A stretch of 64,000 nucleotides of DNA, from assembly GCF_032464895.1 (NCBI RefSeq), contig NZ_JAWDIC010000001.1, positions 2,232,001 through 2,296,000 on the forward strand, given 5' to 3'. The notes under the pieces are model-generated. The model did no database searches. It was not told the origin of the DNA and saw only the letters and a program-made list of their open reading frames with translations. Position 1 is the first letter of the stretch; the number at the start of each line of letters is the position of its first letter. Made by a program: the position numbers and the translations under genes. Shown here in pieces: positions 1 to 64,000 of the stretch. Source of the DNA: Phycicoccus sp. M110.8. Lineage in GTDB: Bacteria; Actinomycetota; Actinomycetes; Actinomycetales; Dermatophilaceae.

Positions 1-1
1 C

Positions 2-901
2 GAGCTCAACGGCTGCGACTGGGCGTTCGTCGAGGGCTCGATGCTCGATCCCGTTGCGGGACAACGGTTCGACCTCATCGTGAGCAACCCGCCCTTCGTC
101 ATCACCCCGCGCACCCCCGACGTCCCCCTGTTCGAGTACCGCGACGGGGGCCAGGCGGGCGACTCGCTCGTCGCCGACCTCGTGCGCTCGATCGGCGACC
201 ACCTGGCGCCCGGCGGCATCGCCCAGTTCCTCGGCAACTGGGAGGTCGTCGGCGACGCCGACTGGCGCGACCGCGTCCGCGGGTGGGTCGCCGGGTCCGG
301 CCTGGACGCGTGGGTGGTGCAGCGCGAGGTGCAGGACCCCGCGCAGTACGCCGAGACGTGGGCCCGCGACGGCGGCCACCACAGCGCCACGAGCGAGTTC
401 GCGACGATGTATGCCGCGTGGCTGGACGACTTCGCCTCGCGCGGCGTGAGCGCCATCGGGTTCGGCGTGATCACGCTCCAGCGGCCCACCGGTGACCGGG
501 AACCGTTCCTCGACCTGACCGAGGCCACCGGCCCGGTCGCGAGCCCGATGGGCCCGGCGGTCCTCGCCGGCCTGGCCGCACGCACCTGGCTGGCCGAGCA
601 CTCCGACGAGGAGCTGCTCGAGGTGGCGTGGCGCTGCGCCGACGACGTCACCGAGGAGCGGCACGGCCGTCCCGGTGACACCGACCCGACGGTGATCCTG
701 CTCCGGCAGGGTGGTGGCCTGGGGCGGGTCGTGCGCCTCGGTACGGCGGGCGCTGCGCTGGTCAGCGTGTGCGACGGGAGCCTCCCGGCCGGTGCGGCGG
801 TCGTCGCGATCGCCTCGCTCCTCGGCGTCGACGAGGCGCAGGTGCGGGTCGAGGTGCTGCCGTTGCTCAGGGCCCTGGTGGCCGACGGGCTGCTCGTCTG
901 A
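2..901 (+). CDS. Class I SAM-dependent methyltransferase, C-terminal part (5' end outside window)
   Basis: The frame is open from base 2 to the TGA at 899-901, so the start lies upstream of the window. The visible part contains an NPPF motif (S-N-P-P-F-V), the N-P-P-[FY] signature of amino-group methyltransferases acting on adenine or glutamine, followed by a Rossmann-like second half and a C-terminal domain with no motif I recognise. Actinobacterial proteins of this architecture are annotated as methyltransferases with flanking DUF7059/DUF7782-type domains; that assignment is from memory. The substrate cannot be read from the sequence. The SAM-binding GxGxG motif must lie in the missing N-terminal part. 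Confidence 0.8.
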   Translation, partial: ELNGCDWAFVEGSMLDPVAGQRFDLIVSNPPFVITPRTPDVPLFEYRDGGQAGDSLVADLVRSIGDHLAPGGIAQFLGNWEVVGDADWRDRVRGWVAGSGLDAWVVQREVQDPAQYAETWARDGGHHSATSEFATMYAAWLDDFASRGVSAIGFGVITLQRPTGDREPFLDLTEATGPVASPMGPAVLAGLAARTWLAEHSDEELLEVAWRCADDVTEERHGRPGDTDPTVILLRQGGGLGRVVRLGTAGAALVSVCDGSLPAGAAVVAIASLLGVDEAQVRVEVLPLLRALVADGLLV

Positions 902-1022
902 ACGCCCCCGGCGGGTGAGCGGGCCCGGCCGCCGGCTCCTCGTCCGACGGTCCCGGGCGAGTGAGCGCAGGAGCGCCAACTGCCCCTTGCGGTGGTGTTC
1001 GTGCAGGTCAGGAAAAGGTGTT

Positions 1023-1042
1023 GTGAGTGAGTGCTCACTCAC
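1023..1042. promoter_or_regulatory. Palindromic TetR-type operator
   Basis: GTGAGTGAG and CTCACTCAC form perfect 9-bp arms around a 2-bp centre, 35 to 54 bases before the ATG of the TetR gene. Position and size suit an autoregulatory operator that also controls the downstream ABC exporter genes. Confidence 0.75.
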
Positions 1043-1076
1043 TTACTCTGATCGGGTGTCTCCCCGCGCACCTGCC

Positions 1077-1733
1077 ATGGCCCCCGACGAGCGCCGCGCC
1101 GCGATCATCGCGACGACGGTGCCGCTGCTGCGCGAGCACGGGCCGGCGGTGAGCACCAAGCAGATCGCCCGCGCGGCCGGGGTCGCGGAGGGGACGATCT
1201 TCCGCGTCTTCGAGTCCAAGGAGGAGCTGGTCGACGCCTGCGTGCACGACGCGTTCCAGACCGAGAAGCTGGTCACCCGCGTGCTCGCCATCGACGACTC
1301 GCTGCCACTGCGGGAGCGCCTGGCCGAGGCCGTGTCGACGATGCAGGAGTACCTGCGCGGCATCTTCTCGCTGATGACCATGCTGCACTCGTCGGGGCAG
1401 CCGATGCGTCGACCGCACAAGGACCCCCGGCGCGAGCAGGCGAACGAGGCCCTCGATGCGGCCTTCGTCGCCCTCATCGGGGCCGACCGAGACCAGCTCC
1501 GGCTGCCGCCGCTCGAGGTCGTCAACTACCTGCGGATGATCACGCTGTCCAGCGTGCACCCGATGCTGCACCACCAGGGCTCATCGGCCCAGGAGATCGT
1601 CGACGTCATCCTCGAGGGCGCGCTCCGGCGGCCCGACACCACGGCGCAACGCTGCGCGTCCGCCACCGCCACGCGGCATACCGGCTCGTCGTCCGGTGCC
1701 ACCGCCACACCGTCCACCAGGGGGAAGAAGTAG
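1077..1733 (+). CDS. TetR/AcrR family transcriptional regulator
   Basis: A 218-residue one-component regulator. The N-terminal helix-turn-helix is visible as S-T-K-Q-I-A-R-A-A-G-V-A-E-G-T-I-F-R-V-F-E-S-K followed by E-E-L-V, typical of the family; the C-terminal ligand domain is divergent. An in-frame GTG at 1056 is an alternative start. The gene lies directly downstream of a perfect 20-bp palindrome and its TAG stop shares one base with the GTG of the first ABC exporter gene, so the three genes form an operon and the exporter is its probable target. The Ser/Thr-rich tail contains one copy of the CGGCATAC octamer at 1674-1681. Confidence 0.88.
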   Translation: MAPDERRAAIIATTVPLLREHGPAVSTKQIARAAGVAEGTIFRVFESKEELVDACVHDAFQTEKLVTRVLAIDDSLPLRERLAEAVSTMQEYLRGIFSLMTMLHSSGQPMRRPHKDPRREQANEALDAAFVALIGADRDQLRLPPLEVVNYLRMITLSSVHPMLHHQGSSAQEIVDVILEGALRRPDTTAQRCASATATRHTGSSSGATATPSTRGKK

Positions 1734-3466
1734 TGCTCGTCAGGATTATCCGGACCTATCTCGGGCCGTACCGCGCCCTCGTGGTGGCCCTCGTCGCACT
1801 CCAGCTCGTCGGCACCATCGCCTCGCTCTACCTGCCCAGCCTCAACGGCCGCATCATCGACGAGGGGGTGGCGCGCGGTGACACGGGCTTCATCCTGCGC
1901 ACCGGTGGCTGGATGCTGGCCGTCTCGCTGGCGCAGATGGCTGCCACGGTGGCGGCGACCTACCTCGGTGCCCGCTGCGCTGCCGGGCTCGGCCGCGACC
2001 TGCGCGCCGACGTCTTCGCGCGCGTCGGAGACTTCTCGGCGCAGGAGGTGTCGCGGTTCGGTGCGCCGACGCTGATCTCGCGCAACACCAACGACGCCAC
2101 GCAGGTGCAGACGGTCGTCTTCATGGGTGCCGCGATGATGGTCTCCGCGCCGATCATGATGGTCGGCGGCATCATCATGGCGCTGCGCGAGGACGTCGGG
2201 CTCTCCTGGCTCGTGGCCGTCTCGGTGCCGCTGCTGGCGCTGTCGGTCTCGCTCGTGATCCGCAGGATGATCCCGCAGTTCCGGCTCATGCAGGAGTCGG
2301 TCGACTGGGTCAACCGCGTGCTGCGCGAGCAGATCACCGGCATCCGGGTCGTGCGCGCGTTCGTCCGGGAGGAGCACGAGGAGGCCCGGTTCGCCGAGGC
2401 CAACACCCAGTACACCGGGACGGCACTGGCCGTCGGCCGCCTCATGGCCATGGTCTTCCCGATCGTCATGCTGATCTTCAACGCCTCCACGGTGGCGGTC
2501 CTGTGGTTCGGCTCGCACCGGGTCGAGAGCGGGCAGATGCAGATCGGCGAGCTCACGGCGTTCATGAGCTACCTCATGCAGATCCTCATGTCGGTGATGA
2601 TGGCGACCTTCATGTCGATGATGATCCCGCGGGCCACCGTGTCCGCGGGGCGCATCGGCGAGGTGCTCGACACCGCCTCGACGGTGGTCCAGCCGACCGC
2701 GCCCGTCGCCCTTCCCGCCGGCCGGGTCAGCCTGGAGCTGCGGGACGTCGAGTTCACCTACCCCGGTGCGGATGTCCCTGTCCTGCAGGGTGTCTCGCTG
2801 ACGGCGGAGCCGGGGCACACCACTGCGATCATCGGCAGCACGGGCTCGGGCAAGTCCACCCTGGTCTCGCTCGTCCCGCGGCTCTACGACGTGACCGGCG
2901 GTGCCGTGCTCATCGGCGGCGTCGACATCCGGGAGGGGGCGCTCGAGGACGTCTGGTCGCGGATCGGCCTCGTCCCGCAGAAGCCGTACCTGTTCACCGG
3001 GACCATCGCGTCCAACCTGCGCTACGGCGACGCCGACGCGACCGACGACGACCTGTGGGAGGCCCTGCGGATCGCTCAGGCCGAGGACTTCGTGCGAGCG
3101 ATGCCCGGCGGCCTGGACGCGACGATCGCCCAGGGCGGCACCAACGTCTCCGGCGGGCAGCGACAGCGCCTCGCCATCGCCCGGGCGCTGGTGGCCAAGC
3201 CGGACATCTACCTGTTCGACGACAGCTTCTCCGCGCTCGACCTGTCGACCGACGCGCGCCTGCGCTCGGCCCTGCGGCCGGTGACGCGTCATGCCGCGGT
3301 CGTCGTCGTCGCGCAGCGCGTGTCGACCATCGTCGACGCCGACCACATCGTCGTCCTCGACAACGGCAGCGTCGTCGGCACCGGGACGCACGAGCAGCTG
3401 CTGGCGACCTGCCCGACGTACGTCGAGATCGTCGAGTCCCAGCGCGCCGCGCAGGAGGCGGCATGA
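1733..3466 (+). CDS. ABC exporter half-transporter, degenerate-site subunit
   Basis: A 577-residue membrane/ATPase fusion: six-helix exporter domain over residues 1-310, nucleotide-binding domain from about 335. Walker A is G-S-T-G-S-G-K-S-T near residue 366, the signature V-S-G-G-Q-R-Q near 472 and Walker B Y-L-F-D-D-S-F-S-A-L-D near 492. The catalytic glutamate after Walker B is replaced by aspartate while the signature is intact. The next gene shows the reverse pattern. This is the hallmark of heterodimeric exporters of the TM287/288 and LmrCD type with one degenerate ATP site. It is cotranscribed with the TetR gene before it. Substrate unknown; a drug or lipid is likely. Confidence 0.92.
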   Translation: MLVRIIRTYLGPYRALVVALVALQLVGTIASLYLPSLNGRIIDEGVARGDTGFILRTGGWMLAVSLAQMAATVAATYLGARCAAGLGRDLRADVFARVGDFSAQEVSRFGAPTLISRNTNDATQVQTVVFMGAAMMVSAPIMMVGGIIMALREDVGLSWLVAVSVPLLALSVSLVIRRMIPQFRLMQESVDWVNRVLREQITGIRVVRAFVREEHEEARFAEANTQYTGTALAVGRLMAMVFPIVMLIFNASTVAVLWFGSHRVESGQMQIGELTAFMSYLMQILMSVMMATFMSMMIPRATVSAGRIGEVLDTASTVVQPTAPVALPAGRVSLELRDVEFTYPGADVPVLQGVSLTAEPGHTTAIIGSTGSGKSTLVSLVPRLYDVTGGAVLIGGVDIREGALEDVWSRIGLVPQKPYLFTGTIASNLRYGDADATDDDLWEALRIAQAEDFVRAMPGGLDATIAQGGTNVSGGQRQRLAIARALVAKPDIYLFDDSFSALDLSTDARLRSALRPVTRHAAVVVVAQRVSTIVDADHIVVLDNGSVVGTGTHEQLLATCPTYVEIVESQRAAQEAA

Positions 3467-3546
3467 CCAGCGGCGGCACGCGCGGTACGACGCCGCGCCG
3501 GCGCCACGAGCACACCACGAACGACCGGGGAACGGGGGCAGCCTGA
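3463..3546 (+). CDS. Possible 27-residue linking open reading frame
   Basis: A short frame that starts in an ATGA overlap with the stop of the upstream exporter gene and ends in a TGATG overlap with the start of the downstream one. It encodes an Arg/Thr/Gly-rich peptide (M-T-S-G-G-T-R-G-T-T-P-R-R-R). No domain is recognisable. Its most likely role, if translated, is to keep ribosomes coupled across the 79-bp gap between the two subunits. It may equally be a by-product of sequence composition. Confidence 0.3.
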   Translation: MTSGGTRGTTPRRRHEHTTNDRGTGAA

Positions 3547-5582
3547 TGGCTGAGGGAGTCAAGACCGAGGAGGAGCGGGCCGCCGAGGCGCGCCGAGGGC
3601 CGGCGGCGCGCGCCGGGCAGCGGCACGGGCCCATGGCGGGTGTGGGCATGCCGGCGGAGAAGTCGCAGAACTTCGTCCCGTCCGCCAAGCGCCTGCTGTC
3701 CCTGCTGCGCCCCGAGCGCCACCGGCTGTATGCCGTGCTCGGGCTCGCGGTCGCGAGCGTCACGCTCAACGCCATCGGCCCCAAGATCCTGGGCCGCGCG
3801 ACCGACCTGATCTTCGCCGGGGTCATCGGGCAGCGGCTGCCTGCCACGGCGACCCGCGCGCAGGTGATCGAGGCGCTGCGTGCGCAGGGCAAGGGCACCT
3901 TCGCCGACATGGTCGCGCGCATGGACCACCTCGTCCCGGGCCAGGGCATCGACTTCGGCGCTGTGGGCCGCGTGCTGCTGGCCGTCCTGGCGATCTACGC
4001 CGTCGCGAGCCTGCTGTCGTGGGCGATGGGCTGGATCCTCATCGGCGCCGTGAACCGGACGATCTTCACGCTGCGCCGCGACGTCGAGGACAAGCTCAAC
4101 CGGCTGCCGCTGCCCTACTTCGACGCGCAGCCGCGTGGTGAGCTGCTCTCCCGCGTGACCAACGACATCGACAACGTCGCGCAGAGCATGCAGCAGACCC
4201 TGAGCCAGATGCTCACGTCGCTCCTGACGGTCGTCGCGATGATCGCGATGATGATCTACATCTCGCCGCTGCTGGCGGTGATCGCGCTCGTGACGATCCC
4301 CGTGACCATGGCCGTCACCGCTGCCATCGGCAAGCGCTCACAGAAGCACTTCGTCCAGCAGTGGAAGAGCACGGGCGAGCTCAACGGGATCGTCGAGGAG
4401 GCGTTCACCGGGCACCAGCTGGTCAAGGTCTTCGGCCGCCAGGACGAGGTGCGTGCGGCCTTCCGGGCCCGCAACGACGACCTCTTCGACGCCGGCTTCA
4501 GCGCCCAGTTCATCAGCGGCATCATCATGCCGACGATGATGTTCATCGGGAACCTCAACTACGTCGTCGTCGCGGTCGTCGGTGGCCTGCGGGTCGCGAG
4601 CGGGTCGATGAGCCTCGGTGACGTGCAGGCGTTCATCCAGTACTCGCGCCAGTTCACCCAGCCGCTGACGCAGGTCGCCTCCATGGCCAACCTGCTCCAG
4701 TCCGGTGTCGCGTCGGCCGAGCGGGTCTTCGAGGTGCTCGACGCCCCGGAGCAGCAGCCGGAGAGCGGGAGCCCGACCACGCTGGCGGCGGCGCACGGAC
4801 GGGTGGCCTTCGAGGACGTCTCCTTCTCGTACTCCGAGGACGCGCCCCTCATCGAGCACCTGGACCTCGTCGTCGAGCCGGGGCAGACGGTGGCCATCGT
4901 CGGCCCGACCGGCGCCGGCAAGACCACCCTGGTCAACCTCATCATGCGGTTCTACGAGCTCGACGCCGGCCGCATCACCCTCGACGGCGTCGACATCACC
5001 GAGCTCACCCGGCGCGGGCTGCGCAGCCAGATCGGCATGGTGCTCCAGGACACCTGGCTGTTCGGCGGGACGATCCGCGAGAACATCGCGTACGGCAACC
5101 CCGGCGCGACCGACGAGCAGGTGGTCGCGGCTGCGCGGGCGACGTACGTCGACCGGTTCGTGCACACGCTGCCCGACGGGTACGACACGGTGCTCGACGC
5201 CGAGGGGGGCAACATCAGCGCCGGCGAGAAGCAGCTCGTCACCATCGCCCGGGCGTTCCTCTCCGACCCGGCGCTGCTCATCCTCGACGAGGCGACCTCG
5301 TCGGTCGACACGCGCACCGAGCTCCTGGTCCAGCAGGCGATGGCCGCGCTGCGCCACGACCGCACGAGCTTCGTGATCGCGCACCGGCTCTCCACGATCC
5401 GCGACGCCGACGTCATCCTCGTGATGCGTGACGGCAGCATCGTCGAGCAGGGTTCGCACGAGGAGCTCCTCGAGCGCGGGGGCGCCTACGCCGAGCTGTA
5501 TGCCGCGCAGTTCAGCGGCGCGGCCGTGGACGTGGACACCGGCGAGGCCCCGGCCGCGGAGATGGCCACCGCCGGCAGCTGA
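3546..5582 (+). CDS. ABC exporter half-transporter, catalytic-site subunit
   Basis: A 678-residue exporter subunit with an N-terminal cytoplasmic extension of about 50 residues, six membrane helices with a long extracytoplasmic loop between the first two (residues about 85-145), and a C-terminal ATPase domain. Walker A is G-P-T-G-A-G-K-T-T near residue 451; Walker B L-I-L-D-E-A-T-S-S-V-D near 580 has the catalytic Glu. The signature is the unusual I-S-A-G-E-K-Q instead of LSGGQ. Together with the partner gene this gives one competent ATP site (this Walker B, partner signature) and one degenerate site, as in heterodimeric multidrug exporters. The ATG is preceded by a purine-rich gggaacggggg stretch. 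Confidence 0.92.
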   Translation: MAEGVKTEEERAAEARRGPAARAGQRHGPMAGVGMPAEKSQNFVPSAKRLLSLLRPERHRLYAVLGLAVASVTLNAIGPKILGRATDLIFAGVIGQRLPATATRAQVIEALRAQGKGTFADMVARMDHLVPGQGIDFGAVGRVLLAVLAIYAVASLLSWAMGWILIGAVNRTIFTLRRDVEDKLNRLPLPYFDAQPRGELLSRVTNDIDNVAQSMQQTLSQMLTSLLTVVAMIAMMIYISPLLAVIALVTIPVTMAVTAAIGKRSQKHFVQQWKSTGELNGIVEEAFTGHQLVKVFGRQDEVRAAFRARNDDLFDAGFSAQFISGIIMPTMMFIGNLNYVVVAVVGGLRVASGSMSLGDVQAFIQYSRQFTQPLTQVASMANLLQSGVASAERVFEVLDAPEQQPESGSPTTLAAAHGRVAFEDVSFSYSEDAPLIEHLDLVVEPGQTVAIVGPTGAGKTTLVNLIMRFYELDAGRITLDGVDITELTRRGLRSQIGMVLQDTWLFGGTIRENIAYGNPGATDEQVVAAARATYVDRFVHTLPDGYDTVLDAEGGNISAGEKQLVTIARAFLSDPALLILDEATSSVDTRTELLVQQAMAALRHDRTSFVIAHRLSTIRDADVILVMRDGSIVEQGSHEELLERGGAYAELYAAQFSGAAVDVDTGEAPAAEMATAGS

Positions 5583-5590
5583 CCCACCCT

Positions 5591-5629
5591 GTGGTGTGGG
5601 TCGCGGAGCGTGTCCGCGGCCCACACCAC
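5591..5629 (+). terminator. Strong hairpin terminator after the ABC exporter operon
   Basis: Arms GTGGTGTGGG (5591-5600) and CCCACACCAC (5620-5629) enclose a second stem CGCGGA/TCCGCG with a five-base loop. It starts nine bases after the stop codon. There is no U tract, as is usual in high-GC actinobacteria. Confidence 0.8.
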
Positions 5630-5741
5630 CGGCGTGCCGGACGCCCTCTGGGGTCCGCGCTCGCGGTGGTCGCTCCCCGGGTGCCGAACCACGGCATACC
5701 GCCTAGTTTGGGGACGTCCGTCCGTGCGCGAGGAGCCGCCG

Positions 5742-7505
5742 ATGTCATCCCTGGTCCACTTGGCCGCCCCGGCCGCCGACACCCTCATCAACGCGAACTG
5801 GCTCGACTACCTGCTGGTGGCGACCTACTTCGCGTTCGTGCTGGGCATCGGCGTCCTGGCCCGGCGGCAGGTGTCCGACTCCATCGACTTCTTCCTGTCG
5901 GGGCGGTCGCTGCCGGCGTGGGTGACGGGTCTGGCGTTCATCTCCGCCAACCTCGGCGCGGTCGAGATCATGGGGATGTCCGCCAACGGCGCGCAGATCG
6001 GGCTCCCGACCGTCCACTACTTCTGGGTGGGCGCGATCCCCGCGATGCTCTTCCTCGGCGTCGTGATGATGCCGTTCTACTACGGCTCCAAGGTGCGGTC
6101 GGTCCCCGAGTTCATGCTCCGTCGCTTCGGCACCGGCGCACACCTCGTCAACGCGATCAGCTTCGCCCTGGCCCAGCTGCTCATCGCGGGCGTCAACCTC
6201 TTCCTGCTCGGGTCGATCGTCCACGCGCTGCTCGGCTGGCCGCTGTGGGTGGCCCTCATCGTCGCCGCCGCGATCGTGCTGTCGTACATCACGCTCGGTG
6301 GGCTGTCGGCCGCGATCTACAACGAGGTGCTGCAGTTCTTCGTGATCGTCGCGTCGCTGCTGCCGCTGACGCTGATCGGCCTGCACCGGGTCGGCGGCTA
6401 CGGCGGCCTCAAGGACAAGATCACGGCTGCTGCGAGTGCGGCACCCCCCTCGGCCAAGGTCGCCACCGCCCAGCAGCAGCTCGAGTCCTGGCCGGGCCAG
6501 GCCCTCTCGGGCTTCGACTCCGGGTTCTGGTCGGTGGTGGGCATCGTCTTCGGTCTCGGGTTCGTCCTGTCCTTCGGCTACTGGACGACGAACTTCGTCG
6601 AGGTCCAGCGGGCCATGGCCTCCAAGTCGATCTCCGCGGCGCGCAAGACGCCCATCATCGGCGCCTTCCCCAAGATGTTCGTGCCGTTCATCGTGATCCT
6701 GCCCGGCATGGTCTCCGCCGTGCTGGTCAAGGAGATGGTCGACCTCAAGAACGGCGGGTCGCCGCCCGGCGGGGCCTCCGGCGAGGGCGTCAAGTACAAC
6801 GACGCGCTGCTGCTGCTCATGCGCGACGTGCTGCCGAACGGCCTGCTGGGGCTGGCGATCGCGGGCCTGCTCGCTGCGTTCATGGCCGGCATGGCGGCGA
6901 ACATCTCTGCCTTCAACACCGTCTTCAGCTACGACCTGTGGCAGCGGTACATCCGCAAGGACCACAGCGACGACTACTACCTGCGCATCGGCCGGCTGGC
7001 CACCGTGGCCGCGACGATCATCGCGATCTTCACCGCCACGCTGGCGAGCAACTTCTCGAACATCATGGACTACCTGCAGACCCTCTTCGGGTTCTTCAAC
7101 GCTCCACTGTTCGCGACGTTCATCCTCGGCATGTTCTGGAAGCGGATGACCGCGACGGCCGGCTGGGTCGGCCTCTCCGCAGGGACGTTGTCGGCGGTCG
7201 CCGTGGCCTTCCTGTCCGAGGACGCGTTCGGCTCGGCCAGCCTGGGCGTCATCCCGCTGTCCGGCCAGGGCGCCAGCTTCGTCGCGGCCTCGACGGCCTT
7301 CGTCGTCGACATCGTGCTGAGTGTCCTCGTGTCCATGGCGACCACGCCCAAGCGGGTCAGCGAGCTCAAGGGCCTGGTCTACTCCGAGACCCCGCGCGAG
7401 GACCTCGTCGACCCCGAGGAGGCGAGCCAGCCCTGGTTCCAGCGGACGCTGCCGCTGGCAGGGATCGCGCTCGTCCTCGTCATCATCCTCAACGTGAGCT
7501 TCTGA
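5742..7505 (+). CDS. Sodium:solute symporter family permease
   Basis: A 587-residue polytopic membrane protein of the SSS family (SLC5-like), with about 13-14 predicted helices. The conserved core region around Y-L-L-V-A-T-Y-F-A-F-V-L, the D-F-F-L-S-G-R-S-L-P segment and the S-A-N-L-G-A-V-E stretch are characteristic. The family couples sodium entry to uptake of sugars, amino acids or carboxylates; the substrate is not evident. Start chosen at ATG 5742, preceded by a good AGGAG site. A small two-helix membrane protein follows 13 bp downstream and is probably cotranscribed. A CGGCATAC octamer lies in the leader at 5692-5699. Confidence 0.88.
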   Translation: MSSLVHLAAPAADTLINANWLDYLLVATYFAFVLGIGVLARRQVSDSIDFFLSGRSLPAWVTGLAFISANLGAVEIMGMSANGAQIGLPTVHYFWVGAIPAMLFLGVVMMPFYYGSKVRSVPEFMLRRFGTGAHLVNAISFALAQLLIAGVNLFLLGSIVHALLGWPLWVALIVAAAIVLSYITLGGLSAAIYNEVLQFFVIVASLLPLTLIGLHRVGGYGGLKDKITAAASAAPPSAKVATAQQQLESWPGQALSGFDSGFWSVVGIVFGLGFVLSFGYWTTNFVEVQRAMASKSISAARKTPIIGAFPKMFVPFIVILPGMVSAVLVKEMVDLKNGGSPPGGASGEGVKYNDALLLLMRDVLPNGLLGLAIAGLLAAFMAGMAANISAFNTVFSYDLWQRYIRKDHSDDYYLRIGRLATVAATIIAIFTATLASNFSNIMDYLQTLFGFFNAPLFATFILGMFWKRMTATAGWVGLSAGTLSAVAVAFLSEDAFGSASLGVIPLSGQGASFVAASTAFVVDIVLSVLVSMATTPKRVSELKGLVYSETPREDLVDPEEASQPWFQRTLPLAGIALVLVIILNVSF

Positions 7506-7518
7506 GAGGAGCACGGCC

Positions 7519-7833
7519 ATGACCGACAACGACAGGCCCCGCCGCGGGGCGGCCGCGCCGCGCAAGACGGCCGGAGCCTTCGACATCCGCAACATCATCG
7601 GGCTGCTGCTCGGCATCTACGGTGTCCTGCTCCTGTTCGCCGGCTTCTTCCTGGACCGCGCGGAGGAGAAGACGGGTGGCGTCAACGCCAACCTGTGGAC
7701 GGGCCTCGGCCTGGCCGTCGCGGCAGCAGTGTTCCTCGGGTGGGCCCGCCTGCGGCCGATCGTGGTGCCCGAGCACGTCGAGCCGGCGGAACCCGACCCG
7801 ACCCGCCCCGGCCCCACCCGCAGGGGCCACTGA
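7519..7833 (+). CDS. Small two-helix membrane protein in the symporter operon
   Basis: A 104-residue protein with a basic N-terminus, a membrane helix (I-I-G-L-L-L-G-I-Y-G-V-L-L-L-F-A-G-F-F-L), a short loop beginning D-R-A-E-E-K, a second helix and a proline-rich tail. It follows the symporter by 13 bp with a GAGAGGAG ribosome site. I do not recognise a named family. The context suggests an accessory or stabilising subunit of the symporter, which is an inference from position only. Its stop codon starts an 18-bp tandem repeat. Confidence 0.7.
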   Translation: MTDNDRPRRGAAAPRKTAGAFDIRNIIGLLLGIYGVLLLFAGFFLDRAEEKTGGVNANLWTGLGLAVAAAVFLGWARLRPIVVPEHVEPAEPDPTRPGPTRRGH

Positions 7834-7890
7834 CCCTCGGCTCGCCACTGACCCTAGAGTCACCACCGACCCTCGAGTCACCACCAACCC
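7831..7890 (+). repeat. 18-bp tandem repeat beginning at a stop codon
   Basis: Three units of the form TGACCCTMGAGTCACCAC (7831-7848 diverged, 7849-7866, 7867-7884) and a partial fourth. The first unit begins with the TGA stop of the preceding gene, so each unit reproduces a stop-like TGA/CGA. Confidence 0.8.
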
Positions 7891-7896
7891 CGGTGC

Positions 7897-7929
7897 GTAT
7901 GCCGCGTGGACGTCGTCCACGCGGCATAC
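7897..7929. terminator. Bidirectional terminator built from two octamer copies
   Basis: A perfect 16-bp inverted repeat (GTATGCCGCGTGGACG and its complement) around one central T. It lies between the convergent symporter operon and the MFS gene. Each arm begins with one copy of the GTATGCCG octamer that is over-represented in the whole window. Confidence 0.8.
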
Positions 7930-7934
7930 CTGTC

Positions 7935-9110
7935 TCAGGGGCGGTGCACGGACTCGGGCGTCCGGCGCAGTGCCCTGCGGCCGGTCAGGCTGAGGGCGGC
8001 GGCGGCCGCGAGGCCGAGGAGGCCACCGACCGCCCACATGAGCCGCGGGTCTACCTGGAACAGGGCGCCGGACAGCGGTGGGGCGATGACGGTGCCGCCG
8101 ATGGACGCGGCACCGTAGAGGCTCTGGTAGCGGCCGTGCATGCCCTCGGGCGCGCGGTCGGCGGCGTGGGCCGTCGCGGTCGGCTTGTAGAGCATCTCCC
8201 CGGCGGTGACCACGGCGATGGCGACGAGGACGAGCACGAGGCCCGGGGCGGGCGCGACGAGCAGCCACCCCAGGCCCACGAGGAGGAAGCCGCCGGCGAT
8301 CAGCCGCTCCGGCGGCCGCTCGCGCAGGCGGTGGGCCAGCCACGGCTCGAACAGGACGATGAGCGCGCAGTTGAGCGAGATCGTCGTCCCGTAGACCCAC
8401 GGCGCGGCACCCAGCGACTCCAGCTGCCAGGGCACCGCCGAGTAGGCGAACCGGTAGGCCGTGTCGGCCGCGACCACGGTGAGCAGCAGCAGGACGAAGC
8501 GCGGGTCGGCCCGCAGCGCGGCGAGCAGCCGGGTCGGGGTCTCGGCCGAGAGCGTCGTGGGAGCGGCGGCCGGCACGACGAACAGCACGACGCCCAGCAT
8601 GAGCAGGCTCGCCGCCGCGTCGATGACGAAGACGACGCCGAAGTGGTGGACGGCGAGCAGGCCGCCGAGCGGGGGCCCGAGCACCGTGCCGGCGTTGTTG
8701 ACCGCCCGCATCCAGGCGGTGGCCTGGCGGCGGTGCTCGGTGGGCAGCGCGCTGGTGACGAGCGCGAACGACACCGGGCGGCCGACACCCCCGAGCGCCC
8801 CCATGAGGAACAGGACCACCGGCAGGCCGCCCGTCGGGGTGACCGGCACGAGCAGGCAGCCCGCCGCCGAGGCGAGCGAGGCGCCGGCGAGGGTGCGCCG
8901 CAGCCCGAAGCGGTCGCCGACCGTGCCCCCGACCAGGTTCCCGACGATCATGCCGGCGCCCCAGACCGCCGCGACGGAGCCGGCCCTGGCCTCGTCGAGG
9001 TGTCGGTCGGAGACGAGGTACAGCGGGACGAACACCCACGCCATCGAGCCCAAGGCGTTGACGAACCGTCCCGCCAGCAGCCAGCGGACCCAGCCAGGCA
9101 GCTCCCTCAT
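7935..9110 (-). CDS. MFS transporter
   Basis: A 391-residue permease with twelve predicted helices. The motif between helices 2 and 3 reads G-G-T-V-G-D-R-F-G-L-R-R-T-L, the major facilitator motif A. The sequence R-A-V-N-N-A-G-T-V-L-G-P-P-L-G-G-L in helix 5 resembles drug-efflux antiporters. The gene is transcribed convergently to the symporter operon and shares its hairpin terminator. Substrate unknown; efflux is more likely than uptake. Confidence 0.88.
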   Translation of the reverse strand: MRELPGWVRWLLAGRFVNALGSMAWVFVPLYLVSDRHLDEARAGSVAAVWGAGMIVGNLVGGTVGDRFGLRRTLAGASLASAAGCLLVPVTPTGGLPVVLFLMGALGGVGRPVSFALVTSALPTEHRRQATAWMRAVNNAGTVLGPPLGGLLAVHHFGVVFVIDAAASLLMLGVVLFVVPAAAPTTLSAETPTRLLAALRADPRFVLLLLTVVAADTAYRFAYSAVPWQLESLGAAPWVYGTTISLNCALIVLFEPWLAHRLRERPPERLIAGGFLLVGLGWLLVAPAPGLVLVLVAIAVVTAGEMLYKPTATAHAADRAPEGMHGRYQSLYGAASIGGTVIAPPLSGALFQVDPRLMWAVGGLLGLAAAAALSLTGRRALRRTPESVHRP

Positions 9111-9200
9111 GAGCGGGGGCGGGTCTGCGGGCGGCCGGGATTCACGCCCGCCACCCTAGAGCCGCCCCGCCCCCGCTCTCTTCCCCGTTTTTCCGCGTTT

Positions 9201-9240
9201 GGGGGTGTCAGCGTGATCCATACGTCACGCTGACACCCCC
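9201..9240. repeat. 40-nt palindromic element, copy 1
   Basis: Perfect 16-bp arms (GGGGGTGTCAGCGTGA and its complement) around an 8-base loop TCCATACG. The right arm begins at the stop codon of the broken nuclease-like gene. It is a good hairpin terminator for that gene, but its loop and inner stem are shared with copy 2 at the other end of the gene. Confidence 0.8.
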
Positions 9241-10160
9241 GATGCGGACGTCAGTCGGTGGTGGGCCAACACCACCTGGTCCATGAAGGCCACGGTCTGC
9301 AGCCGCAGCCCGACAAGGTCGATGGTCAGGACCGTCTCGCCGCCGATCGCCAAGGCGTTTCGGCGCAGGTTGTCCGAGCTGACGGCCAGACCGAGCCGGT
9401 GCTGGGCGCCATCGACCTCCACCACCAGGGGGCAGTCGCGCCACCTGACGTCGAGGTAGATCCGGCCCAAGGGTCCGTGGCGGACCACCTGGCGCTCGGG
9501 TTCGGGAAGTCCGCGCTCACGGCAGAACCCGGCGAAGTCGAGCTCGCCCAGCGACTGTGCGTCGTCACGGACGTCACAGACCAGCTGCCTGATGAAGGCG
9601 GTGCGGCCGTAGTGGGCTCCGGGCCAGCGAACCGGGCACAGGTCTTTGGCGCGGACGATCCGCTGTTGGACCGACATGCAGACGATGAGGGCCGCCTGTC
9701 GGTCCGACACGGCCCACTGTGCTGCCCGGACGGTGGCGACCTGCGGGCGAACGCGCGGAAGACCGGCCGCGATGGTGTCATCGTCACGCGTGTCCCGAAC
9801 CCGGTGCACGCGCACGCCGGGCACCCGCACGGACTGTTCCTCGTGGTCGACGGACACGTGGACGCAGTCCGTGTCGAAGCCGGTGAGGCCCGCCGCGACC
9901 AGCGCCGAGACCCCGTCGACGCGCGCGCCGCGGCCCGTCTCCCAGACGGCGCGCCAGAGCTCGGCCGTGGGCGACAGTCAACCGGTGTGCACGGCAACGG
10001 TCTGCTTGCCGTGCAGGGCCCAGCGTCCTGCCTTGGCCTCACCGGCGACGGCCCACCGGTCGATGCCGGCTTCTCTGAGGGCGACTCGTGACACGACCCC
10101 GTCATGCGCAGCAGCCAGTTCCGCTGCTCGGCGTCGTCGCTCCCGTCCCTGCAGGGTCAT
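9225..10160 (-). pseudogene. AbiEi-type N-terminal domain plus DUF559/Vsr-like nuclease domain, interrupted by one TGA
   Basis: Reading from the ATG at 10160, one frame runs 311 codons to 9225 with a single internal TGA at 9980-9978. Before it: a winged-helix AbiEi-like start (A-A-E-L-A-A-A-H-D-G-V-V-S-R). After it the frame resumes at once with S-P-T-A-E-L-W-R-A-V-W-E, and ends in a DUF559-like core Y-L-D-V-R-W-R-D ... V-V-E-V-D-G-A-Q-H that fits a PD-(D/E)xK restriction-endonuclease fold. No frameshift is present, so one substitution (for example CGA to TGA) or a sequencing error explains the break. Related genes are numerous in actinobacteria and often called antitoxin-like; function is unproven. 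It is flanked by two related 40-nt palindromes. Confidence 0.75.
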
Positions 10161-10266
10161 CCTGCGATGGTGCTGTGAGCCGTCTCGACAGGGTGGTGCC
10201 GCCGAGGAAGGTTGTGGACGCTCGCCCGGGCGACGCGTGCCTGTGGAACGTCGCCGTCACCACTCG

Positions 10267-10314
10267 CTTTGGGGGTGCAGCCGTGACGAATGGCTCACCT
10301 CTGCACCCCCAAAG
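10267..10314. repeat. 40-nt palindromic element, copy 2
   Basis: Arms CTTTGGGGGTGCAG and CTGCACCCCCAAAG (14 bp, perfect) with an inner GTGA/TCAC pair. Read on the minus strand, the central 40 nt align without gaps to copy 1; the ends GGGGGTG/CACCCCC and the core GTGA-N-CCAT-N-CGTCAC are the same. It follows the dioxygenase gene and may terminate it. Confidence 0.78.
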
Positions 10315-10336
10315 CTGGAAGAAGGTGGGGCGAGGG

Positions 10337-11146
10337 TCAGGCGAACTGCCAGGAGCGCTTGCTCAGGCCGAACCAGAAGCCGTCGATGACGCTCTCGTTC
10401 TCCAGCGAGCCCGACTCGTAGGCCGCCCCGAGGCTGACGTACAGCGGCGCCCAGTGCTCGGTCCGAGGGTGCGCCTCCCGGGCCGCAGGGGCCTTGTGCA
10501 CGAAGTCGAGGATCGCGTCGACGTCCTGGCGCGCGAGCGCCTCGGCCGCCCAGTGGTCGAACTCGCTCGAGGCCGCCGGGGGCGTCCCGTCGGGGCCCCC
10601 GCCCGGGTTGAACCAGCGCAGGTTGTGGGTGGTGAATCCGGACCCGACGATGAGCGTGCCCTCGTCGCGGAGCGGGGCGAGCCGGCGCCCCAGGTCGAAC
10701 AGGGTCCGCGGGTCGAGGGTCGGCATCGACATCTGCAGCACCGGCACGTCGGCCTCGGGGTACATCTCGACGAGGGGCACGTAGGCGCCGTGGTCCAGGC
10801 CGCGCGTCTCGTCCCGGTGCACGGGGTTCTCGGTCGTGTGGACCAGCCGCTCCACCGACGCCGCGAGCTCCGGCGCGCCCGGCGCGGCATACGTCACCTC
10901 GTAGTAGTGCCGCGGGAAGCCCCAGAAGTCGTAGACGAGCGGGACGTCGCCGGAGGTCGCGGACAGCGAGAGCGGCGCCTCCTCCCAGTGCGCCGACACC
11001 ATGAGGATGTTGGCCGGCTTGCCGAACCGGCCCGACCAGTCGGCGAGCTGGCGGGTCCACACCGGGTCGTCCGCGAGCGGAGGGGCGCCGTGGCTGAGGT
11101 ACAGGACCGGCTGGCGCTCCGGCGTCGACCCCGTCGAGGTGCTCAT
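10337..11146 (-). CDS. Class III extradiol dioxygenase, LigB/DODA family
   Basis: A 269-residue non-heme metal enzyme of the 4,5-DOPA dioxygenase type. Probable metal or active-site histidines lie in Y-L-S-H-G-A-P, V-S-A-H-W-E, H-G-A-Y-V-P-L and G-S-G-F-T-T-H-N-L. Bacterial members (YgiD-like) cleave catechols or act as quinol-protective enzymes; the physiological substrate is unknown. ATG 11146 is chosen over an in-frame start 12 codons upstream because a -35/-10 pair ends six bases before it, which predicts a leaderless mRNA. Confidence 0.85.
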   Translation of the reverse strand: MSTSTGSTPERQPVLYLSHGAPPLADDPVWTRQLADWSGRFGKPANILMVSAHWEEAPLSLSATSGDVPLVYDFWGFPRHYYEVTYAAPGAPELAASVERLVHTTENPVHRDETRGLDHGAYVPLVEMYPEADVPVLQMSMPTLDPRTLFDLGRRLAPLRDEGTLIVGSGFTTHNLRWFNPGGGPDGTPPAASSEFDHWAAEALARQDVDAILDFVHKAPAAREAHPRTEHWAPLYVSLGAAYESGSLENESVIDGFWFGLSKRSWQFA

Positions 11147-11152
11147 GCGTAC

Positions 11153-11182
11153 AGCATACGCTCGAGACAATTTAACTTTCAA
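11153..11182 (-). promoter_or_regulatory. Promoter of the dioxygenase gene, leaderless type
   Basis: On the minus strand TTGAAA (11182-11177) and TATGCT (11158-11153) are separated by 18 bp, and TATGCT ends six bases before the ATG. The AT-rich stretch AGTTGAAAGTTAAATTG around the -35 stands out from the GC-rich surroundings and could hold a MarR-type operator. Confidence 0.6.
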
Positions 11183-11328
11183 CTACTGGTATGCCGATGC
11201 GGCGGCACAGCGCGGACGGCGAGACCGCCACCAGCCGACTTGACCGCCTCGGCTACCGTCTCTTGCGTTGCCATGTCCACGCAGCGACGAATCCGCTGCA
11301 CATGGGAGCAGGACGGCAGGTTGGATCT

Positions 11329-14115
<2,787 letters not shown>

Positions 14116-14124
<9 letters not shown>

Positions 14125-14175
14125 CCCGCGAAGTCCTGACCCGCGAAGTCCTGACCCGACCAGTCCTGAGACGAG
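14116..14175 (+). repeat. 15-bp tandem repeat spanning the topA stop codon
   Basis: Units AAGTCCTGACCCGCG at 14116-14130 and 14131-14145 are identical, the third (14146-14160) differs in one base and a fourth is diverged. The TGA at 14122-14124 that ends topA recurs in each unit. Confidence 0.8.
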
Positions 14176-14185
14176 CAGCCTCGCG

Positions 14186-15556
14186 ATGACGCCTTCCCTC
14201 GACCCTTCCACCAGCCGGCAGCTGTCGCTGCGCCTCGCCAAAGAGCAGTCGCAGCAACGGCTTCCGTCGGTCGCCGCTGCGCTGGTGCGCGACGGTGAGG
14301 TCGTCTGGTCCGGTGCCGTGGGCACGCTCGACGGCCGCAGCGGTGGGGAGCCGGCCGGCACCGGCACGCAGTACCGCATCGGCTCGATCACCAAGACCTT
14401 CGTGGCGGTCGAGGTGATGCGGCTGCGCGACGAGGGCCGGCTCGACCTGTCCGACACGGTCGTCGCGCTGCTGCCCGAGGTGGAGGGGTCGGACTTCGCC
14501 GGCGTGACCGTCGCCCAGCTCCTGTCGCACAGCTCGGGCCTGCAGGCCGAGACCAGCGGGCCGTGGTGGGAGCGCACCGCGGGCGACGACTGGGCGGCGC
14601 TGCTCGCCAGCCGGCCGACGCTTCGGTTCCGCCCCGGTGCCCGCTTCCACTACTCCAACGTCGGGTATGCCGTCCTCGGCGAGGTCGCTGCGCGGCTGCG
14701 CGGGGTGCCGTGGCACGACGCCGTGCGCACCTCGCTGCTCGAGCCGCTCGGCATGACCCGGACGACCACGCGCCCGCAGGCACCCGCGGCCCCGGGCTGG
14801 GGCGTCCACCCGCTCGCGGACCTGCTCCACGTCGAGCCCGAGCACGACGCGGGAGCGATGGCCCCGGCCGGCCAGCTGTGGTCCACAGCGGAGGACCTCT
14901 CGCGCTGGGCCGCCTTCCTCGCCGGCCGCACCGAGGGGCTGCTCGACCCCGCGACCCTCGAGGAGATGTGCCTGCCGATCGTGGTCAACGACAGCCCCGG
15001 CCAGGCGTGGACCGCCGCGCACGGGCTCGGCTGGCAGGTGTGGAACCTCGAGGGCCGCCGGTATGCCGGCCACGGCGGCTCGATGCCCGGCTTCCTGGCG
15101 TCGCTGCGGGTCGACCGCGAGAGCGGCGACGGCTGCGTGCTGTTCGCCAACGCCACCTCCGGGATGTCGCCCGCGCTGTCGCAGGACCTGCTCACCCTGC
15201 TCTCCGAGCGGGAGCCGGTCGCGCCGACGCCGTGGTCGGCCGACGCCTCCCAGGTGGACGGCCTCGAGCTGGTGGGCGACTGGTACTGGGGCACGACGGC
15301 ATACACGCTGCGGCTCGCGGACGACGGGCACCTGGTCCTCGGGGAGCCGGGGGTGCACCGCGGGTCGCGGTTCCGTCCCCTCGGGGCCGGCTGGGTCGGG
15401 CTCGACGGGTACCACGAGGGCGAGCCGCTGGTGGCGGTGCGGGACGCGCAGGGCCGGATCGGGCACCTCGACCTGGGCTCGTTCCGGTTCACCCGGACCC
15501 CGTACGACCCGGCCGCCGACGTGCCCGGTGACGTGCACCCCGACCGCTGGCACTGA
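14186..15556 (+). CDS. Serine hydrolase, class C beta-lactamase/penicillin-binding-like family
   Basis: A 456-residue protein with the three active-site motifs of the family: S-I-T-K (SxxK) in I-G-S-I-T-K-T-F, Y-S-N (YxN) in F-H-Y-S-N-V-G-Y, and H-G-G-S-M-P-G in the position of the third motif. A C-terminal beta-rich domain of about 110 residues follows. No signal peptide is visible, which argues for an esterase or peptidase acting in the cytoplasm rather than a periplasmic beta-lactamase. It starts 62 bp after topA and may be read from the same transcript. Confidence 0.85.
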   Translation: MTPSLDPSTSRQLSLRLAKEQSQQRLPSVAAALVRDGEVVWSGAVGTLDGRSGGEPAGTGTQYRIGSITKTFVAVEVMRLRDEGRLDLSDTVVALLPEVEGSDFAGVTVAQLLSHSSGLQAETSGPWWERTAGDDWAALLASRPTLRFRPGARFHYSNVGYAVLGEVAARLRGVPWHDAVRTSLLEPLGMTRTTTRPQAPAAPGWGVHPLADLLHVEPEHDAGAMAPAGQLWSTAEDLSRWAAFLAGRTEGLLDPATLEEMCLPIVVNDSPGQAWTAAHGLGWQVWNLEGRRYAGHGGSMPGFLASLRVDRESGDGCVLFANATSGMSPALSQDLLTLLSEREPVAPTPWSADASQVDGLELVGDWYWGTTAYTLRLADDGHLVLGEPGVHRGSRFRPLGAGWVGLDGYHEGEPLVAVRDAQGRIGHLDLGSFRFTRTPYDPAADVPGDVHPDRWH

Positions 15557-15569
15557 GCTCCCGGTACGG

Positions 15570-15637
15570 GCGCCACGTGTGGCGCGGGTACATGTCCGGT
15601 CCGGTTTGTGTGGATGACCCGGCCATGTCCGACATGG
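15570..15637. promoter_or_regulatory. Two small palindromes in the leader of the amino acid transporter operon
   Basis: GCGCCAC-GT-GTGGCGC (15570-15585) follows the hydrolase stop and could terminate it. CCATGTC-C-GACATGG (15623-15637) lies about 75 bases before the first transporter gene and is a plausible operator. Confidence 0.4.
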
Positions 15638-15710
15638 TGGGGCGGCCCTAGGGTTTCGGGAACCGCGACGGGTACCCCCGCCCGTCGCCAGCCCGCACGA
15701 GGAGGTGCCG

Positions 15711-16484
15711 GTGCCGACCGAGGCCACCCATGGCTCCGCGCAGACGCTGCTGGAGACCCGCGGGCTCACCAAGGAGTTCCGCGGCTTCCGGGCTGTCTCC
15801 GACGTCAGTCTCGAGGTCGCCGAGGGCACCGTCCACGCGCTCGTCGGTCCCAACGGTGCCGGCAAGACCACCCTGTTCAACCTGCTGACCGGGTTCCTCT
15901 CGCCCACGTCGGGGACGATCTCCTTCGGGGGCCAGGACATCACCGGGCTGCAGCCCGAGCAGGTCGCTCACCGCGGCATCGCCCGGTCGTTCCAGATCAC
16001 CAGCCTCTTCGACCAGATGAGCGCGGTCGACCACGTCGAGCTGGCGCTCGCCTCCCCGACGGGCCTCGGCTACCGGTTCTGGCGCTCCTCGCGGCAGATG
16101 CGACAGTTCCGAGACCGCGCGATGGAGCTGCTCGACGAGGTGGGCCTCGCCGACCGGTCGGGCGCAGCGGCCGGCTCACTGGCATACGGCCAGAAGCGTG
16201 CCCTCGAGCTCGCCCTGGCGCTCGCGCTGGACCCCAAGCTGCTGCTGCTCGACGAGCCGACGGCCGGGATGGGCCTGGAGGACGTCGACCGCACCATCGC
16301 GCTGGTCAAGAAGGTCTCGGCCGGCCGCACGGTCGTCTTCGTCGACCACAACATGCACGTCGTCGGCTCCCTCGCCGACACCGTCACCGTGCTCCAGTCG
16401 GGGCAGGTCCTCGCGCAGGGGACCTACGACGCGGTGCGCAACGACGAGCGCGTGATCACCGCCTACCTCGGACAGGCCGGGTGA
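15711..16484 (+). CDS. livG: Branched-chain amino acid type ABC transporter ATP-binding protein LivG
   Basis: A 257-residue ATPase of the HAAT family. Walker A is G-P-N-G-A-G-K-T-T, followed by L-F-N-L-L-T-G-F as in LivG. The signature region is S-L-A-Y-G-Q-K-R, Walker B L-L-L-L-D-E-P-T-A-G-M-G, and the H-loop F-V-D-H-N-M. GTG 15711 is preferred over GTG 15705 because GGAGG ends six bases before it. First gene of a five-gene transporter cluster: two ATPases, binding protein, two permeases. Confidence 0.9.
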   Translation: MPTEATHGSAQTLLETRGLTKEFRGFRAVSDVSLEVAEGTVHALVGPNGAGKTTLFNLLTGFLSPTSGTISFGGQDITGLQPEQVAHRGIARSFQITSLFDQMSAVDHVELALASPTGLGYRFWRSSRQMRQFRDRAMELLDEVGLADRSGAAAGSLAYGQKRALELALALALDPKLLLLDEPTAGMGLEDVDRTIALVKKVSAGRTVVFVDHNMHVVGSLADTVTVLQSGQVLAQGTYDAVRNDERVITAYLGQAG

Positions 16485-16488
16485 CCCC

Positions 16489-17196
16489 ATGACCGACACC
16501 GCCACCCTCGAGCTGTCCGGCCTCTCGGCCTGGTACGGCGAGGCGCGCGTCCTCACCGACGTCGACCTGCAGGTCCGTCCCGGCGAGGTCGTCACGCTGG
16601 TGGGCCGCAACGGCGCGGGCAAGACCACGCTGCTGCGCTCGGTGATGGGCCTGCACCGCCAGGTCCAGGGGACCGTCTCGTGGGACGGCAAGGACCTCGG
16701 CCGCACGAGCCCCGACCGCCGCGCCAAGGCCGGGATCGGCTGGGTCCCCGACGACCGCGGCATCTACTCGACCCTGTCGGTGGCGGAGAACCTGCGGCTC
16801 CCGCCGGTCACCTCCGACGCGGCGTGGAGCCTGGAGCAGGTCTACGAGCAGTTCCCCGTCCTGCACGAGCGGCGCGACTTCCCGGGCACCAAGCTCTCCG
16901 GCGGCGAGCAGCAGATGCTGGCCATCGCCCGGGTCCTTCGGATGGGCTCGCGCCTGCTGCTGCTCGACGAGCCCAGCGAGGGCCTCGCGCCGGTCATCGT
17001 CCAGCGGATCGGCGAGATCATCCGCCAGATCAAGGAGCAGGGCGTCTCGGTCCTGCTCGTCGAGCAGAACGTGAAGTTCGCGTCCACCGTCGCCGACCGG
17101 CACTACCTGCTCGCGCAGGGCCGCGTCGTGGAGTCGCTCGACAACGAGTCCTTCCAGACCCGCACCACCGAGCTGCTCGAGTACCTCGGCATGTAG
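16489..17196 (+). CDS. livF: Branched-chain amino acid type ABC transporter ATP-binding protein LivF
   Basis: The second ATPase, 235 residues. Walker A G-R-N-G-A-G-K-T-T, signature K-L-S-G-G-E-Q-Q-M-L, Walker B L-L-L-L-D-E-P-S-E-G-L-A and switch V-E-Q-N-V are all typical of LivF. It begins four bases after livG. In this family LivF and LivG form the ATPase pair below the LivH/LivM channel. Confidence 0.92.
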   Translation: MTDTATLELSGLSAWYGEARVLTDVDLQVRPGEVVTLVGRNGAGKTTLLRSVMGLHRQVQGTVSWDGKDLGRTSPDRRAKAGIGWVPDDRGIYSTLSVAENLRLPPVTSDAAWSLEQVYEQFPVLHERRDFPGTKLSGGEQQMLAIARVLRMGSRLLLLDEPSEGLAPVIVQRIGEIIRQIKEQGVSVLLVEQNVKFASTVADRHYLLAQGRVVESLDNESFQTRTTELLEYLGM

Positions 17197-17247
17197 CACC
17201 CGCCACCCGGCATCCCAACGCACCACCTCGAACCCCCGGAGGGGAAC

Positions 17248-18489
17248 ATGAAGCGCACCCAGACCCTGGCCGTCGTGGCCACCGCCGTCACCGGCAGCCT
17301 CGTGCTCGCCGCCTGCGGCGGAGGAGGCCCGGCCTCGGCCGGCGGCAAGATCAGCGACGGCAAGGTCGTCATCGGCCTGCTCAACGACCAGTCCGGCGTC
17401 TACAAGGACCTGTCCGGCCCGAACTCCAAGGTCGCGATCCAGATGGCGATCGACGACTACAAGGCCAAGTACGGCAGCAAGGCCGTCGCCAAGGACATCG
17501 AGATCGTCTCGGCCGACCACCAGAACAAGCCCGACATCGCCAACACCAAGGCGCAGGAGATGTACGACCGCGACAAGGCCGACATCATCCTCGACGTGCC
17601 CACGTCGTCGGCCGCGCTCGCGGTCGCCACGCAGGCCAAGGCGAAGAAGAAGCTGTTCATCGACATCGGCGCCGGCACCACCGCCCTCACCGGCAAGTCG
17701 TGCAACAAGTACACGTTCCACTGGGCGTACGACACCTACATGCTGGCCTCCGGCAACGGTGCCGCCACCGTCCAGTCCGGCGGCAAGAAGTGGTCGATCG
17801 TCTACCCCGACTACGCCTTCGGCCAGGACATGACCAAGTCCTACAGTGCGGCCGTCGAGCGCGCCGGCGGCACGGTGCAGCAGAAGATCGCCACGCCGTT
17901 CCCCAACGACAACTACGCCACCTTCATCACCAAGGCCGCCGCGTCCAAGCCGGACGTCATCGGCATCATGGCCGCCGGTGGCGACCTGGTGAACTTCATC
18001 AAGCAGTTCAACCAGTCCGGCATCGCCAGCACCACCAAGCTGGCCGTCGGCCTCATGTTCATCACCGACATCCACAACCTCGGCGTCGACCAGTTCAACG
18101 GCACCACCTTCACCGACGCCTGGTACTGGAACTTCGACCAGCAGAACCGCGCCTGGGCCGACAAGTTCATGGCCAAGACCAAGGTCCGCCCGTCGTTCGC
18201 CCACGCCGGCAACTACTCCGCGGCGCTGAACTACCTCGAGGCCGTCCAGGCCGCCGGCACCGACAACAGCGACGCCGTGGTCAAGCAGCTCGAGGGCAAG
18301 AAGATCAACGACATGTTCCTGCGCAACGGCGAGGTCCGGGCGGCCGACCACAACGTCGTCCACGACGTCTACCAGGTCAAGGTCAAGAGCAAGGACCAGG
18401 TCAAGGAGGAGTGGGACCTCGAGCAGGTCATCAAGACCATCCCCGCCTCCGAGGCCTACGCGCCGCCGTCGCCCGACTGCACGATGTGA
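17248..18489 (+). CDS. ABC transporter substrate-binding lipoprotein (periplasmic-binding-protein type 1 fold)
   Basis: A 413-residue lipoprotein: signal sequence ending in the lipobox L-A-A-C with Cys23, a Gly-rich linker, then a LivK/amide-binding fold beginning I-G-L-L-N-D-Q-S-G-V-Y. It captures the substrate outside the membrane and hands it to the LivH/LivM permeases downstream. The family binds amino acids, amides or urea-like compounds; the ligand cannot be told here. GGAGGGG precedes the ATG. A strong hairpin after the gene may keep its mRNA in excess over the permease part. Confidence 0.9.
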   Translation: MKRTQTLAVVATAVTGSLVLAACGGGGPASAGGKISDGKVVIGLLNDQSGVYKDLSGPNSKVAIQMAIDDYKAKYGSKAVAKDIEIVSADHQNKPDIANTKAQEMYDRDKADIILDVPTSSAALAVATQAKAKKKLFIDIGAGTTALTGKSCNKYTFHWAYDTYMLASGNGAATVQSGGKKWSIVYPDYAFGQDMTKSYSAAVERAGGTVQQKIATPFPNDNYATFITKAAASKPDVIGIMAAGGDLVNFIKQFNQSGIASTTKLAVGLMFITDIHNLGVDQFNGTTFTDAWYWNFDQQNRAWADKFMAKTKVRPSFAHAGNYSAALNYLEAVQAAGTDNSDAVVKQLEGKKINDMFLRNGEVRAADHNVVHDVYQVKVKSKDQVKEEWDLEQVIKTIPASEAYAPPSPDCTM

Positions 18490-18540
18490 CAGCTCCCCTC
18501 GTCAAGACCGCGCAAGGGCAACGCCTTTCGAGATCCTGAG

Positions 18541-18570
18541 GTATGCCGCCCGCCCACCCGGGCGGGCGGC
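18541..18570 (+). terminator. Attenuating hairpin between binding protein and permease genes
   Basis: An 11-bp perfect stem GCCGCCCGCCC/GGGCGGGCGGC with loop ACCC, starting in a GTATGCCG octamer (18541-18548). Such hairpins inside transporter operons usually lower expression of the membrane genes relative to the binding protein. Confidence 0.65.
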
Positions 18571-18621
18571 ACGCCGCCGGCGTCCGACCACCGCCACCGA
18601 CCTGCACGAGAGGACCTCCCG

Positions 18622-19491
18622 GTGAGCCAGTTCCTGCAGTACACCCTCCAAGGCCTCGCGGCCGGCGGGTTCTACGCGCTCGCCGCGCTGGGGCTGGCCG
18701 TCATCTTCGGCGTGCTCGGCGTCGTCAACTTCAGCCACGGCGCCTGCTACATGCTCGGCGCCATGGCCTCGGCCCTGCTGCTGAAGAACCTGCACCTCGG
18801 CTTCTGGCCGGCGCTGGTCATCGTCCCGGTGCTCATGTTCGTCTTCGGCGTCGTCATCGAGCGGCTGTTCGTGCAGTGGCTGCTCAAGCTGGACCCGCTC
18901 TACAACTTCCTGCTGACCTTCGGGCTGACGCTGTTCACCGTCGACCTGATGAAGCGGCTCTACGGCGTCTCGTCCCAGCCGTACGAGGTGCCTGCCGGGC
19001 TGCGCGGACGGCTCAGCCTGGGCAGCGTCGACCTGTCGACCTACCAGCTGTTCGCCGCCGGGTTCTCCCTGCTCGTCTGCGCCGCCGTCTGGCTGGTGCT
19101 CACCAAGACCCGCGTCGGCATGATCGTCCGCGCCTCGACCGAGGACGCCGAGCGGTCGCGGGCCCTCGGCATCAACGTCGCGAGGTGGGTGACCCCGGTG
19201 TTCGGCTTCGGCATCGCCCTGGCCGGCCTGTCGGGCGTGCTCGCCGCTCCCTACCGCGCGATCGACGCGGACATGGGGTCGAACTTCGTCATCATCCTGT
19301 TCGCGATCGTCGTCATCGGCGGCCTCGGCTCGATCCTCGGCGCGGTCGTCGCCGGCTTCCTCGTGGGCCTGGTCGAGGCGTACGGGCAGGGGTACTACGG
19401 CCAGATCTCCCAGGTCCTGATCTTCGTGCTCATGGCCCTGGTCGTCCTGGTCCGGCCCAGCGGCCTGTTCGGCCGGGAGGAGTCAGCATGA
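18622..19491 (+). CDS. livH: Branched-chain amino acid type ABC transporter permease LivH
   Basis: A 289-residue permease with about eight helices. The start Q-Y-T-L-Q-G-L-A-A-G-G-F-Y-A-L-A-A-L-G-L and the segment G-V-V-N-F-S-H-G are hallmarks of LivH. GTG start with a GAGAGGA ribosome site; the stop overlaps the next gene as ATGA, so the two permeases are translationally coupled. Confidence 0.93.
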   Translation: MSQFLQYTLQGLAAGGFYALAALGLAVIFGVLGVVNFSHGACYMLGAMASALLLKNLHLGFWPALVIVPVLMFVFGVVIERLFVQWLLKLDPLYNFLLTFGLTLFTVDLMKRLYGVSSQPYEVPAGLRGRLSLGSVDLSTYQLFAAGFSLLVCAAVWLVLTKTRVGMIVRASTEDAERSRALGINVARWVTPVFGFGIALAGLSGVLAAPYRAIDADMGSNFVIILFAIVVIGGLGSILGAVVAGFLVGLVEAYGQGYYGQISQVLIFVLMALVVLVRPSGLFGREESA

Positions 19492-20513
19492 GCTCGCAGC
19501 TGGAGCAGCGCGTCGACGTCGAGCTGCCCACCGGCCCGGTGGTCGGGGAGCGCAGGGCGGTCGTCCGGTGGGTCGTGCTCGCCCTCGGGCTCGTGGTCAC
19601 CCTGGCCCTGCCGTGGTTCATCTACCCGCCGGTCGCCATGGACATCGCGGCCTGGGCGCTGTTCGCGATCTCGGTCGACCTGCTGCTCGGCTACACGGGG
19701 CTGCTGTCGTTCGGTCACGCGGCCTTCTGGGGCACGTCGGCATACACGACCGGGCTCATCGCCACGAACCTCGGCCTGCCCTTCCCGGTCGCCGTCCTCG
19801 GCGGCGCCGTCGTCGCGATGGTGCTCGCGGTGCCGATCGGCTACCTCTCCGTGCGGCGTACGGGCATCTACTTCGCCATGGTGACGCTGGCGTTCGCGCA
19901 GATGATCTACTTCATCGCCAACCAGTGGCGTGACGTCACCGGCGGGGAGAACGGCCTGCAGGGGATCCCGAAGAACCTCGGTGGCCTCACCGACCTCATC
20001 AACTCCGACGCGTTCTACTTCTACTACGCCGCCCTCCCGCTGATCCTGCTCGGCGTGTTCATCGCCTGGCGCGCGGTCAACAGCCCGTTCGGGCGGGTGC
20101 TCGTCGCCATCCGCGACAACCCGGCGCGAGCGCGGGCGCTCGGCTTCGACGTCGAGCGGTACAAGATCATGGCGTTCGTGCTGTCGGCCGGCCTCGCGGG
20201 TCTGGCCGGCGGCGTCTTCTCCATCAGCCACGGTTTCGCGTCGTTGCAGGAGCTGGTCTGGACGACGTCGGGCAAGGTCGTGCTCATCACCGTCCTGGGC
20301 GGCATCGGCACCCTGTGGGGCCCGGCCGTCGGCGCAGCGCTCGTCGTCATCCTCGAGGACCAGCTCGCGTCGTCCGGGTTCGAGGGCACGGGCATCATCA
20401 CCGGCGCGATCTTCGTCGTGATCGTCCTCGCCTTCCGCCACGGCATCTGGGGAACCGCCCGCAACGGTCTGGTCGCCCTGATGCGCAAGCGGCGCCACGC
20501 CCGCGACGTCTGA
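19488..20513 (+). CDS. livM: Branched-chain amino acid type ABC transporter permease LivM
   Basis: The second permease, 341 residues, with a longer N-terminal cytoplasmic segment and about nine to ten helices. The stretch L-L-G-Y-T-G-L-L-S-F-G-H-A-A-F-W-G is the LivM signature, and A-I-R-D-N-P-A-R-A-R-A-L-G is the conserved cytoplasmic coupling loop. It overlaps livH by four bases and ends 27 bp before the convergent TetR gene. Confidence 0.93.
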   Translation: MSSQLEQRVDVELPTGPVVGERRAVVRWVVLALGLVVTLALPWFIYPPVAMDIAAWALFAISVDLLLGYTGLLSFGHAAFWGTSAYTTGLIATNLGLPFPVAVLGGAVVAMVLAVPIGYLSVRRTGIYFAMVTLAFAQMIYFIANQWRDVTGGENGLQGIPKNLGGLTDLINSDAFYFYYAALPLILLGVFIAWRAVNSPFGRVLVAIRDNPARARALGFDVERYKIMAFVLSAGLAGLAGGVFSISHGFASLQELVWTTSGKVVLITVLGGIGTLWGPAVGAALVVILEDQLASSGFEGTGIITGAIFVVIVLAFRHGIWGTARNGLVALMRKRRHARDV

Positions 20514-20540
20514 AGCCCCGAAGGCTCGGGGAGGCGCGCC

Positions 20541-21278
20541 TCAGCCGACCTGCGCGGCGATGCCGTCCAGGATCGTCCGCAGCCCGAAGTCGAGCTCGCT
20601 GGCGAAGAAGTCCTCCGGCTCGCTGGGGTCCATCGCCTCGGCGGCGCCGGAGAGCAGGTGCGGGAACCGGGCCGGGTCGGCGAGGGCCTGCAGGTTCTGC
20701 GGGTAGGAGTCGCCGCCGGTCCGCGCCTCTCCTCCTGCGCTGAGGAAGCCGAGCTGCAGCGACTGGCGGATGTGCTGCTGGACGAATCCGTCGAGCAGCA
20801 GCAGTGACGAGAACCGTTGCTGCGACGACAGCGTCGTCGGCGTGAAGGCCTGCAGCCCGCACTCGGTCCACAGCGCCGTGTTGGGGGTCGCCGGGGGTTC
20901 GGCGAGCGGCACCAGGACGCTCCACGGGTGCTCGAGCCGGCGGGCCGCGATGGCCCGGGCCCAGCGCTCGAGCCGGCCGCGCCAGCCACCCCTGGCCGTG
21001 GTCGCCATGTCGGGCTTCCCGTATGCCGTGTCGAGCATGACCGCGAACAGCTCGTCCTTGGAGTCGACGTACCGGTACAGCGACATGGTGGTCAGGCCGA
21101 GCGATTCCGCCACGGCCTTCATCGAGACCCCGGCCAGCCCGTCACGGTCGGCGATGGCGACGGCCGCCCGGCCGATCTCCTCGATGCTGCGCCCCGGCTT
21201 AGGGCCGCGACGGCCGCCCTCCTCCACGCCCCACATCAGGCGCAGGTAGCGGGGCGCGGTGGCCGGCGTCGACGTCAT
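20541..21278 (-). CDS. TetR family regulator of the adjacent MFS gene
   Basis: A 245-residue TetR protein: helix-turn-helix V-S-M-K-A-V-A-E-S-L-G-L-T-T-M-S-L-Y-R-Y near residues 50-70 and a C-terminal domain of the TetR_C_1 kind. It is divergent from the DHA2 efflux gene at 21380, with a GTGTACA inverted repeat between them. By analogy with other divergent TetR/efflux pairs it should repress both genes until a drug binds. Confidence 0.88.
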   Translation of the reverse strand: MTSTPATAPRYLRLMWGVEEGGRRGPKPGRSIEEIGRAAVAIADRDGLAGVSMKAVAESLGLTTMSLYRYVDSKDELFAVMLDTAYGKPDMATTARGGWRGRLERWARAIAARRLEHPWSVLVPLAEPPATPNTALWTECGLQAFTPTTLSSQQRFSSLLLLDGFVQQHIRQSLQLGFLSAGGEARTGGDSYPQNLQALADPARFPHLLSGAAEAMDPSEPEDFFASELDFGLRTILDGIAAQVG

Positions 21279-21334
21279 GCGGGGAGTCTAGGGCAGAACT
21301 GCTTGCACCATACACATTTGAGGTCTACCTTTCC

Positions 21335-21365
21335 GTGTACAACATCAACAGTATGCGATGTACAC
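21335..21365. promoter_or_regulatory. Inverted repeat in the TetR/MFS intergenic region
   Basis: GTGTACA (21335-21341) and TGTACAC (21359-21365) are perfect 7-bp arms, with partly matching CAT/ATG bases inside. The site ends 14 bases before the MFS start codon and is a likely operator of the divergent TetR protein. Confidence 0.65.
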
Positions 21366-21379
21366 AGACAGGAGTGCCC

Positions 21380-23017
21380 ATGTCCAGCTCGCCCACGCTC
21401 CCCGAGGAGCAGCACACGCCGGCAGCAGCCCCCACCAGCCCGCCGGGCCACGGAGAGGTCGCGGGTCGCAGGGAGTGGGTCGCGCTCGCGGTGCTCTGCC
21501 TTCCTCTGCTCGTCGCGTCGATGGACGTGTCGGTCCTGTTCTTCGCGGTCCCCTCGATCGCCCGGGAGCTGCACCCGAGCGCCACGCAGATGCTCTGGGT
21601 CTTCGACGTCTACGGCTTCGTCCTGGCGGGGCTGCTCCTCACGATGGGGGCCGTCGGCGACCGCATCGGGCGGCGGCGGTTGCTGCTCCTCGGTGCGGCG
21701 ACCTTCTCTGCGGCGTCCCTCGTCGCGGCACACGCCTCGTCGGCTGCGACTCTCATCGGGGCCCGCGCGCTGCTCGGGGTCGGGGGTGCGACCCTCATGC
21801 CGTCGACCCTCGCGCTGGTCCGCAACCTCTTCACCCGTGAGTCCGACCGCGCCAAGGCCGTGGCGGTCTGGAGTGCGGTGCTGTCGAGCGGTGTCGGCCT
21901 GGGTCCCGTCGTGGGGGGTCTGCTGCTCGAGCACTTCTGGTGGGGATCGGTCTTCCTCGTCAACGTCCCCGTCATGGCCCTCCTGCTGGTCCTCGGACCC
22001 CTCCTGCTGCCGGAGTCCCGAGTGACCGTCCGGCGGCCGCTCGACCTGCCCAGCGTCGCGATGTCGCTCCTGGCAGTGCTCTCCGTCGTCTACGCGGTGA
22101 AGTCCACCGCGGCCGAGGGCTGGTCGGTGCGCGCGACCGGCCTCGGGCTCCTGGGGCTGGGGGTCGGCGCGCTGTTCGTGCTGCGTCAACGCCGGATCGC
22201 CCACCCGCTGGTGGACCCGGCGCTCTTCCGCGACCGGCGCGTCGGGGGAGCGGTGGCGGTCAACGTCGCCGGCACCTTCGGCGTCATGGGCAACGCCATC
22301 GTCCTGACGCAGTACCTCCAGAGCGTCCTCGGCATGAGCCCGCTGCGGGCGGCGCTCTGGGGCCTCGTGCCGTCCGTGGCCGTCGCGGCGGCAGCACCGA
22401 CGGCCGCGACCGTGGCCGGCCGCGTGGGGCGTGCCCGCGTCATGGCGCTCGGGTTCGCCGTTGCCGCAGCCGGGTTCGCGATCCTCACAACGGTCGGGTC
22501 GGGCAGTCCCCTGGCGGTGGTGCTCGTGGGAGCCGGCGTCGTGGCGATCGGGACGGTGGCCGTCCTCACGCTCGTCACGGACTACGTGCTCGGCGTCGCA
22601 CCCGCCGAGCGGGCCGGTGCCGTGTCGGGCCTGTTCGAGACCACGAGCGAGCTCGGCGGGGCGCTCGGGATCGCCCTCCTCGGGAGCATCCTCGCCGCCG
22701 GGTACCGGGCCCACATCGACGAGCTGCTCCCCGCAGGGCTGGCGCCCGGTGCCCGCATCGCCGCCCACGACGGGCTCGCCGGCGCACTGGCGACGGCGGG
22801 ACAGCTGCCCCGTTGGGCGGCGCGCGCGGTCGCCGAGGCCGGCCGCACGGCATACCTCTCGGGGATGCGGACCACGGAGGTCGTCGCAGCGGTGGCCATG
22901 CTCGCCATGGCGCTGCTCACCCGCCACCTCCTGCGCGGCGACGAGGGGACCGGGAGCCGCAGCGCGGACGCGGTGGACGACGAGCGCGCGGCGTCGCTTG
23001 ACCCTCACGCGGCGTGA
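21380..23017 (+). CDS. DHA2-family MFS drug efflux transporter
   Basis: A 545-residue permease with 14 predicted helices, resembling QacA/SmvA-type antiporters: S-M-D-V-S-V-L-F-F-A-V-P-S in helix 1, D-V-Y-G-F-V-L-A-G in helix 2, then G-D-R-I-G-R-R-R. Asp in helix 1 is the usual site of proton or cation coupling. ATG 21380 is preceded by AGGAG. It is divergent from a TetR gene and followed directly by a MerR-TipAS regulator whose operator lies across this gene's stop codon, so the region is a drug-response module. Confidence 0.9.
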   Translation: MSSSPTLPEEQHTPAAAPTSPPGHGEVAGRREWVALAVLCLPLLVASMDVSVLFFAVPSIARELHPSATQMLWVFDVYGFVLAGLLLTMGAVGDRIGRRRLLLLGAATFSAASLVAAHASSAATLIGARALLGVGGATLMPSTLALVRNLFTRESDRAKAVAVWSAVLSSGVGLGPVVGGLLLEHFWWGSVFLVNVPVMALLLVLGPLLLPESRVTVRRPLDLPSVAMSLLAVLSVVYAVKSTAAEGWSVRATGLGLLGLGVGALFVLRQRRIAHPLVDPALFRDRRVGGAVAVNVAGTFGVMGNAIVLTQYLQSVLGMSPLRAALWGLVPSVAVAAAAPTAATVAGRVGRARVMALGFAVAAAGFAILTTVGSGSPLAVVLVGAGVVAIGTVAVLTLVTDYVLGVAPAERAGAVSGLFETTSELGGALGIALLGSILAAGYRAHIDELLPAGLAPGARIAAHDGLAGALATAGQLPRWAARAVAEAGRTAYLSGMRTTEVVAAVAMLAMALLTRHLLRGDEGTGSRSADAVDDERAASLDPHAA

Positions 23018-23028
23018 GGCGCCACAGT
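22998..23028 (+). promoter_or_regulatory. MerR-type promoter with dyad operator
   Basis: TTGACC (22998-23003) and CACAGT (23023-23028) are 19 bp apart, the stretched spacing typical of MerR-activated promoters. The spacer holds the dyad CTCACGC-G-GCGTGAG (23004-23018). The -10 ends six bases before ATG 23035, so the mRNA should be leaderless. The dyad contains the TGA stop of the MFS gene. Confidence 0.75.
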
Positions 23029-23034
23029 GGTGCC

Positions 23035-23814
23035 ATGACCACGAGGACGGGGCAGGAGCTGCTGACGGTGGGCCAGGTGGCCGACGAGCTCGGCGTCACG
23101 GTGCGCACGCTGCACCACTACGACGAGATCGGGCTGGTCGAGCCGAGCGAGCGGTCGCGGGCCGGGTACCGGCTCTACACCGCGGACGACCTGACCCGGC
23201 TGCAGCACGTCGTGGTCTACCGGCGGCTGGGGTTCGGGCTCGAGGAGGTCCGGCTGCTGCTGGACCACCCAGAGGGCGTGGAGAAGCACCTGCGCCGCCA
23301 GCGGGCAGCGGTCGCCGAGCGGCTCGAGGAGATGCGCGAGCTCGTGGCGGCCATCGACAAGGCACTGGAGAGAGAGGGGTCAGGCATGAGGCTGACGAAG
23401 GAGGAGCAGAGGGAGCTGTTCGGCGAGGGGTACTCCGACGAGTACGCCGCCGAGGCCGAGGAGCGGTGGGGCGACACCGACGCGTGGAGGCAGTCGCAGG
23501 ACCGCACGGGCCGGTACTCCAAGGAGGACTGGGTCCAGGTCAAGGCCGAGGCGGACGCGCTCAACGAGGCGTTCGTGGCGGCCAAGCGCGCCGGCCTGGC
23601 GCCGGACAGCACCGAGGCGATGGACGCGGCCGAGGCGCACCGGCGCCACATCCACGACCGGTTCTACGACCTGTCGCACGAGTTCCACCGCGGGCTCGGC
23701 GACATGTACGTGGCGGACCCGCGGTTCACCAGGACCTACGAGGACCTGGAGCCGGGGCTGGCGCAGTACGTCCGCGACGCCATCCACGCGAACGCCGACC
23801 GGCACGCCGGGTGA
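23035..23814 (+). CDS. MerR family regulator with TipAS antibiotic-recognition domain
   Basis: A 259-residue protein. N-terminal MerR helix-turn-helix (V-G-Q-V-A-D-E-L-G-V-T-V-R-T-L-H-H-Y-D) in residues 10-75, a dimerisation coiled coil to about 115, then a helical TipAS domain. TipAL-type regulators bind thiopeptide or other bulky antibiotics and activate their own promoter. ATG 23035 is chosen because the predicted promoter ends just before it; GTG 23014 is in frame but lies inside the operator. Confidence 0.88.
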   Translation: MTTRTGQELLTVGQVADELGVTVRTLHHYDEIGLVEPSERSRAGYRLYTADDLTRLQHVVVYRRLGFGLEEVRLLLDHPEGVEKHLRRQRAAVAERLEEMRELVAAIDKALEREGSGMRLTKEEQRELFGEGYSDEYAAEAEERWGDTDAWRQSQDRTGRYSKEDWVQVKAEADALNEAFVAAKRAGLAPDSTEAMDAAEAHRRHIHDRFYDLSHEFHRGLGDMYVADPRFTRTYEDLEPGLAQYVRDAIHANADRHAG

Positions 23815-23844
23815 CCCGACCCCGACGCGCCTAGGCTCGGTCCG

Positions 23845-24444
23845 GTGAGCACCACCGGACCGAGCCTCGCGTCGTTGACGTGGCCCCTGCGGACCGAGCG
23901 GATGTCGTTGCGGCCCATCACCCACGACGACGTCGACGCCGTGCTCGAGTACCGCTCGCGCGAGGACGTCGCGCGGTACCTCACCCGCGCGGCCCTGGGG
24001 CGCGAGGACGTGCGCGACCGCGTCACCCGGTTCGCCGAGCGTGGCCGCCCCGGACACCCGGAGCCGGGGCTGGGACTGGTCGCCGAGCTCGAGGGCCGCG
24101 TCGTGGCGGATCTGTCGCTGCGGCTCGAACCCGATGACAACGGGATGTGGCTGGCCGTGCTCGGCTACGCCGTGCACCCGGACGTCGCCGGCCGAGGGGT
24201 GGCGACAGAGCTGGTCCGCGCGCTGGTGCGGCTGAGCTTCGCCGACCTGCACCTCGCGATGGTCACCGCCGACGTGTTCGCCCCCCACCGTGCCTCGCAG
24301 CGGGTGCTGGAGAAGGCCGGCTTCCGCGTCGTGGCTCGGGTGCCGGCGGGCAGCAAGGGCGACGGCGAGCCGCGGCTGGACGACCTCGTGTATGCCGTGA
24401 CCGCCGCCGAGTGGGCCGCCCACGCAGGCGCCGCCAAGGGCTGA
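23845..24444 (+). CDS. GNAT N-acetyltransferase, RimJ/RimL type
   Basis: A 199-residue acetyltransferase: start L-R-T-E-R-M-S-L-R-P-I-T as in RimJ/RimL, and a pyrophosphate-binding segment A-G-R-G-V-A-T-E-L-V-R-A-L matching Q/RxxGxG/A. It transfers acetyl from acetyl-CoA to an amine; the target may be a protein N-terminus, an antibiotic or a small molecule. A TAGGCT -10 ends eight bases before the GTG, suggesting a leaderless message. Confidence 0.85.
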   Translation: MSTTGPSLASLTWPLRTERMSLRPITHDDVDAVLEYRSREDVARYLTRAALGREDVRDRVTRFAERGRPGHPEPGLGLVAELEGRVVADLSLRLEPDDNGMWLAVLGYAVHPDVAGRGVATELVRALVRLSFADLHLAMVTADVFAPHRASQRVLEKAGFRVVARVPAGSKGDGEPRLDDLVYAVTAAEWAAHAGAAKG

Positions 24445-24472
24445 TGCCGCGCGACCCGCTGACCCACCGGGC

Positions 24473-24509
24473 GGTGTGCCGCGTGGCCGAGCCGGCCACG
24501 CGGCATACC
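24473..24509 (+). terminator. Hairpin terminator with one octamer and one diverged copy
   Basis: A 16-bp stem (GGTGTGCCGCGTGGCC against GGCCACGCGGCATACC, one G-U pair) with a five-base loop, after the acetyltransferase gene. The right arm contains CGGCATAC; the left arm has the related GTGTGCCG. Confidence 0.75.
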
Positions 24510-24550
24510 GCTGTCCGGGGGTTGTCCGCCGCCTGGCCTAGGCTCGGGAC

Positions 24551-25168
24551 GTGACCGACGGACTCTTCATCGCCTTCGAGGGGGGAGACGGGGCGGGGAA
24601 GTCCACCCAGGTGGCCCTGCTCCGTGACGCGTTCGAGGCTGCCGGCCGCACCGTGCTCGTCACGCGCCAGCCCGGGGGCACGCCGCTGGGGCGCGAGATC
24701 CGCGACCTCGTCCTGCACGGCGACCACGTCTCGCCGCGTGCCGAGGCGCTGCTGTTCGCCGCCGACAAGGCGCACCACGTCGAGCAGGTCATCACGCCGG
24801 CACTTGCCGCGGGCGACGTGGTCCTCACCGACCGCTACACCGACTCCTCCGTGGCCTACCAGGGGGCCGGCCGCGAGCTCGGCGCCCAGGAGATCCACGA
24901 CCTCAACATGTGGGCGGTCGACGACCTCGTCCCCGACCTCACCGTCGTCGTCGACGTCTCCGCGCAGGAGGGCCGCCGCCGCCGCGGTGAGGTGCACGAC
25001 CGGCTCGAGTCCGAGCAGGACGACTTCCACGAGGCGATCCGGGCCCACTACCTCGCCATGGCGCAGGGCAACCCGCAGCGCTACCTCGTCGTCGACGGCA
25101 CGCTGCCGCCCGAGGACGTCCACGCGGCTGTCGTGCAGCGGCTGCGGTCGATGGGGGCCCTGCCGTGA
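24551..25168 (+). CDS. tmk: Thymidylate kinase
   Basis: A 205-residue enzyme that phosphorylates dTMP to dTDP. P-loop F-E-G-G-D-G-A-G-K-S-T-Q near residues 7-18, the D-R-Y motif in L-T-D-R-Y-T-D-S-S-V-A-Y-Q-G, and a LID region rich in Arg. Start is GTG, directly after a TAGGCT -10 (24539-24544) six bases upstream. Its stop overlaps holB by GTGA, the usual tmk-holB pairing of actinobacteria. Confidence 0.96.
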   Translation: MTDGLFIAFEGGDGAGKSTQVALLRDAFEAAGRTVLVTRQPGGTPLGREIRDLVLHGDHVSPRAEALLFAADKAHHVEQVITPALAAGDVVLTDRYTDSSVAYQGAGRELGAQEIHDLNMWAVDDLVPDLTVVVDVSAQEGRRRRGEVHDRLESEQDDFHEAIRAHYLAMAQGNPQRYLVVDGTLPPEDVHAAVVQRLRSMGALP

Positions 25169-26313
25169 CGGTCTGGCGCGACGTCATCGGCCAGGAGTCC
25201 GCGATCGAGACGCTGCAGCGCGCGGTGGACTCGCCGGCGGCGATGACGCACGCCTGGCTCTTCACCGGGCCGCCGGGGTCGGGTCGGTCCAACGCGGCGC
25301 GCGCGTTCGCGGCTGCGCTGCAGTGCCGCCAAGGCGGCTGCGGGGAGTGCCGCGAGTGCCGCACCGCCCTCGACGGCACCCACGCCGACGTCGACGTCGT
25401 GGCGACCGAGGGCCTGTCGATCAAGGTCTCCCACGTCCGAGAGCTCGTCCAGCTGGCCCAGCTGCGGCCGTCGGTCGGTGCGTGGCGGATCATCATCATC
25501 GAGGACGCCGACCGGCTCACCGCGTTCACCGACGCGCCGGCCAACGCGCTGCTCAAGGCGCTCGAGGAGCCCACGCCACGCACCGTGTGGCTGCTGTGCG
25601 CGCCGTCGGTCGAGGACGTCATCATCACCATCCGCTCGCGCTCGCGGCACGTGCGGCTGCGCACGCCCCCGGTCGAGGCGGTTGCCGAGCTGCTCCACCG
25701 TCGCGACGGCGTCGAGATGCCCATGGCCCTGTATGCCGCGCGTGCGGCACAGTGCCACGTCGGCCTCGCCCGGCGGCTGGCGCGCGACGAGGGGGCGCGG
25801 ATCCGCCGACGGGACGTCGTCTCGCTCGCGGGCAGGATCCACGGGGTGGGCGACGCCGTCGGCGCGGCCGAGGACCTCAAGTCGATCGCCGACGAGGAGA
25901 CGGCCGCGGCGACCACGGAGCGCGACGCCGCGGAGCGCCAGCGGCTGATGGAGGTGCTGGGCGCCGACCCGACGGCGCGCACCCAGCCGCCCCACATCCG
26001 CAGCCAGCTCGCCGGCCTCGAGCGCGAGCAGAAGGCCCGCGCCACCCGGCACTCGCGTGACGTCCTCGACCGCTCGCTGGTCGACCTGCTGTCGGTCTAC
26101 CGCGACGCCATGGTGCTGCACTCCGGTGCGAGCATCGGCCTGGTCAACCAGGACAACCTGCCTGCGGTGCAGGCACTCGCCCGGTCGATGTCGTCCGAGC
26201 AGCTGCTCCAGGCCATGGACGCGATCGGCACCGCCCGCGAGCGGATCGGGCTCAACGTCGCGCCCCTGCTCGCGCTCGAGGCGATGGCCATCTCGCTGCG
26301 CGTTCCGCGCTGA
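25165..26313 (+). CDS. holB: DNA polymerase III subunit delta'
   Basis: A 382-residue clamp-loader subunit. The N-terminal AAA+ domain has a degenerate Walker A (G-P-P-G-S-G-R-S-N, Lys replaced by Arg), as expected of delta', which does not hydrolyse ATP. A four-cysteine zinc module is visible as C-R-Q-G-G-C-G-E-C-R-E-C. Start overlaps the tmk stop. Works with DnaX and delta to load the beta clamp. Confidence 0.95.
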   Translation: MTVWRDVIGQESAIETLQRAVDSPAAMTHAWLFTGPPGSGRSNAARAFAAALQCRQGGCGECRECRTALDGTHADVDVVATEGLSIKVSHVRELVQLAQLRPSVGAWRIIIIEDADRLTAFTDAPANALLKALEEPTPRTVWLLCAPSVEDVIITIRSRSRHVRLRTPPVEAVAELLHRRDGVEMPMALYAARAAQCHVGLARRLARDEGARIRRRDVVSLAGRIHGVGDAVGAAEDLKSIADEETAAATTERDAAERQRLMEVLGADPTARTQPPHIRSQLAGLEREQKARATRHSRDVLDRSLVDLLSVYRDAMVLHSGASIGLVNQDNLPAVQALARSMSSEQLLQAMDAIGTARERIGLNVAPLLALEAMAISLRVPR

Positions 26314-26340
26314 CGCCGGGGCCTGTGTAGCGTCACCACC

Positions 26341-27882
26341 ATGACGGTGCGGCGACTCCCGCTCGTCGCCGGCGTCCTGGCGCTGGCGACCGGCCTCTCA
26401 GGATGCTCACTGCTCGAGGGGGACCCCAACTCCGCCCCCGAGCCGAGCGTCACCATCTCGCGCACCCCGCCGCAGGGGTCCGAGGCGTTGGCGAAGTTCT
26501 ACGCGCAGCCGCTCTCGTGGCAGGGCTGCGGCACCGGCCAGTGCGCGGAGCTCACCGTGCCCCTCGACTACGCCAAGCCCGACGGCGAGACGATCAAGCT
26601 CAGCGTGCTGCGGATGCGCGCCACGAGGCCGAAGGAGCGGCTCGGGTCGCTCGTGGTGAACCCCGGCGGCCCCGGCGGCTCCGGCGTGGACTACGCCCGG
26701 GCGGCGGACTTCATCGTGGGCAAGCCGGTGCGCCAGCGGTTCGACGTCGTGGGCTTCGACCCCCGCGGCGTGCAGCGGTCCAACCCGGTCCAGTGCCTGC
26801 CGGACCCCCAGATGGACACCTTCCTCGGCCAGGACCCCACGCCCGACAACGCCGGCGAGGAGAAGGCGTTCATGGCCTCCGGCGCCGAGTTCGGCAAGGC
26901 CTGCGTCGCCAACACCGGCCCGCTCGCCGCGCACGTCTCGACCGTCGACGCCGCCAAGGACATGGACATCCTGCGGTCGGCCCTCGGCGACGCCAAGCTC
27001 AACTACCTCGGCAAGTCCTACGGCACCTTCCTCGGTGCCACGTATGCCGGCCTGTTCCCGAAGCTGGTCGGCCGCTTCGTCCTCGACGGCGTCGTGCCGC
27101 CGGACGCGACCCCCGAGGAGCTCGCGCTCGGCCAGGCCGAGGGCTTCGAGCGGGCGACCCGTGCCTGGGCCGGCTCGTGCGTCGAGGAGGGCGGCTGCCC
27201 GCTCGGCTCGTCGGTCGATGCCGTCATGGCGTCGCTGCGTGCGCTGCTCAAGCAGCTCGACTCCCAGCCGATCCCGGTGCGCGGCGACGTCAGGGTCACC
27301 CAGCTCACCGAGGGCTGGGCGGCCACCGGTGTGGCCCAGGCGATGTACGACCAGGGCCAGTGGTCGACGCTGACCGACGCGCTCGGCAAGGCCCAGGCGG
27401 GCGACGGCACCGCATTGATGGACCTCGCCGACGCGTACGCGACCCGCGACAAGTCGGGGCGGTACACCTCGAACCTGCTCGAGGCGTACTACGCAGTCAC
27501 CTGCCTCGACGACCCGGACTCGCCCGACCCGGCGACGTACGAGGCGCGGGCGAAGTCGTTCACCGCGAAGGCGCCGACCTGGGGGCCGTTCATGGCCTGG
27601 GGGAGCGCGCCGTGCGGCGAGTGGCCGGTGAAGTCCGACGCCAAGCCGCACAAGATCAGCGCCGAGGGCAGCGGGCCCATCGTGGTCATCGGCACGACCC
27701 GTGACCCGGCGACGCCGTACGAGGGCTCGGTGCGCCTGCGCGACCAGCTCGCCAACGGGCGGCTCATCACCTTCGACGGCGACGGGCACACGGCATACGG
27801 GCGCTCGAACAGTTGCGTGGACAACGCCGTCAACGACTACTACACGCAGGGGAAGGCGCCGGCCGACAACACGAAGTGCTGA
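26341..27882 (+). CDS. Secreted alpha/beta hydrolase lipoprotein, TAP-like
   Basis: A 513-residue exported hydrolase related to the Streptomyces tripeptidyl aminopeptidase/SlpD group. Signal sequence with lipobox L-S-G-C (Cys22); nucleophile elbow G-K-S-Y-G-T with Ser226; oxyanion region N-P-G-G-P-G-G-S-G; Asp in T-R-D-P-A-T-P-Y and His in D-G-D-G-H-T-A-Y-G within the TAP-like C-terminal domain. It probably trims peptides outside the cell. A TAGCGT -10 seven bases before the ATG predicts a leaderless mRNA. The same gene lies beside holB and tRNA-Thr in many related genomes, from memory. Confidence 0.9.
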   Translation: MTVRRLPLVAGVLALATGLSGCSLLEGDPNSAPEPSVTISRTPPQGSEALAKFYAQPLSWQGCGTGQCAELTVPLDYAKPDGETIKLSVLRMRATRPKERLGSLVVNPGGPGGSGVDYARAADFIVGKPVRQRFDVVGFDPRGVQRSNPVQCLPDPQMDTFLGQDPTPDNAGEEKAFMASGAEFGKACVANTGPLAAHVSTVDAAKDMDILRSALGDAKLNYLGKSYGTFLGATYAGLFPKLVGRFVLDGVVPPDATPEELALGQAEGFERATRAWAGSCVEEGGCPLGSSVDAVMASLRALLKQLDSQPIPVRGDVRVTQLTEGWAATGVAQAMYDQGQWSTLTDALGKAQAGDGTALMDLADAYATRDKSGRYTSNLLEAYYAVTCLDDPDSPDPATYEARAKSFTAKAPTWGPFMAWGSAPCGEWPVKSDAKPHKISAEGSGPIVVIGTTRDPATPYEGSVRLRDQLANGRLITFDGDGHTAYGRSNSCVDNAVNDYYTQGKAPADNTKC

Positions 27883-27963
27883 GCCCTCGGGCCGCCGCCG
27901 TGGGCCGCCGCCCCGGTCGCGCGAGGGCGCCGACAGGTGCTCGGGGAGGCGATCCGGAGCCGG

Positions 27964-27993
27964 TTCGGAAAATGCCCGGCGCATCCGTATACT
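27964..27993 (+). promoter_or_regulatory. Promoter of the tRNA-Thr gene
   Basis: TTCGGA (27964-27969) and TATACT (27988-27993) with an 18-bp spacer, 25 bases before the mature tRNA. TATACT is one of the best -10 matches in the window. Confidence 0.7.
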
Positions 27994-28018
27994 CGACCTC
28001 CGTGCCCGATGGGCACCT

Positions 28019-28095
28019 GCCGCCTTAGCTCAGTCGGCCAGAGCGATTCACTCGTAATGAATAGGTCAAGGGTTCGATTCCCTTAGGCGGCTCCA
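28019..28095 (+). tRNA. tRNA-Thr, anticodon CGT, CCA encoded
   Basis: Acceptor arms GCCGCCT (28019-28025) and AGGCGGC (28085-28091) pair fully. The anticodon stem ATTCA/TGAAT holds the loop CTCGTAA, giving anticodon CGT for ACG codons. The T loop GGTTCGATTCC is standard, and CCA follows the discriminator at 28093-28095. Confidence 0.97.
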
Positions 28096-28100
28096 CCAGA

Positions 28101-28127
28101 CGCCCCCCGGCTCGCCGGGGGGCGTTT
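28101..28127 (+). terminator. Intrinsic terminator of tRNA-Thr
   Basis: A 10-bp stem CGCCCCCCGG/CCGGGGGGCG with loop CTCG followed by TTT. It is the clearest classical terminator in the window. Confidence 0.92.
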
Positions 28128-28190
28128 CTGCTGTGTTGGCACCAGGCGACGTGGTGTCGCTGGCACCCGCGCCGTGCGGGCGGCGGGGCG

Positions 28191-28207
28191 TCATCCGACG
28201 CGGATGA
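28191..28207 (+). promoter_or_regulatory. TCATCC-N5-GGATGA operator candidate, site 1
   Basis: A perfect 6-bp dyad with 5-bp spacer, 92 bp before the DUF1254 gene. The same 17-bp architecture recurs upstream of four other genes of the 28-43 kb block. Confidence 0.55.
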
Positions 28208-28235
28208 TGGCGGCCGGCCCGGTCGCTGCGAGTGT

Positions 28236-28280
28236 TGGTGGCGGTCCAGCGCGGGCTCCGACCGCGCTGGACCGCCACCA
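28236..28280. repeat. Perfect 18-bp inverted repeat in a 5' leader
   Basis: TGGTGGCGGTCCAGCGCG and its exact complement flank a 9-base loop. It ends about 20 bases before the DUF1254 start, just upstream of its GGCAGGAG ribosome site, so it could be a leader hairpin that controls translation or a transcription stop. Confidence 0.7.
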
Positions 28281-28299
28281 GGCTGGCAGGAGAGATGCC

Positions 28300-29676
28300 A
28301 TGAGCGTCAGGCAAGAGACCCGTCCCACGTCCACGACGTTCGACGATGCGGGCGCCATCGCCGTGGAGGCCTACGTCTACCTGTTCCCGCTGGTCCTGAT
28401 GGAGGTCACCCGGCGCCAGATGACCTCGGGCCCGGTCGGGGCGAAGGTGGGCTTCGCGCCGATGGGCACCTTCTCGCACGCCCGTGAGTTCCCGCCGGGG
28501 GACTTCAGGGGAGTCGTCCGCCCGAACTTCGACACGCTGTACTCCAGCGCGTGGCTGGACGTGAGCACCGAGCCGTCGATCGTCTCCGTGCCCGACACAC
28601 AGGGCCGCTACTACCTGCTGCCGATGTACGACATGTGGACCGAGGCCTTCGCCGTGCCGGGCACGCGCACGACGGGCACCGCAGCGGCGTCGTATGCCGT
28701 GGTGCCGCCGGGTTGGCGCGGAGAGCTCCCTGCCGGCGTCACGGCCGTGCAGGCCCCGACGCCGCACATCTGGGTCATCGGGCGCATCCAGACGAACGGC
28801 CCGGCGGACTACGAGAACGTCCGCACCATCCAGGGTGGCTTCACCATCACCCCGCTGTCCGGGTGGGACGGTGCAGGAGGGTCGCCAGCACCCGTGCAGT
28901 CCGGCCCCGCGACCGCGCCGTCCGACCCGGACGTCGACACCGAGACCCCGCCGCTGGACCAGGTGCTGGCCATGCCGTCACGGCAGTTCTTCACCCTGGC
29001 CGAGGAGCTCCGGGCCCGGCACGGGTCGCACCTGACCGACTGGTCGATCCTGGCGCGCATGCGTCGCCTCGGGCTGGCGGCCCGTGACCTCGACTTCGAC
29101 GCGCTCGAACCGGAGGCCAGGGAAGCGCTCGACCGGGCCCCGGCCGCCGCTCTGGCGCTGATGCACGCGAGCGTGCCCCGGATGGCGCGGGTGCTCAACG
29201 GCTGGCAGCTGAGCACCGACACGATGGGCGTCTACGGCAACTCCTACCTGAAGCGGGCGATCGTCGCCCTGACGGGTCTGGGCGCGAACCAGGTGGAGGA
29301 CGCGATCTACCCGTTGAACATGACCGACGCCCGGGGCGAGCAGCTCGACGGTGACCGGAACTACGTCCTGCACTTCGAGGCGGGGGAGCTGCCTCCGGTT
29401 GCGGCCTTCTGGTCGGTCACGATGTACGACACCGAGGGCTTCCAGGTGCCGAACGCCCTCAACCGGTTCGCGATCGGCGACAGGGACCCGCTGGTGTACA
29501 ACCCCGACGGCTCGCTCGACCTCTACCTCCAGCACTCGAGTCCCGGCCCCGAGCGGGAGGCCAACTGGCTGCCGGCCCCACGAGGACCGCTGGGCGTGAC
29601 GATGCGCCTCTACGCCCCCGCCCCCGAGGCGCTGGACGGACGCTGGACGCCGCCGCCGATCCGTCGGGCCACCTGA
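28300..29676 (+). CDS. DUF1254/DUF1214 domain protein
   Basis: A 458-residue protein with an N-terminal DUF1254 region (A-Y-V-Y-L-F-P-L-V-L-M, and R-P-N-F-D-T-L-Y-S-S-A-W) and a C-terminal DUF1214 region (F-W-S-V-T-M-Y-D, L-Y-L-Q-H). No signal peptide is evident. The family is widespread and has no settled biochemical role. It starts at ATG 28300 behind GGCAGGAG, is preceded by a TCATCC-N5-GGATGA site and a long leader hairpin, and is probably part of the regulon of the neighbouring accessory block. Confidence 0.85.
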   Translation: MSVRQETRPTSTTFDDAGAIAVEAYVYLFPLVLMEVTRRQMTSGPVGAKVGFAPMGTFSHAREFPPGDFRGVVRPNFDTLYSSAWLDVSTEPSIVSVPDTQGRYYLLPMYDMWTEAFAVPGTRTTGTAAASYAVVPPGWRGELPAGVTAVQAPTPHIWVIGRIQTNGPADYENVRTIQGGFTITPLSGWDGAGGSPAPVQSGPATAPSDPDVDTETPPLDQVLAMPSRQFFTLAEELRARHGSHLTDWSILARMRRLGLAARDLDFDALEPEAREALDRAPAAALALMHASVPRMARVLNGWQLSTDTMGVYGNSYLKRAIVALTGLGANQVEDAIYPLNMTDARGEQLDGDRNYVLHFEAGELPPVAAFWSVTMYDTEGFQVPNALNRFAIGDRDPLVYNPDGSLDLYLQHSSPGPEREANWLPAPRGPLGVTMRLYAPAPEALDGRWTPPPIRRAT

Positions 29677-29704
29677 TCCGGGTCCGGACGGCACCCGTAC
29701 GTGG

Positions 29705-29835
29705 AAGGGACGTGCTGGGACTGAAAGGGACGTGCTGGGACCCCGCACGTGGAAGGGACGTGCTGCGGACCGAAAGGGACGTGCCGGGACCCCGCACGTG
29801 GAAGGGACGTGCGGGGTCGGGTGGAAGGGACGTGC
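29705..29835 (+). repeat. Six interspersed copies of AAGGGACGTGC
   Basis: The 11-mer occurs at 29705, 29725, 29753, 29774, 29802 and 29825, each time preceded by GA or GG, with GGGACCCCGCACGTG linkers. It fills the space between two convergent genes. GCACGT/ACGTGC pairs allow several alternative hairpins, so it may serve as a terminator region. Confidence 0.85.
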
Positions 29836-29866
29836 GGGGTCGGGTACTCGGCGGTGCGACGCCGGC

Positions 29867-30298
29867 TCAGCGGTCCGACGGGAACTCAGCCGTGCAGAGC
29901 GCCCAGATCACGAAGACGTTGATGGCAAGGAGCACCGTCGACCACAACGGGTACCACGGCATCGACACGAAGTTGAGGATCACCGCGATGGAGGCGGGGA
30001 CCAGGGCGAGGATCCGTCCGAGCGTTCGTCCGGCGACGATGAGTCCACCGGCCGCGACCAGGACGAGGCCCCAGATGAGGTGCACCCAGCCCCACGAGGT
30101 GACGTTGAACTCGAGGATGTACTTCGGTGTGCTGACGTAGAGCGTGTTGGTGAACAACGCGGTCAGCCCGCGGAAGAACTCCAGGATCCCTCCGATGAGC
30201 ATGACGATGCCAGCAGCGAGGACCGTGCCGTACGCCAGGCCGCTGGGCTGTCCCGGTGTGGCGAGGGAAGACCTGGAAGTGGACGTGGAAGTGGACAT
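29867..30298 (-). CDS. DUF7144-type four-helix membrane protein
   Basis: A 143-residue protein with a Ser/Thr-rich start and four predicted helices (A-G-I-V-M-L-I-G-G-I; L-I-W-G-L-V-L-V-A-A-G-G; helix from R-I-L-A-L-V; and L-L-A-I-N-V-F-V-I-W-A-L). The conserved G-W-V-H-L-I-W-G segment is typical of the DUF7144 family, named here from memory. ATG 30298 follows AAGGAGAGGAG. Last gene of a three-gene leftward operon with two small paralogous proteins. Confidence 0.8.
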   Translation of the reverse strand: MSTSTSTSRSSLATPGQPSGLAYGTVLAAGIVMLIGGILEFFRGLTALFTNTLYVSTPKYILEFNVTSWGWVHLIWGLVLVAAGGLIVAGRTLGRILALVPASIAVILNFVSMPWYPLWSTVLLAINVFVIWALCTAEFPSDR

Positions 30299-30360
30299 TC
30301 TCGCTGCTCCTCTCCTTGGGGCGATGCCTCCATGCTCGGTCGCGGCGCGACCACGAGACC

Positions 30361-30377
30361 TCACCCCGGGCAGATGA
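30361..30377 (-). promoter_or_regulatory. TCATCC-N5-GGATGA operator candidate, weaker site
   Basis: TCATCT-N5-GGGTGA on the minus strand (10 of 12 positions), 62 bp before the DUF7144 start. It overlaps the last codons and stop of the preceding small gene, so part of the match may be coding constraint. Confidence 0.35.
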
Positions 30378-30606
30378 GATGGGGGGATCCCACGCGCCGG
30401 ATGTCGACGATGACCAGTCCGCGTGCCTCGAGCTCCCGGGCGATCGCCCCGATGCCGGGGTCGGGGACAGGGCGAAGGAGGAACACGGTGGTGAGCTCGA
30501 CACCGAGTGTCGCGTCGGACACCAGGGCTGCACGGTGCGACGGCCTCAGGCTGCCGGGAACCGCCACCTCGTAGCCCGATCCGGTCCCGCGGGTCGTGCT
30601 CGGCAT
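30361..30606 (-). CDS. 81-residue small protein, paralogue B
   Basis: A soluble protein of unknown function. Its core (G-Y-E-V-A-V-P-G ... T-T-V-F-L-L ... L-E-A-R-G-L-V-I-V-D-I-R-R-V) aligns with the gene just upstream (T-Y-E-V-R-V-A-G ... S-T-V-L-C-G ... F-M-A-L-G-I-E-V-V-E-V-R-R-I), so the two are tandem paralogues. The alternating beta-like segments suggest a small alpha/beta fold. ATG 30606 has a GTGAGGG site. Confidence 0.7.
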   Translation of the reverse strand: MPSTTRGTGSGYEVAVPGSLRPSHRAALVSDATLGVELTTVFLLRPVPDPGIGAIARELEARGLVIVDIRRVGSPHLICPG

Positions 30607-30616
30607 CCGCCGGCCC

Positions 30617-30862
30617 TCACCGCGTGGCGCGTCCCGAGCCACGGTCGTCGGCCACCCAGGTCGTCGGGATCCGTCGCACCTCCACGACCTCGATCCCCAG
30701 GGCCATGAAGCGGTCGAGCAGCCCGTGCAGGGCCGACTGGTCGGGAACCCCGCACAGGACGGTGCTGGTGGACCCCTCGGCGAGCCTGACGGCAGCCATG
30801 TCGTCCAGGTCCTCCTGCGAGACGACACCTGCGACACGAACCTCGTACGTCACCCGCTCCAT
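30617..30862 (-). CDS. 81-residue small protein, paralogue A
   Basis: First gene of the leftward operon, starting M-E-R-V-T-Y-E-V-R-V-A-G. GGAAGGGACC precedes the ATG and a perfect TCATCC-N5-GGATGA site lies 58 bp upstream. It ends ten bases before its paralogue. I recognise no named domain; similar short proteins occur next to LuxR/SHOCT/DUF6325 genes in other actinobacteria, from memory. Confidence 0.7.
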   Translation of the reverse strand: MERVTYEVRVAGVVSQEDLDDMAAVRLAEGSTSTVLCGVPDQSALHGLLDRFMALGIEVVEVRRIPTTWVADDRGSGRATR

Positions 30863-30920
30863 GCCTGGTCCCTTCCGAAGAAGTGGCACCGACCCTCGCA
30901 GAGAGGTCGTCCCGCGAGCG

Positions 30921-30937
30921 TCATCCGTCCGGGATGA
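30921..30937 (-). promoter_or_regulatory. TCATCC-N5-GGATGA operator candidate, site 2
   Basis: A perfect dyad with the same 5-bp spacer as site 1, in the divergent region between the small-protein operon (58 bp away) and the LuxR operon (about 200 bp away). Confidence 0.6.
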
Positions 30938-31034
30938 GATGCGCTGTGCGGCGCCGTCCCCGGCCGCGGTGTCCGGGCTGTCCCCTTCACTCCCGTTCGT
31001 GCGGGGACGGGGCGGTGCCCTTCCCCGACTAGGG

Positions 31035-31049
31035 GGTCGATCAGGACCT
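31035..31049 (+). promoter_or_regulatory. GGTCGATCAGGACCT element before the LuxR operon
   Basis: Fourteen of 15 bases match the element at 40248-40262 before the repeat-protein operon. Each lies 74-88 bp before the start codon and on the opposite side of a divergent region from a TCATCC-type site. Confidence 0.5.
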
Positions 31050-31137
31050 TCGCCCCCTCTCGGAGCCGACTCCCGCATGCTGCCGTGGACCTGGAGGAAG
31101 GCCGCAGGGTGGCCGTGCACCTACCTACAGATGGGTG

Positions 31138-33939
31138 ATGGGTATGCCGCGCACGCTGCGGACGCAGACTGGTCCCGAGGGCAGGACCCCCCTGCGGCGC
31201 GTGGTACGGCAGCCCGCCGTGCTCGACCCGCTCGACTCGCTCGGCACGGCAGGCACCCACGAGTCACCTCGCCCGTCAGCGATCGTGCAGCGCCGCAGCG
31301 TGCTGTCCCTGATGGACGCGGGCGCGCAGCGGTCGGTGACGTTGCTGAGCGCGCCGGCCGGCTACGGCAAGACCGTCGTCGCCGGCGACTGGGCGTCCCG
31401 CGTCCACGCCTGGGCAGCCGTCGCGCACACCAGCATCAGCGAGGAGGGCGGGGCCCTCGACGACTTCTGGACCGTCGCCCTGAGAGCGCTCGACGCCGGC
31501 GGCGTCGACGTCTCGGGCCTCACCGCCGGGCCGTCCCCGAACGACGCCGGTCCGGCACTGGTGCGGGAGATCGGGCAGAGGATCCAGCGCCACGGCCAAC
31601 CCGTCGTGTGGGTCCTCGACTGCGACGAGTTCGCGCTGGGCCGGGCGGAGGGGCAGCAGCTGCACCGACTGCTCAGCGCCAGCGGTGGGGCGCTCCGCCT
31701 GGTCCTCCTCACGCGGAGCGACCCTCCGCTGCCCCTGCACCGGTACCGGCTCGCCGGCCAGCTCACCGAGGTGCGCGCCTCCGAGCTCGCGTTCACGGTC
31801 TCCGAGGTCGCGGCGGTCCTCCGGCACGCGGGTGTGGACCTGCGACCCACGGAGGTGTCCGAGCTGCATGCGCGCACCGCGGGGTGGCCGGCCGGCCTGG
31901 CCTTCGCGGCGATGTGGCTCGCGGGCCGACGCGACACCAGGCAGGCGATCCGCGACTTCCGGGGTGACACGGCGAACGTCGGGGCCTACCTCATGTCCGA
32001 GGTGCTGGCCACGCAGCCGCCCGAGCTGCAGGAGTTCCTGCTGCGCACGTGCCTCGCCGACACCCTGTACCCGGAGCTCGCCGGCGTCCTGACCGGACGT
32101 CACTGCGACGACCGGGTGCTGCAGTTCCTGGCCCACGGGAACACGTTCATCGTCCCGGTCGGCGACGGGAGCGGGGCGTACCGCTACCAGCCGTTGTTCA
32201 GGGAGTTCCTGCGCAGTGAGCTCGCATACCGCCGTCCGGACCTCGTGCCGGGACTCCACCGGTGGGCAGCGGGATGGCTGGCGGCGAACGGCCGGTACAG
32301 GACCGCGATGCGGCACGCGGTGGCGGCCCGGGCCTGGGACGACGCCGCGCGGTACCTCCTCGACGGCCCGGGCGTCGCCGCGCTGCTCGTCGGTCCGGAC
32401 CGGGTGGGCCTGCGCACCCTGGTGGCGGCGGTCCCCGCGGACGCGCCCGGGTCCGCGACCGCCCTGACCCGAGCTGCGCTGGCCCTCGGCGCGGCCGACG
32501 CCGAGACCTGCGTGGCCGAGCTGGCGGCAGCCCGTCGGTGGATCGGGGTGGAGGGGACGTCCTCGCCCACCTCCGACGCCGCGCTCCTCACGCTCTCGGC
32601 GGTGGCAACCAGCTTGGGGACCGACCTGGACGCCGCCGTCGAGGCCACCCTGGCGGCCGAGAGCACGGTGCTCACGACCACGACGGGCGCAGCCCCCGAC
32701 ACCCCGACCGTGACGCTCCTCGCGGCAGTGAAGGGCAGGGTCCTCTTCGAACGCGGCGACCTCGCAGCCGCGAGCGAGGCGTTCCGCGCGGCGGCTGCGG
32801 CGGCGACCACCGCCCACTTCGACGGGGACGCGGTCGAGCTCCGCGGCATGGCAGCCCTCGCGGAGGCCGCGGCCGGCAACCTGCGCCGCGCGCGTGAGCT
32901 CGCCGGGTGCGTGGCACCGCAGGGCTCCGGTACCGGTGGGCAGCCCAGCGTCGCGGCGTCCTCCCAGGCAGGGGCGCTCGCCATGGCGTGGGTGTGGATG
33001 GAGGAGTACGACCTCGCCGCCGCCGCCGAGGCGCTGGACGACGTGCACCGGCTGCCGTCGTCCTTCCCGGGGCGAACGCTCTGTGCGGTCCACGCACTCG
33101 TGAGGTCGCGCCTCCTGCGCGCGCAGGGCTCCACCGAGCTGGCCATCGCCAGCGTCCAGTCACTGCGTCGCGACGGCCCCACGGCGGACGTGGGTGCAGG
33201 CTGGCTCGCCCACGCCCTGGCTGCGGCCGAGGCCGACCACCTCGTGGCCGCCGGGCGGCGCGAGGAGGCGCTCGGGGTGCTGGCCGAGCTCGAGGCCTGC
33301 GAGCACGCGTCCTGTGCGCTCGCGGTCCGGCGCACTGCGCCCGCACGAGCTCCGGCGACCGGCGACCCGGGTGCGGACGACCCCGGTCCCTGGGCCCGAA
33401 CCACGTCCACCGTGCAGACGCAGGTGGCGTACCAGGTGGAGTGCGCGCAGGAACACCTCGATGCCGGCGACCGCGAGGCGGCCGAGCGGTCGATCGAGTC
33501 CGCACTGGCCCTGGCGCTGCCGGAGCAGCTGCGCCGCCCCTTCCTCGAGAGCCCGGCCGAGGTCCGCGCGCTGCTCAGGGACACCGGCCGGATGGGACGG
33601 CTGCGCCAGCAGACCAGGACGGGGCCGCACCGGAGCCCCGACATCGCGCTGACCGCCCGGGAGCAGGAGGTCCTGGGCCACCTCGCCGAGCTGCTGACGA
33701 CCGAGGAGATCGCGCAGGCGATGTTCGTGTCCGTCAACACGGTCCGCACCCATGTGCGCAGTGTGCTGCGCAAGCTCGACGTGACCCGGCGCAACGAAGC
33801 CGTGCGCCGGGCCTGGGAGCACGACCTGCTGCCCGGCCGACCCGGCCGCGGAGCGACTCCCGCGCCAGCGCTCGCGCAGCCCACCGGCATACCCCCCGAG
33901 CTCGTCCCGAGCCGCGCGCGTGGTGCGCGGACCGGGTGA
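31138..33939 (+). CDS. LAL-type LuxR family transcriptional regulator (MalT-like)
   Basis: A 933-residue regulator: N-terminal STAND-type ATPase with Walker A S-A-P-A-G-Y-G-K-T near residue 72 and Walker B V-V-W-V-L-D-C-D-E, a long alpha-helical repeat region, and a C-terminal LuxR helix-turn-helix (L-T-A-R-E-Q-E-V-L-G-H-L ... N-T-V-R-T-H-V-R-S-V-L-R-K-L). Such proteins oligomerise on an inducer and activate nearby operons. GTG 31135 and ATG 31144 are alternative starts; the last sits in a GTATGCCG octamer. It heads an operon with an MFS exporter, a HerA-like ATPase and a membrane protein, and is the best candidate to bind the repeated dyads around it. Confidence 0.9.
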   Translation: MGMPRTLRTQTGPEGRTPLRRVVRQPAVLDPLDSLGTAGTHESPRPSAIVQRRSVLSLMDAGAQRSVTLLSAPAGYGKTVVAGDWASRVHAWAAVAHTSISEEGGALDDFWTVALRALDAGGVDVSGLTAGPSPNDAGPALVREIGQRIQRHGQPVVWVLDCDEFALGRAEGQQLHRLLSASGGALRLVLLTRSDPPLPLHRYRLAGQLTEVRASELAFTVSEVAAVLRHAGVDLRPTEVSELHARTAGWPAGLAFAAMWLAGRRDTRQAIRDFRGDTANVGAYLMSEVLATQPPELQEFLLRTCLADTLYPELAGVLTGRHCDDRVLQFLAHGNTFIVPVGDGSGAYRYQPLFREFLRSELAYRRPDLVPGLHRWAAGWLAANGRYRTAMRHAVAARAWDDAARYLLDGPGVAALLVGPDRVGLRTLVAAVPADAPGSATALTRAALALGAADAETCVAELAAARRWIGVEGTSSPTSDAALLTLSAVATSLGTDLDAAVEATLAAESTVLTTTTGAAPDTPTVTLLAAVKGRVLFERGDLAAASEAFRAAAAAATTAHFDGDAVELRGMAALAEAAAGNLRRARELAGCVAPQGSGTGGQPSVAASSQAGALAMAWVWMEEYDLAAAAEALDDVHRLPSSFPGRTLCAVHALVRSRLLRAQGSTELAIASVQSLRRDGPTADVGAGWLAHALAAAEADHLVAAGRREEALGVLAELEACEHASCALAVRRTAPARAPATGDPGADDPGPWARTTSTVQTQVAYQVECAQEHLDAGDREAAERSIESALALALPEQLRRPFLESPAEVRALLRDTGRMGRLRQQTRTGPHRSPDIALTAREQEVLGHLAELLTTEEIAQAMFVSVNTVRTHVRSVLRKLDVTRRNEAVRRAWEHDLLPGRPGRGATPAPALAQPTGIPPELVPSRARGARTG

Positions 33940-33966
33940 CACCGACCACCGAAGGACTCCCGAGCC

Positions 33967-35646
33967 ATGTCGAGCGCACCCGCGACAGCCGCCACGACCG
34001 CCACCGCCGCAGCGTCCGGCGCCGTGCTGGTCACCCTCGCGTGCGGCCAGTTCCTCATGGCCCTCGACAGCTCGGTGATGAACGTGTCGATCGCGACGGT
34101 GGCGACGGACGTGGGCACCACGGTGACCGGGATCCAGACGGCGATCACGCTCTACACGCTGGTCATGGCGTCGCTGATGATCACCGGCGGCAAGCTGGGC
34201 CAGATCTGGGGGCGCAAGCGGGCGTTCGCCCTGGGGTGCACCGTGTACGGCTGCGGCTCGCTGACGACCGCCCTGGCGCCGAACCTCGCTGTGCTGCTGG
34301 TGGGGTGGTCCCTGCTGGAGGGCATCGGCGCGGCGCTCATCATGCCCGCCATCGTGGCTCTCGTGGCGTCGAACTTTGGTCGCGCCGAGCGGCCCCGGGC
34401 CTACGGCATGGTCGCCGCCGCCGGTGCCGTCGCCGTGGCAGCCGGCCCCCTCATCGGTGGCCTCTTCACCACGTACGCGTCCTGGCGCTGGGTGTTCGCC
34501 GGGGAGGTCCTGGTCGTCGTGGGGATCCTCGCCCTGGCGCGCCGCGTGACGGACAACCCCGCGGAGGGTGGGGTGCGCCTTGACCTGGTCGGGACGGCGC
34601 TGTCGGCCCTGGGACTCGGCCTGGTGGTCTACGCGGTCCTGCGAGCGGGGTCGTGGGGCCTGGTCAACCCCAAGCCCCAGGCCCCGAGCTGGCTCGGCGT
34701 GTCGGCGGTGAGCTGGCTGGCCCTGGCCGGGGGGCTTGTCCTGCTGCTGTTCCTGTCGTGGGAGCGGCGCCGGGAGGGCCGAGGTGAGGCCGCGCTCATC
34801 GACACCTCGATGCTGGGGAACCGCCTGCTGCGGGCGGGGCTGACCTCCTTCTTCCTGCAGTACATGCTCCTGGCCGGGCTCTTCTTCGCCGTCCCGCTGT
34901 TCCTGTCCGTCTCGCTGGGCCTGTCGGCCATCTCGACCGGCGTCCGGATCCTGCCGTTGTCCGTGACGCTCCTGCTGGCCGCGGTGGGGGTACCCAAGCT
35001 CTTCCCGCAGGCCTCGCCACGACGTGTGGTCCGCCTGGGGTTCCTCTCCCTCCTGCTCGGCCTGGTGAGCCTCACCGCAGCGCTCGAGGTGGGGGTCGGG
35101 GCCGAGGTGGTCACGGTGCCGATGTTGTTGGCGGGGCTGGGGATCGGCGCCCTCGCCTCGCAGCTGGGCAGTGTCACCGTCTCCGCCGTCCCGGACGAGC
35201 AGAGCAACGAGGTGGGCGGGCTGCAGAACACCGTGTCCTTCCTGGGGTCCTCGGTTGGCACGGCCCTGAGCGGCGCGATCCTCGTCTCGGCGCTCACCAC
35301 CTCGTTCTTCACCGGCATCCAGGGCAACCCCTCGATCCCGGCGTCGTTGTCCGCCCAGGCACAGGTCGAGCTGGCCTCCGGGGTGCCGTTCATCCCGGAC
35401 GACCAGCTGAACGAGGCGCTGAGCAGCGTGGGCGTCACCGGCGCCACGGCCGCTGCCGTGGTGAAGGAGAACGAGGCGGCGCGCATCGACGGCCTGAGGG
35501 CGTCACTGGCGTTCCTCGTGGTCCTCGGGCTCGTCGCCCTGTTCGCCACCGGCGGCCTCCCGCAACGCCAGCCGGGTTCGAGCGAGCCGCCCACCGGTGC
35601 CGACGTGCCGGCGCCACCGCACCCAGAGGAAGGACACTCACCATGA
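33967..35646 (+). CDS. DHA2-family MFS transporter in the LAL operon
   Basis: A 559-residue permease with 14 predicted helices: F-L-M-A-L-D-S-S-V-M-N-V-S-I in helix 1 with the family Asp, G-G-K-L-G-Q-I-W-G-R-K-R-A-F as motif A, and W-R-W-V-F as in EmrB/QacA relatives. It follows the regulator by 27 bp with an AAGGA site and overlaps the next gene as ATGA. Drug or metabolite export is the likely role. Confidence 0.9.
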   Translation: MSSAPATAATTATAAASGAVLVTLACGQFLMALDSSVMNVSIATVATDVGTTVTGIQTAITLYTLVMASLMITGGKLGQIWGRKRAFALGCTVYGCGSLTTALAPNLAVLLVGWSLLEGIGAALIMPAIVALVASNFGRAERPRAYGMVAAAGAVAVAAGPLIGGLFTTYASWRWVFAGEVLVVVGILALARRVTDNPAEGGVRLDLVGTALSALGLGLVVYAVLRAGSWGLVNPKPQAPSWLGVSAVSWLALAGGLVLLLFLSWERRREGRGEAALIDTSMLGNRLLRAGLTSFFLQYMLLAGLFFAVPLFLSVSLGLSAISTGVRILPLSVTLLLAAVGVPKLFPQASPRRVVRLGFLSLLLGLVSLTAALEVGVGAEVVTVPMLLAGLGIGALASQLGSVTVSAVPDEQSNEVGGLQNTVSFLGSSVGTALSGAILVSALTTSFFTGIQGNPSIPASLSAQAQVELASGVPFIPDDQLNEALSSVGVTGATAAAVVKENEAARIDGLRASLAFLVVLGLVALFATGGLPQRQPGSSEPPTGADVPAPPHPEEGHSP

Positions 35647-37193
35647 GCGCACCGGGGGCCCTGCCCACGACCGCCCAGGACGGCGACCTGCTCCACCGAC
35701 TCGCGACGTACCGGCGGACCCGCGAGGAGGTGGAACGCCGCGTCCTCCCCCTCGCGACCTCGGTGGACGGCGTGACGTTCGAGTTCCAGTGCTCGCTGCA
35801 CGACCTCCAGCTGCGCCGCGGCGGGTACGTCGTGCTGCAGTCGGACGGCGTCGACCGGCTGGGGCAGGTCACGGACCTCGACGCCGTGGTCGTGAGCTCG
35901 AGCGCCCAGCTCGGCGACGTCGTCTCCGACATCGCCCTCCGCCTGGCCAGGGGGTCCGGGGCCCTGCTGGCCACCGACGGCCGCCCCTTCCACGACGCAG
36001 TGGTGCGGCCGGCCGACCCGGCCGAGGTCGCCGACTGGTGCGCCACGAGCCGACCCGCCCGCGCCGGCCTCACCGTGGGCGAGCTGCTCCTCGCCCCCGG
36101 CGTCCCGGCCACGCTCGACAGCGGCGGACTGACCCGGCACACCTTCCTGTGCGGGCAGTCGGGGTCGGGCAAGACCTACGCGCTCGGTCTGCTCCTGGAG
36201 CGGGTCCTGGCCGAGACCACCCTGCGGGTGGTCGTCCTCGACCCGAACTCCGACCACGTGGGCCTGGGGCGCGTCCGTCCGGGTGCCGACCCCGCCCTCG
36301 CCGAGCGGTATGCCGGTGTGCCCGCCGAGGTCGCGGTGTGGCGCAACGACCTAGGGGCCCAGCACCAGCTCCGCCTCCGCTTCCCCGACCTCGACCCGGC
36401 CGCCCAGGCGGCCGTCCTCGGGCTGGACCCGGTCGGTGACAGGGACGAGTACTCCGCGCTGCTGGAGCTGTTGAGGCGGCGGCGCGAGGGCGAGCCGCTG
36501 GTCACCGGAGTCGAGGACCTGCGCTCCTCCGACAACGAGGGTGCGCGCCGGCTCGGGGTGCGGGCGGAGAACCTCGGGGTCCTCGGCTGGTCCCTCTGGG
36601 GTCCCGGGCTCCCCTCGATCGTCGACGAGATCCGGCACCCCACGAGCCGCTGCACGGTGGTCGACCTCGGCTCGCTCGACAGCGCGCAGGAGCAGCGCGT
36701 GGTCAGCCAGGCCGTGCTGACGGCCCTCTGGGAGGAACGGCGGTCGAAGGTGCCGTGCCTCGTCGTCATCGACGAGGCGCACAACGTGTGCCCGGCCGAG
36801 CCCCGTGACGAGCTGAGCCGGCGGGCCACCGAGCGGTCCGTGCAGATCGCGGCCGAGGGGCGCAAGTACGGCCTGTACCTCCTGACCTCGACGCAGCAGC
36901 CGCACAAGGTGCACGAGAACGTCGTGTCCCAGTGCGACAACGTCCTGCTCATGCGGATCAACTCGCGAGCCGACCTCGCCGACCTCACACGGCTCTTCTC
37001 CTTCGTGCCCGAGGGGCTCATCGCAGGCTGCCCCTCGTTCGGTCTCGGGCAGGTGCTGGTCGGCGGGAGGCTCCTGCCCCAGGCGGCATACGTCCGGATG
37101 GGGCACCGTGTCTCGATGGAGGGCGGCGCGGACATCCCGCCCACGTGGGCGGCCCCGCGACCCGACGACCGATCCGGCGTCGCCACGCGGTGA
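35643..37193 (+). CDS. HerA/DUF87-type ATPase
   Basis: A 516-residue P-loop ATPase. N-terminal beta-rich HAS-barrel-like part to about residue 150, then Walker A G-Q-S-G-S-G-K-T near 173, Walker B C-L-V-V-I-D-E-A-H-N and sensor-like S-T-Q-Q-P. The fold belongs to the HerA-FtsK superfamily, which forms hexameric motors on DNA or, in defence systems, partners a nuclease. No nuclease gene is adjacent here; the setting after an efflux pump and before a membrane protein is unusual for HerA. Its role is not known. Confidence 0.85.
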   Translation: MSAPGALPTTAQDGDLLHRLATYRRTREEVERRVLPLATSVDGVTFEFQCSLHDLQLRRGGYVVLQSDGVDRLGQVTDLDAVVVSSSAQLGDVVSDIALRLARGSGALLATDGRPFHDAVVRPADPAEVADWCATSRPARAGLTVGELLLAPGVPATLDSGGLTRHTFLCGQSGSGKTYALGLLLERVLAETTLRVVVLDPNSDHVGLGRVRPGADPALAERYAGVPAEVAVWRNDLGAQHQLRLRFPDLDPAAQAAVLGLDPVGDRDEYSALLELLRRRREGEPLVTGVEDLRSSDNEGARRLGVRAENLGVLGWSLWGPGLPSIVDEIRHPTSRCTVVDLGSLDSAQEQRVVSQAVLTALWEERRSKVPCLVVIDEAHNVCPAEPRDELSRRATERSVQIAAEGRKYGLYLLTSTQQPHKVHENVVSQCDNVLLMRINSRADLADLTRLFSFVPEGLIAGCPSFGLGQVLVGGRLLPQAAYVRMGHRVSMEGGADIPPTWAAPRPDDRSGVATR

Positions 37194-37220
37194 CGCACAG
37201 CCGAGGAAGGTGAGCGTGCC

Positions 37221-38777
37221 ATGGACGAGACCACGGAGCTCGAGAGGCTGCGGGCGCGGGTGGCGCAGCTCGAGGCCGAGCTGTCGACGGCGGGACCCGC
37301 CGGCGCGCCGAGCGCGCCACGTCACGGCCCGAGGTCCCGCTGGTGGTCGGTGCTGTCCGCGGTCCTCGTCGTGCTGGGCACGGTCCTGGCGCCGGTGTCC
37401 GTGGCCTCCACGTGGGCCGGCCGGACGCTGTCGGACACCAGCCGGTACGTGGAGACGGTGGCCCCCGTCGCGCACGATCCCGGCGTCCAGGACGCCATCG
37501 CCGACAGGGTCACGCAGGTGGTCTTCGAGCACCTCGACGTCGGTGCCATCACGTCCCAGGCGCTGACGGCGCTGGCACAACGAGGGGACCTGCCACCCCG
37601 GGTGGCGAGCGTCCTGCCGAACCTGTCGGTGCCGATCGAGAAGGGCGTGCAGAACTTCACCCGAGACCAGGTGCAGACCCTGGTGCGGAGCCCCCAGTTC
37701 GCGCAGCTGTGGGACCAGGTGAACCGGGTGGCGCACCAGCAGGTCGTCGGCCTGCTCGAGGGGCGCAGCACGGGCGCGGTGACCACGCGCGGCGACGCGA
37801 TCGTCCTCAACCTCGCGCCGGTCATCGCGGCGGTCAGGGACCGGCTGGTCGCCCAGGGCTTCGGCCTGGCCTCGAGCATCCCCACGGTCGACACCTCGTT
37901 CGTCCTGGTGCAGACGCAGGGCCTCACGAAGGCCCAGACGATGTTCGCCCTCCTCAACACCCTCGGTACGTGGTTGCCCTTCGTCGCGCTCGGACTGCTG
38001 GTCGCCGGGGTGCTCGTGGCGCGTGACCGTCGCCGGGTCCTCGTCAGGACGGGCCTGGCCCTCGCGGTCGCCATGATCGCGCTCGGCATCGGCCTGGCCC
38101 TCACGCGCCTGTGGTACCTCGACACCCGGCCGGGCACGCTGTTGCCGGACGAGAGTGCCGCGTACGTCTTCGACACCCTGGTGCGCTTCCTGCGCACCAG
38201 CCTGCGCACGGTGGCGGTGGTGGGCCTCGTGGTCGCCGGGGCGGCCCTCCTCGCGGGTCCCTCGCGGCCGGCGGTCAGGACCCGCGCGGTCGTGGCCGCC
38301 GGGATCGGTTCGGCCCGTCGGGACAGCGAGGCCGCGGGCCTGGACCTCGGGCGCTTCGGGGCGTGGGTGGCCACGTACCGGCGCCCCCTGCGCCTCACCG
38401 TGGCGCTGGGGTGGGGCCTGGTCCTCGTGCTGTGGGACCGGCCGACCGGGTGGGTGGTGGCGTGGACCGCGGTCGCCGCAGGACTGCTCCTCCTCGTCGT
38501 GGAGTTCCTGGCGCATCCGGTCGGCGAGGCCTCCGGACCGACCCCGGCCGGGGCGCCCGGTTCGACGTCGGCCTCGACGTCGGCTTCGGCGCCGGCCTCG
38601 ACATCGGCTACGACGTCAGCCGCGCGTGCGCCGGAGCCGCTGGTCATCTCGGGACTGCCAGTCGTAGATGACGGAGGTGCGCAGCACGAGGTCCTGCGCC
38701 GACCGGTTCTCCCGGCTCAGCGCGACCCAGAAGAGTCCGATGGGAAAGCAGGTGCACAGCAGCGCCCGGACGAGTGA
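37221..38777 (+). CDS. Multi-pass membrane protein with N-terminal coiled coil
   Basis: A 518-residue protein: short heptad-like start (E-L-E-R-L-R-A-R-V-A-Q-L-E-A-E-L), a membrane helix near residues 40-60, an extracytoplasmic region of about 190 residues, then four or five helices and a low-complexity Ser/Thr/Ala tail from about residue 445. Members of this kind are common but unnamed in actinobacteria. Last gene of the LAL operon. Its final 160 bases overlap the convergent RDD gene, which is unusually long for two real genes. Confidence 0.75.
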   Translation: MDETTELERLRARVAQLEAELSTAGPAGAPSAPRHGPRSRWWSVLSAVLVVLGTVLAPVSVASTWAGRTLSDTSRYVETVAPVAHDPGVQDAIADRVTQVVFEHLDVGAITSQALTALAQRGDLPPRVASVLPNLSVPIEKGVQNFTRDQVQTLVRSPQFAQLWDQVNRVAHQQVVGLLEGRSTGAVTTRGDAIVLNLAPVIAAVRDRLVAQGFGLASSIPTVDTSFVLVQTQGLTKAQTMFALLNTLGTWLPFVALGLLVAGVLVARDRRRVLVRTGLALAVAMIALGIGLALTRLWYLDTRPGTLLPDESAAYVFDTLVRFLRTSLRTVAVVGLVVAGAALLAGPSRPAVRTRAVVAAGIGSARRDSEAAGLDLGRFGAWVATYRRPLRLTVALGWGLVLVLWDRPTGWVVAWTAVAAGLLLLVVEFLAHPVGEASGPTPAGAPGSTSASTSASAPASTSATTSAARAPEPLVISGLPVVDDGGAQHEVLRRPVLPAQRDPEESDGKAGAQQRPDE

Positions 38778-39119
38778 CCCCGCCAGGTGCATCCTCTGGC
38801 CGTGCAGGTTCACCACCCGCAGGCCCATCAGCAGGTCCCCGTAGGTGCGCCCGCTGGACCACCAGCACACGGTGAGGTATGCCACGCACACCCCGAAGCC
38901 CGCGGCCATGCTCAGGAGCAGGCTGGTGTCGGGGAAGGTGAAGCCTCGCGGCGAGAGGATGAACCTGATGGCGGTGACTCCGGCATACCCGGCCCCCACC
39001 AGGAGCCCCACGACCGCGGCGTCGACGGCGGACGCGACGAGACGACTCACGAGGCCGGCGCGCCGGCCCTGGTACGGGCGCGCGACCCGCGGCAGTGGGG
39101 AGACGCCTCGGCCGGCCAT
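38616..39119 (-). CDS. RDD family membrane protein
   Basis: A 167-residue protein with the RDD pattern: R-L-V-A-S-A-V-D-A-A-V-V-G-L in the first helix, then R-T-Y-G-D-L-L-M-G-L-R-V-V and a third helix with A-L-L-C-T-C-F-P-I-G-L. Three helices are predicted. RDD proteins are thought to be transporters or sodium/proton antiporters in some species. ATG 39119 lies seven bases after the stop of the repeat-protein gene, so the two are an operon. Confidence 0.85.
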   Translation of the reverse strand: MAGRGVSPLPRVARPYQGRRAGLVSRLVASAVDAAVVGLLVGAGYAGVTAIRFILSPRGFTFPDTSLLLSMAAGFGVCVAYLTVCWWSSGRTYGDLLMGLRVVNLHGQRMHLAGSLVRALLCTCFPIGLFWVALSRENRSAQDLVLRTSVIYDWQSRDDQRLRRTRG

Positions 39120-39126
39120 GCCGATG

Positions 39127-40173
39127 TCACGGCACCCGATCGCGCGTCGGGGCCGGGTGTCCGTCGGGGGACGGGTTCTCGTCCGCGACCTGCCGGCCTG
39201 GCCACTGGTCGCCGGGGAGCTGCAGCTCGGGCGGCGGTACCTCGGACGGCTGCTTCCCGGCGGGGACACCCGTGGAGCGGCGGCCGTGGCGCAGCAGGAA
39301 GCGGTCCACCACGTGGCTGACGGCCTCGTCGGCGGTGATGCCCTGCATCCGTGCCTCCTGCACCGTGTCCGAGGCCATGCTCCCGGTGGACTCCCGGATG
39401 ATCTCCGCCAGGTTGACCCCGTCGATGACCTGGTCCGCGAGGCCGATCAGGTCGAGGCGCGCCAGCACTGCCTGCACGACGGCGTCCAGGTCGACACGCT
39501 GGAGCACCACCGAGGTGAGGTCCAGGCGGTCGAGCACGGCGTCCATGTCGATGCGCTCGATGACGCGGTCGAGGTCGGCGCGTGCCACGACGGCGTCCAC
39601 GTCGATGCGCTCGATGACGCGGTCGAGGTCGGCGCGTGCCACGACGGCGTCCACGTCGACGCGCTCGATGACGCGGTCGAGGTCGGCCCGTGCCACGACG
39701 GCATCGACGTCGACGCGCTCGAGAACCGCGTCGAGGTCGGCCCGTGCCACCACGGCGTCCACGTCCACCCCACGGACGACGGCCTCGATGTCCACCCTCC
39801 TGACGGCCCGGTCGAGGTCGACGCCGGCGACCACCTCGTCGAGGTCGACGTACTCCGTCACGAGGCCGGTGACGTCGACGCGGCCCAGGACCTCGGCCGC
39901 CACCCTCGGGACCAGCACGTCGACCAGCGCCACGAGCTCCTGGCGCAGCCGCCGCCGCCGACTCGAGCCCTCGTGGCCGAGCACGCCGAGCCAGTGGGCC
40001 GGGCGGAGGCCCGAGGGCACCGGTGCGAGCCGGGACAGCCTCGTGAGCGGGTCGACCAGGGGTCGGGTCCTGCGGCCGGCCTCCTGCACGCCGCGCGCCC
40101 CGAGCCGCACCAGCGCGATGGCTCGTCCGGTGGCTCCCAGCCCGACGTCGAGCAGCACCATCGAGTTGGTCAT
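39127..40173 (-). CDS. Protein with tandem 18-residue D-x-D-A-V repeats
   Basis: A 348-residue protein. The first 110 residues are basic, without clear motifs. Residues about 110-235 consist of repeats with the consensus V-D-V-D-A-V-V-A-R-A-D-L-D-R-V-I-E-R, two of them encoded by identical 54-bp units. A C-terminal part with M-A-S-D-T-V-Q-E and a Pro-rich tail follows. The repeat pattern of hydrophobic and acidic positions suggests a helical rod or amphipathic surface. GACAGGAGGG precedes the ATG. Unknown function; cotranscribed with an RDD protein. Confidence 0.8.
   Translation of the reverse strand: MTNSMVLLDVGLGATGRAIALVRLGARGVQEAGRRTRPLVDPLTRLSRLAPVPSGLRPAHWLGVLGHEGSSRRRRLRQELVALVDVLVPRVAAEVLGRVDVTGLVTEYVDLDEVVAGVDLDRAVRRVDIEAVVRGVDVDAVVARADLDAVLERVDVDAVVARADLDRVIERVDVDAVVARADLDRVIERIDVDAVVARADLDRVIERIDMDAVLDRLDLTSVVLQRVDLDAVVQAVLARLDLIGLADQVIDGVNLAEIIRESTGSMASDTVQEARMQGITADEAVSHVVDRFLLRHGRRSTGVPAGKQPSEVPPPELQLPGDQWPGRQVADENPSPDGHPAPTRDRVP
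39547..39762 (-). repeat. 54-bp coding tandem repeat, four units
   Basis: Units 39547-39600 and 39601-39654 are identical over all 54 bases; 39655-39708 and 39709-39762 differ at a few positions, and diverged units lie on both sides. The perfect copy pair implies a recent duplication or ongoing copy-number change. Confidence 0.92.
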
Positions 40174-40247
40174 CGGAAGTACCCTCCTGTCGCACGATGC
40201 GGCAGAGGCGCCGTCGCGGTGCGGAACCCGTGCCGGATGCAGCCCAC

Positions 40248-40262
40248 AGGTCCTGACCGACC
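40248..40262 (-). promoter_or_regulatory. GGTCGGTCAGGACCT element before the repeat-protein operon
   Basis: On the minus strand, 74 bp before ATG 40173. It differs in one base from the element before the LuxR operon. A short palindrome GGTCC-ATG-GGACC lies just beyond it at 40285-40297. Confidence 0.5.
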
Positions 40263-40317
40263 CTTGTCGCGCCTCTACCGCTGAGGTCCATGGGACCGCA
40301 CCTCGGCGCCGGGCGGA

Positions 40318-40334
40318 TCATCCCCCTGGGGTGA
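40318..40334 (+). promoter_or_regulatory. TCATCC-N5-GGATGA operator candidate, site 3
   Basis: TCATCC-N5-GGGTGA, 11 of 12 positions, 72 bp before the DUF6325 gene. Same spacing as the two perfect sites. Confidence 0.55.
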
Positions 40335-40406
40335 GGCAGCCGACGGCGGCCCGGGGGAGATTGGACGGCAGGAGAACCGCGCAGCACCGGATGCCGAGGA
40401 GAAGAC

Positions 40407-40874
40407 GTGAGCACCGTCAGCACCATGGACGTCGTCGGACCCATCGACTTCGTCCTCCTGGAGTTCCCGCAGGACCGGCTCACGGGCGAGGTGAGCACAG
40501 CCCTCGCCGACCTGGTCGAGAGCGGGACGATCCGCCTGTACGACCTGGTCGTCCTCAGCAAGGACCTCGAGGGGTCCGTGCACGTGGTGGAGCTGGCCGG
40601 TGCGCAGGGGTCGGAGGGCCACTTCTCCTCGTTCGCGGGAGCAGCCTCGGGCCTCATCGGGGACGACGACGTCACGCAGGCAGCAGCCGCGATCGAGCCG
40701 GGCACGGTGGCCGCACTCATCGTGTACGAGAACCGTTGGGCCGAGCCGTTCGTCGCGGCGGTGGTGGACAGCGGGGGAGACCTGGTGGCCAGCCAGCGGA
40801 TCTCTGCGGCTGACCTCATGGACGCCCTCGAGGCGCTCGAGACATCGGACGACGTCGAGACCACCGAGGGGTGA
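40407..40874 (+). CDS. DUF6325 family protein
   Basis: A 155-residue soluble protein beginning (after a short lead) V-G-P-I-D-F-V-L-L-E-F-P, with D-L-V-V-L-S-K-D-L-E-G-S and I-V-Y-E-N-R-W-A in the second half. This layout matches the DUF6325/DUF1269-like family, named from memory; no activity is known. GTG 40407 follows GAGGAGAAG; ATG 40425 is an alternative. First gene of an operon with a SHOCT protein and an ion channel. Confidence 0.82.
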   Translation: MSTVSTMDVVGPIDFVLLEFPQDRLTGEVSTALADLVESGTIRLYDLVVLSKDLEGSVHVVELAGAQGSEGHFSSFAGAASGLIGDDDVTQAAAAIEPGTVAALIVYENRWAEPFVAAVVDSGGDLVASQRISAADLMDALEALETSDDVETTEG

Positions 40875-40879
40875 GGACG

Positions 40880-41242
40880 ATGCCTGGACTGTTGCGTGGG
40901 GTGGCCCGGACGGCGGTCATCGCGGGGACAGCCACGGCGGTGAGTGGGCGCGTCCAGCGCCGGCAGGCGGAGCGGTTCGCCCAGCGCGATGCCGCGATCT
41001 ACGCGCAACGCGAGCAGGCGTACCAGGAGCAGACGGCTCCCGCCGCCCCCGCGCCCGCCGCCCCTGCCCCCGCGCCCGTCGCCCCTGCACCCGCCGGATC
41101 CGCGGCCCAGGTCGCGGGGTCGGTCGACACCACGGGCGACACGATCCAGCACCTCAAGGACCTCGCGGAGCTGAGGAGCCAGGGGATCCTGACGGACGAG
41201 GAGTTCGCGGCGCAGAAGGCGAAGATCCTCGGCGGCAGCTGA
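40880..41242 (+). CDS. SHOCT domain protein
   Basis: A 120-residue protein: a short helical start, an Ala/Pro-rich linker and the C-terminal SHOCT motif L-K-D-L-A-E-L-R-S-Q-G-I-L-T-D-E-E-F-A-A-Q-K-A-K-I-L. SHOCT segments mediate oligomerisation or membrane association. ATG 40880 has a GTGAGGA site; GTG 40871, overlapping the upstream stop as GTGA, is also possible. Operon with DUF6325. Confidence 0.85.
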   Translation: MPGLLRGVARTAVIAGTATAVSGRVQRRQAERFAQRDAAIYAQREQAYQEQTAPAAPAPAAPAPAPVAPAPAGSAAQVAGSVDTTGDTIQHLKDLAELRSQGILTDEEFAAQKAKILGGS

Positions 41243-41309
41243 CCCCTGCGGCGAGCCGACGCCGGACGGCTCACCGCGACCGGGACGTCACGACCAGCCG
41301 GGAGGTGGC

Positions 41310-41879
41310 ATGGGCGAGCTCAGGCAGCAGCAGGCTCCCGTGCCCCCGCTGGAGGAACGGCACCCCGCTCCCACCCGTGAGCGCCTCGCGCTGCGCTCGG
41401 TCGCACGGTCGCTGGCCGTCTCGACCGCCATCACGGTGCTCTACTTCGTCCTTCCGCTGCGACCGCGCGCCTGGGGTGCCGTGCTGACGTTGGCGATCGG
41501 CCTGCTCGTCGTCGCCGCGGTGGTGGTGTGGCAGGTGGTCCTGATCGTCCGCTCGCCGTACCCGGGGCTCCAGGCGCTCACCACCCTCGCCCTGGTCATA
41601 CCCCTCTTCCTGGTGGGCTTCGCGGCCACGTACTTCATCCTGTCCTCGACGGACCAGGCCGCCTTCTCGGCGTCCCTGACCCGGCTGGACGCCGCCTACT
41701 TCGCCGTGACGACCTTCGCGACGGTCGGGTTCGGCGACATCGTCGCGCGGTCGGAGGTGGCGCGGGCGGTGGTCACCGTGCAGATGCTGGCCGGCCTGGT
41801 CCTCGTCGGGATCGTCGCCCGGGTGGTCGTCGGAGCGGTCCAGGAGGGCCGCAGTCGTCGGCGCACCTCCTCGGACTGA
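41310..41879 (+). CDS. Potassium-channel-like membrane protein
   Basis: A 189-residue protein with four predicted helices. The last two flank a pore loop T-T-F-A-T-V-G-F-G-D-I, which is the potassium selectivity filter TVGYG with Phe for Tyr (residues about 135-143). The two N-terminal helices lack a charged voltage sensor. GGGAGG precedes the ATG. Convergent with the YihY gene; a 25-bp tandem repeat lies over both stop codons. Confidence 0.85.
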   Translation: MGELRQQQAPVPPLEERHPAPTRERLALRSVARSLAVSTAITVLYFVLPLRPRAWGAVLTLAIGLLVVAAVVVWQVVLIVRSPYPGLQALTTLALVIPLFLVGFAATYFILSSTDQAAFSASLTRLDAAYFAVTTFATVGFGDIVARSEVARAVVTVQMLAGLVLVGIVARVVVGAVQEGRSRRRTSSD

Positions 41880-41928
41880 CGGCTCGTCCGCCTCATCGGA
41901 CTGACGGCTCGTCCGCCTCCTCGGTCTG
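41866..41928. repeat. 25-bp tandem repeat spanning two convergent stop codons
   Basis: Units at 41866-41890 and 41891-41915 differ in one base (CCTCMTCGGACTGACGGCTC followed by GTCCG), with a partial third. The repeat contains the stop of the channel gene and the end of the YihY gene, whose last codons are thereby duplicated. Confidence 0.8.
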
Positions 41929-42804
41929 CACCGACGGTCCTCGGTCTGCCCCGACGGCCGTGCGTACCCGCCGTGCCCACCGCTCGGGCGAGCGGTCCAG
42001 CTCACCGGCCACGATGGCTGCCACCACGATGATCATGGAGATGCACAGGAGCCAGCCCACCAGGGCGAGCGTGACGCCGAAGAGCCCGTAGCGACGGTTG
42101 TAGCTCTCGAGCAGGCCCGGCATGTACACGGTGGTGGCAGCACCGTACGCGTTCGCGCAGAACGCAGCCATGAGGCCGCCGACGAGCAGCCGGCGCCAGT
42201 GCACCCGGCGGTCCAGCAGCAGCCACGGGATGGAGGTCCACAGCACCAGGCTGGCCAGGAGCGACAGGGGCGCGCCCAGGAGCCAGTCACCCGGCAGGTG
42301 CCGCACGACGGCCCGCGCCAGGCCCAGGAGGACGATCTCCACCAGCATTGCGCTGAGGCCCAACGTGGCGTTCAGCGACCCCCGCAGGCCGACGACGCCC
42401 GGGTCGCCCTCGCGGTGCCACGCCTGCCGGTACATGCGCTGGATCCTGCGGGTGAGGGAGACGCCCGAGACCACCATCAGGACCACGCTCAACAGCTCGG
42501 TGCTGGGGTTGGTGGAGCCGCCGAACATCTGCTGCACTGCAGCGGCGCTCTCCCCGGACAGGTTGAACCGGCCCACGATGGCGTCGGCGACCAGCCCACG
42601 GCGCGACGCCGGCGCCAGCGCCGCCACCAGGATGAGCAGCGGGATCAGGGCGGTGAACGCCTGCGACGCGATCACCATGGCCCGGTCGACGGCCTGCTGG
42701 GCCACGAGCTGTTGCACGCAACGGCCCGCGAACGACTCCCCGAGCCGGCGCCTCAGCACCTCGGCATCGGGGAGTCGTCGCCGTACGTCCGTTCGTCGCC
42801 GCAC
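41893..42804 (-). CDS. YihY/BrkB-like membrane protein
   Basis: About 303 residues with six predicted helices; I-A-S-Q-A-F-T-A-L-I-P-L-L-I-L-V-A-A-L near the start and G-L-F-G-V-T-L-A-L-V-G-W-L-L in the second half are typical of the YihY/virulence factor BrkB family. The start is uncertain: GTG 42804 lies 23 bp after the upstream SHOCT gene but has a weak ribosome site; GTG codons further in are possible. Function of the family is not established. Confidence 0.78.
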   Translation of the reverse strand: MRRRTDVRRRLPDAEVLRRRLGESFAGRCVQQLVAQQAVDRAMVIASQAFTALIPLLILVAALAPASRRGLVADAIVGRFNLSGESAAAVQQMFGGSTNPSTELLSVVLMVVSGVSLTRRIQRMYRQAWHREGDPGVVGLRGSLNATLGLSAMLVEIVLLGLARAVVRHLPGDWLLGAPLSLLASLVLWTSIPWLLLDRRVHWRRLLVGGLMAAFCANAYGAATTVYMPGLLESYNRRYGLFGVTLALVGWLLCISMIIVVAAIVAGELDRSPERWARRVRTAVGADRGPSVQTEEADEPSVR

Positions 42805-42827
42805 GGTCGTCCGGGCGGGCGTCGGCC

Positions 42828-43211
42828 TCAGGTCAGGGCCTTGGCCTTGTTGGTGTTGAACTCGGCGTCGCTGATCACGCCGTTGTCCAGCATGGTCTTG
42901 GCCTGGGCGATCTGGTCCGTGGGGCAGGGGGTGGACGGCCCGGCGAGGCTGCGGATGTAGTCCTCCTGCTGCTGGCGCACCTGGACCGCGTCCTTCGCCG
43001 CGCGGTCGGACATGCCCCACCCACGGGCGATGAGGTACACGACGGGCGCGAGGAACGGCATGAAGATCAGGAAGACCACCCACAGCGCCTTGGCGACGCC
43101 GGAGGTCCCCTTGTCCCGGACGAGGTCGACGACGATCGAGAACATCACCATGAGGTACGCCACCAGGGCGTAGGTGATGAAGATGAACCACACGATGTCC
43201 CAGAACGACAT
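42828..43211 (-). CDS. SHOCT protein with two N-terminal membrane helices
   Basis: A 127-residue protein: two helices resembling a phospholipase D N-terminal (PLDc_N) hairpin (W-D-I-V-W-F-I-F-I-T-Y-A-L-V and W-V-V-F-L-I-F-M-P-F-L-A-P), a polar linker, and a C-terminal SHOCT motif Q-A-K-T-M-L-D-N-G-V-I-S-D-A-E-F-N. ATG 43211 follows GGAAGGGG. Operon with YihY. Confidence 0.85.
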   Translation of the reverse strand: MSFWDIVWFIFITYALVAYLMVMFSIVVDLVRDKGTSGVAKALWVVFLIFMPFLAPVVYLIARGWGMSDRAAKDAVQVRQQQEDYIRSLAGPSTPCPTDQIAQAKTMLDNGVISDAEFNTNKAKALT

Positions 43212-43287
43212 CTCTGCCACCCCTTCCAAGGGATCGGCGAACCTGTTCCGCCATCCCAAGCCTCTCGGCAGGGAGGGGGCTTCCGCT

Positions 43288-43304
43288 TCGTCTGCCGGGG
43301 ATGA
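43288..43304 (-). promoter_or_regulatory. TCATCC-N5-GGATGA operator candidate, half-strong site
   Basis: TCATCC-N5-AGACGA on the minus strand (10 of 12), 76 bp before the SHOCT gene. A still weaker relative, sharing GATCATCCCC with this site and with 40316-40325, lies at 44189-44205 upstream of the PAP2 gene. Confidence 0.4.
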
Positions 43305-43345
43305 TCTGCCCGCGCTCGGTGCGCCCCGGGGGTGGGCCCGGACGC

Positions 43346-44053
43346 TCAGGCTGTATGCCGGGTGCTCGCCCTGGCGAGCAGCGACCGCACGCGCGGGGTG
43401 TCCAGGACGAGGGCGAGCCCGGTGACCGTGCCGATCCCGACGGCCGCTCCGGCCACCGTGTCGGTGAAGTAGTGCCACCGCAGGGCGATGACGGCGCACG
43501 CGACGACGCAGGCCAGCCCGACAGACGCGGCGATCGCGGCAAGGGCCCACCGTGCGCGGACCCTCTGTGAGGCGTGCATCCGCGAGGGGTTCGTCCGCGA
43601 GGGGTTCACCAGAACGGTCACGGTGCCGGCCAGCGCGAACGCAGCGGTGGCGTGGCCGCTCGGAAAGCAGAGGAACCCGTCGTAGGTGCGGGCGACCAGC
43701 GGCTTGAGGACCAGCTCGACCACGCCGACCGAGAGGCAGACGGCCGCCACGGCGAGCAGGGCACCGTTGGCCCGCCCCGTCGCCAGGCACGCGAGTGCGA
43801 TGACGGCCGTGCAGACCGCTGCAGGAAGCCCCGCACCGGGTGCAGCCAGCCACGCCGCCACGCCGAGGTGGCTGCCGTAGGCGGAGATGACCGCGCCGTC
43901 GACCGCCCGGTCCAGGCTCCCGGGCCTGCTCTGGTGGAAGGACAGGGCGCCGAGGACGACGACCACGGCGCCGAGGGACACGAGCAGGCCTGCTGCCCTG
44001 GTGCGCGCCGGCCCGGACAACAACGGCGGCCCCACGCGGCTGACCGTTCGCAC
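43346..44053 (-). CDS. PAP2 superfamily phosphatase
   Basis: A 235-residue membrane enzyme with about six helices. The PAP2 motifs are visible: K-P-L-V-A-R-T-Y-D (KxxxxxxRP-like), P-S-G-H-A-T (PSGH) and a final R-W-H-Y-F-T-D (SRxxxxxHxxxD-like). Such enzymes dephosphorylate lipid or undecaprenyl phosphates. GTG 44053 is chosen because GGGAGG lies six bases before it; longer versions with upstream starts have non-family N-termini. The last codons contain GTATGCCG in reverse. Confidence 0.8.
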   Translation of the reverse strand: MRTVSRVGPPLLSGPARTRAAGLLVSLGAVVVVLGALSFHQSRPGSLDRAVDGAVISAYGSHLGVAAWLAAPGAGLPAAVCTAVIALACLATGRANGALLAVAAVCLSVGVVELVLKPLVARTYDGFLCFPSGHATAAFALAGTVTVLVNPSRTNPSRMHASQRVRARWALAAIAASVGLACVVACAVIALRWHYFTDTVAGAAVGIGTVTGLALVLDTPRVRSLLARASTRHTA

Positions 44054-44269
44054 GGCACGCCTCCCGCCCTTCCGACTGCTCCTCCGACGATCGTCGACGC
44101 ACCCAGTTTCCTGCACGCCACCGGCGAGGGCGTCCTGGAGGGGCCGCCCGGGCGGCGAGGAGCCCACGACGCGGGCGGCGCGCAGCACCCTGCCGATGGG
44201 GATGATCGGCGCCACCGCCATCGACTTCCTCGGACCCGAGCGGGACGGCCGTCAGCGCAGGGCCGTTGG

Positions 44270-44767
44270 TCAGGAGACGACGGCGTCGACCGCCTTCTTC
44301 AGGGCGCTCGGCTGCGCGGGGGAGCGGGGCGCGCGCTCCTTGGCAGCCAGCAGCTGCTCGCCGAGCTCGCGGAGCTGGGTGCGGCCGAGCCCCTCACGGA
44401 CCTTCGGGAACCAGTCGGACTCCTCCTCGTCCATGTGGTGCGTGACCGACTCGATGAGCACTGTGGTCTTGGCGTCGAACCGCTCGTCCGACGGCTTCAT
44501 CGTGCTGAGCTCCATGACGAGCACGTCGGCGACGTGGTGCTCCTCGTACGACTCCAGCACGTCGTCCTCGAGGTCGGGCAGCAGCCGGCGCACCTCGGGG
44601 TACATGACCTCGTTCTCGATGTAGGTGTGCACCGTCAGCAGCTCGACGACCTTCTCCACGATCTGGCCCTTGCGGGCCGGTGTCACGTCCTTGCGCTGGA
44701 ACTCGCGGAACAGGGCGCGGACCTCCTTGTGGTCCTCACGCAGGATGACGATGGCGTCGTTCGACAC
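44270..44767 (-). CDS. Hemerythrin domain protein
   Basis: A 165-residue four-helix protein with the metal ligands of the hemerythrin HHE fold: L-R-E-D-H-K-E-V, H-T-Y-I-E-N-E-V-M-Y, E-E-H-H-V-A-D and T-H-H-M-D-E-E-E-S. These bind a di-iron centre used for oxygen, NO or redox sensing. GTG 44767 has a GGAGGAG site. A SigB-type promoter lies 38 bp upstream. Confidence 0.9.
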   Translation of the reverse strand: MSNDAIVILREDHKEVRALFREFQRKDVTPARKGQIVEKVVELLTVHTYIENEVMYPEVRRLLPDLEDDVLESYEEHHVADVLVMELSTMKPSDERFDAKTTVLIESVTHHMDEEESDWFPKVREGLGRTQLRELGEQLLAAKERAPRSPAQPSALKKAVDAVVS

Positions 44768-44804
44768 GGGGGCTCCTCCAGGGTGGGACGGCTGGTGGCT
44801 GGGT

Positions 44805-44829
44805 CTACCCCTTCCCGCCTCCTCCAAAC
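44805..44829 (-). promoter_or_regulatory. SigB/SigF-type promoter before the hemerythrin gene
   Basis: On the minus strand GTTT (44829-44826), 15 bp, GGGTAG (44810-44805). It matches the actinobacterial SigB/SigF consensus GTTT-N15/17-GGGTAT except for the last base. Confidence 0.7.
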
Positions 44830-44884
44830 CGGCCGGGCAGCGGCCGTCCGCGCGGTCTAGCGTGGCGGGGATGAGGACTCCCCG

Positions 44885-45586
44885 ATGAGCGCCGGCACCC
44901 CCGACGGCCCAGCGCACAGGCCCCGCCCCGGCGACACCGTCATCTTCGACGTCGACGGCACGCTGGTGGACTCGACGTACCACCACGCGCTGGCGTGGCA
45001 CCGGGCGTTCAAGGAGTGCTCGGTGGACGTCCCGCTGTGGCGCGTGCACCGGGCCGTCGGCATGGGCGGCGACCGTCTCGTGTCGGCCGTCGCGGGTGAG
45101 CAGGTGGAGCAGGAGCACGGGGACCGCCTGCGCGAGCTGTGGGAGGCCGGGTACGACGAGCTGCTCCCGGAGGTCGACCCGCTGCCCGGCGCCGCCGACC
45201 TCGTGCGCCGCCTGCACGAGCAGGGCTTCGTCCTGGCCGTGGGGTCCTCGGGCAAGCCGAAGTACACCGACGCGGCGCTGGACGCCGTCGGCGTGCGCGA
45301 CCTCTTCGCCGCCGTCACGACGTCGGAGGACGCGCAGGAGTCCAAGCCCGCCGCCGACATCCTGCGTGCCGCCCTCGAGGCCGCCGGTGGCTCACGTGCC
45401 GTCGTGGTCGGGGACACCCCCTACGACGTCGAGGCCGCCTCGTCCCTCGGCGCGGCCTGCGTCACGGTGCGCACGGGTGGCTTCGGGGCCGAGGAGCTCG
45501 AGGCAGCCGGCGCGGCCCACGTGGCGGACGGGCTGGAGGACCTCCTGGACTCCGACTGGGCTGCCTTCGTCACGCGCGGACGCTGA
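44885..45586 (+). CDS. HAD superfamily phosphatase, phosphoglucomutase/phosphoglycolate type
   Basis: A 233-residue enzyme with HAD motif I D-V-D-G-T-L, motif II G-S-S-G, Lys in E-S-K-P and motif IV V-V-V-G-D-T-P-Y-D-V-E. A cap domain lies between motifs I and II. The family hydrolyses sugar phosphates or phosphoglycolate; substrate not evident. Divergent from the hemerythrin gene. Confidence 0.87.
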   Translation: MSAGTPDGPAHRPRPGDTVIFDVDGTLVDSTYHHALAWHRAFKECSVDVPLWRVHRAVGMGGDRLVSAVAGEQVEQEHGDRLRELWEAGYDELLPEVDPLPGAADLVRRLHEQGFVLAVGSSGKPKYTDAALDAVGVRDLFAAVTTSEDAQESKPAADILRAALEAAGGSRAVVVGDTPYDVEAASSLGAACVTVRTGGFGAEELEAAGAAHVADGLEDLLDSDWAAFVTRGR

Positions 45587-45613
45587 CCCTCCGACCACCG
45601 TCACCCCTGCCCG

Positions 45614-45638
45614 GTTTGCCGCCCAGCCGTTCGGGTAG
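45614..45638 (+). promoter_or_regulatory. SigB/SigF-type promoter before the small acidic protein
   Basis: GTTT (45614-45617), 15 bp, GGGTAG (45633-45638), 57 bp before the ATG. Confidence 0.7.
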
Positions 45639-45694
45639 GTGAAGGCGTCCGTGGCGCGCCCGCCACGGGCGCCACCCACGAAGGAGGCTGACCG

Positions 45695-45883
45695 ATGACT
45701 GCATCGACCGGTGCGCACGACGAGAACGCCGACGGCCAGGACACGACCAGCGAGGCCGGCGCCCCCGCCCCCGAGTCGACCCAGCCCGACGGCGGCCCGG
45801 GCTCGCACAGCGAGGACGGCTCCGGCGGCGCCGAGAACGACACCGCCAGCGGCGGTGTCCCCGAGGAGGGCGAGGACAGCTGA
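45695..45883 (+). CDS. Small acidic, probably disordered protein
   Basis: A 62-residue protein made of Gly, Ser, Asp, Glu, Thr, Ala and Pro with no hydrophobic core. A very good AGGAGG site lies seven bases before the ATG and a SigB-type promoter upstream, so it is probably translated under stress. It has no recognisable domain; hydrophilin-like protection against drying is a guess from composition. Confidence 0.7.
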   Translation: MTASTGAHDENADGQDTTSEAGAPAPESTQPDGGPGSHSEDGSGGAENDTASGGVPEEGEDS

Positions 45884-45948
45884 CGCTCCGGCGTGGCGTT
45901 GCCGTCCTGCGCGGTGGCCCGCGTGTCGCGAGCGGGCTTGCCCCGCAA

Positions 45949-45987
45949 CGGCATACGTTCGGCGCCGTGCATCCCCTACGTATGCCG
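45949..45987. repeat. Inverted pair of octamers with 10-bp arms
   Basis: CGGCATACGT (45949-45958) and ACGTATGCCG (45978-45987) are exact complements 19 bases apart. The right arm holds the ATG of the lipoprotein gene. Confidence 0.75.
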
Positions 45988-46392
45988 CGTGCGCGGCACG
46001 TCGCGCTCGTGGGCTCCGTCGTGGTGTCCCTCTCCGGCTGTGGCGCGGCATCGCTCGAGCCGACGGCGCGGGACGCGGCCGTGTCCTTCGTCCGCGAGGC
46101 GTCGAGCGACCCGGGCCGTGCCTGCGGGCAGCTGGTGGACCCGACGCGCAAGGCCGTCGAGCAGACGGACCCTTCGGGCGACTGCGCCACCGCGCTCCGC
46201 AAGACGAAGCTGGCACAGGGGGCCGACGTGGTGCGGACCACCGTCCAGGGCCACAGCGCAGAGGTGGTCCTGCGCGACGACATCGTCTTCCTGTCGCTCT
46301 TCCGCGACGGGTGGCGCGTGATGGCTGCGGGGTGCCGGCGGACGTCGCAGGACCTCGCGCAGCCCGCCGACTGCGAGATCTCGGGAGGCTGA
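45982..46392 (+). CDS. Small secreted lipoprotein
   Basis: A 136-residue protein with a signal sequence ending in lipobox L-S-G-C (Cys20) and a soluble domain with three further cysteines, ending D-G-W-R-V-M-A-A-G-C, a pattern seen in many actinobacterial lipoproteins of NTF2-like shape. ATG 45982 lies inside a GTATGCCG octamer; GTG 45967 in frame is an alternative. It is the first gene of a likely operon with a 27-residue membrane peptide and DUF6766. Confidence 0.78.
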   Translation: MPRARHVALVGSVVVSLSGCGAASLEPTARDAAVSFVREASSDPGRACGQLVDPTRKAVEQTDPSGDCATALRKTKLAQGADVVRTTVQGHSAEVVLRDDIVFLSLFRDGWRVMAAGCRRTSQDLAQPADCEISGG

Positions 46393-46393
46393 C

Positions 46394-46477
46394 GTGCGCG
46401 GAGCGTTCTGGGCGTATGCCGTGTTCATCGCGGCCGGTCTGGCCTTCTTCTTCGTGATCGGGGGGCTGGGCCGGTGA
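46394..46477 (+). CDS. 27-residue single-helix membrane microprotein
   Basis: GTG start one base after the lipoprotein stop; the stop overlaps the next start as GTGA. The peptide is M-R-G-A-F-W-A-Y-A-V-F-I-A-A-G-L-A-F followed by F-F-V-I-G-G-L-G-R, that is, one hydrophobic helix with a basic residue at each end. Tight coupling to the DUF6766 gene suggests a small partner subunit. Confidence 0.6.
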   Translation: MRGAFWAYAVFIAAGLAFFFVIGGLGR

Positions 46478-47178
46478 CGACGGGGTCCGACCCGCAGGGC
46501 GCGCCGCGCCGTCCGCTGCGCGACAACAGCCTGTCGATCGTCTTCGGCGTGCTCCTGCTGCTGACGCTGCTCGGGCAGTCGATCTGGGGCCTGGTCGGGT
46601 ACAACGCGGAGGCGCGGACCGCCGGCCTGCAGCAGCTGTCGTACTGGCGGTACGTGACGTCCTCGTCCTTCGCGGTCGACGTGGCAGAGAACTGGCAGTC
46701 CGAGTACCTGCAGTTCACCCTGTACATCCTGCTGACGGTCTGGCTCGTGCAGCGCGGCTCCTCGGAGACCAAGAAGCCGGGCGAGAGCGGCCGGGAGAGC
46801 GACAAGGAGCAGCAGGTCGGTCGGTGGGCCACCGCCAAGTCGCCCGCCTGGGCGCGCGTGGGCGGCTGGCGCACGAGCCTGTACTCGCACTCCCTCACCC
46901 TCGTGATGGCGCTCGTCTTCCTGCTGTCGTGGTCGGCGCAGGCCGTGGCCGGGCGGGTCGCCGCCAACGAGCTGCGGCTTCGTGACCTGCTCGAGCCGCT
47001 GTCGATGGCGCAGTACCTCGCGTCCGCCGACTTCTGGGGCCGGACCCTGCAGAACTGGCAGTCCGAGCTCCTCGCCGTCGGCACCATGGCCGTCTTCGCG
47101 ATCTACCTGCGCGAACGGGGTTCACCCGAGTCCAAGCCCGTGGGTGCGCCGCACGACCTGACGACGTCGGACGACTGA
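46474..47178 (+). CDS. DUF6766 family membrane protein
   Basis: A 234-residue protein with four helices in two similar halves; each half contains the motif N-W-Q-S-E-(Y/L)-L followed by a helix and then R-G-S-x-E-(T/S)-K. This internal duplication is typical of DUF6766 (named from memory). Function unknown. Coupled by GTGA to the microprotein. Confidence 0.8.
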   Translation: MTTGSDPQGAPRRPLRDNSLSIVFGVLLLLTLLGQSIWGLVGYNAEARTAGLQQLSYWRYVTSSSFAVDVAENWQSEYLQFTLYILLTVWLVQRGSSETKKPGESGRESDKEQQVGRWATAKSPAWARVGGWRTSLYSHSLTLVMALVFLLSWSAQAVAGRVAANELRLRDLLEPLSMAQYLASADFWGRTLQNWQSELLAVGTMAVFAIYLRERGSPESKPVGAPHDLTTSDD

Positions 47179-47206
47179 GCGCGCCCGTCGACCGGACCGC
47201 GTAGCC

Positions 47207-47224
47207 AGCCCGGGGCCCCGGGCT
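47207..47224. terminator. Bidirectional terminator between DUF6766 and hemerythrin genes
   Basis: AGCCCGGGGCCCCGGGCT is an 18-base perfect palindrome in the 67-bp convergent gap, able to form a 7-bp GC stem with a GGCC loop. Confidence 0.6.
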
Positions 47225-47245
47225 CGCGACCGGATGACCCTCAGG

Positions 47246-47848
47246 TCAGCCCGGGTGGGGGCCTCGGCCGCGTGAGGCGACGAGAAGGCCGTCGAGCTCG
47301 TCCTCGGCGAGGTCGAGCATGGCGGCGAACGGGGCGTCGCCGCCCGCTGCGGCGAGCGTCCCGGCCACCCTCTCGACCAGCAGCAGCACCTCGAGGAGCT
47401 CGGCTGCGTCGTCCTCGGTGATGCGGTGCAGGAAGCCGGCCAGCTCGTCGTGCTCCTCGCGGCGGGAGTGGGCGGTCACCAGCTCGCACAGCGCGAGCAG
47501 TGGCGCCCGGAACCAGCCGTCCGCCCGGGGCACGCCCTCGAGGGTGGTCATCGCCCGGGCGATGTCCTCCTCCTCTGCCACGCGGTCGATGACGGACAGG
47601 TCGTCGCGGTCGCGGGCCCGGAACATCGGGTGCATGACGAGCCGCTCCGCGGCCTCGTGGGCGGCGAGGTAGGCACGCAGCTGTTGCCAGGCGCCCTCCC
47701 ATCGGTCGTCGCCGGCGGTGAGGACGTCCTGCATGAGCCGGCCGAGGCGCCGGTGCTGGCGGCCCACCTCCCTCGCGAAGGCGACCACCTCGGGGTCCAC
47801 GTCGGCCTGCACGGCGAGCCGCTGCCTCGGAACCGTCGCCTCAGGCAA
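47246..47848 (-). CDS. Hemerythrin-like domain protein in the sigma factor operon
   Basis: A 200-residue helical protein with ligand-like segments R-Q-H-R-R-L, A-A-H-E-A-A-E-R-L-V-M-H-P and S-R-R-E-E-H-D-E-L, which fits an HHE hemerythrin fold. The start is uncertain: TTG 47848 overlaps the sigma factor stop by eight bases, and a GTG about 11 codons further in is possible. Cotranscribed with the sigma factor, it might sense oxygen or NO and feed back on the stress response; this is an inference from position. Confidence 0.72.
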   Translation of the reverse strand: MPEATVPRQRLAVQADVDPEVVAFAREVGRQHRRLGRLMQDVLTAGDDRWEGAWQQLRAYLAAHEAAERLVMHPMFRARDRDDLSVIDRVAEEEDIARAMTTLEGVPRADGWFRAPLLALCELVTAHSRREEHDELAGFLHRITEDDAAELLEVLLLVERVAGTLAAAGGDAPFAAMLDLAEDELDGLLVASRGRGPHPG

Positions 47849-48704
47849 CGGCGTCGGCCTGCACCATCGTCGCGCGCAGGTGCTCCAGCGTGGCCGACAG
47901 CAGCCGGGAGACCTGCATCTGGCTCACGCCGATCGCGGCGCCGATGTCGGACTGGGTCCGCTCCTCGACGTAGCGCATGCGGACGATCGCCAGCTGGCGC
48001 TCGTCGAGGGTGTCCAGGGCACGCCCGAGCGCGTCGCTGCGGTCGAGCGCCGCGTACGCGTCGGAGCCGTCGGGCACCTCGACGGTGTGCTCGCCCGCCG
48101 GGGCGTCGAGGGAGCTGGTGCTGAACCACGAGGCTGCCTCGGCGCTCTCCTCCAGGCCGGCGCGGTCGACACCGACGGCACTCGCGACCTCGTCGCGGGT
48201 CGGCTCGCGCTGCAGGTCCTGGCGCAGCTCCTCCTCCGAGCGCAGGACCCGGGCCCGAGTCTCCTGGAGTCGGCGCGGCGGCCGGACGGCCCACCCGGTG
48301 TCCCGGAAGAACCGCTTGAGCTCCCCCGAGATGGTCGGCACGGCATACGCCGCGAAGCCCGGCCCGCGGCCGGGACGGAAGCCGCGGACGGCCTTGAGCA
48401 GGGCGAGCGAGGCGACCTGGCGCAGGTCCTCGAACTCGAGCCCGCGACCGCGGTAGCGCCGGGCGGCACGGTCGGCGAGGTCGAGGGTGAGCACCACCAC
48501 CTGGCGCTCGAGCTCGCGGCGGTCGTCGGGGGACAGGCGTCCCGCGAGGCAGAGGAGGAGCTCCTCGGCCTCGTCGTGCGCGGCACTGCCGTGCGGGTGG
48601 CGACCGTGGGGCGCCTCTCGGGGCGCGACCTCGGAGGGGTCGACCGGTCGCAGGGACGGGGTCTGCGGCTCGTGGCGGCATACGGGGACAGGGGCGGGGT
48701 CCAT
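47841..48704 (-). CDS. RNA polymerase sigma factor, SigB/SigF/SigG type
   Basis: A 287-residue group 3 sigma factor. Region 2 is visible as A-A-R-R-Y-R-G-R-G-L-E-F-E-D-L-R-Q-V-A and F-A-A-Y-A-V-P-T-I-S-G-E-L-K-R-F-F-R-D; region 4 ends R-T-Q-S-D-I-G-A-A-I-G-V-S-Q-M-Q-V-S-R-L-L. These are SigB/F hallmarks (general stress). ATG 48704 follows GGAAGGA. No anti-sigma or anti-anti-sigma gene is adjacent, but two GAF-ANTAR genes are divergent. Four promoters in 44.8-55.0 kb have the SigB pattern, consistent with a local regulon. Confidence 0.9.
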   Translation of the reverse strand: MDPAPVPVCRHEPQTPSLRPVDPSEVAPREAPHGRHPHGSAAHDEAEELLLCLAGRLSPDDRRELERQVVVLTLDLADRAARRYRGRGLEFEDLRQVASLALLKAVRGFRPGRGPGFAAYAVPTISGELKRFFRDTGWAVRPPRRLQETRARVLRSEEELRQDLQREPTRDEVASAVGVDRAGLEESAEAASWFSTSSLDAPAGEHTVEVPDGSDAYAALDRSDALGRALDTLDERQLAIVRMRYVEERTQSDIGAAIGVSQMQVSRLLSATLEHLRATMVQADAVA

Positions 48705-48896
48705 CAGGACGTCCTTCCGGCAGGGAAGGCTGGCGCCACTGTTGGACCACTCTGCCGCCTCCACTCAAACACCCCATTCGCCGCGAGGCAACCGCAAGCG
48801 CGGCATTTCGGGCGTCGTGCGCACGGATTAGGCTGGCCCCCGAGTTCGTACGCAGGTGGTGATCGGGGGGCGAGGACGGCGAGAGAGAGGTGACCG

Positions 48897-49682
48897 GTGG
48901 CCGATCAGACCGACGGTCCTCAGGGCTGGACCGCAGTGCTGGGCGAGGAGTTCGCCGAGCTGGCCACGGCGCTGGGCAACGGGACCGGGACCCCGCCCGA
49001 CCCTGACCGCGTGGTGCGTTTCGTCGCCAAGGCCGTCCCCGACAGCGAGGCCTGCTCGGTGACCTTCCTGCGCCCTGGCCGGCGTCCCACCACGGTGGCC
49101 GCGTCGAGCGAGCTGCCCACCGAGGTGGACCGGATCCAGTACGGCACGGGTGAGGGGCCCTGCCTCGACGCCGCCACCGGCGACGCGGCGACGCTGGTGC
49201 AGGACCTCGGCACCGACGAGCGGTGGCCGGCCTTCGCCGCACGGTGCGTCGCGGACACCGGTGTGCGCAGCATCCTGGCGTTGCGCCTGCCGATCGGCGG
49301 CGACGACGAGGCGGCGCTCAACCTCTACTCCCGCCGGGCGGGCGCGTTCGCGGCTGCCGACCTCGCGACGGCCTCGGTCTTCGCGCCCTTCGCCGCCCTG
49401 GCCGTCCAGAGCGCGGTCCACCAACAGGACGTGAGCAACCTCGAGGCCGCGCTCACGAGCAGCCGTCAGGTGGGGACCGCGATCGGCATCCTCATGGCTC
49501 GTGACCTCGTGTCCTCCGACGAGGCCTTCGAGCGCCTGCGCCGCGCCAGCCAGGACCTCAACCGCAAGCTGCGCGACATCGCCGCCGACGTGGCGCTCAC
49601 CGGCGACCTGCCGGGTCGGGGTGAGCAGGACGGGTCGGTGCAGGACGCGCGGGACGTCGCGCCCGGGCCACCGGGAGCCTGA
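48897..49682 (+). CDS. GAF-ANTAR regulator 1
   Basis: A 261-residue protein: GAF domain over residues about 25-170 (G-T-G-E-G-P-C-L-D-A, D-T-G-V-R-S-I-L-A-L) and an ANTAR domain at about 180-240 (L-T-S-S-R-Q-V-G-T-A-I-G-I-L-M-A ... A-F-E-R-L-R-R-A-S-Q-D-L-N-R-K-L). ANTAR domains bind paired RNA hairpins and prevent termination. The GAF part should sense a small ligand or redox state. GTG start. A paralogue follows 160 bp downstream. Confidence 0.9.
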   Translation: MADQTDGPQGWTAVLGEEFAELATALGNGTGTPPDPDRVVRFVAKAVPDSEACSVTFLRPGRRPTTVAASSELPTEVDRIQYGTGEGPCLDAATGDAATLVQDLGTDERWPAFAARCVADTGVRSILALRLPIGGDDEAALNLYSRRAGAFAAADLATASVFAPFAALAVQSAVHQQDVSNLEAALTSSRQVGTAIGILMARDLVSSDEAFERLRRASQDLNRKLRDIAADVALTGDLPGRGEQDGSVQDARDVAPGPPGA

Positions 49683-49841
49683 CGTCCCGGCGCACCCGCG
49701 GGGGAGTCACGAGTCCGCGGCGCGCCGATGACCTGCTGCGACGCCGTCGGCGCCGTTCAGTAGAGTCCTGCCCGCGGGAGCGCCAGCGGCCAAACCACGT
49801 GCCGGTCGGGCGAACCGTCGCTTCTTCGGAGAACGTTTTCG

Positions 49842-50543
49842 ATGAGTCGATTCGTCCCGGCGCCAGAGCACGACCTGGCCCGGTACTTCGCAGAGCTCGT
49901 GCACGCCGTCCAGGCCGAGGGCGGCCGACTGGGCACCCTGCAGACGGTGTGCGAGCTGGCGGTCACGATCATCCGCGCCGACCACGCGTCCATCACGGTG
50001 CGCCGCGGCGACCTCTTCAGCACGCTCGCCACCACCGGTGAGCTGCCCGAGACCGTGGACCGCATCCAGGGGGAGACGGGTGAGGGCCCCTGCATCGACG
50101 GGCTGCTCGACCACGAGTCCTTCGCCACCGGTGACCTGGGGAGCGACGGCCGGTGGCCGCTGTTCGCGGGGCGCGTCGCCGCCGAGACGGGGGTTCGGAG
50201 CATGCTGTCGCACCGGCTGTTCGTGCGGGAGGGGAGCGTGGGGGCGCTCAACGTGTATGCCGCTCGCCCCGACGCCTTCACGCCCGGGGACGTGCTGGTG
50301 TCGGAGGTCTTCGCCGCGCACGCCGCGATCGCGGTCCAGGCGGCCGAGGACCAGCAGCGCGCGGACAACCTCGAGATCGCGCTGCGCAGCAGCCGCCGCA
50401 TCGGCACGGCCATCGGCATCGTCATGGCCAGCCACCGCCTCGACGAGCAGTCCGCCTTCGAGCTGCTGCGCCGTCGCAGCCAGGACACCAACCGCAAGCT
50501 GGCCGACATCGCCGACGACGTCGTCTACACCGGACAGCTCTGA
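49842..50543 (+). CDS. GAF-ANTAR regulator 2
   Basis: A 233-residue paralogue of the preceding gene with the same layout: GAF (G-E-T-G-E-G-P-C-I-D-G, E-T-G-V-R-S-M-L-S-H) then ANTAR (L-R-S-S-R-R-I-G-T-A-I-G-I-V-M-A ... A-F-E-L-L-R-R-R-S-Q-D-T-N-R-K-L). The pair may form heterodimers. CGGAGAA precedes the ATG. Target RNA hairpins are not evident in the flanking leaders. Confidence 0.9.
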   Translation: MSRFVPAPEHDLARYFAELVHAVQAEGGRLGTLQTVCELAVTIIRADHASITVRRGDLFSTLATTGELPETVDRIQGETGEGPCIDGLLDHESFATGDLGSDGRWPLFAGRVAAETGVRSMLSHRLFVREGSVGALNVYAARPDAFTPGDVLVSEVFAAHAAIAVQAAEDQQRADNLEIALRSSRRIGTAIGIVMASHRLDEQSAFELLRRRSQDTNRKLADIADDVVYTGQL

Positions 50544-50718
50544 GGCGGTCCGAGCGGCACGCCGCCGGCGGGGAGGGCCGGGACAGCTGGTGGTTCAACC
50601 GCCCCGGCCCGTCGAGCGCGGCCGACGGTGCCCGTCGACTGCGGCCGACGACCGGCCCATACCCCCGTCCCCCCACGAGGTATGCACGCGGCGCGGCCCC
50701 ACCTTCGGTGTCGTGGCG

Positions 50719-50744
50719 GTTTCGACCACGCACGGGCCGGGTAG
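50719..50744 (+). promoter_or_regulatory. SigB/SigF-type promoter before the Rho-N-like gene
   Basis: GTTT (50719-50722), 16 bp, GGGTAG (50739-50744), 44 bp before the ATG. Confidence 0.7.
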
Positions 50745-50787
50745 TGGCCGGAAGGAGGACCTGTGCCACCGACCCGAAGGAGAGGTC

Positions 50788-51060
50788 ATGCCCGCTCGCA
50801 AGGACCCCGGTCCCAGCGTCAAGGACAAGGACGTCTACGAGGGCGTCCGCAGGGACGGCGCCTCGAAGGAGAAGGCCGCGCGCATCGCCAACGCCGCGGC
50901 CGGCTCGTCCCGCAAGGTGGTCTCCCGCAAGGGCGGTGCGGGACAGGACTACGAGGACCGCACCGTCGCCGAGCTGCGCAAGCGGGCCGCGGAGGTCGGC
51001 ATCGAGGGCCGCAGCCGGATGACGAAGTCGCAGCTGGTGTCGGCCCTGCGCAACCACTGA
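50788..51060 (+). CDS. DUF7218/Rho N-terminal-like small basic protein
   Basis: A 90-residue basic protein. The first half (V-K-D-K-D-V-Y-E-G-V-R-R-D-G-A-S-K-E-K-A-A-R-I-A-N) matches small stress-associated actinobacterial proteins labelled DUF7218 from memory; the second half (T-V-A-E-L-R-K-R-A-A-E-V-G-I-E-G ... K-S-Q-L-V-S-A-L-R) is a Rho-N/SAP-like helical nucleic-acid-binding motif. AAGGAGAGG precedes ATG 50788, and a SigB-type promoter lies upstream. Confidence 0.85.
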   Translation: MPARKDPGPSVKDKDVYEGVRRDGASKEKAARIANAAAGSSRKVVSRKGGAGQDYEDRTVAELRKRAAEVGIEGRSRMTKSQLVSALRNH

Positions 51061-51145
51061 CGCGCGCGGAGCGCTGGGGCGCCGCTAGCGTGGCCCCGGC
51101 GCCGGGCGCACCTCCGGGCTCGGCCGACGACGAAGGACGGTGCCC

Positions 51146-53497
51146 GTGAGCGCACGACTGGCCGTGGCCGGCGACCCCGTGGCGGACCCGGCGGCGGTGG
51201 TCACGGGCGACCGGTGGCGGGTGACCGTCCTGACACCCGGCCTGCTGCGGCTGGAGTGGTCGGAGTCCGGCCGGTTCGAGGACCGCGCCAGCGTGTTCGC
51301 CGTCAACCGGCGCCTGCCCGTGCCCGAGGTCGAGGTCCGGCGCCACGACGGCCGGCTCGAGCTCACCACCGAGTGCCTGCACCTCGACTACGACGGGCAG
51401 CCCTTCAGCCCGAGCGGGCTGCTCGTGACGGTCGTCGGCCCGGTCGACCACCCCCACACCCAGCAGTGGCGGTTCGGGGAGCCGGTCGACGACCTCGGCG
51501 GTACCGCGCGCACGCTCGACGACGTCGACGGTGCCGTGCCGCTCGGGCCCGGCGTGGTCTCCCGCACCGGCATCGCCGTGCTCGACGACTCGACGTCGTT
51601 CCTCCTCGAGGACGGTCGCGCGGTGCCGCGCCCGGAGGGCTCGCTCGACCTGTACGTCTTCGTCCGTGGCCACGACTACCGCGCCGCCGTGCGCGACCTG
51701 TACGCCGTGTCCGGCCCGATACCGATGCTGCCGCGGTGGGCGCTGGGCAACTGGTGGTCGCGCTACCACCCCTACTCGGCGCAGGAGTACCTCGACCTGC
51801 TCGACACCTTCGACACCGAGCAGGTGCCGCTCTCGGTGGCGGTCCTCGACATGGACTGGCACCTCGTCGACGTCGACCCGAGGTTCGGCACCGGCTGGAC
51901 CGGCTACACCTGGAACCGCAAGCTCTTCCCGGACCCACCGGCATTCCTCGCCGAGCTCCACCGTCGCGGCCTGGCGGTGACCCTCAACGTGCACCCGGCC
52001 GACGGCGTGCGGGCCTTCGAGGACGCCTACCCGGACATGGCGCGGGCGATGGGGATCGACCCCGACACGGAGCAGACCGTCGCGTTCGACCCGACCGACC
52101 CCCGCTTCATGGACGCCTACTTCGAGGTGCTGCACCACCCGCTCGAGGACGAGGGCGTCGACTTCTGGTGGCTGGACTGGCAGCAGGGCTCGTTCAGCCG
52201 CACCGCCGGGGTTGACCCGCTGTGGGTGCTCAACCTCGAGCACTTCAACGACTCGGCCCGCCGCGGCCGGCTGCCGATCACGTTCTCCCGGTACGCCGGC
52301 CCCGGCAGCCACCGCTACCCGGTCGGCTTCTCCGGCGACACGCACATCACGTGGGACTCCCTCGCCTTCCAGCCGTACTTCACCAGCACCGCCTCGAACA
52401 TCGGCTACGGCTGGTGGAGCCACGACATCGGCGGCCACTGGTACGGCAGCCGCGACGACGACCTCACCGTGCGGTGGGTGCAGCTCGGCGTCTTCTCCCC
52501 GGTCATGCGGCTGCACTCGACGCTGCACCCCTTCATCCGCAAGGAGCCCTGGACCTTCCCGGCGCAGGCGCGCGACACCATCGACGCGTTCCTGCGGTTG
52601 CGGCACCGGCTCGTGCCCTACCTGCACACCATGAACGCGCGGGCCGCCCGCGACGGCGCGCCGCTCGTCGAGCCGATGTACTGGGAGGACCCGCAGGCCC
52701 CCGAGGCGTATGCCGTGCCCACCCAGTTCCGCTTCGGCACCGAGCTCGTCGTGGCGCCGGTGACGGGCCCGCAGCAGGACGTCCTCGGGCTGGGTAGCAC
52801 CCTCGCGTGGCTGCCCGAGGGGGAGTGGACCGACCTGTTCACGGGAGCCGCCTACCGCGGCGGACGCCAGGTCCGGCTGCACCGCCCGCTCGAGACCCTG
52901 CCGGTGCTGCTGCGCGCCGGTGGGCTGCTGCCCCTCGCCGGCACCGCCGACGCGGCGGTCGGCACGGGGCTGCCCGAGCACGTGGAGGTCGTCCTGGCCC
53001 CCGGCGCGGACGGTCGCTTCGACCTCGTGGAGGACGACGGCAGCACCGAGCCCCGGACCGCCGTCACGACGATCACCTGGGACGACGAGGGCGGCACCCT
53101 CGTCGTCGCGGGCCCGTCCGGCGACACCGACGTTCTGCCGGCCCGGCGCAGCTGGAGCCTGCTGGTCCTCGGGTGCGACGCCGGTGCGAGGCGCGACGGG
53201 GAGGCACTGCCGGCCGAGGCGACCGGGGCCGGCACGCGCATCGAGCTCGGCGTGACGACCGGTGACGGCCTCACGGTGCAGGTCGCGGACCTGCGGCAGT
53301 TCGGGTGGGACCGCACGGTGGAGCAGGTCCGCGCCGTCCTGGACCGCGCCCGGATCGAGTACAACACCAAGCGCGCGGCGTTCGAGCTCGTGCAGGCGGC
53401 CGAGGGAGCGGCGCAGGCGGCCGCCGGGCTGCGCGGCCTCGAGCTCGACCGCGAGGTCGAGGGCGCCGTGCTGGAGCTGCTGCTCGCCCGCTGGTGA
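51146..53497 (+). CDS. Glycoside hydrolase family 31 alpha-glycosidase
   Basis: A 783-residue enzyme with an N-terminal beta-sandwich, a (beta/alpha)8 barrel and C-terminal beta domains, as in GH31. The catalytic nucleophile is Asp344 in W-W-L-D-W-Q and the acid/base Asp398 in F-S-G-D-T-H-I-T-W. It should hydrolyse alpha-glucosides or alpha-xylosides; the exact sugar is not predictable from motifs. No signal peptide, so it acts inside the cell. GTG 51146 is preferred to GTG 51140 because of spacing to GAAGGA. No sugar transporter is nearby. Confidence 0.93.
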   Translation: MSARLAVAGDPVADPAAVVTGDRWRVTVLTPGLLRLEWSESGRFEDRASVFAVNRRLPVPEVEVRRHDGRLELTTECLHLDYDGQPFSPSGLLVTVVGPVDHPHTQQWRFGEPVDDLGGTARTLDDVDGAVPLGPGVVSRTGIAVLDDSTSFLLEDGRAVPRPEGSLDLYVFVRGHDYRAAVRDLYAVSGPIPMLPRWALGNWWSRYHPYSAQEYLDLLDTFDTEQVPLSVAVLDMDWHLVDVDPRFGTGWTGYTWNRKLFPDPPAFLAELHRRGLAVTLNVHPADGVRAFEDAYPDMARAMGIDPDTEQTVAFDPTDPRFMDAYFEVLHHPLEDEGVDFWWLDWQQGSFSRTAGVDPLWVLNLEHFNDSARRGRLPITFSRYAGPGSHRYPVGFSGDTHITWDSLAFQPYFTSTASNIGYGWWSHDIGGHWYGSRDDDLTVRWVQLGVFSPVMRLHSTLHPFIRKEPWTFPAQARDTIDAFLRLRHRLVPYLHTMNARAARDGAPLVEPMYWEDPQAPEAYAVPTQFRFGTELVVAPVTGPQQDVLGLGSTLAWLPEGEWTDLFTGAAYRGGRQVRLHRPLETLPVLLRAGGLLPLAGTADAAVGTGLPEHVEVVLAPGADGRFDLVEDDGSTEPRTAVTTITWDDEGGTLVVAGPSGDTDVLPARRSWSLLVLGCDAGARRDGEALPAEATGAGTRIELGVTTGDGLTVQVADLRQFGWDRTVEQVRAVLDRARIEYNTKRAAFELVQAAEGAAQAAAGLRGLELDREVEGAVLELLLARW

Positions 53498-53523
53498 GGG
53501 AGCCGCCGGTCGCGGGGCAGGGG

Positions 53524-54429
53524 TCAGCCGGCGACCACGGCCCGGGGTCCCATCACCACGACGGGGTGCAGGCCGGGGTCGAGACGGCGCAGGAGCAGCT
53601 GCAACCCCGCCTTCGGCACCGAGACGCAGCCGTGGGTCGGTCCGTTGTGGTCCAGGTGCAGCCAGATGCCGCCGCCGCGTCCCTCGCCGAGGGGGCGCTC
53701 GCGGTCCAGCGGTGAGCGCCCGGCCACCCGGTTGTAGTCGATCGCGATGACGTGGTCGAACGCGTCCGCGGCGGAGTCGCCGAAGCCCGGACCCGACTCG
53801 GGAGCGCGGAACAGGCTGGAGCGGTGATAGGGCAGCCTGGCGGACGGGGCGGCGAGGCGGCCCCCGGCGTCACTGAGGCGGTACACCCCGACGGGAGTAC
53901 GCAGGTCGCCCTCGACGTGCCGCTCGGACCAGCCCGACCGGCCCACGTGCCCGGGCCAGGAGGCCACCCGCGTCCACCCGGTGCTGCCGGCCTCGTACAA
54001 CGTCACCCGGGCCGTGCTGCTGTCGGCGCCGGCCCCGGCCACCAGGACGACCTGACGGGTGCCCGCCGGGACCTGTCGCGCCATCGCCGCCGAGAGCGGG
54101 AGTTCCGCGGCCGCGGCGGCCGGTGGCGTGACCGCCCCCGTCGACGGGGTGGGGGACGGTATGGCAGAGGCCGCCTCGGAGTCGCCCGCGCCGTCGTGGC
54201 CGGCTCGTGCGCCGCCGGCGGGGGAGGGGGAAGCCGGTCCGTGCCCCGGCGCGGACACCGCAGCCTCCCGGCCGCCGCCGTCGTGCCGGTCCGCCAGCAC
54301 GGCACCCACCCCCACGAGGGTGGTGAGGGCGAGCGCGAGGTGCTGCTGGCGCCGTCGTCGCCGCAGGCGTCGCGTGAACCGCACGCTGCGGCTCTCGCCG
54401 CCGGACTCCGGACGGTCCGTGCGCGGCAT
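53524..54429 (-). CDS. Membrane-anchored L,D-transpeptidase-like (YkuD) protein
   Basis: A 301-residue protein: Arg-rich cytoplasmic start, one membrane helix at about residues 28-46, a Pro/Ala/Ser linker to about 110 and a catalytic domain ending with G-I-W-L-H-L-D-H-N-G-P-T-H-G-C-V-S. The H...(S/T)HGC pattern is the active site of YkuD-like transpeptidases, which cross-link peptidoglycan. A TAGGAT -10 ends six bases before the ATG, so the mRNA is probably leaderless; the ATG lies in a GTATGCCG octamer. Confidence 0.85.
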   Translation of the reverse strand: MPRTDRPESGGESRSVRFTRRLRRRRRQQHLALALTTLVGVGAVLADRHDGGGREAAVSAPGHGPASPSPAGGARAGHDGAGDSEAASAIPSPTPSTGAVTPPAAAAAELPLSAAMARQVPAGTRQVVLVAGAGADSSTARVTLYEAGSTGWTRVASWPGHVGRSGWSERHVEGDLRTPVGVYRLSDAGGRLAAPSARLPYHRSSLFRAPESGPGFGDSAADAFDHVIAIDYNRVAGRSPLDRERPLGEGRGGGIWLHLDHNGPTHGCVSVPKAGLQLLLRRLDPGLHPVVVMGPRAVVAG

Positions 54430-54491
54430 ACGCCCATCCTAGGGGCGCGTGGCGCGCCGACCGGACGGCGTCGAGCAGGACGCGGGCAGGC

Positions 54492-54998
54492 TCAGCCGCG
54501 CGGGTCGTGCACCGGGTGACCGCGTCGGAAACCCAGCGGCAGTGCCACCCAGTTGGTGAGGAAGAGGCCGAAGGCCACGACCGCCGCAGCCACCGCCGCG
54601 CCGGCGCTGACCACGACGTCGAAGATCAGGAACGTCACGCTGCTGACGCTCAGGGCCAGGCACCCCAGTCCCGCCCGGGCGCACCGGTCGCCGAACCGGA
54701 CCAGCGACGCCTTGGCCCGGCGGCGGAACAGCAGCCGGTGGGCGCTGACCGGCGCCACGAGGAAGGCGGTCGCCGCGATGGCCAGCGAGAACGCCACGAG
54801 GTAGACCACGCGGTTGGACCGGTCGACCTCGGTGAACCTCTGCTGGAACGGCAGGGTCAGCAGGAAGCCGGCCAGGATCTGCACGCCGGTCTGTGCGACG
54901 CGCAGCTCCTGCAGCAGCTCGTCCCAGTTGCGGTCCAGCCGCTCGGTCGGCGTCTCGTGGCGTCCGTCGTCGGCGTCGGCGTCGTCCAGGTGGCCCAT
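54492..54998 (-). CDS. DUF6328 family membrane protein
   Basis: A 168-residue protein beginning with an acidic segment, then E-R-L-D-R-N-W-D-E-L-L-Q-E-L-R-V-A-Q-T-G-V-Q-I-L-A-G-F-L-L-T-L-P-F in pieces typical of DUF6328, and four helices in all. ATG 54998 is nine bases after a GGGTAT box, giving a near-leaderless message. Function unknown. Confidence 0.85.
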   Translation of the reverse strand: MGHLDDADADDGRHETPTERLDRNWDELLQELRVAQTGVQILAGFLLTLPFQQRFTEVDRSNRVVYLVAFSLAIAATAFLVAPVSAHRLLFRRRAKASLVRFGDRCARAGLGCLALSVSSVTFLIFDVVVSAGAAVAAAVVAFGLFLTNWVALPLGFRRGHPVHDPRG

Positions 54999-55007
54999 GC
55001 CGGGACG

Positions 55008-55032
55008 ATACCCACCTCGCGCCCCGGACAAC
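55008..55032 (-). promoter_or_regulatory. SigB/SigF-type promoter before the DUF6328 gene
   Basis: On the minus strand GTTG (55032-55029), 15 bp, GGGTAT (55013-55008): a perfect -10 and one mismatch in the -35. Confidence 0.65.
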
Positions 55033-55284
55033 CGGCCCGGACGCGTGGCCCCTTCCCGCGCAGCAGGATTCGTCGCCCCCGAAAGCCCCCACGGAAGGCC
55101 CCGAACCTCCATACTCGGCGCTGCGTGGACGGCGCGAGCGGACGCACCGGGAGGTCCTAGTCCGTTTGGTCAGTTGTGCGGAGTCCGAAGGTGCCAAGTG
55201 CCTGTGCAGGCCTATCCCGGCCACCCGTGGACGGCCCTAGGTTGCACTGAGCCCGATATGTGTCGTGATGAGGAAGGTGAGTCT

Positions 55285-58200
55285 GTGTCCAGACTGAAGT
55301 CGGCGGCCGGCCGTGTCTCCCCCGGCTGGTCGTTCGGTCACTGGCCGCTGCGGCGCAAGCTCGCCGCTGCGCTGGCACTGCCCGTGATCCTCGCCTTCGT
55401 CTTCGGTGGCCTGCGGGTCAAGACCGACTTCGACGCCGCCCGCTCGCTCACCCGAGCCGCCGACACGGTCCTGGTCCTGCGACCCATCGTGGACTACAAC
55501 CTCGCGGTCCAGCACCTCGCCGCCGCCGACGCGATCGGCGGTGGCGGTGAGATCGCCGCCATCACCAAGTACGAGTCGGCCGCGGCGAACCTGCGCATCG
55601 CCATCAAGTCGCCCAGCGTCCCCGAGGCCGTGAAGGAGCAGGCCGAGTCCGCCCTGGCCCTCGGTGCCTCCGTGCGGTCGGCCAAGACCCAGCAGAGCTT
55701 CTCGGGCGTCATCATCGACAAGTCGGGCAGCACCGCGACCCTGCTCTCCAGCGCCGTGAGCAACCTCGGGCTCGCCGACGACTCCGGCTCCGCCAAGATC
55801 GTCGCCAACCTGCAGGACGCGATCTCGGCCCAGCGCGCCATGACCGCCCAGCAGCTCAACCTGGCGAACTCCGACGACGCCAGCTCCAAGCTGCGCGCGC
55901 TCGGCTCGGTCGGCGCCGAGACCGCGGCCCTCACCCGGCTCGTCTCCAACGCGCCGGCGGACGAGGGCACGGCAGTCCGCCAGCTCCTCAACGAGAACGG
56001 CCGTCGCTACTACGCGCTGCAGCAGGACTCCCTCGACAAGGCCGCGGTCGCCCAGCTCGGTACCGTCATCGAGCGGAGCAACAGCGGGTACTCCGACCTC
56101 GCGGACGCCCAGCTCACCAACCTCGAGACCACGCTGCGTGACCGGGCTGCGAGCCACCAGCGGGACGCGCTCGTCAACGCCGGCCTCATCGGGATCGCCC
56201 TGCTGGCCGCCCTCGTCATCGTCATCGGCCTGCTCCGCTCGCTGCTGACGCCCATCCGCGCCGTCCGTTCGGGCGCCCTCGACATCGCCAACAAGCGCCT
56301 GCCCGCGGCGGTCGCCGCCATGCGCGACGGCGAGGAGCCCCCGGCATTCGAGCCGATCCCCGTCACCACCCGCGAGGAGATGGGCCAGCTGGCCCGCGCG
56401 GTCGACGACCTGCACAGCCAGGCCCTCGCGCTCGCCGGTGAGCAGGCCCGCCTGCGGGTGCAGGTCGGGCACATGTTCGAGACGCTCTCGCGCCGCAGCA
56501 CCTCGCTCATCGACCAGCAGCTCACCCTCATCGAGCGCCTCGAGAGCGACGAGGAGGACCCCAAGCGCCTCCAGAGCCTGTTCCGCCTCGACCACCTCGC
56601 GGCCCGCATGCGCCGCAACTCCGACTCCCTGCTCGTGCTCGCAGGCACGTCGACCCGTCGTGGCGTCTCGGGTGCCATCGCGGTCTCCGACGCCGTCCGC
56701 GCGGCCGTGTCCGAGGTCGAGAACTACGAGCGCATCGACATCGGCGACACCTCCAACGACAAGGTCCTCGGCGCCGTCGGCTCCGACCTCATCCACCTCG
56801 TGGCCGAGGTCGTCGACAACGCCCTGGCCTACTCCCCGCCCACGACCCGTGTGGCGATCCGTGGTGCCCGCACGCCCGAGGGTGGCCTGCTCATCGAGGT
56901 GAGCGACCACGGCCTGGGTATGCCGCCCAAGGAGCTGGCGGCGCTCAACGACCGCCTCGCCAACGGTGGCGACATCACCGCCGACACCGCCCGCCGGATG
57001 GGCCTGTTCGTGGTCGGCAGCCTGGCCAAGCGCCACGGCATCGCCGTCCGCCTGCGCCGCAACGGCGAGGACAAGATGGGCATCACCGTCTCGGTCCACC
57101 TGCCCGCCGGACTGCTCGCGGACAGCTCGACCCTGGAGCGGCAGCCGCGTCCGGTCGCCAAGGCGGCGCCGAGCCCGGCGCCGGTCGAGGCCGCCCCGGC
57201 AGCCCCGGTCCAGCCCGCCGTCGGCGGCACCACCAAGTCCGGCCTGCCCACGCGGGTCCGCGGTGCGAGCGGTGCGCCGAGCCTCCCCGGCCCGAGCCCG
57301 GTGCCCGGCGCGGCGAAGAAGGTCCTGCCGACCCGCACCCCGGGTGCGCACGGGCCCAACGCGTCCACCGCCCTGCCCGCTCCGGTCAAGCCCGTCATCG
57401 AGGGTGCCGAGCCGCCGGCCGACAAGGCAGCGGCCAACGGCTCCGCCGCCAACGGTTCGGCCGCCAACGGTTCGGCGGCCCACGGTGCCGAGACCAACGG
57501 CGCGCAGCCGAACGGCTCCGCGGTCAACGGGCACGCCGCCGTCGACGGGTCGGGTGGCAACGGCGCCGACGCCAACGGCCGCGCCGCCGGCGACACCGCC
57601 GAGGGCGAGTCCACGCCGCAGGCCGCACCAGTCGACGGTGCCGAGGCCCAGCAGGCCCCGGCCGCCGACGCGACGCCCGAGCAGCCCGCCCAGGAGGCCC
57701 CCAAGCTCTCGCCGTCGGGCCTGCCGGTCCGTCGTTCGGGCGCCACCGGCATCACCGCCTTCCGCGAGTTCGAGGACGCGCCCTCCGTGGCGCCCGAGGG
57801 CGAGCAGGACTCCCCGGCCACGCCGTCGGCCGCCCCGAGCGCCGCCAAGGGCTCGCGCCTCATGAGCTGGCTCCCGGGCCGGGCGAAGGCCCAGGCCGAG
57901 GCCGCCCGGCTCGAGGCCGAGGCCAACGAGCCGCGCCAGATGCCGTCGAACCTGTCGGCCTGGCTCGACCACCGGGCCAAGCTCGTCGAGGCCGCGCAGG
58001 CCCGCGAGGCGGCCACCTCCGAGGACACCGTCGAGGACGGCGCCGACACCGGTGCAGCCACGGGCGGAGCCCCCGAGGCGGCGGCCATGCCCGAGGCGCC
58101 GGCTGCGGCCGTCGAGGGTCCGGAGACCACCGACATGACGGTGCCCGAGGAGTGGGTCGCCGAGGCCCTCGCCGACGAGCAGGTCGCCGAGCTCGTCACG

Positions 58201-59157
58201 CCCGAGGCCGTGGACCCGACCCCCGAGCCGCACGCCGGGGACCACGAGCCCGTCGCCCGCCAGGACGACACCGCGGTCAAGGAGGCCGAGGAGCCGGTGG
58301 CCGAGGCAGGCGTGGTCGAGGCCGCGCCGGAGGCACCGTCCACCGACACCACCGAGGCCCTGCCGACCCGCGTCCCCGGCGCGACCGGCTCGGCCGCCAC
58401 CGACCAGGCGCAGCCGGAGTCGGACGAGTCCGCGGGCCCGCGGACCCGCCGCCCCGCGGTGCGGGCCCACTCCTCCTCGTTCTTCGGCGCCCGTCGCCGC
58501 GGTCCGGCGGAGGCTGCGGCCAAGGACGCTCCTGCCCCTGAGGCGACCCCGGTCGCGCAGGTGGAGCAGCCGCAGGCCGAGGTCGTCCAGCCCGAGCCGG
58601 AGCCCTCCGAGCCGGAGTTCGTCGAGCCGGTGGCCGAGGTGGCCCAGCCCGAGCCGGAGTTCGTCGAGCCGGTGGCCGAGGCCGTCGAGGCCGAGCCGGC
58701 GCCCGTCGAGGAGCAGCAGGCCCAGCCCGTGGCGCAGGACGCTTCCTCCGACGAGGAGCCTGCTGCCGCCGGGCCGCTCAACGACACCCCGATCTTCCGG
58801 GCGATGATGTCGAACTGGCTCACCGACGGCAGCGCCCAGCCCACCGCCGACAACTGGTCGCCGACCGAGGCCGACCAGGCCTGGTCCGCCGCCGCGCGCA
58901 TCGAGGAGCAGCAGCCCGTGCAGGAGAGCTCGGCCGGCCTGCCCATGCGCAGGCCCGGCAGCAACCTCATCCCCGGTGCCATGGACGCCGCAGCGCCGGC
59001 GTCGGCGCCCGAGACGCCCACGGTCGCCCCGACCGGGTCACGCCGCGACCCGGAGACCATCCGCCGCAACCTGAACCGCCACAAGAACGGTGTGAGCGCC
59101 GCGCGCACCGAGGCACAAGACGGAACACACCGAGAGGAAGCCGATGTTCACCACTGA
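55285..59157 (+). CDS. Conservon sensor kinase-like protein (CvnA type) with long repeat tail
   Basis: A 1290-residue protein: membrane helix at about 25-45, an extracellular all-helical NIT-type sensor region (about 50-285), second helix at 294-320, HAMP segment, a dimerisation helix with [11 protein letters not shown] and an ATPase domain with N box [11 protein letters not shown] near residue 508. Residues 620-1290 are disordered, rich in Ala/Pro/Glu, with an Asn-Gly repeat stretch near 720-770 and five copies of G/A-L-P-x-R-x-x-G-A near 652, 682, 811, 1026 and 1217. GTG 55285 follows AGGAAGG; ATG 55258 is possible. Heads the four-gene conservon. Confidence 0.92.
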
Positions 59158-59563
59158 CGCCATGGCCCAGCCCAAGGGCGAGTACGACTGGCTCGTGGCC
59201 AAGTTCGCGACCGAGACCCCTGGCGTGTCGCACGCCATCCTGGTCTCGGCCGACGGGCTGCCCATGGCCTCCAGTGAGCAGCTCCCGCCGGAGCGAGCCG
59301 AGCAGATGGCCGCAGTGGCCTCCGGCATGGCGAGCCTCGCCTCGGGTGCGGCACGTCTCTTCCAGGGCGGCACCGTGCTCCAGTCCGTCATCGAGATGGA
59401 GCTCGGCTACCTGCTGCTCATGAGCGTCGGCGACGGTTCCCACCTCGCTGCGCTGACCGGTACGGACTCCGACATCGGTCAGGTCGGCTACGAGATGGCG
59501 GTCCTCGTCGACCGCGTCGGACAGATGATCGACGCGGCTGCCCGGACCCCGATGTCGGGGTAG
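59144..59563 (+). CDS. Roadblock/LC7 domain protein (CvnB type)
   Basis: A 139-residue protein of the Roadblock fold, beginning [19 protein letters not shown] after a short lead. In conservons it links the sensor to the small GTPase, probably as regulator or GAP. The ATG overlaps the kinase gene by 14 bases with a GAGAGGAAG site; ATG 59162 is an alternative. Confidence 0.95.
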
Positions 59564-59567
59564 TGCG

Positions 59568-59939
59568 ATGAGTGCCGAGGAGCGTGAGGAGAGCGCCGGA
59601 CCCCGACTGGTCCGGCCCTACGCGCTGACGCACGGCCGCACCGAGGCCAAGGTCGACCTTCCGATCGAGGCGACCCTCGAGGTGCTGCCGTCCGCCAAGT
59701 CCGCGACCTGGCCGGAGGGTGACCTGTCCGGTCGCATCGTCGAGCTGTGCGCCACGAACCCGTCCGTGGCCGAGGTCTCGGCCAAGCTCCACATCCCGCT
59801 CGGCGTTGCGCGGGTCCTCCTGGGAGACCTGATCACCGCCGGCCACCTGAAGACCCGAGCCACCATCTCCGAGAACACGACGACGGACGAGCGCCGTGCC
59901 CTCATCGAAAGGACTCTCAGTGGACTACGCGCCCTCTAA
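59568..59939 (+). CDS. DUF742 protein (CvnC type)
   Basis: A 123-residue protein with the family start R-L-V-R-P-Y-A-L-T-H-G-R-T and a winged-helix-like middle (I-V-E-L-C-A-T-N-P-S-V-A-E-V-S-A-K-L). It lies four bases after the Roadblock gene and overlaps the GTPase start by 20 bases. Third member of the conservon signalling complex at the membrane. Confidence 0.95.
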   Translation: MSAEEREESAGPRLVRPYALTHGRTEAKVDLPIEATLEVLPSAKSATWPEGDLSGRIVELCATNPSVAEVSAKLHIPLGVARVLLGDLITAGHLKTRATISENTTTDERRALIERTLSGLRAL

Positions 59940-60504
59940 CCGCAACAGCGCCTCGACGAAGATCGTCGTGGCCGGCGGGTTCGGCGTCGGCAAGACGACC
60001 TTCGTGGGGGCCGTCTCCGAGATCGACCCGCTGCGCACCGAGGCCCTGGTCACCCAGGAGTCCGAGGGGCAGGACGACATCTCCAAGGTGCAGTCGAAGC
60101 ACACCACCACCGTGGCGATGGACTTCGGCCGCATCACCCTCGCGGAGAACCTCGTCCTCTACCTGTTCGGCACTCCCGGCCAGCGCCGCTTCTGGTTCAT
60201 GTGGGACGACCTGGTCAAGGGCGCGATCGGCGCCGTGGTCCTGGTCGACACCCGCCGGCTCGACGACAGCTTCGCCGCCGTCGACTACTTCGAGGCCAAG
60301 GGCCTGCCGTTCATCGTCGCGCTGAACCAGTTCGACGGTGCCGGCGAGTTCGGCCCGGACGAGATCCGCGAGGCCCTCGCGATCCCGTCGCACATCCCGG
60401 TCATCACGGTCGACGCCCGCGACCGCGAGTCCGCCAAGCAGGCCCTCGTGCGGATCACCGAGTTCGCGCTGACCCAGCTCACCGGGGTCGCGGCCACCGC
60501 CTGA
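59920..60504 (+). CDS. Ras-like small GTPase (CvnD type)
   Basis: A 194-residue GTPase: P-loop G-G-F-G-V-G-K-T-T, switch region and G3-like F-G-T-P-G-Q, G4 N-Q-F-D in place of NKxD. GTG 59920 has an AAGGA site. Output member of the conservon; the downstream effector is not encoded in the window. Confidence 0.95.
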   Translation: MDYAPSNRNSASTKIVVAGGFGVGKTTFVGAVSEIDPLRTEALVTQESEGQDDISKVQSKHTTTVAMDFGRITLAENLVLYLFGTPGQRRFWFMWDDLVKGAIGAVVLVDTRRLDDSFAAVDYFEAKGLPFIVALNQFDGAGEFGPDEIREALAIPSHIPVITVDARDRESAKQALVRITEFALTQLTGVAATA

Positions 60505-60607
60505 CCTCCAGCACGGCCGGCAGGGCCGGGACGCCTCGTGCGTCCCGGCCCTCCGTCGTCCCGCGCGGTCGTCGTGCCGGCCCTCCGTCGTCCTCGTGCG
60601 GGCGTCG

Positions 60608-62227
60608 TCAGGTGGGCCGCAGCACCGGCGCGAGCCGCCCGAGGTCGTCGGGCGTGGCGAGGTCGGGCAGTGCCACGAAGACGGTGTCCACGCCCTCCTC
60701 GGCCAGCTGCCGGTAGCGCTCGGCGTGGCTCGCGGGCTCCCCGGCGTGGTGCGTGCGGGCGTATGCCGCGGCGGCCGTCCGCCCGCGCAGCCGCTCCACC
60801 CTGCGCCAGGTGTCCTCGCGGTCCCGCCCGACGACGGGGACGTCCAGCACGGTGACGGCCACCTCGGCCGGGTCGCGGCCCACCTCCGCGCAGTGGCGGC
60901 GCAGGACCTCGACCTTGCGGCGCACGGTCGCCGGGTCGCTCGACACGTTGCACGCGTCCCCGATGCGGGCTGCCACCCGCAGGGTGCGCCGCTCGCCACC
61001 GCCACCCACGACGACCGGCAGCGGCCCGACCGGCCGGGGGTAGGCCGTGGTCTCCGGCAGCGAGACCCGGTGCCCGGCATACGCCCTCGTGCCGCTGGCC
61101 CACAGCGCCCGCATCGTCTCGATGCCGTCCTCGAGCAGGTCGAGGCGCGCGGGGGCGGGAGGGAAGGGGACGCCGAAGCCGAGGTGCTCGCGCTCCCACC
61201 ACCCCGCGCCCACCCCGACGAACGCCCGGCCCCCGCTGAGCACGTCGAGGGTGGCCGCCGCCTTGGCGAGGACACCGGCGGGGCGGAAGGTCATGGGGGA
61301 CACCAGGGTCCCGAGCCGCAGAGAGGTGTCCAGGCCGGCGAGCAACCCGAGCGTGACCCACGGCTCGGGGATCGGCTCCCAGGCCCGGTCGACCTGCGGG
61401 ACCTGCACGAGGTGGTCCATGAGTGCCAGCCCCGCGAAGCCCGCCTCGTCGGCGGCCAGCGCCACCCCGCGCAACCACCCCACCGGGTCCTGTCCCCACG
61501 GGAAGCGTGAGACCTGCAGGACGAGCTCGGGCAGCCCCGCAGCCCCCGGGCGCCGGTCGTCCCTGGCGCCGCGGTGCCAGGCCGAGGCCGGTGCCGCGCC
61601 CACCACGGGGCGGGCGGTGCGTCCGCCGGCGGCCTCGCCGGCTACCTCGCCGGCGACCGCGGCCGCGGCACCCGACCCGGGCGCGGCACCGGTCGCGGTT
61701 GGGGCACCGGCCTCGGGCGTGGCACCGGCCCCGGGCGGGGCGCCGGGGGTGGAGCCGTCGACGTGGAGCACGACGTCCCAGCCCTCCCCGGCGACGTCCT
61801 GGACGACCCGCGGCATCCGGGCCAGCTGCTGGCCGAGGACGTTCGCCGGCACCGGGCGGTCGCGCCGGGCGTTGCGCTCCCGGCACAAGGCACCCGCGGT
61901 GTCGAGGACGACGGCGACGCAGGGCAGCCCGGCCGCGCGCCCCATCTCGCGGTACCGGTCGCGGGTGTCCGGGTCGAGCCCGAGGGTGTCGACGACGACC
62001 GTGAGCCCACGACGGCTGCGGGCCGCCACGACCTGGTGGAGCACGGCGAAGGCGTCCGCCGAGGCGTCGAGGTCGAACTCGCCGCTGCCGACCACGGCGC
62101 GCAGGGCGTCCGAGGACACCACCTCGGGGCGCCGGTAGTGCGCGGCCGCCCAGGTCGACTTGCCCGAGCCGGTCGGGCCGACGAGGACGACCAGGGCCGG
62201 GTCGGGGAGCCCCGCGGGCCCGGTCAG
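60608..62227 (-). CDS. P-loop kinase domain fused to F420-dependent LLM-class oxidoreductase
   Basis: The frame encodes G-P-T-G-S-G-K-S-T at codons 17-25, a polynucleotide-kinase-like P-loop domain to about residue 160, an Ala/Pro/Gly linker and a luciferase-like monooxygenase barrel (V-S-R-F-P-W-G, E-A-G-F-A-G-L-A-L-M-D-H, W-W-E-R-E-H-L-G-F-G). No ATG, GTG or TTG exists in frame before the P-loop. CTG 62227 sits in a CTGA overlap with the VOC stop and has AAGGGG upstream, so I take it as start; GTG 62122 would delete the P-loop. Length 539 residues. Last gene of a leftward three-gene operon. Confidence 0.8.
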   Translation of the reverse strand: MTGPAGLPDPALVVLVGPTGSGKSTWAAAHYRRPEVVSSDALRAVVGSGEFDLDASADAFAVLHQVVAARSRRGLTVVVDTLGLDPDTRDRYREMGRAAGLPCVAVVLDTAGALCRERNARRDRPVPANVLGQQLARMPRVVQDVAGEGWDVVLHVDGSTPGAPPGAGATPEAGAPTATGAAPGSGAAAAVAGEVAGEAAGGRTARPVVGAAPASAWHRGARDDRRPGAAGLPELVLQVSRFPWGQDPVGWLRGVALAADEAGFAGLALMDHLVQVPQVDRAWEPIPEPWVTLGLLAGLDTSLRLGTLVSPMTFRPAGVLAKAAATLDVLSGGRAFVGVGAGWWEREHLGFGVPFPPAPARLDLLEDGIETMRALWASGTRAYAGHRVSLPETTAYPRPVGPLPVVVGGGGERRTLRVAARIGDACNVSSDPATVRRKVEVLRRHCAEVGRDPAEVAVTVLDVPVVGRDREDTWRRVERLRGRTAAAAYARTHHAGEPASHAERYRQLAEEGVDTVFVALPDLATPDDLGRLAPVLRPT

Positions 62228-62613
62228 CCCTGCCCCTTCGGGCGGGTGCCGACGAGGCCGACCAGGTTGCCCTCGCTGTCCCGGACGAACGCCATCTCCT
62301 CGTCGGTGTCGGCCGGCCCGAGGGTGTCGTCGTCGTGGCTGAAGATGACGTGCGGCTCGCCCTCCACCGGCACGCCGTCGGCGCGCAGCCGCTCGACGGC
62401 CGACCGGACGTCCTCGACCCGCACGTAGATCAGCGCCGACGGGGCACCGGCCTCCAGCAGCAGCCGGGTGCCGTCGCCGAGGGAGAAGAACAGCAGCCCG
62501 GGCGGGTCGAAGCGGGCGAGGGGAGGGCTGCCGAGCAGGCGCTCGTAGAACGCGGCCGCGCGGTCGAGGTCCGTGGCGCGCTGGGCCACCTGCGCGAGCT
62601 TCGGGTCAGGCAT
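62224..62613 (-). CDS. VOC (glyoxalase/dioxygenase fold) family protein
   Basis: A 129-residue protein with the paired beta-alpha-beta-beta-beta units of the VOC fold: L-D-R-A-A-A-F-Y-E-R-L-L-G near the start and F-V-R-D-S-E-G-N-L-V-G-L near the end, the latter with a conserved metal-ligand Glu in many members. Substrate unknown. It overlaps the upstream hydrolase gene by eight bases and the downstream fusion gene by CTGA. Confidence 0.85.
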   Translation of the reverse strand: MPDPKLAQVAQRATDLDRAAAFYERLLGSPPLARFDPPGLLFFSLGDGTRLLLEAGAPSALIYVRVEDVRSAVERLRADGVPVEGEPHVIFSHDDDTLGPADTDEEMAFVRDSEGNLVGLVGTRPKGQG

Positions 62614-63517
62614 CCTGCGGAGCACCTCCTGCTCGCGAGAGTACCGCCGCGGCGACCTCCTGCGCCCGGGTCTCGGGCAGCCAGTGGCCGGCGTCGAGCT
62701 CGACGAACCGGTAGTCCGACGCCACCCAGTCGCCACTGGCCTCAGCGGCTCGCCGGCCCAGCGCCGGGTCGTGCGAGCCCCACAGGTACGTCGTCGGCAC
62801 GGTGATCCGGTGGCCGCCGAGGCCTGGGTCGGGCACTTCCGCCCGGTCGCGGGATGCCTTGCGGCGCAACGGGTTCGGCAGGCCGGACAGGGTCGAGGCC
62901 CCGAGCGGCAGGGCGCGGTACCAGGCCAGGCCCCCACCGGCGGCGCCCGGCTCGCGGAAGCGCGCGGCATACCTGCGCGCGTCCTCCGGCGGCAGGCCGC
63001 TGCGCCTCAGCACCCCCTCCAGCCGGCCGGCGAGCACCAGCTCGGGCAGCACCGGCAGCTGGAACGCGGCCATGTACCAGCTGTGCGAGGCCTGGTCGAG
63101 GTGGCGCAGCGCGGCGGCGAACGCCCGGTGGTGCGGCGTCGACAGGACGGTGAGCGACGCGAACCGCTCCGGGTGCCGCTCGGCCGCCGCCCACGCGACC
63201 GCACCGCCCCAGTCGTGCCCCACCAGGTGCACCCGCTGGACCCCGCACGCGTCGACCGCTGCGACGACGTCGGCCACGAGCTCGCCCATCCGGTATGCCG
63301 CACGGCCGCGCGGGCGGGCGCGCGGGGAGTACCCGCGCTGGTCGAACGCCACGACGCGCAGGCCGCCGGCCGTGAGCAGCGGGGTCACCCGCGACCAGGC
63401 GTGGCGGTCCTGCGGCCACCCGTGAAGCAGCAGCGCGACCGGTGGGTCGGCCGCCCCGTCGTCGGGGCCGTCGTCGCTGACGTCGAAGGTCAGCCCGTTC
63501 CTGCTGAGCTCGCGCAT
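62606..63517 (-). CDS. Epoxide-hydrolase-like alpha/beta hydrolase
   Basis: A 303-residue enzyme. H-G-W-P-Q (HGxP oxyanion motif) near residue 33 and the nucleophile elbow V-G-H-D-W-G-G with Asp, rather than Ser, point to the epoxide hydrolase/haloalkane dehalogenase branch; the C-terminal His is in D-A-G-H-W-L. Substrate unknown. First gene of the leftward operon; together with an F420-type oxidoreductase and a VOC protein this could be a small detoxification pathway, which is an inference. Confidence 0.87.
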   Translation of the reverse strand: MRELSRNGLTFDVSDDGPDDGAADPPVALLLHGWPQDRHAWSRVTPLLTAGGLRVVAFDQRGYSPRARPRGRAAYRMGELVADVVAAVDACGVQRVHLVGHDWGGAVAWAAAERHPERFASLTVLSTPHHRAFAAALRHLDQASHSWYMAAFQLPVLPELVLAGRLEGVLRRSGLPPEDARRYAARFREPGAAGGGLAWYRALPLGASTLSGLPNPLRRKASRDRAEVPDPGLGGHRITVPTTYLWGSHDPALGRRAAEASGDWVASDYRFVELDAGHWLPETRAQEVAAAVLSRAGGAPQDA

Positions 63518-63573
63518 GCCGGCAACCTAGCCCGGCCCGCGAGCCGTCGCGCGGCTGCGGGACAATGGCGGCC

Positions 63574-64000
63574 GTGACCAGCCGCGACCACCAGTACCCC
63601 ATGGGCGGTGGCCGGGCCTGGGTGGTCTACGGCAGCGCCGTCGCGCTCTACGTCCTCGCCGTCTTCAACCGCAGCTCGCTCGGCGTCGCCGGGCTGCTGG
63701 CGAGCGACCGCTTCCACATCGCCGCCACCCAGCTGTCGGTCTTCACGATGGTGCAGCTGTTCGTCTACGCCGCCATGCAGATCCCGGTGGGTGCCCTGCT
63801 CGACCGGTTCGGGCCCAAGCGGCTGCTGCTCACCGGCATGGGGCTGATGACGGTGGCGCAGCTGGCGTTCGCGTTCGCCGACTCCTTCGCCGCGGGCATC
63901 GGGGCGAGGGTGCTGCTCGGGATGGGCGACTCCATGGTGTTCGTCCCCCTCCTGCGCATCGTGGCCCTGTGGTTCCCCCCGATGCGGATCCCGATGGTCT
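63574..64000 (+). CDS. MFS transporter, N-terminal part (3' end outside window)
   Basis: The frame runs from GTG 63574 (or ATG 63565) to the end of the window, 142 codons. Four helices are visible with motif A as G-A-L-L-D-R-F-G-P-K-R and L-L-G-M-G-D-S-M-V-F-V-P in helix 4, typical of sugar-phosphate or anion-type MFS permeases. A GACAAT -10 ends seven bases before the GTG, suggesting a leaderless mRNA. Confidence 0.85.
   Translation, partial: MTSRDHQYPMGGGRAWVVYGSAVALYVLAVFNRSSLGVAGLLASDRFHIAATQLSVFTMVQLFVYAAMQIPVGALLDRFGPKRLLLTGMGLMTVAQLAFAFADSFAAGIGARVLLGMGDSMVFVPLLRIVALWFPPMRIPMV

Follow-up and report, generated by a model that had tools for sequence, protein, structure and literature searches.

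The octamer GTATGCCG of Phycicoccus sp. M110.8: a probable self-recognition word for natural transformation in one actinobacterial family

In a window of 64,000 nt from Phycicoccus sp. M110.8 (the whole stretch of DNA that was analysed; word positions are counted within it, and its genome is labelled G000), the octamer GTATGCCG occurs in 42 exact copies, 22 on the plus and 20 on the minus strand, spanning positions 409–63300. It is likely that, together with ComEA/ComEC and Flp pili, GTATGCCG serves in natural transformation as a word by which the cell recognises its own DNA.

Copies, sequence context and conservation of GTATGCCG

The copies found in the window are given below; the label "intergenic or edge" relies on a crude gene call.

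409..416, +, copy in a Met-Tyr-Ala-Ala frame
1674..1681, -, copy
3728..3735, +, copy, Tyr-Ala
5498..5505, +, copy, Tyr-Ala
5692..5699, -, copy, Ala-Tyr on the gene
7897..7929, inverted pair (7897-7904 +, 7922-7929 -) that folds into a hairpin (15-bp stem) and lies between two genes that appear to converge
10885..10892, -, copy
11189..11196, +, copy that overlaps the ORF start at 11191
12668..12675, -, copy
14665..14672, +, copy
15061..15068, +, copy
15297..15304, -, copy
18541..18548, +, copy, intergenic or edge
19738..19745, -, copy, intergenic or edge
21021..21028, +, copy
22848..22855, -, copy
24390..24397, +, copy
24501..24508, -, copy flanked by an ORF ending at 24444 and one starting at 24551
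25731..25738, +, copy identical in 10 of 10 aligned sister species
27042..27049, +, copy
27791..27798, -, copy
28692..28699, +, copy
31142..31149, +, copy in a Gly-Met-Pro frame
33885..33892, -, copy
36308..36315, +, copy
37084..37091, -, copy
38981..38988, -, copy
43353..43360, +, copy
45949..45956, -, copy, inverted pair with 45980..45987
45980..45987, +, copy, inverted pair with 45949..45956
46414..46421, +, copy, intergenic or edge
48341..48348, -, copy
48676..48683, -, copy
50255..50262, +, copy
52708..52715, +, copy
54424..54431, -, copy, intergenic or edge
56918..56925, +, copy
60761..60768, +, copy
61075..61082, -, copy
62965..62972, -, copy
63293..63300, +, copy

The excess of the octamer claimed in the preliminary description was confirmed, as an order-3 Markov model predicts 1.96 copies in the window and 100 dinucleotide-preserving shuffles gave a mean of 0.74 and a maximum of 3; the z-score of GTATGCCG tops those of all octamers there. 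The excess spans the genome: the whole 4.1 Mb harbors 2,476 copies, and their division between the strands (1,234 and 1,242) bears out the strand balance that had been claimed, while the word read backwards, used as a control, occurs 74 and 61 times. In 464 kb of the genome, 288 copies were observed against 2.0 expected from a word-masked order-3 model (144-fold) and 7.0 expected from an order-4 model (41-fold). Across 21 stretches of the chromosome of G000, the two strands show no imbalance (chi-square 8.4, df 21; origin not located). A 29-kb transposon-bearing stretch holds 1 copy where 18 are expected.

According to the crude gene call, 33 of the 42 window copies are coding, which agrees with the mixture of coding and intergenic sites described before. 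These 33 are read as TAT-GCC (17), GCA-TAC (9) or in other frames such as Gly-Met-Pro (7). A functionless mutation or codon-pair bias, to which we assign virtually no probability, could appeal to the fact that Tyr-Ala or Ala-Tyr accounts for most coding copies. However, the codons TAT and GCA had been described as otherwise rare, and this proved correct in the 464 kb: outside the word, TAT makes up 35 of 2,140 Tyr codons (1.6%) and GCA amounts to 971 among all 18,056 Ala codons. As many as 119 of the 154 TAT codons lie inside GTATGCCG, and in the context xxG-Tyr-GCC-Gxx TAT accounts for 119 of 144 Tyr codons. Since TAT is rare outside the word and dominant in its context, codon-pair preference does not explain the enrichment; the word overrides codon choice. 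In addition, copies are denser outside called coding DNA than within it (0.73 vs. 0.59 per kb), and of 318 other octamers present 300–900 times none approaches it in alternation or evenness. The bias reading is, for practical purposes, refuted.

The signal extends past the octamer. The base preceding GTATGCCG is A in 1 of 287 copies in G000 (in other genera, in about 8%) and the second position after it is G in 194 of 287; the core in G000 is about BGTATGCCG-Y-G. Variants with one mismatch number 312 against 201–269 expected; drive models predict decay products, yet this excess is small.

Paired copies in terminators, another feature of the preliminary description, were upheld for the pair at 7897-7929, the hairpin of which has a free energy of -29.7 kcal/mol (z -5.9), and less so for that at 45949-45987, which forms a weak hairpin (z -1.9). 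Inverted pairs of DNA uptake sequences (DUS) form hairpins too.

Sites in orthologous genes, for which conservation had been proposed as a check, are kept in word-rich relatives: in six word-rich sister species, 89 of 128 aligned sites are identical (29–36% for 8-mers of the same composition), whereas in four others with lower copy numbers 26 of 75 are, near the control level of 25–32%.

Dialects and candidate genes across the family

Of 149 genomes from one family, which has Humibacillus and Arsenicicoccus among its named members, 81 contain at least 600 copies of GTATGCCG; of 273 genomes from 19 other families of the order, none does. Within the order sampled, abundance of the word is thus confined to one family. 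Some relatives with low counts have CGAAGGGRG (11 genomes), GGATGCCG or GTACGCCG at similar density, revealing lineage-specific dialects among the same 149 genomes, some of them one-base variants. With thresholds set by the author, 107 of the 149 are carriers and 42 are without any dialect; 36 have fewer than 200 copies of GTATGCCG and none of the other three words. Further dialects were searched for by k-mer scans of 40–60 kb in each of 20 low-count genomes. These scans pointed to CGAAGGGRG, GGATGCCG and GTACGCCG, and gave no convincing word in G083, G084, G057, G058, G088, G061, G062, G028, G041, G045, G049, G125 and G019, and a clear other word was absent from the 12 scanned among the 36 dialect-poor genomes. 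Faint words were seen in G057 and G019.

The dialects, with labels assigned by the author from counts, were placed on one quick tree of ComEC and LeuS comprising 44 rows, five of them under half filled; G095 was dropped, and the metagenome-assembled genome BP171 falls among the outgroup rows. Having many relatives of different or no dialect, several of them named strains, the family offers natural replicates, so that, if these are uptake words, drive could be tested against mate choice as their origin. A literature search returned no account of uptake-type words in actinobacteria (its matches concern other subjects by title), and among the matches listed for the letters of GTATGCCG all were likewise on other subjects by title.

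Inspection of com and pil genes had been suggested; G000 encodes ComEC, ComEA and, at C1:649-656 kb, a Flp pilus cluster with two Flp pilins, RcpC, a ParA/MinD-type ATPase, TadA and a T2SSF protein. A point against the uptake reading is that one Tad cluster of G000 retains just the end of a tadA, adjoining a transposon. In the actinobacterium Micrococcus luteus, transformation requires Tad (Flp pilus) genes (PMC4322843, in part). Two correlates of the word were rejected: ComEC, present in 145 of 149 family members, and the T2SSE-type (type II/IV secretion) ATPases, found in 148 of 149 when no more than 12 candidates were scored in each genome. Neither distinguishes carriers from non-carriers, so no gene tracking the word was found. 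A canonical type IV pilus was also discarded as a correlate, with PilM (PF11104) in 5 of 149 family members; PilM was not found in G000 and 143 others, which speaks against a type IV pilus of the kind that bears a ComP-type receptor. Comparison of 17 Tad loci from 16 carrier genomes with 3 non-carrier loci gave no gene consistently limited to carriers, although this comparison of 20 loci is weak because the gene calls are crude. The length of ComEA does not separate the dialects cleanly: 262–298 aa in seven CGAAGGGRG genomes, 321–395 in 13 of 14 GTATGCCG genomes (272 in G011) and 274–424 in genomes without a dialect.

Strand-resolved spacing and possible readers of the word

Copies of GTATGCCG on the same strand repel each other within about 1.7 kb (z -9.5), which was replicated in held-out DNA, and no repulsion between copies on opposite strands was seen in the same analysis. 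Neither the GTACGCCG dialect (56/118) nor GTATGCCG in other genera (58/133) showed significant repulsion on the same strand. As the repulsion is limited to copies on the same strand, drive seems to act on one strand at a time, over a length of roughly 1 kb; this sets a scale (about 1 kb) and leads to a prediction on single-strand processing. Such spacing would be expected of a polar recombination signal too. In Haemophilus influenzae, uptake is independent of the orientation of the uptake signal sequence, USS (PMC1939737, in part), so a plain double-strand receptor leaves the same-strand repulsion unexplained.

In the reading that we consider probable, GTATGCCG would work like the DUS and USS of Neisseriaceae and Pasteurellaceae, with a separate origin. 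A surface DNA receptor, probably ComEA or a part of the Flp (Tad) pilus, would bind DNA carrying the word, ComEA/ComEC would import it, and the conspecific DNA would recombine into the chromosome. Because alleles with the word would be taken up more often, the word might accumulate by molecular drive wherever genes tolerate it. A shift in receptor specificity may shift the word, giving rise to the dialects GGATGCCG, GTACGCCG and CGAAGGGRG, and copies would decay where specificity is lost. The receptor, uptake, drive and single-strand reading are the parts that we infer. The DUS/USS-like nature proposed in the preliminary description is partly supported, by the density, strand balance, coding and intergenic copies, codon override, conservation, hairpin pair, dialects and scarcity in the transposon-bearing stretch; against it, no receptor was identified among the genes compared, and the spacing fits a polar recombination signal as well. 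It is conceivable, though rather doubtful, that this is a third independent origin of uptake words, in actinobacteria with Flp pili, with the word read on one strand and its dialects, four or more in number and in two cases a single base from the main word, acting as mating barriers within the family. Each strand would then have its own regular array because about 1 kb of single-stranded DNA would be the unit taken up or processed.

Alternatively, a directional helicase-nuclease of the AdnAB, AddAB or RecBCD type could read the octamer on one strand and turn from degradation to recombination. Such a Chi-like signal would need its own array on each strand, as the regular, strand-autonomous arrays suggest, and dialects would follow changes in the reading subunit; the few variants tolerated and the presence of RecC in all 11 CGAAGGGRG genomes point the same way. 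Escherichia coli Chi, GCTGGTGG, is also an asymmetric octamer, and a signal recognised in one polarity would suit a separate array on each strand. Chi favors the leading strand, however, whereas GTATGCCG lacks imbalance over the 21 stretches, and the 41- to 144-fold enrichment, attained against codon usage, exceeds that of Chi. RecC (PF04257) was not found in G000 or in 57 of the 81 GTATGCCG-rich genomes, but it is present in 23 of the 42 genomes without a dialect (37 of 107 carriers), and RecBCD is thus no general reader. We regard a Chi-like role as unlikely.

That an abundant DNA-binding protein reads the word as a site for nucleoid organisation or chromosome segregation is very unlikely. 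Spacing is even per strand and sites lie within and between genes, in favor of such a site, yet an architectural protein without polarity would not account for repulsion on the same strand only, KOPS-like segregation sites would skew along the replichores, whereas no imbalance was detected over the 21 stretches, and the 36 dialect-poor family members would do without the site. A methylation-linked word of the HIP1 type, which an orphan methyltransferase and a repair system would create or maintain, appears if anything slightly less credible still. Few methyltransferases would be expected to recognise an asymmetric octamer, and this model gives no reason for same-strand repulsion. The HIP words of cyanobacteria are dense octamers too, with lineage-specific alternates that track methyltransferases (PMC4390886, in part), but they are palindromic and the four words found here are not. 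Even with an intracellular reader, a polar word this dense, with four dialects, would count as a novel type of genome signal.

Comparison with known uptake sequences

DNA-uptake words are known so far in two bacterial families, and GTATGCCG would lie outside both; if it is such a word, self-specific transformation arose once more, in actinobacteria. GTATGCCG and the meningococcal DUS have ATGCCG in common, which we take to be chance. The dialects resemble those of Neisseria: in Neisseriaceae, the DUS is a short non-palindromic word with hundreds to thousands of copies and single-base dialects, of which one genome has two at once and some relatives none (PMC3630211, in part). Unlike it, GTATGCCG belongs to Actinomycetota, and neither it nor the other three words contain the CTG core common to all Neisseriaceae dialects (PMC3630211, in part); the PilM marker of type IV pili was not found in G000. 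The strand-autonomous spacing is a further difference, as the part of PMC3630211 used here gave no such report for DUS. The USS of Pasteurellaceae has another sequence and a longer core than GTATGCCG; with 1,471 copies in H. influenzae, it shares with GTATGCCG its density, reported even spacing and lack of orientation bias at the chromosome scale (PMC1939737, in part).

Abundance and coding context of the octamer

The octamer GTATGCCG occurs in 42 copies in the window (22 on the plus and 20 on the minus strand) against 0.74 in shuffled sequences, and its z-score is the highest among all octamers of the window. The whole genome (G000; 4,117,279 bases, with the window at C1:2232001-2296000) harbors 1,234 + 1,242 copies, which amounts to one in every 1.66 kb; the reversed word, used as a control, is found 135 times. 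In 464 kb of G000, 288 copies were counted, compared to 2.0 and 7.0 expected under Markov models of order 3 (trained with the word masked) and order 4, respectively. Thus, the repeated word of the preliminary description was confirmed genome-wide. In the same 464 kb, all 24 one-letter variants together reach 312 copies (201–269 expected), and some of them are raised, such as GGATGCCG (80 vs. 36–55 expected) and GTATGCCA (11 vs. about 1); therefore, the word is sharp, yet has some near copies. Of 287 copies in G000, one is preceded by A, compared to 5% of copies in sister species and 8% in other genera; 201 are followed directly by C or T, and 194 have G at the second position downstream.

Codon use agrees with the earlier suggestion that the word is maintained as DNA and not for the peptide it encodes: TAT was found in 119 of the 144 Tyr codons in xxG-Tyr-GCC-Gxx, and in 35 of 2,140 outside the word (464 kb), so that 119 of all 154 TAT codons serve GTATGCCG. 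The Tyr-Ala or Ala-Tyr reading proposed for coding copies holds for 26 of 33 in the window, the other seven being in other frames. According to our own crude gene caller, density is 0.59 per kb of called coding DNA and 0.73 per kb outside.

Two further words are over-represented in the window, AAGGGACGTGC (six copies vs. 0.04 expected) and CGCTCGATGACG (five vs. 0.16), possibly another repeat family. The heptamer TCGCCGA is among the most over-represented in many family genomes scanned, with or without dialect words.

Distribution and dialects among relatives

Among 149 genomes (53 genera) of the family, for which we take Dermatophilaceae to be the GTDB name, 81 carry at least 600 copies of GTATGCCG, 11 carry 200–599, and 57 fewer than 200. 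Named relatives, identified through a ComEC scan, include Humibacillus xanthopallidus DSM 21776 (3,225 copies) and Arsenicicoccus bolidensis DSM 15745 (1,660), both assigned to Intrasporangiaceae by NCBI; two others, Intrasporangium flavum and an uncultured Phycicoccus, have 66 and 35. The maximum in 273 genomes from 19 other families of the order is 177 (reversed control in the same genome, 135), counts in the rest are at most a few-fold above the control, and 68 ComEC loci of 5–23 kb, taken as outside the family (Streptomyces and others), contain 0–2 copies each.

Scans of 40–60 kb in low-count genomes yielded other words, which were then counted across the 149 family genomes.

Copies of the other dialect words
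CGAAGGGRG: 1,452–2,412 in every one of the 11 g37 and g38 genomes; 23–127 in the other 138
GGATGCCG: 2,099–4,480 in seven genomes (g17, g27, g44); 241–1,336 in the rest
GTACGCCG: 1,125–4,185 in ten genomes (three of g40, two of g48, one each of g24, g25 and g26, two of g3); 785 in the third g48 genome (G105); 39–1,011 in the remainder

GGATGCCG and GTACGCCG are each one base apart from GTATGCCG. Because of the intermediate 785 and the background of 39–1,011, GTACGCCG is the dialect with the least clear edge. Two genomes (G044, G079) carry two words at once, about 1,200 GTATGCCG and 2,100–2,200 GGATGCCG. The seven CGAAGGGRG genomes (of 11) that were placed in a ComEC+LeuS tree form one clade with support of 98, nested among GTATGCCG lineages. 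By our thresholds, 107 of the 149 genomes are dialect carriers and 42 are non-carriers, six of which, G105 included, have 293–404 GTATGCCG.

In g38 (L147-L150, L129-L130), the palindrome AAGTACTT gives 16 counts on both strands, i.e., eight places, against 0.5 (80 kb), and CCTTAAGGAGATGCG-like repeats six against 0.0 expected (40 kb). CTCGACCGGC has 14 copies in G019 (L173-L174; 0.8 expected in 40 kb) and may represent a weak dialect or else a dispersed repeat.

Conservation and spacing of the sites

The window was aligned with 16–33 kb from each of ten sister species (78–82% identity); the com locus was added for seven of the ten.

Sites of G000 identical in sister species
Word-rich: G072 15/25; G143 18/22; G433 8/14; G124 19/26; G137 19/26; G434 10/15
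Lower-count: G115 7/15; G032 4/16; G098 9/24; G131 6/20

In the six word-rich species, 89 of 128 sites are identical, compared to 29–36% for octamers of the same composition; four of them (G072, G143, G124, G137) have 1,934–3,986 copies per genome, and G433 and G434 have 21 and 29 in 40 kb. In the four species with fewer copies (625–1,468), 26 of 75 sites are identical, which is near the control (25–32%). Thus, a site-keeping force seems to act in some species and to be relaxed in others. G032, G098 and G115 group together as a single clade in the ComEC+LeuS tree, which does not include G131. In the sisters G115 and G131, GTACGCCG is raised (865 and 1,011) and GTATGCCG lowered (625 and 836); they are possibly caught in the middle of a dialect switch, with the GTACGCCG background elsewhere reaching 870.

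A stretch of 28,950 bases immediately upstream of the window contains one GTATGCCG vs. 18.0 expected (P = 3 × 10−7); we set its ends after seeing a tadA remnant, and they may differ from the true borders of the insertion. This foreign-looking DNA, which ends in a TniB/TniQ-type element and the remnant, is nearly devoid of the word. The remnant matches only residues 279–373 of a sister-species TadA (385 aa), and the searched regions contained no match to the rest of TadA.

Features at the tadA position
L198 (G000:C1:2212001-2232000), 2078-9285: TniB/TniQ/transposase-like element and DUF6414 gene, where the front of tadA is expected; within the Tad cluster, next to an MrfA/HRQ1-like helicase
L198 stretch and L197: GC 0.68, nearly without GTATGCCG

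Spacing by strand is a feature beyond the preliminary description. Same-strand neighbors number 86 of 267 in the first 464 kb of G000 (z −5.8), 72 of 270 in a held-out 400 kb fetched later as a test (z −7.7), and 160 of 541 in the combined 864 kb (z −9.5). Relative to random, same-strand pairs occur at 0.12 (<100 bp), 0.16 (250–500 bp), 0.48 (500–750 bp), 0.74 (1.5–1.75 kb) and about 1 beyond, while opposite-strand pairs stay at 0.8–1.4 at all distances, convergent and divergent neighbors being equally common (89 vs. 92). The same-strand gap CV is 0.70 (random, 0.92 and 1.00 in the two data sets); none of 318 other octamers with 300–900 copies has a z below −3.7 or a CV below 0.89. Therefore, each strand of G000 has its own array, in which another copy closer than about 1.7 kb is superfluous, whereas a copy on the other strand is not. 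The same tendency was observed in sister species (68 of 206 same-strand neighbors) and CGAAGGGRG genomes (52 of 138), two sets in which orthologous stretches lack independence, as well as in GGATGCCG genomes (24 of 64). Other GTATGCCG genera show it weakly (58 of 133, z −1.5) and GTACGCCG genomes not at all (56 of 118, z −0.6).

Uptake genes and possible role of the word

Of the com and pil genes suggested for inspection, ComEC (785 aa) and ComEA (SLBB + HHH) have open frames in G000. A second cluster (G000:C1:649-656 kb) encodes two Flp pilins, RcpC/CpaB, a ParA/MinD-type ATPase (TadZ by position), TadA, and a vWA + T2SSF protein; tad genes are required for transformation in Micrococcus luteus (PMC4322843). 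Among the 149 family genomes, no link of gene presence or absence to the word was found for ComEC (145), T2SSE (148) or PilM (5).

The closest match in behavior is the Neisseriaceae uptake word (DUS), which reaches similar copy numbers, has dialects, occurs in two dialects at once in one genome and is missing from some relatives (PMC3630211). The DUS/USS-type behavior proposed earlier agrees with the genomic tests run, but GTATGCCG lacks the CTG core, which rules out a Neisseria DUS proper; not being a palindrome, it is not a HIP1-like signature either. Judged from these genomic patterns, a DUS-like word with a putative uptake role is most likely. A drive by biased uptake, as we propose, would account for the persistence of sites where the sequence is otherwise free, for their decay in species whose specificity was lost, and for their absence from newly arrived DNA.

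A plain double-strand receptor leaves the strand-wise repulsion unexplained, since uptake in H. influenzae did not depend on the orientation of the USS (PMC1939737). If the recognized or processed molecule were single-stranded, the drive would act on each strand by itself, and a further copy within the same ~1 kb of that strand would, we infer, add nothing; this strand-autonomous reading is the bolder case. A Chi-like recombination signal would give the same geometry, and RecC is found in all 11 CGAAGGGRG genomes. However, RecC was not found in G000, so RecBCD is an unlikely reader there, and GTATGCCG has no strand imbalance in this genome. The distribution of RecC, a RecBCD marker, is patchy in the family (60 of 149 genomes, and one of the nine genomes in the genus of the window).
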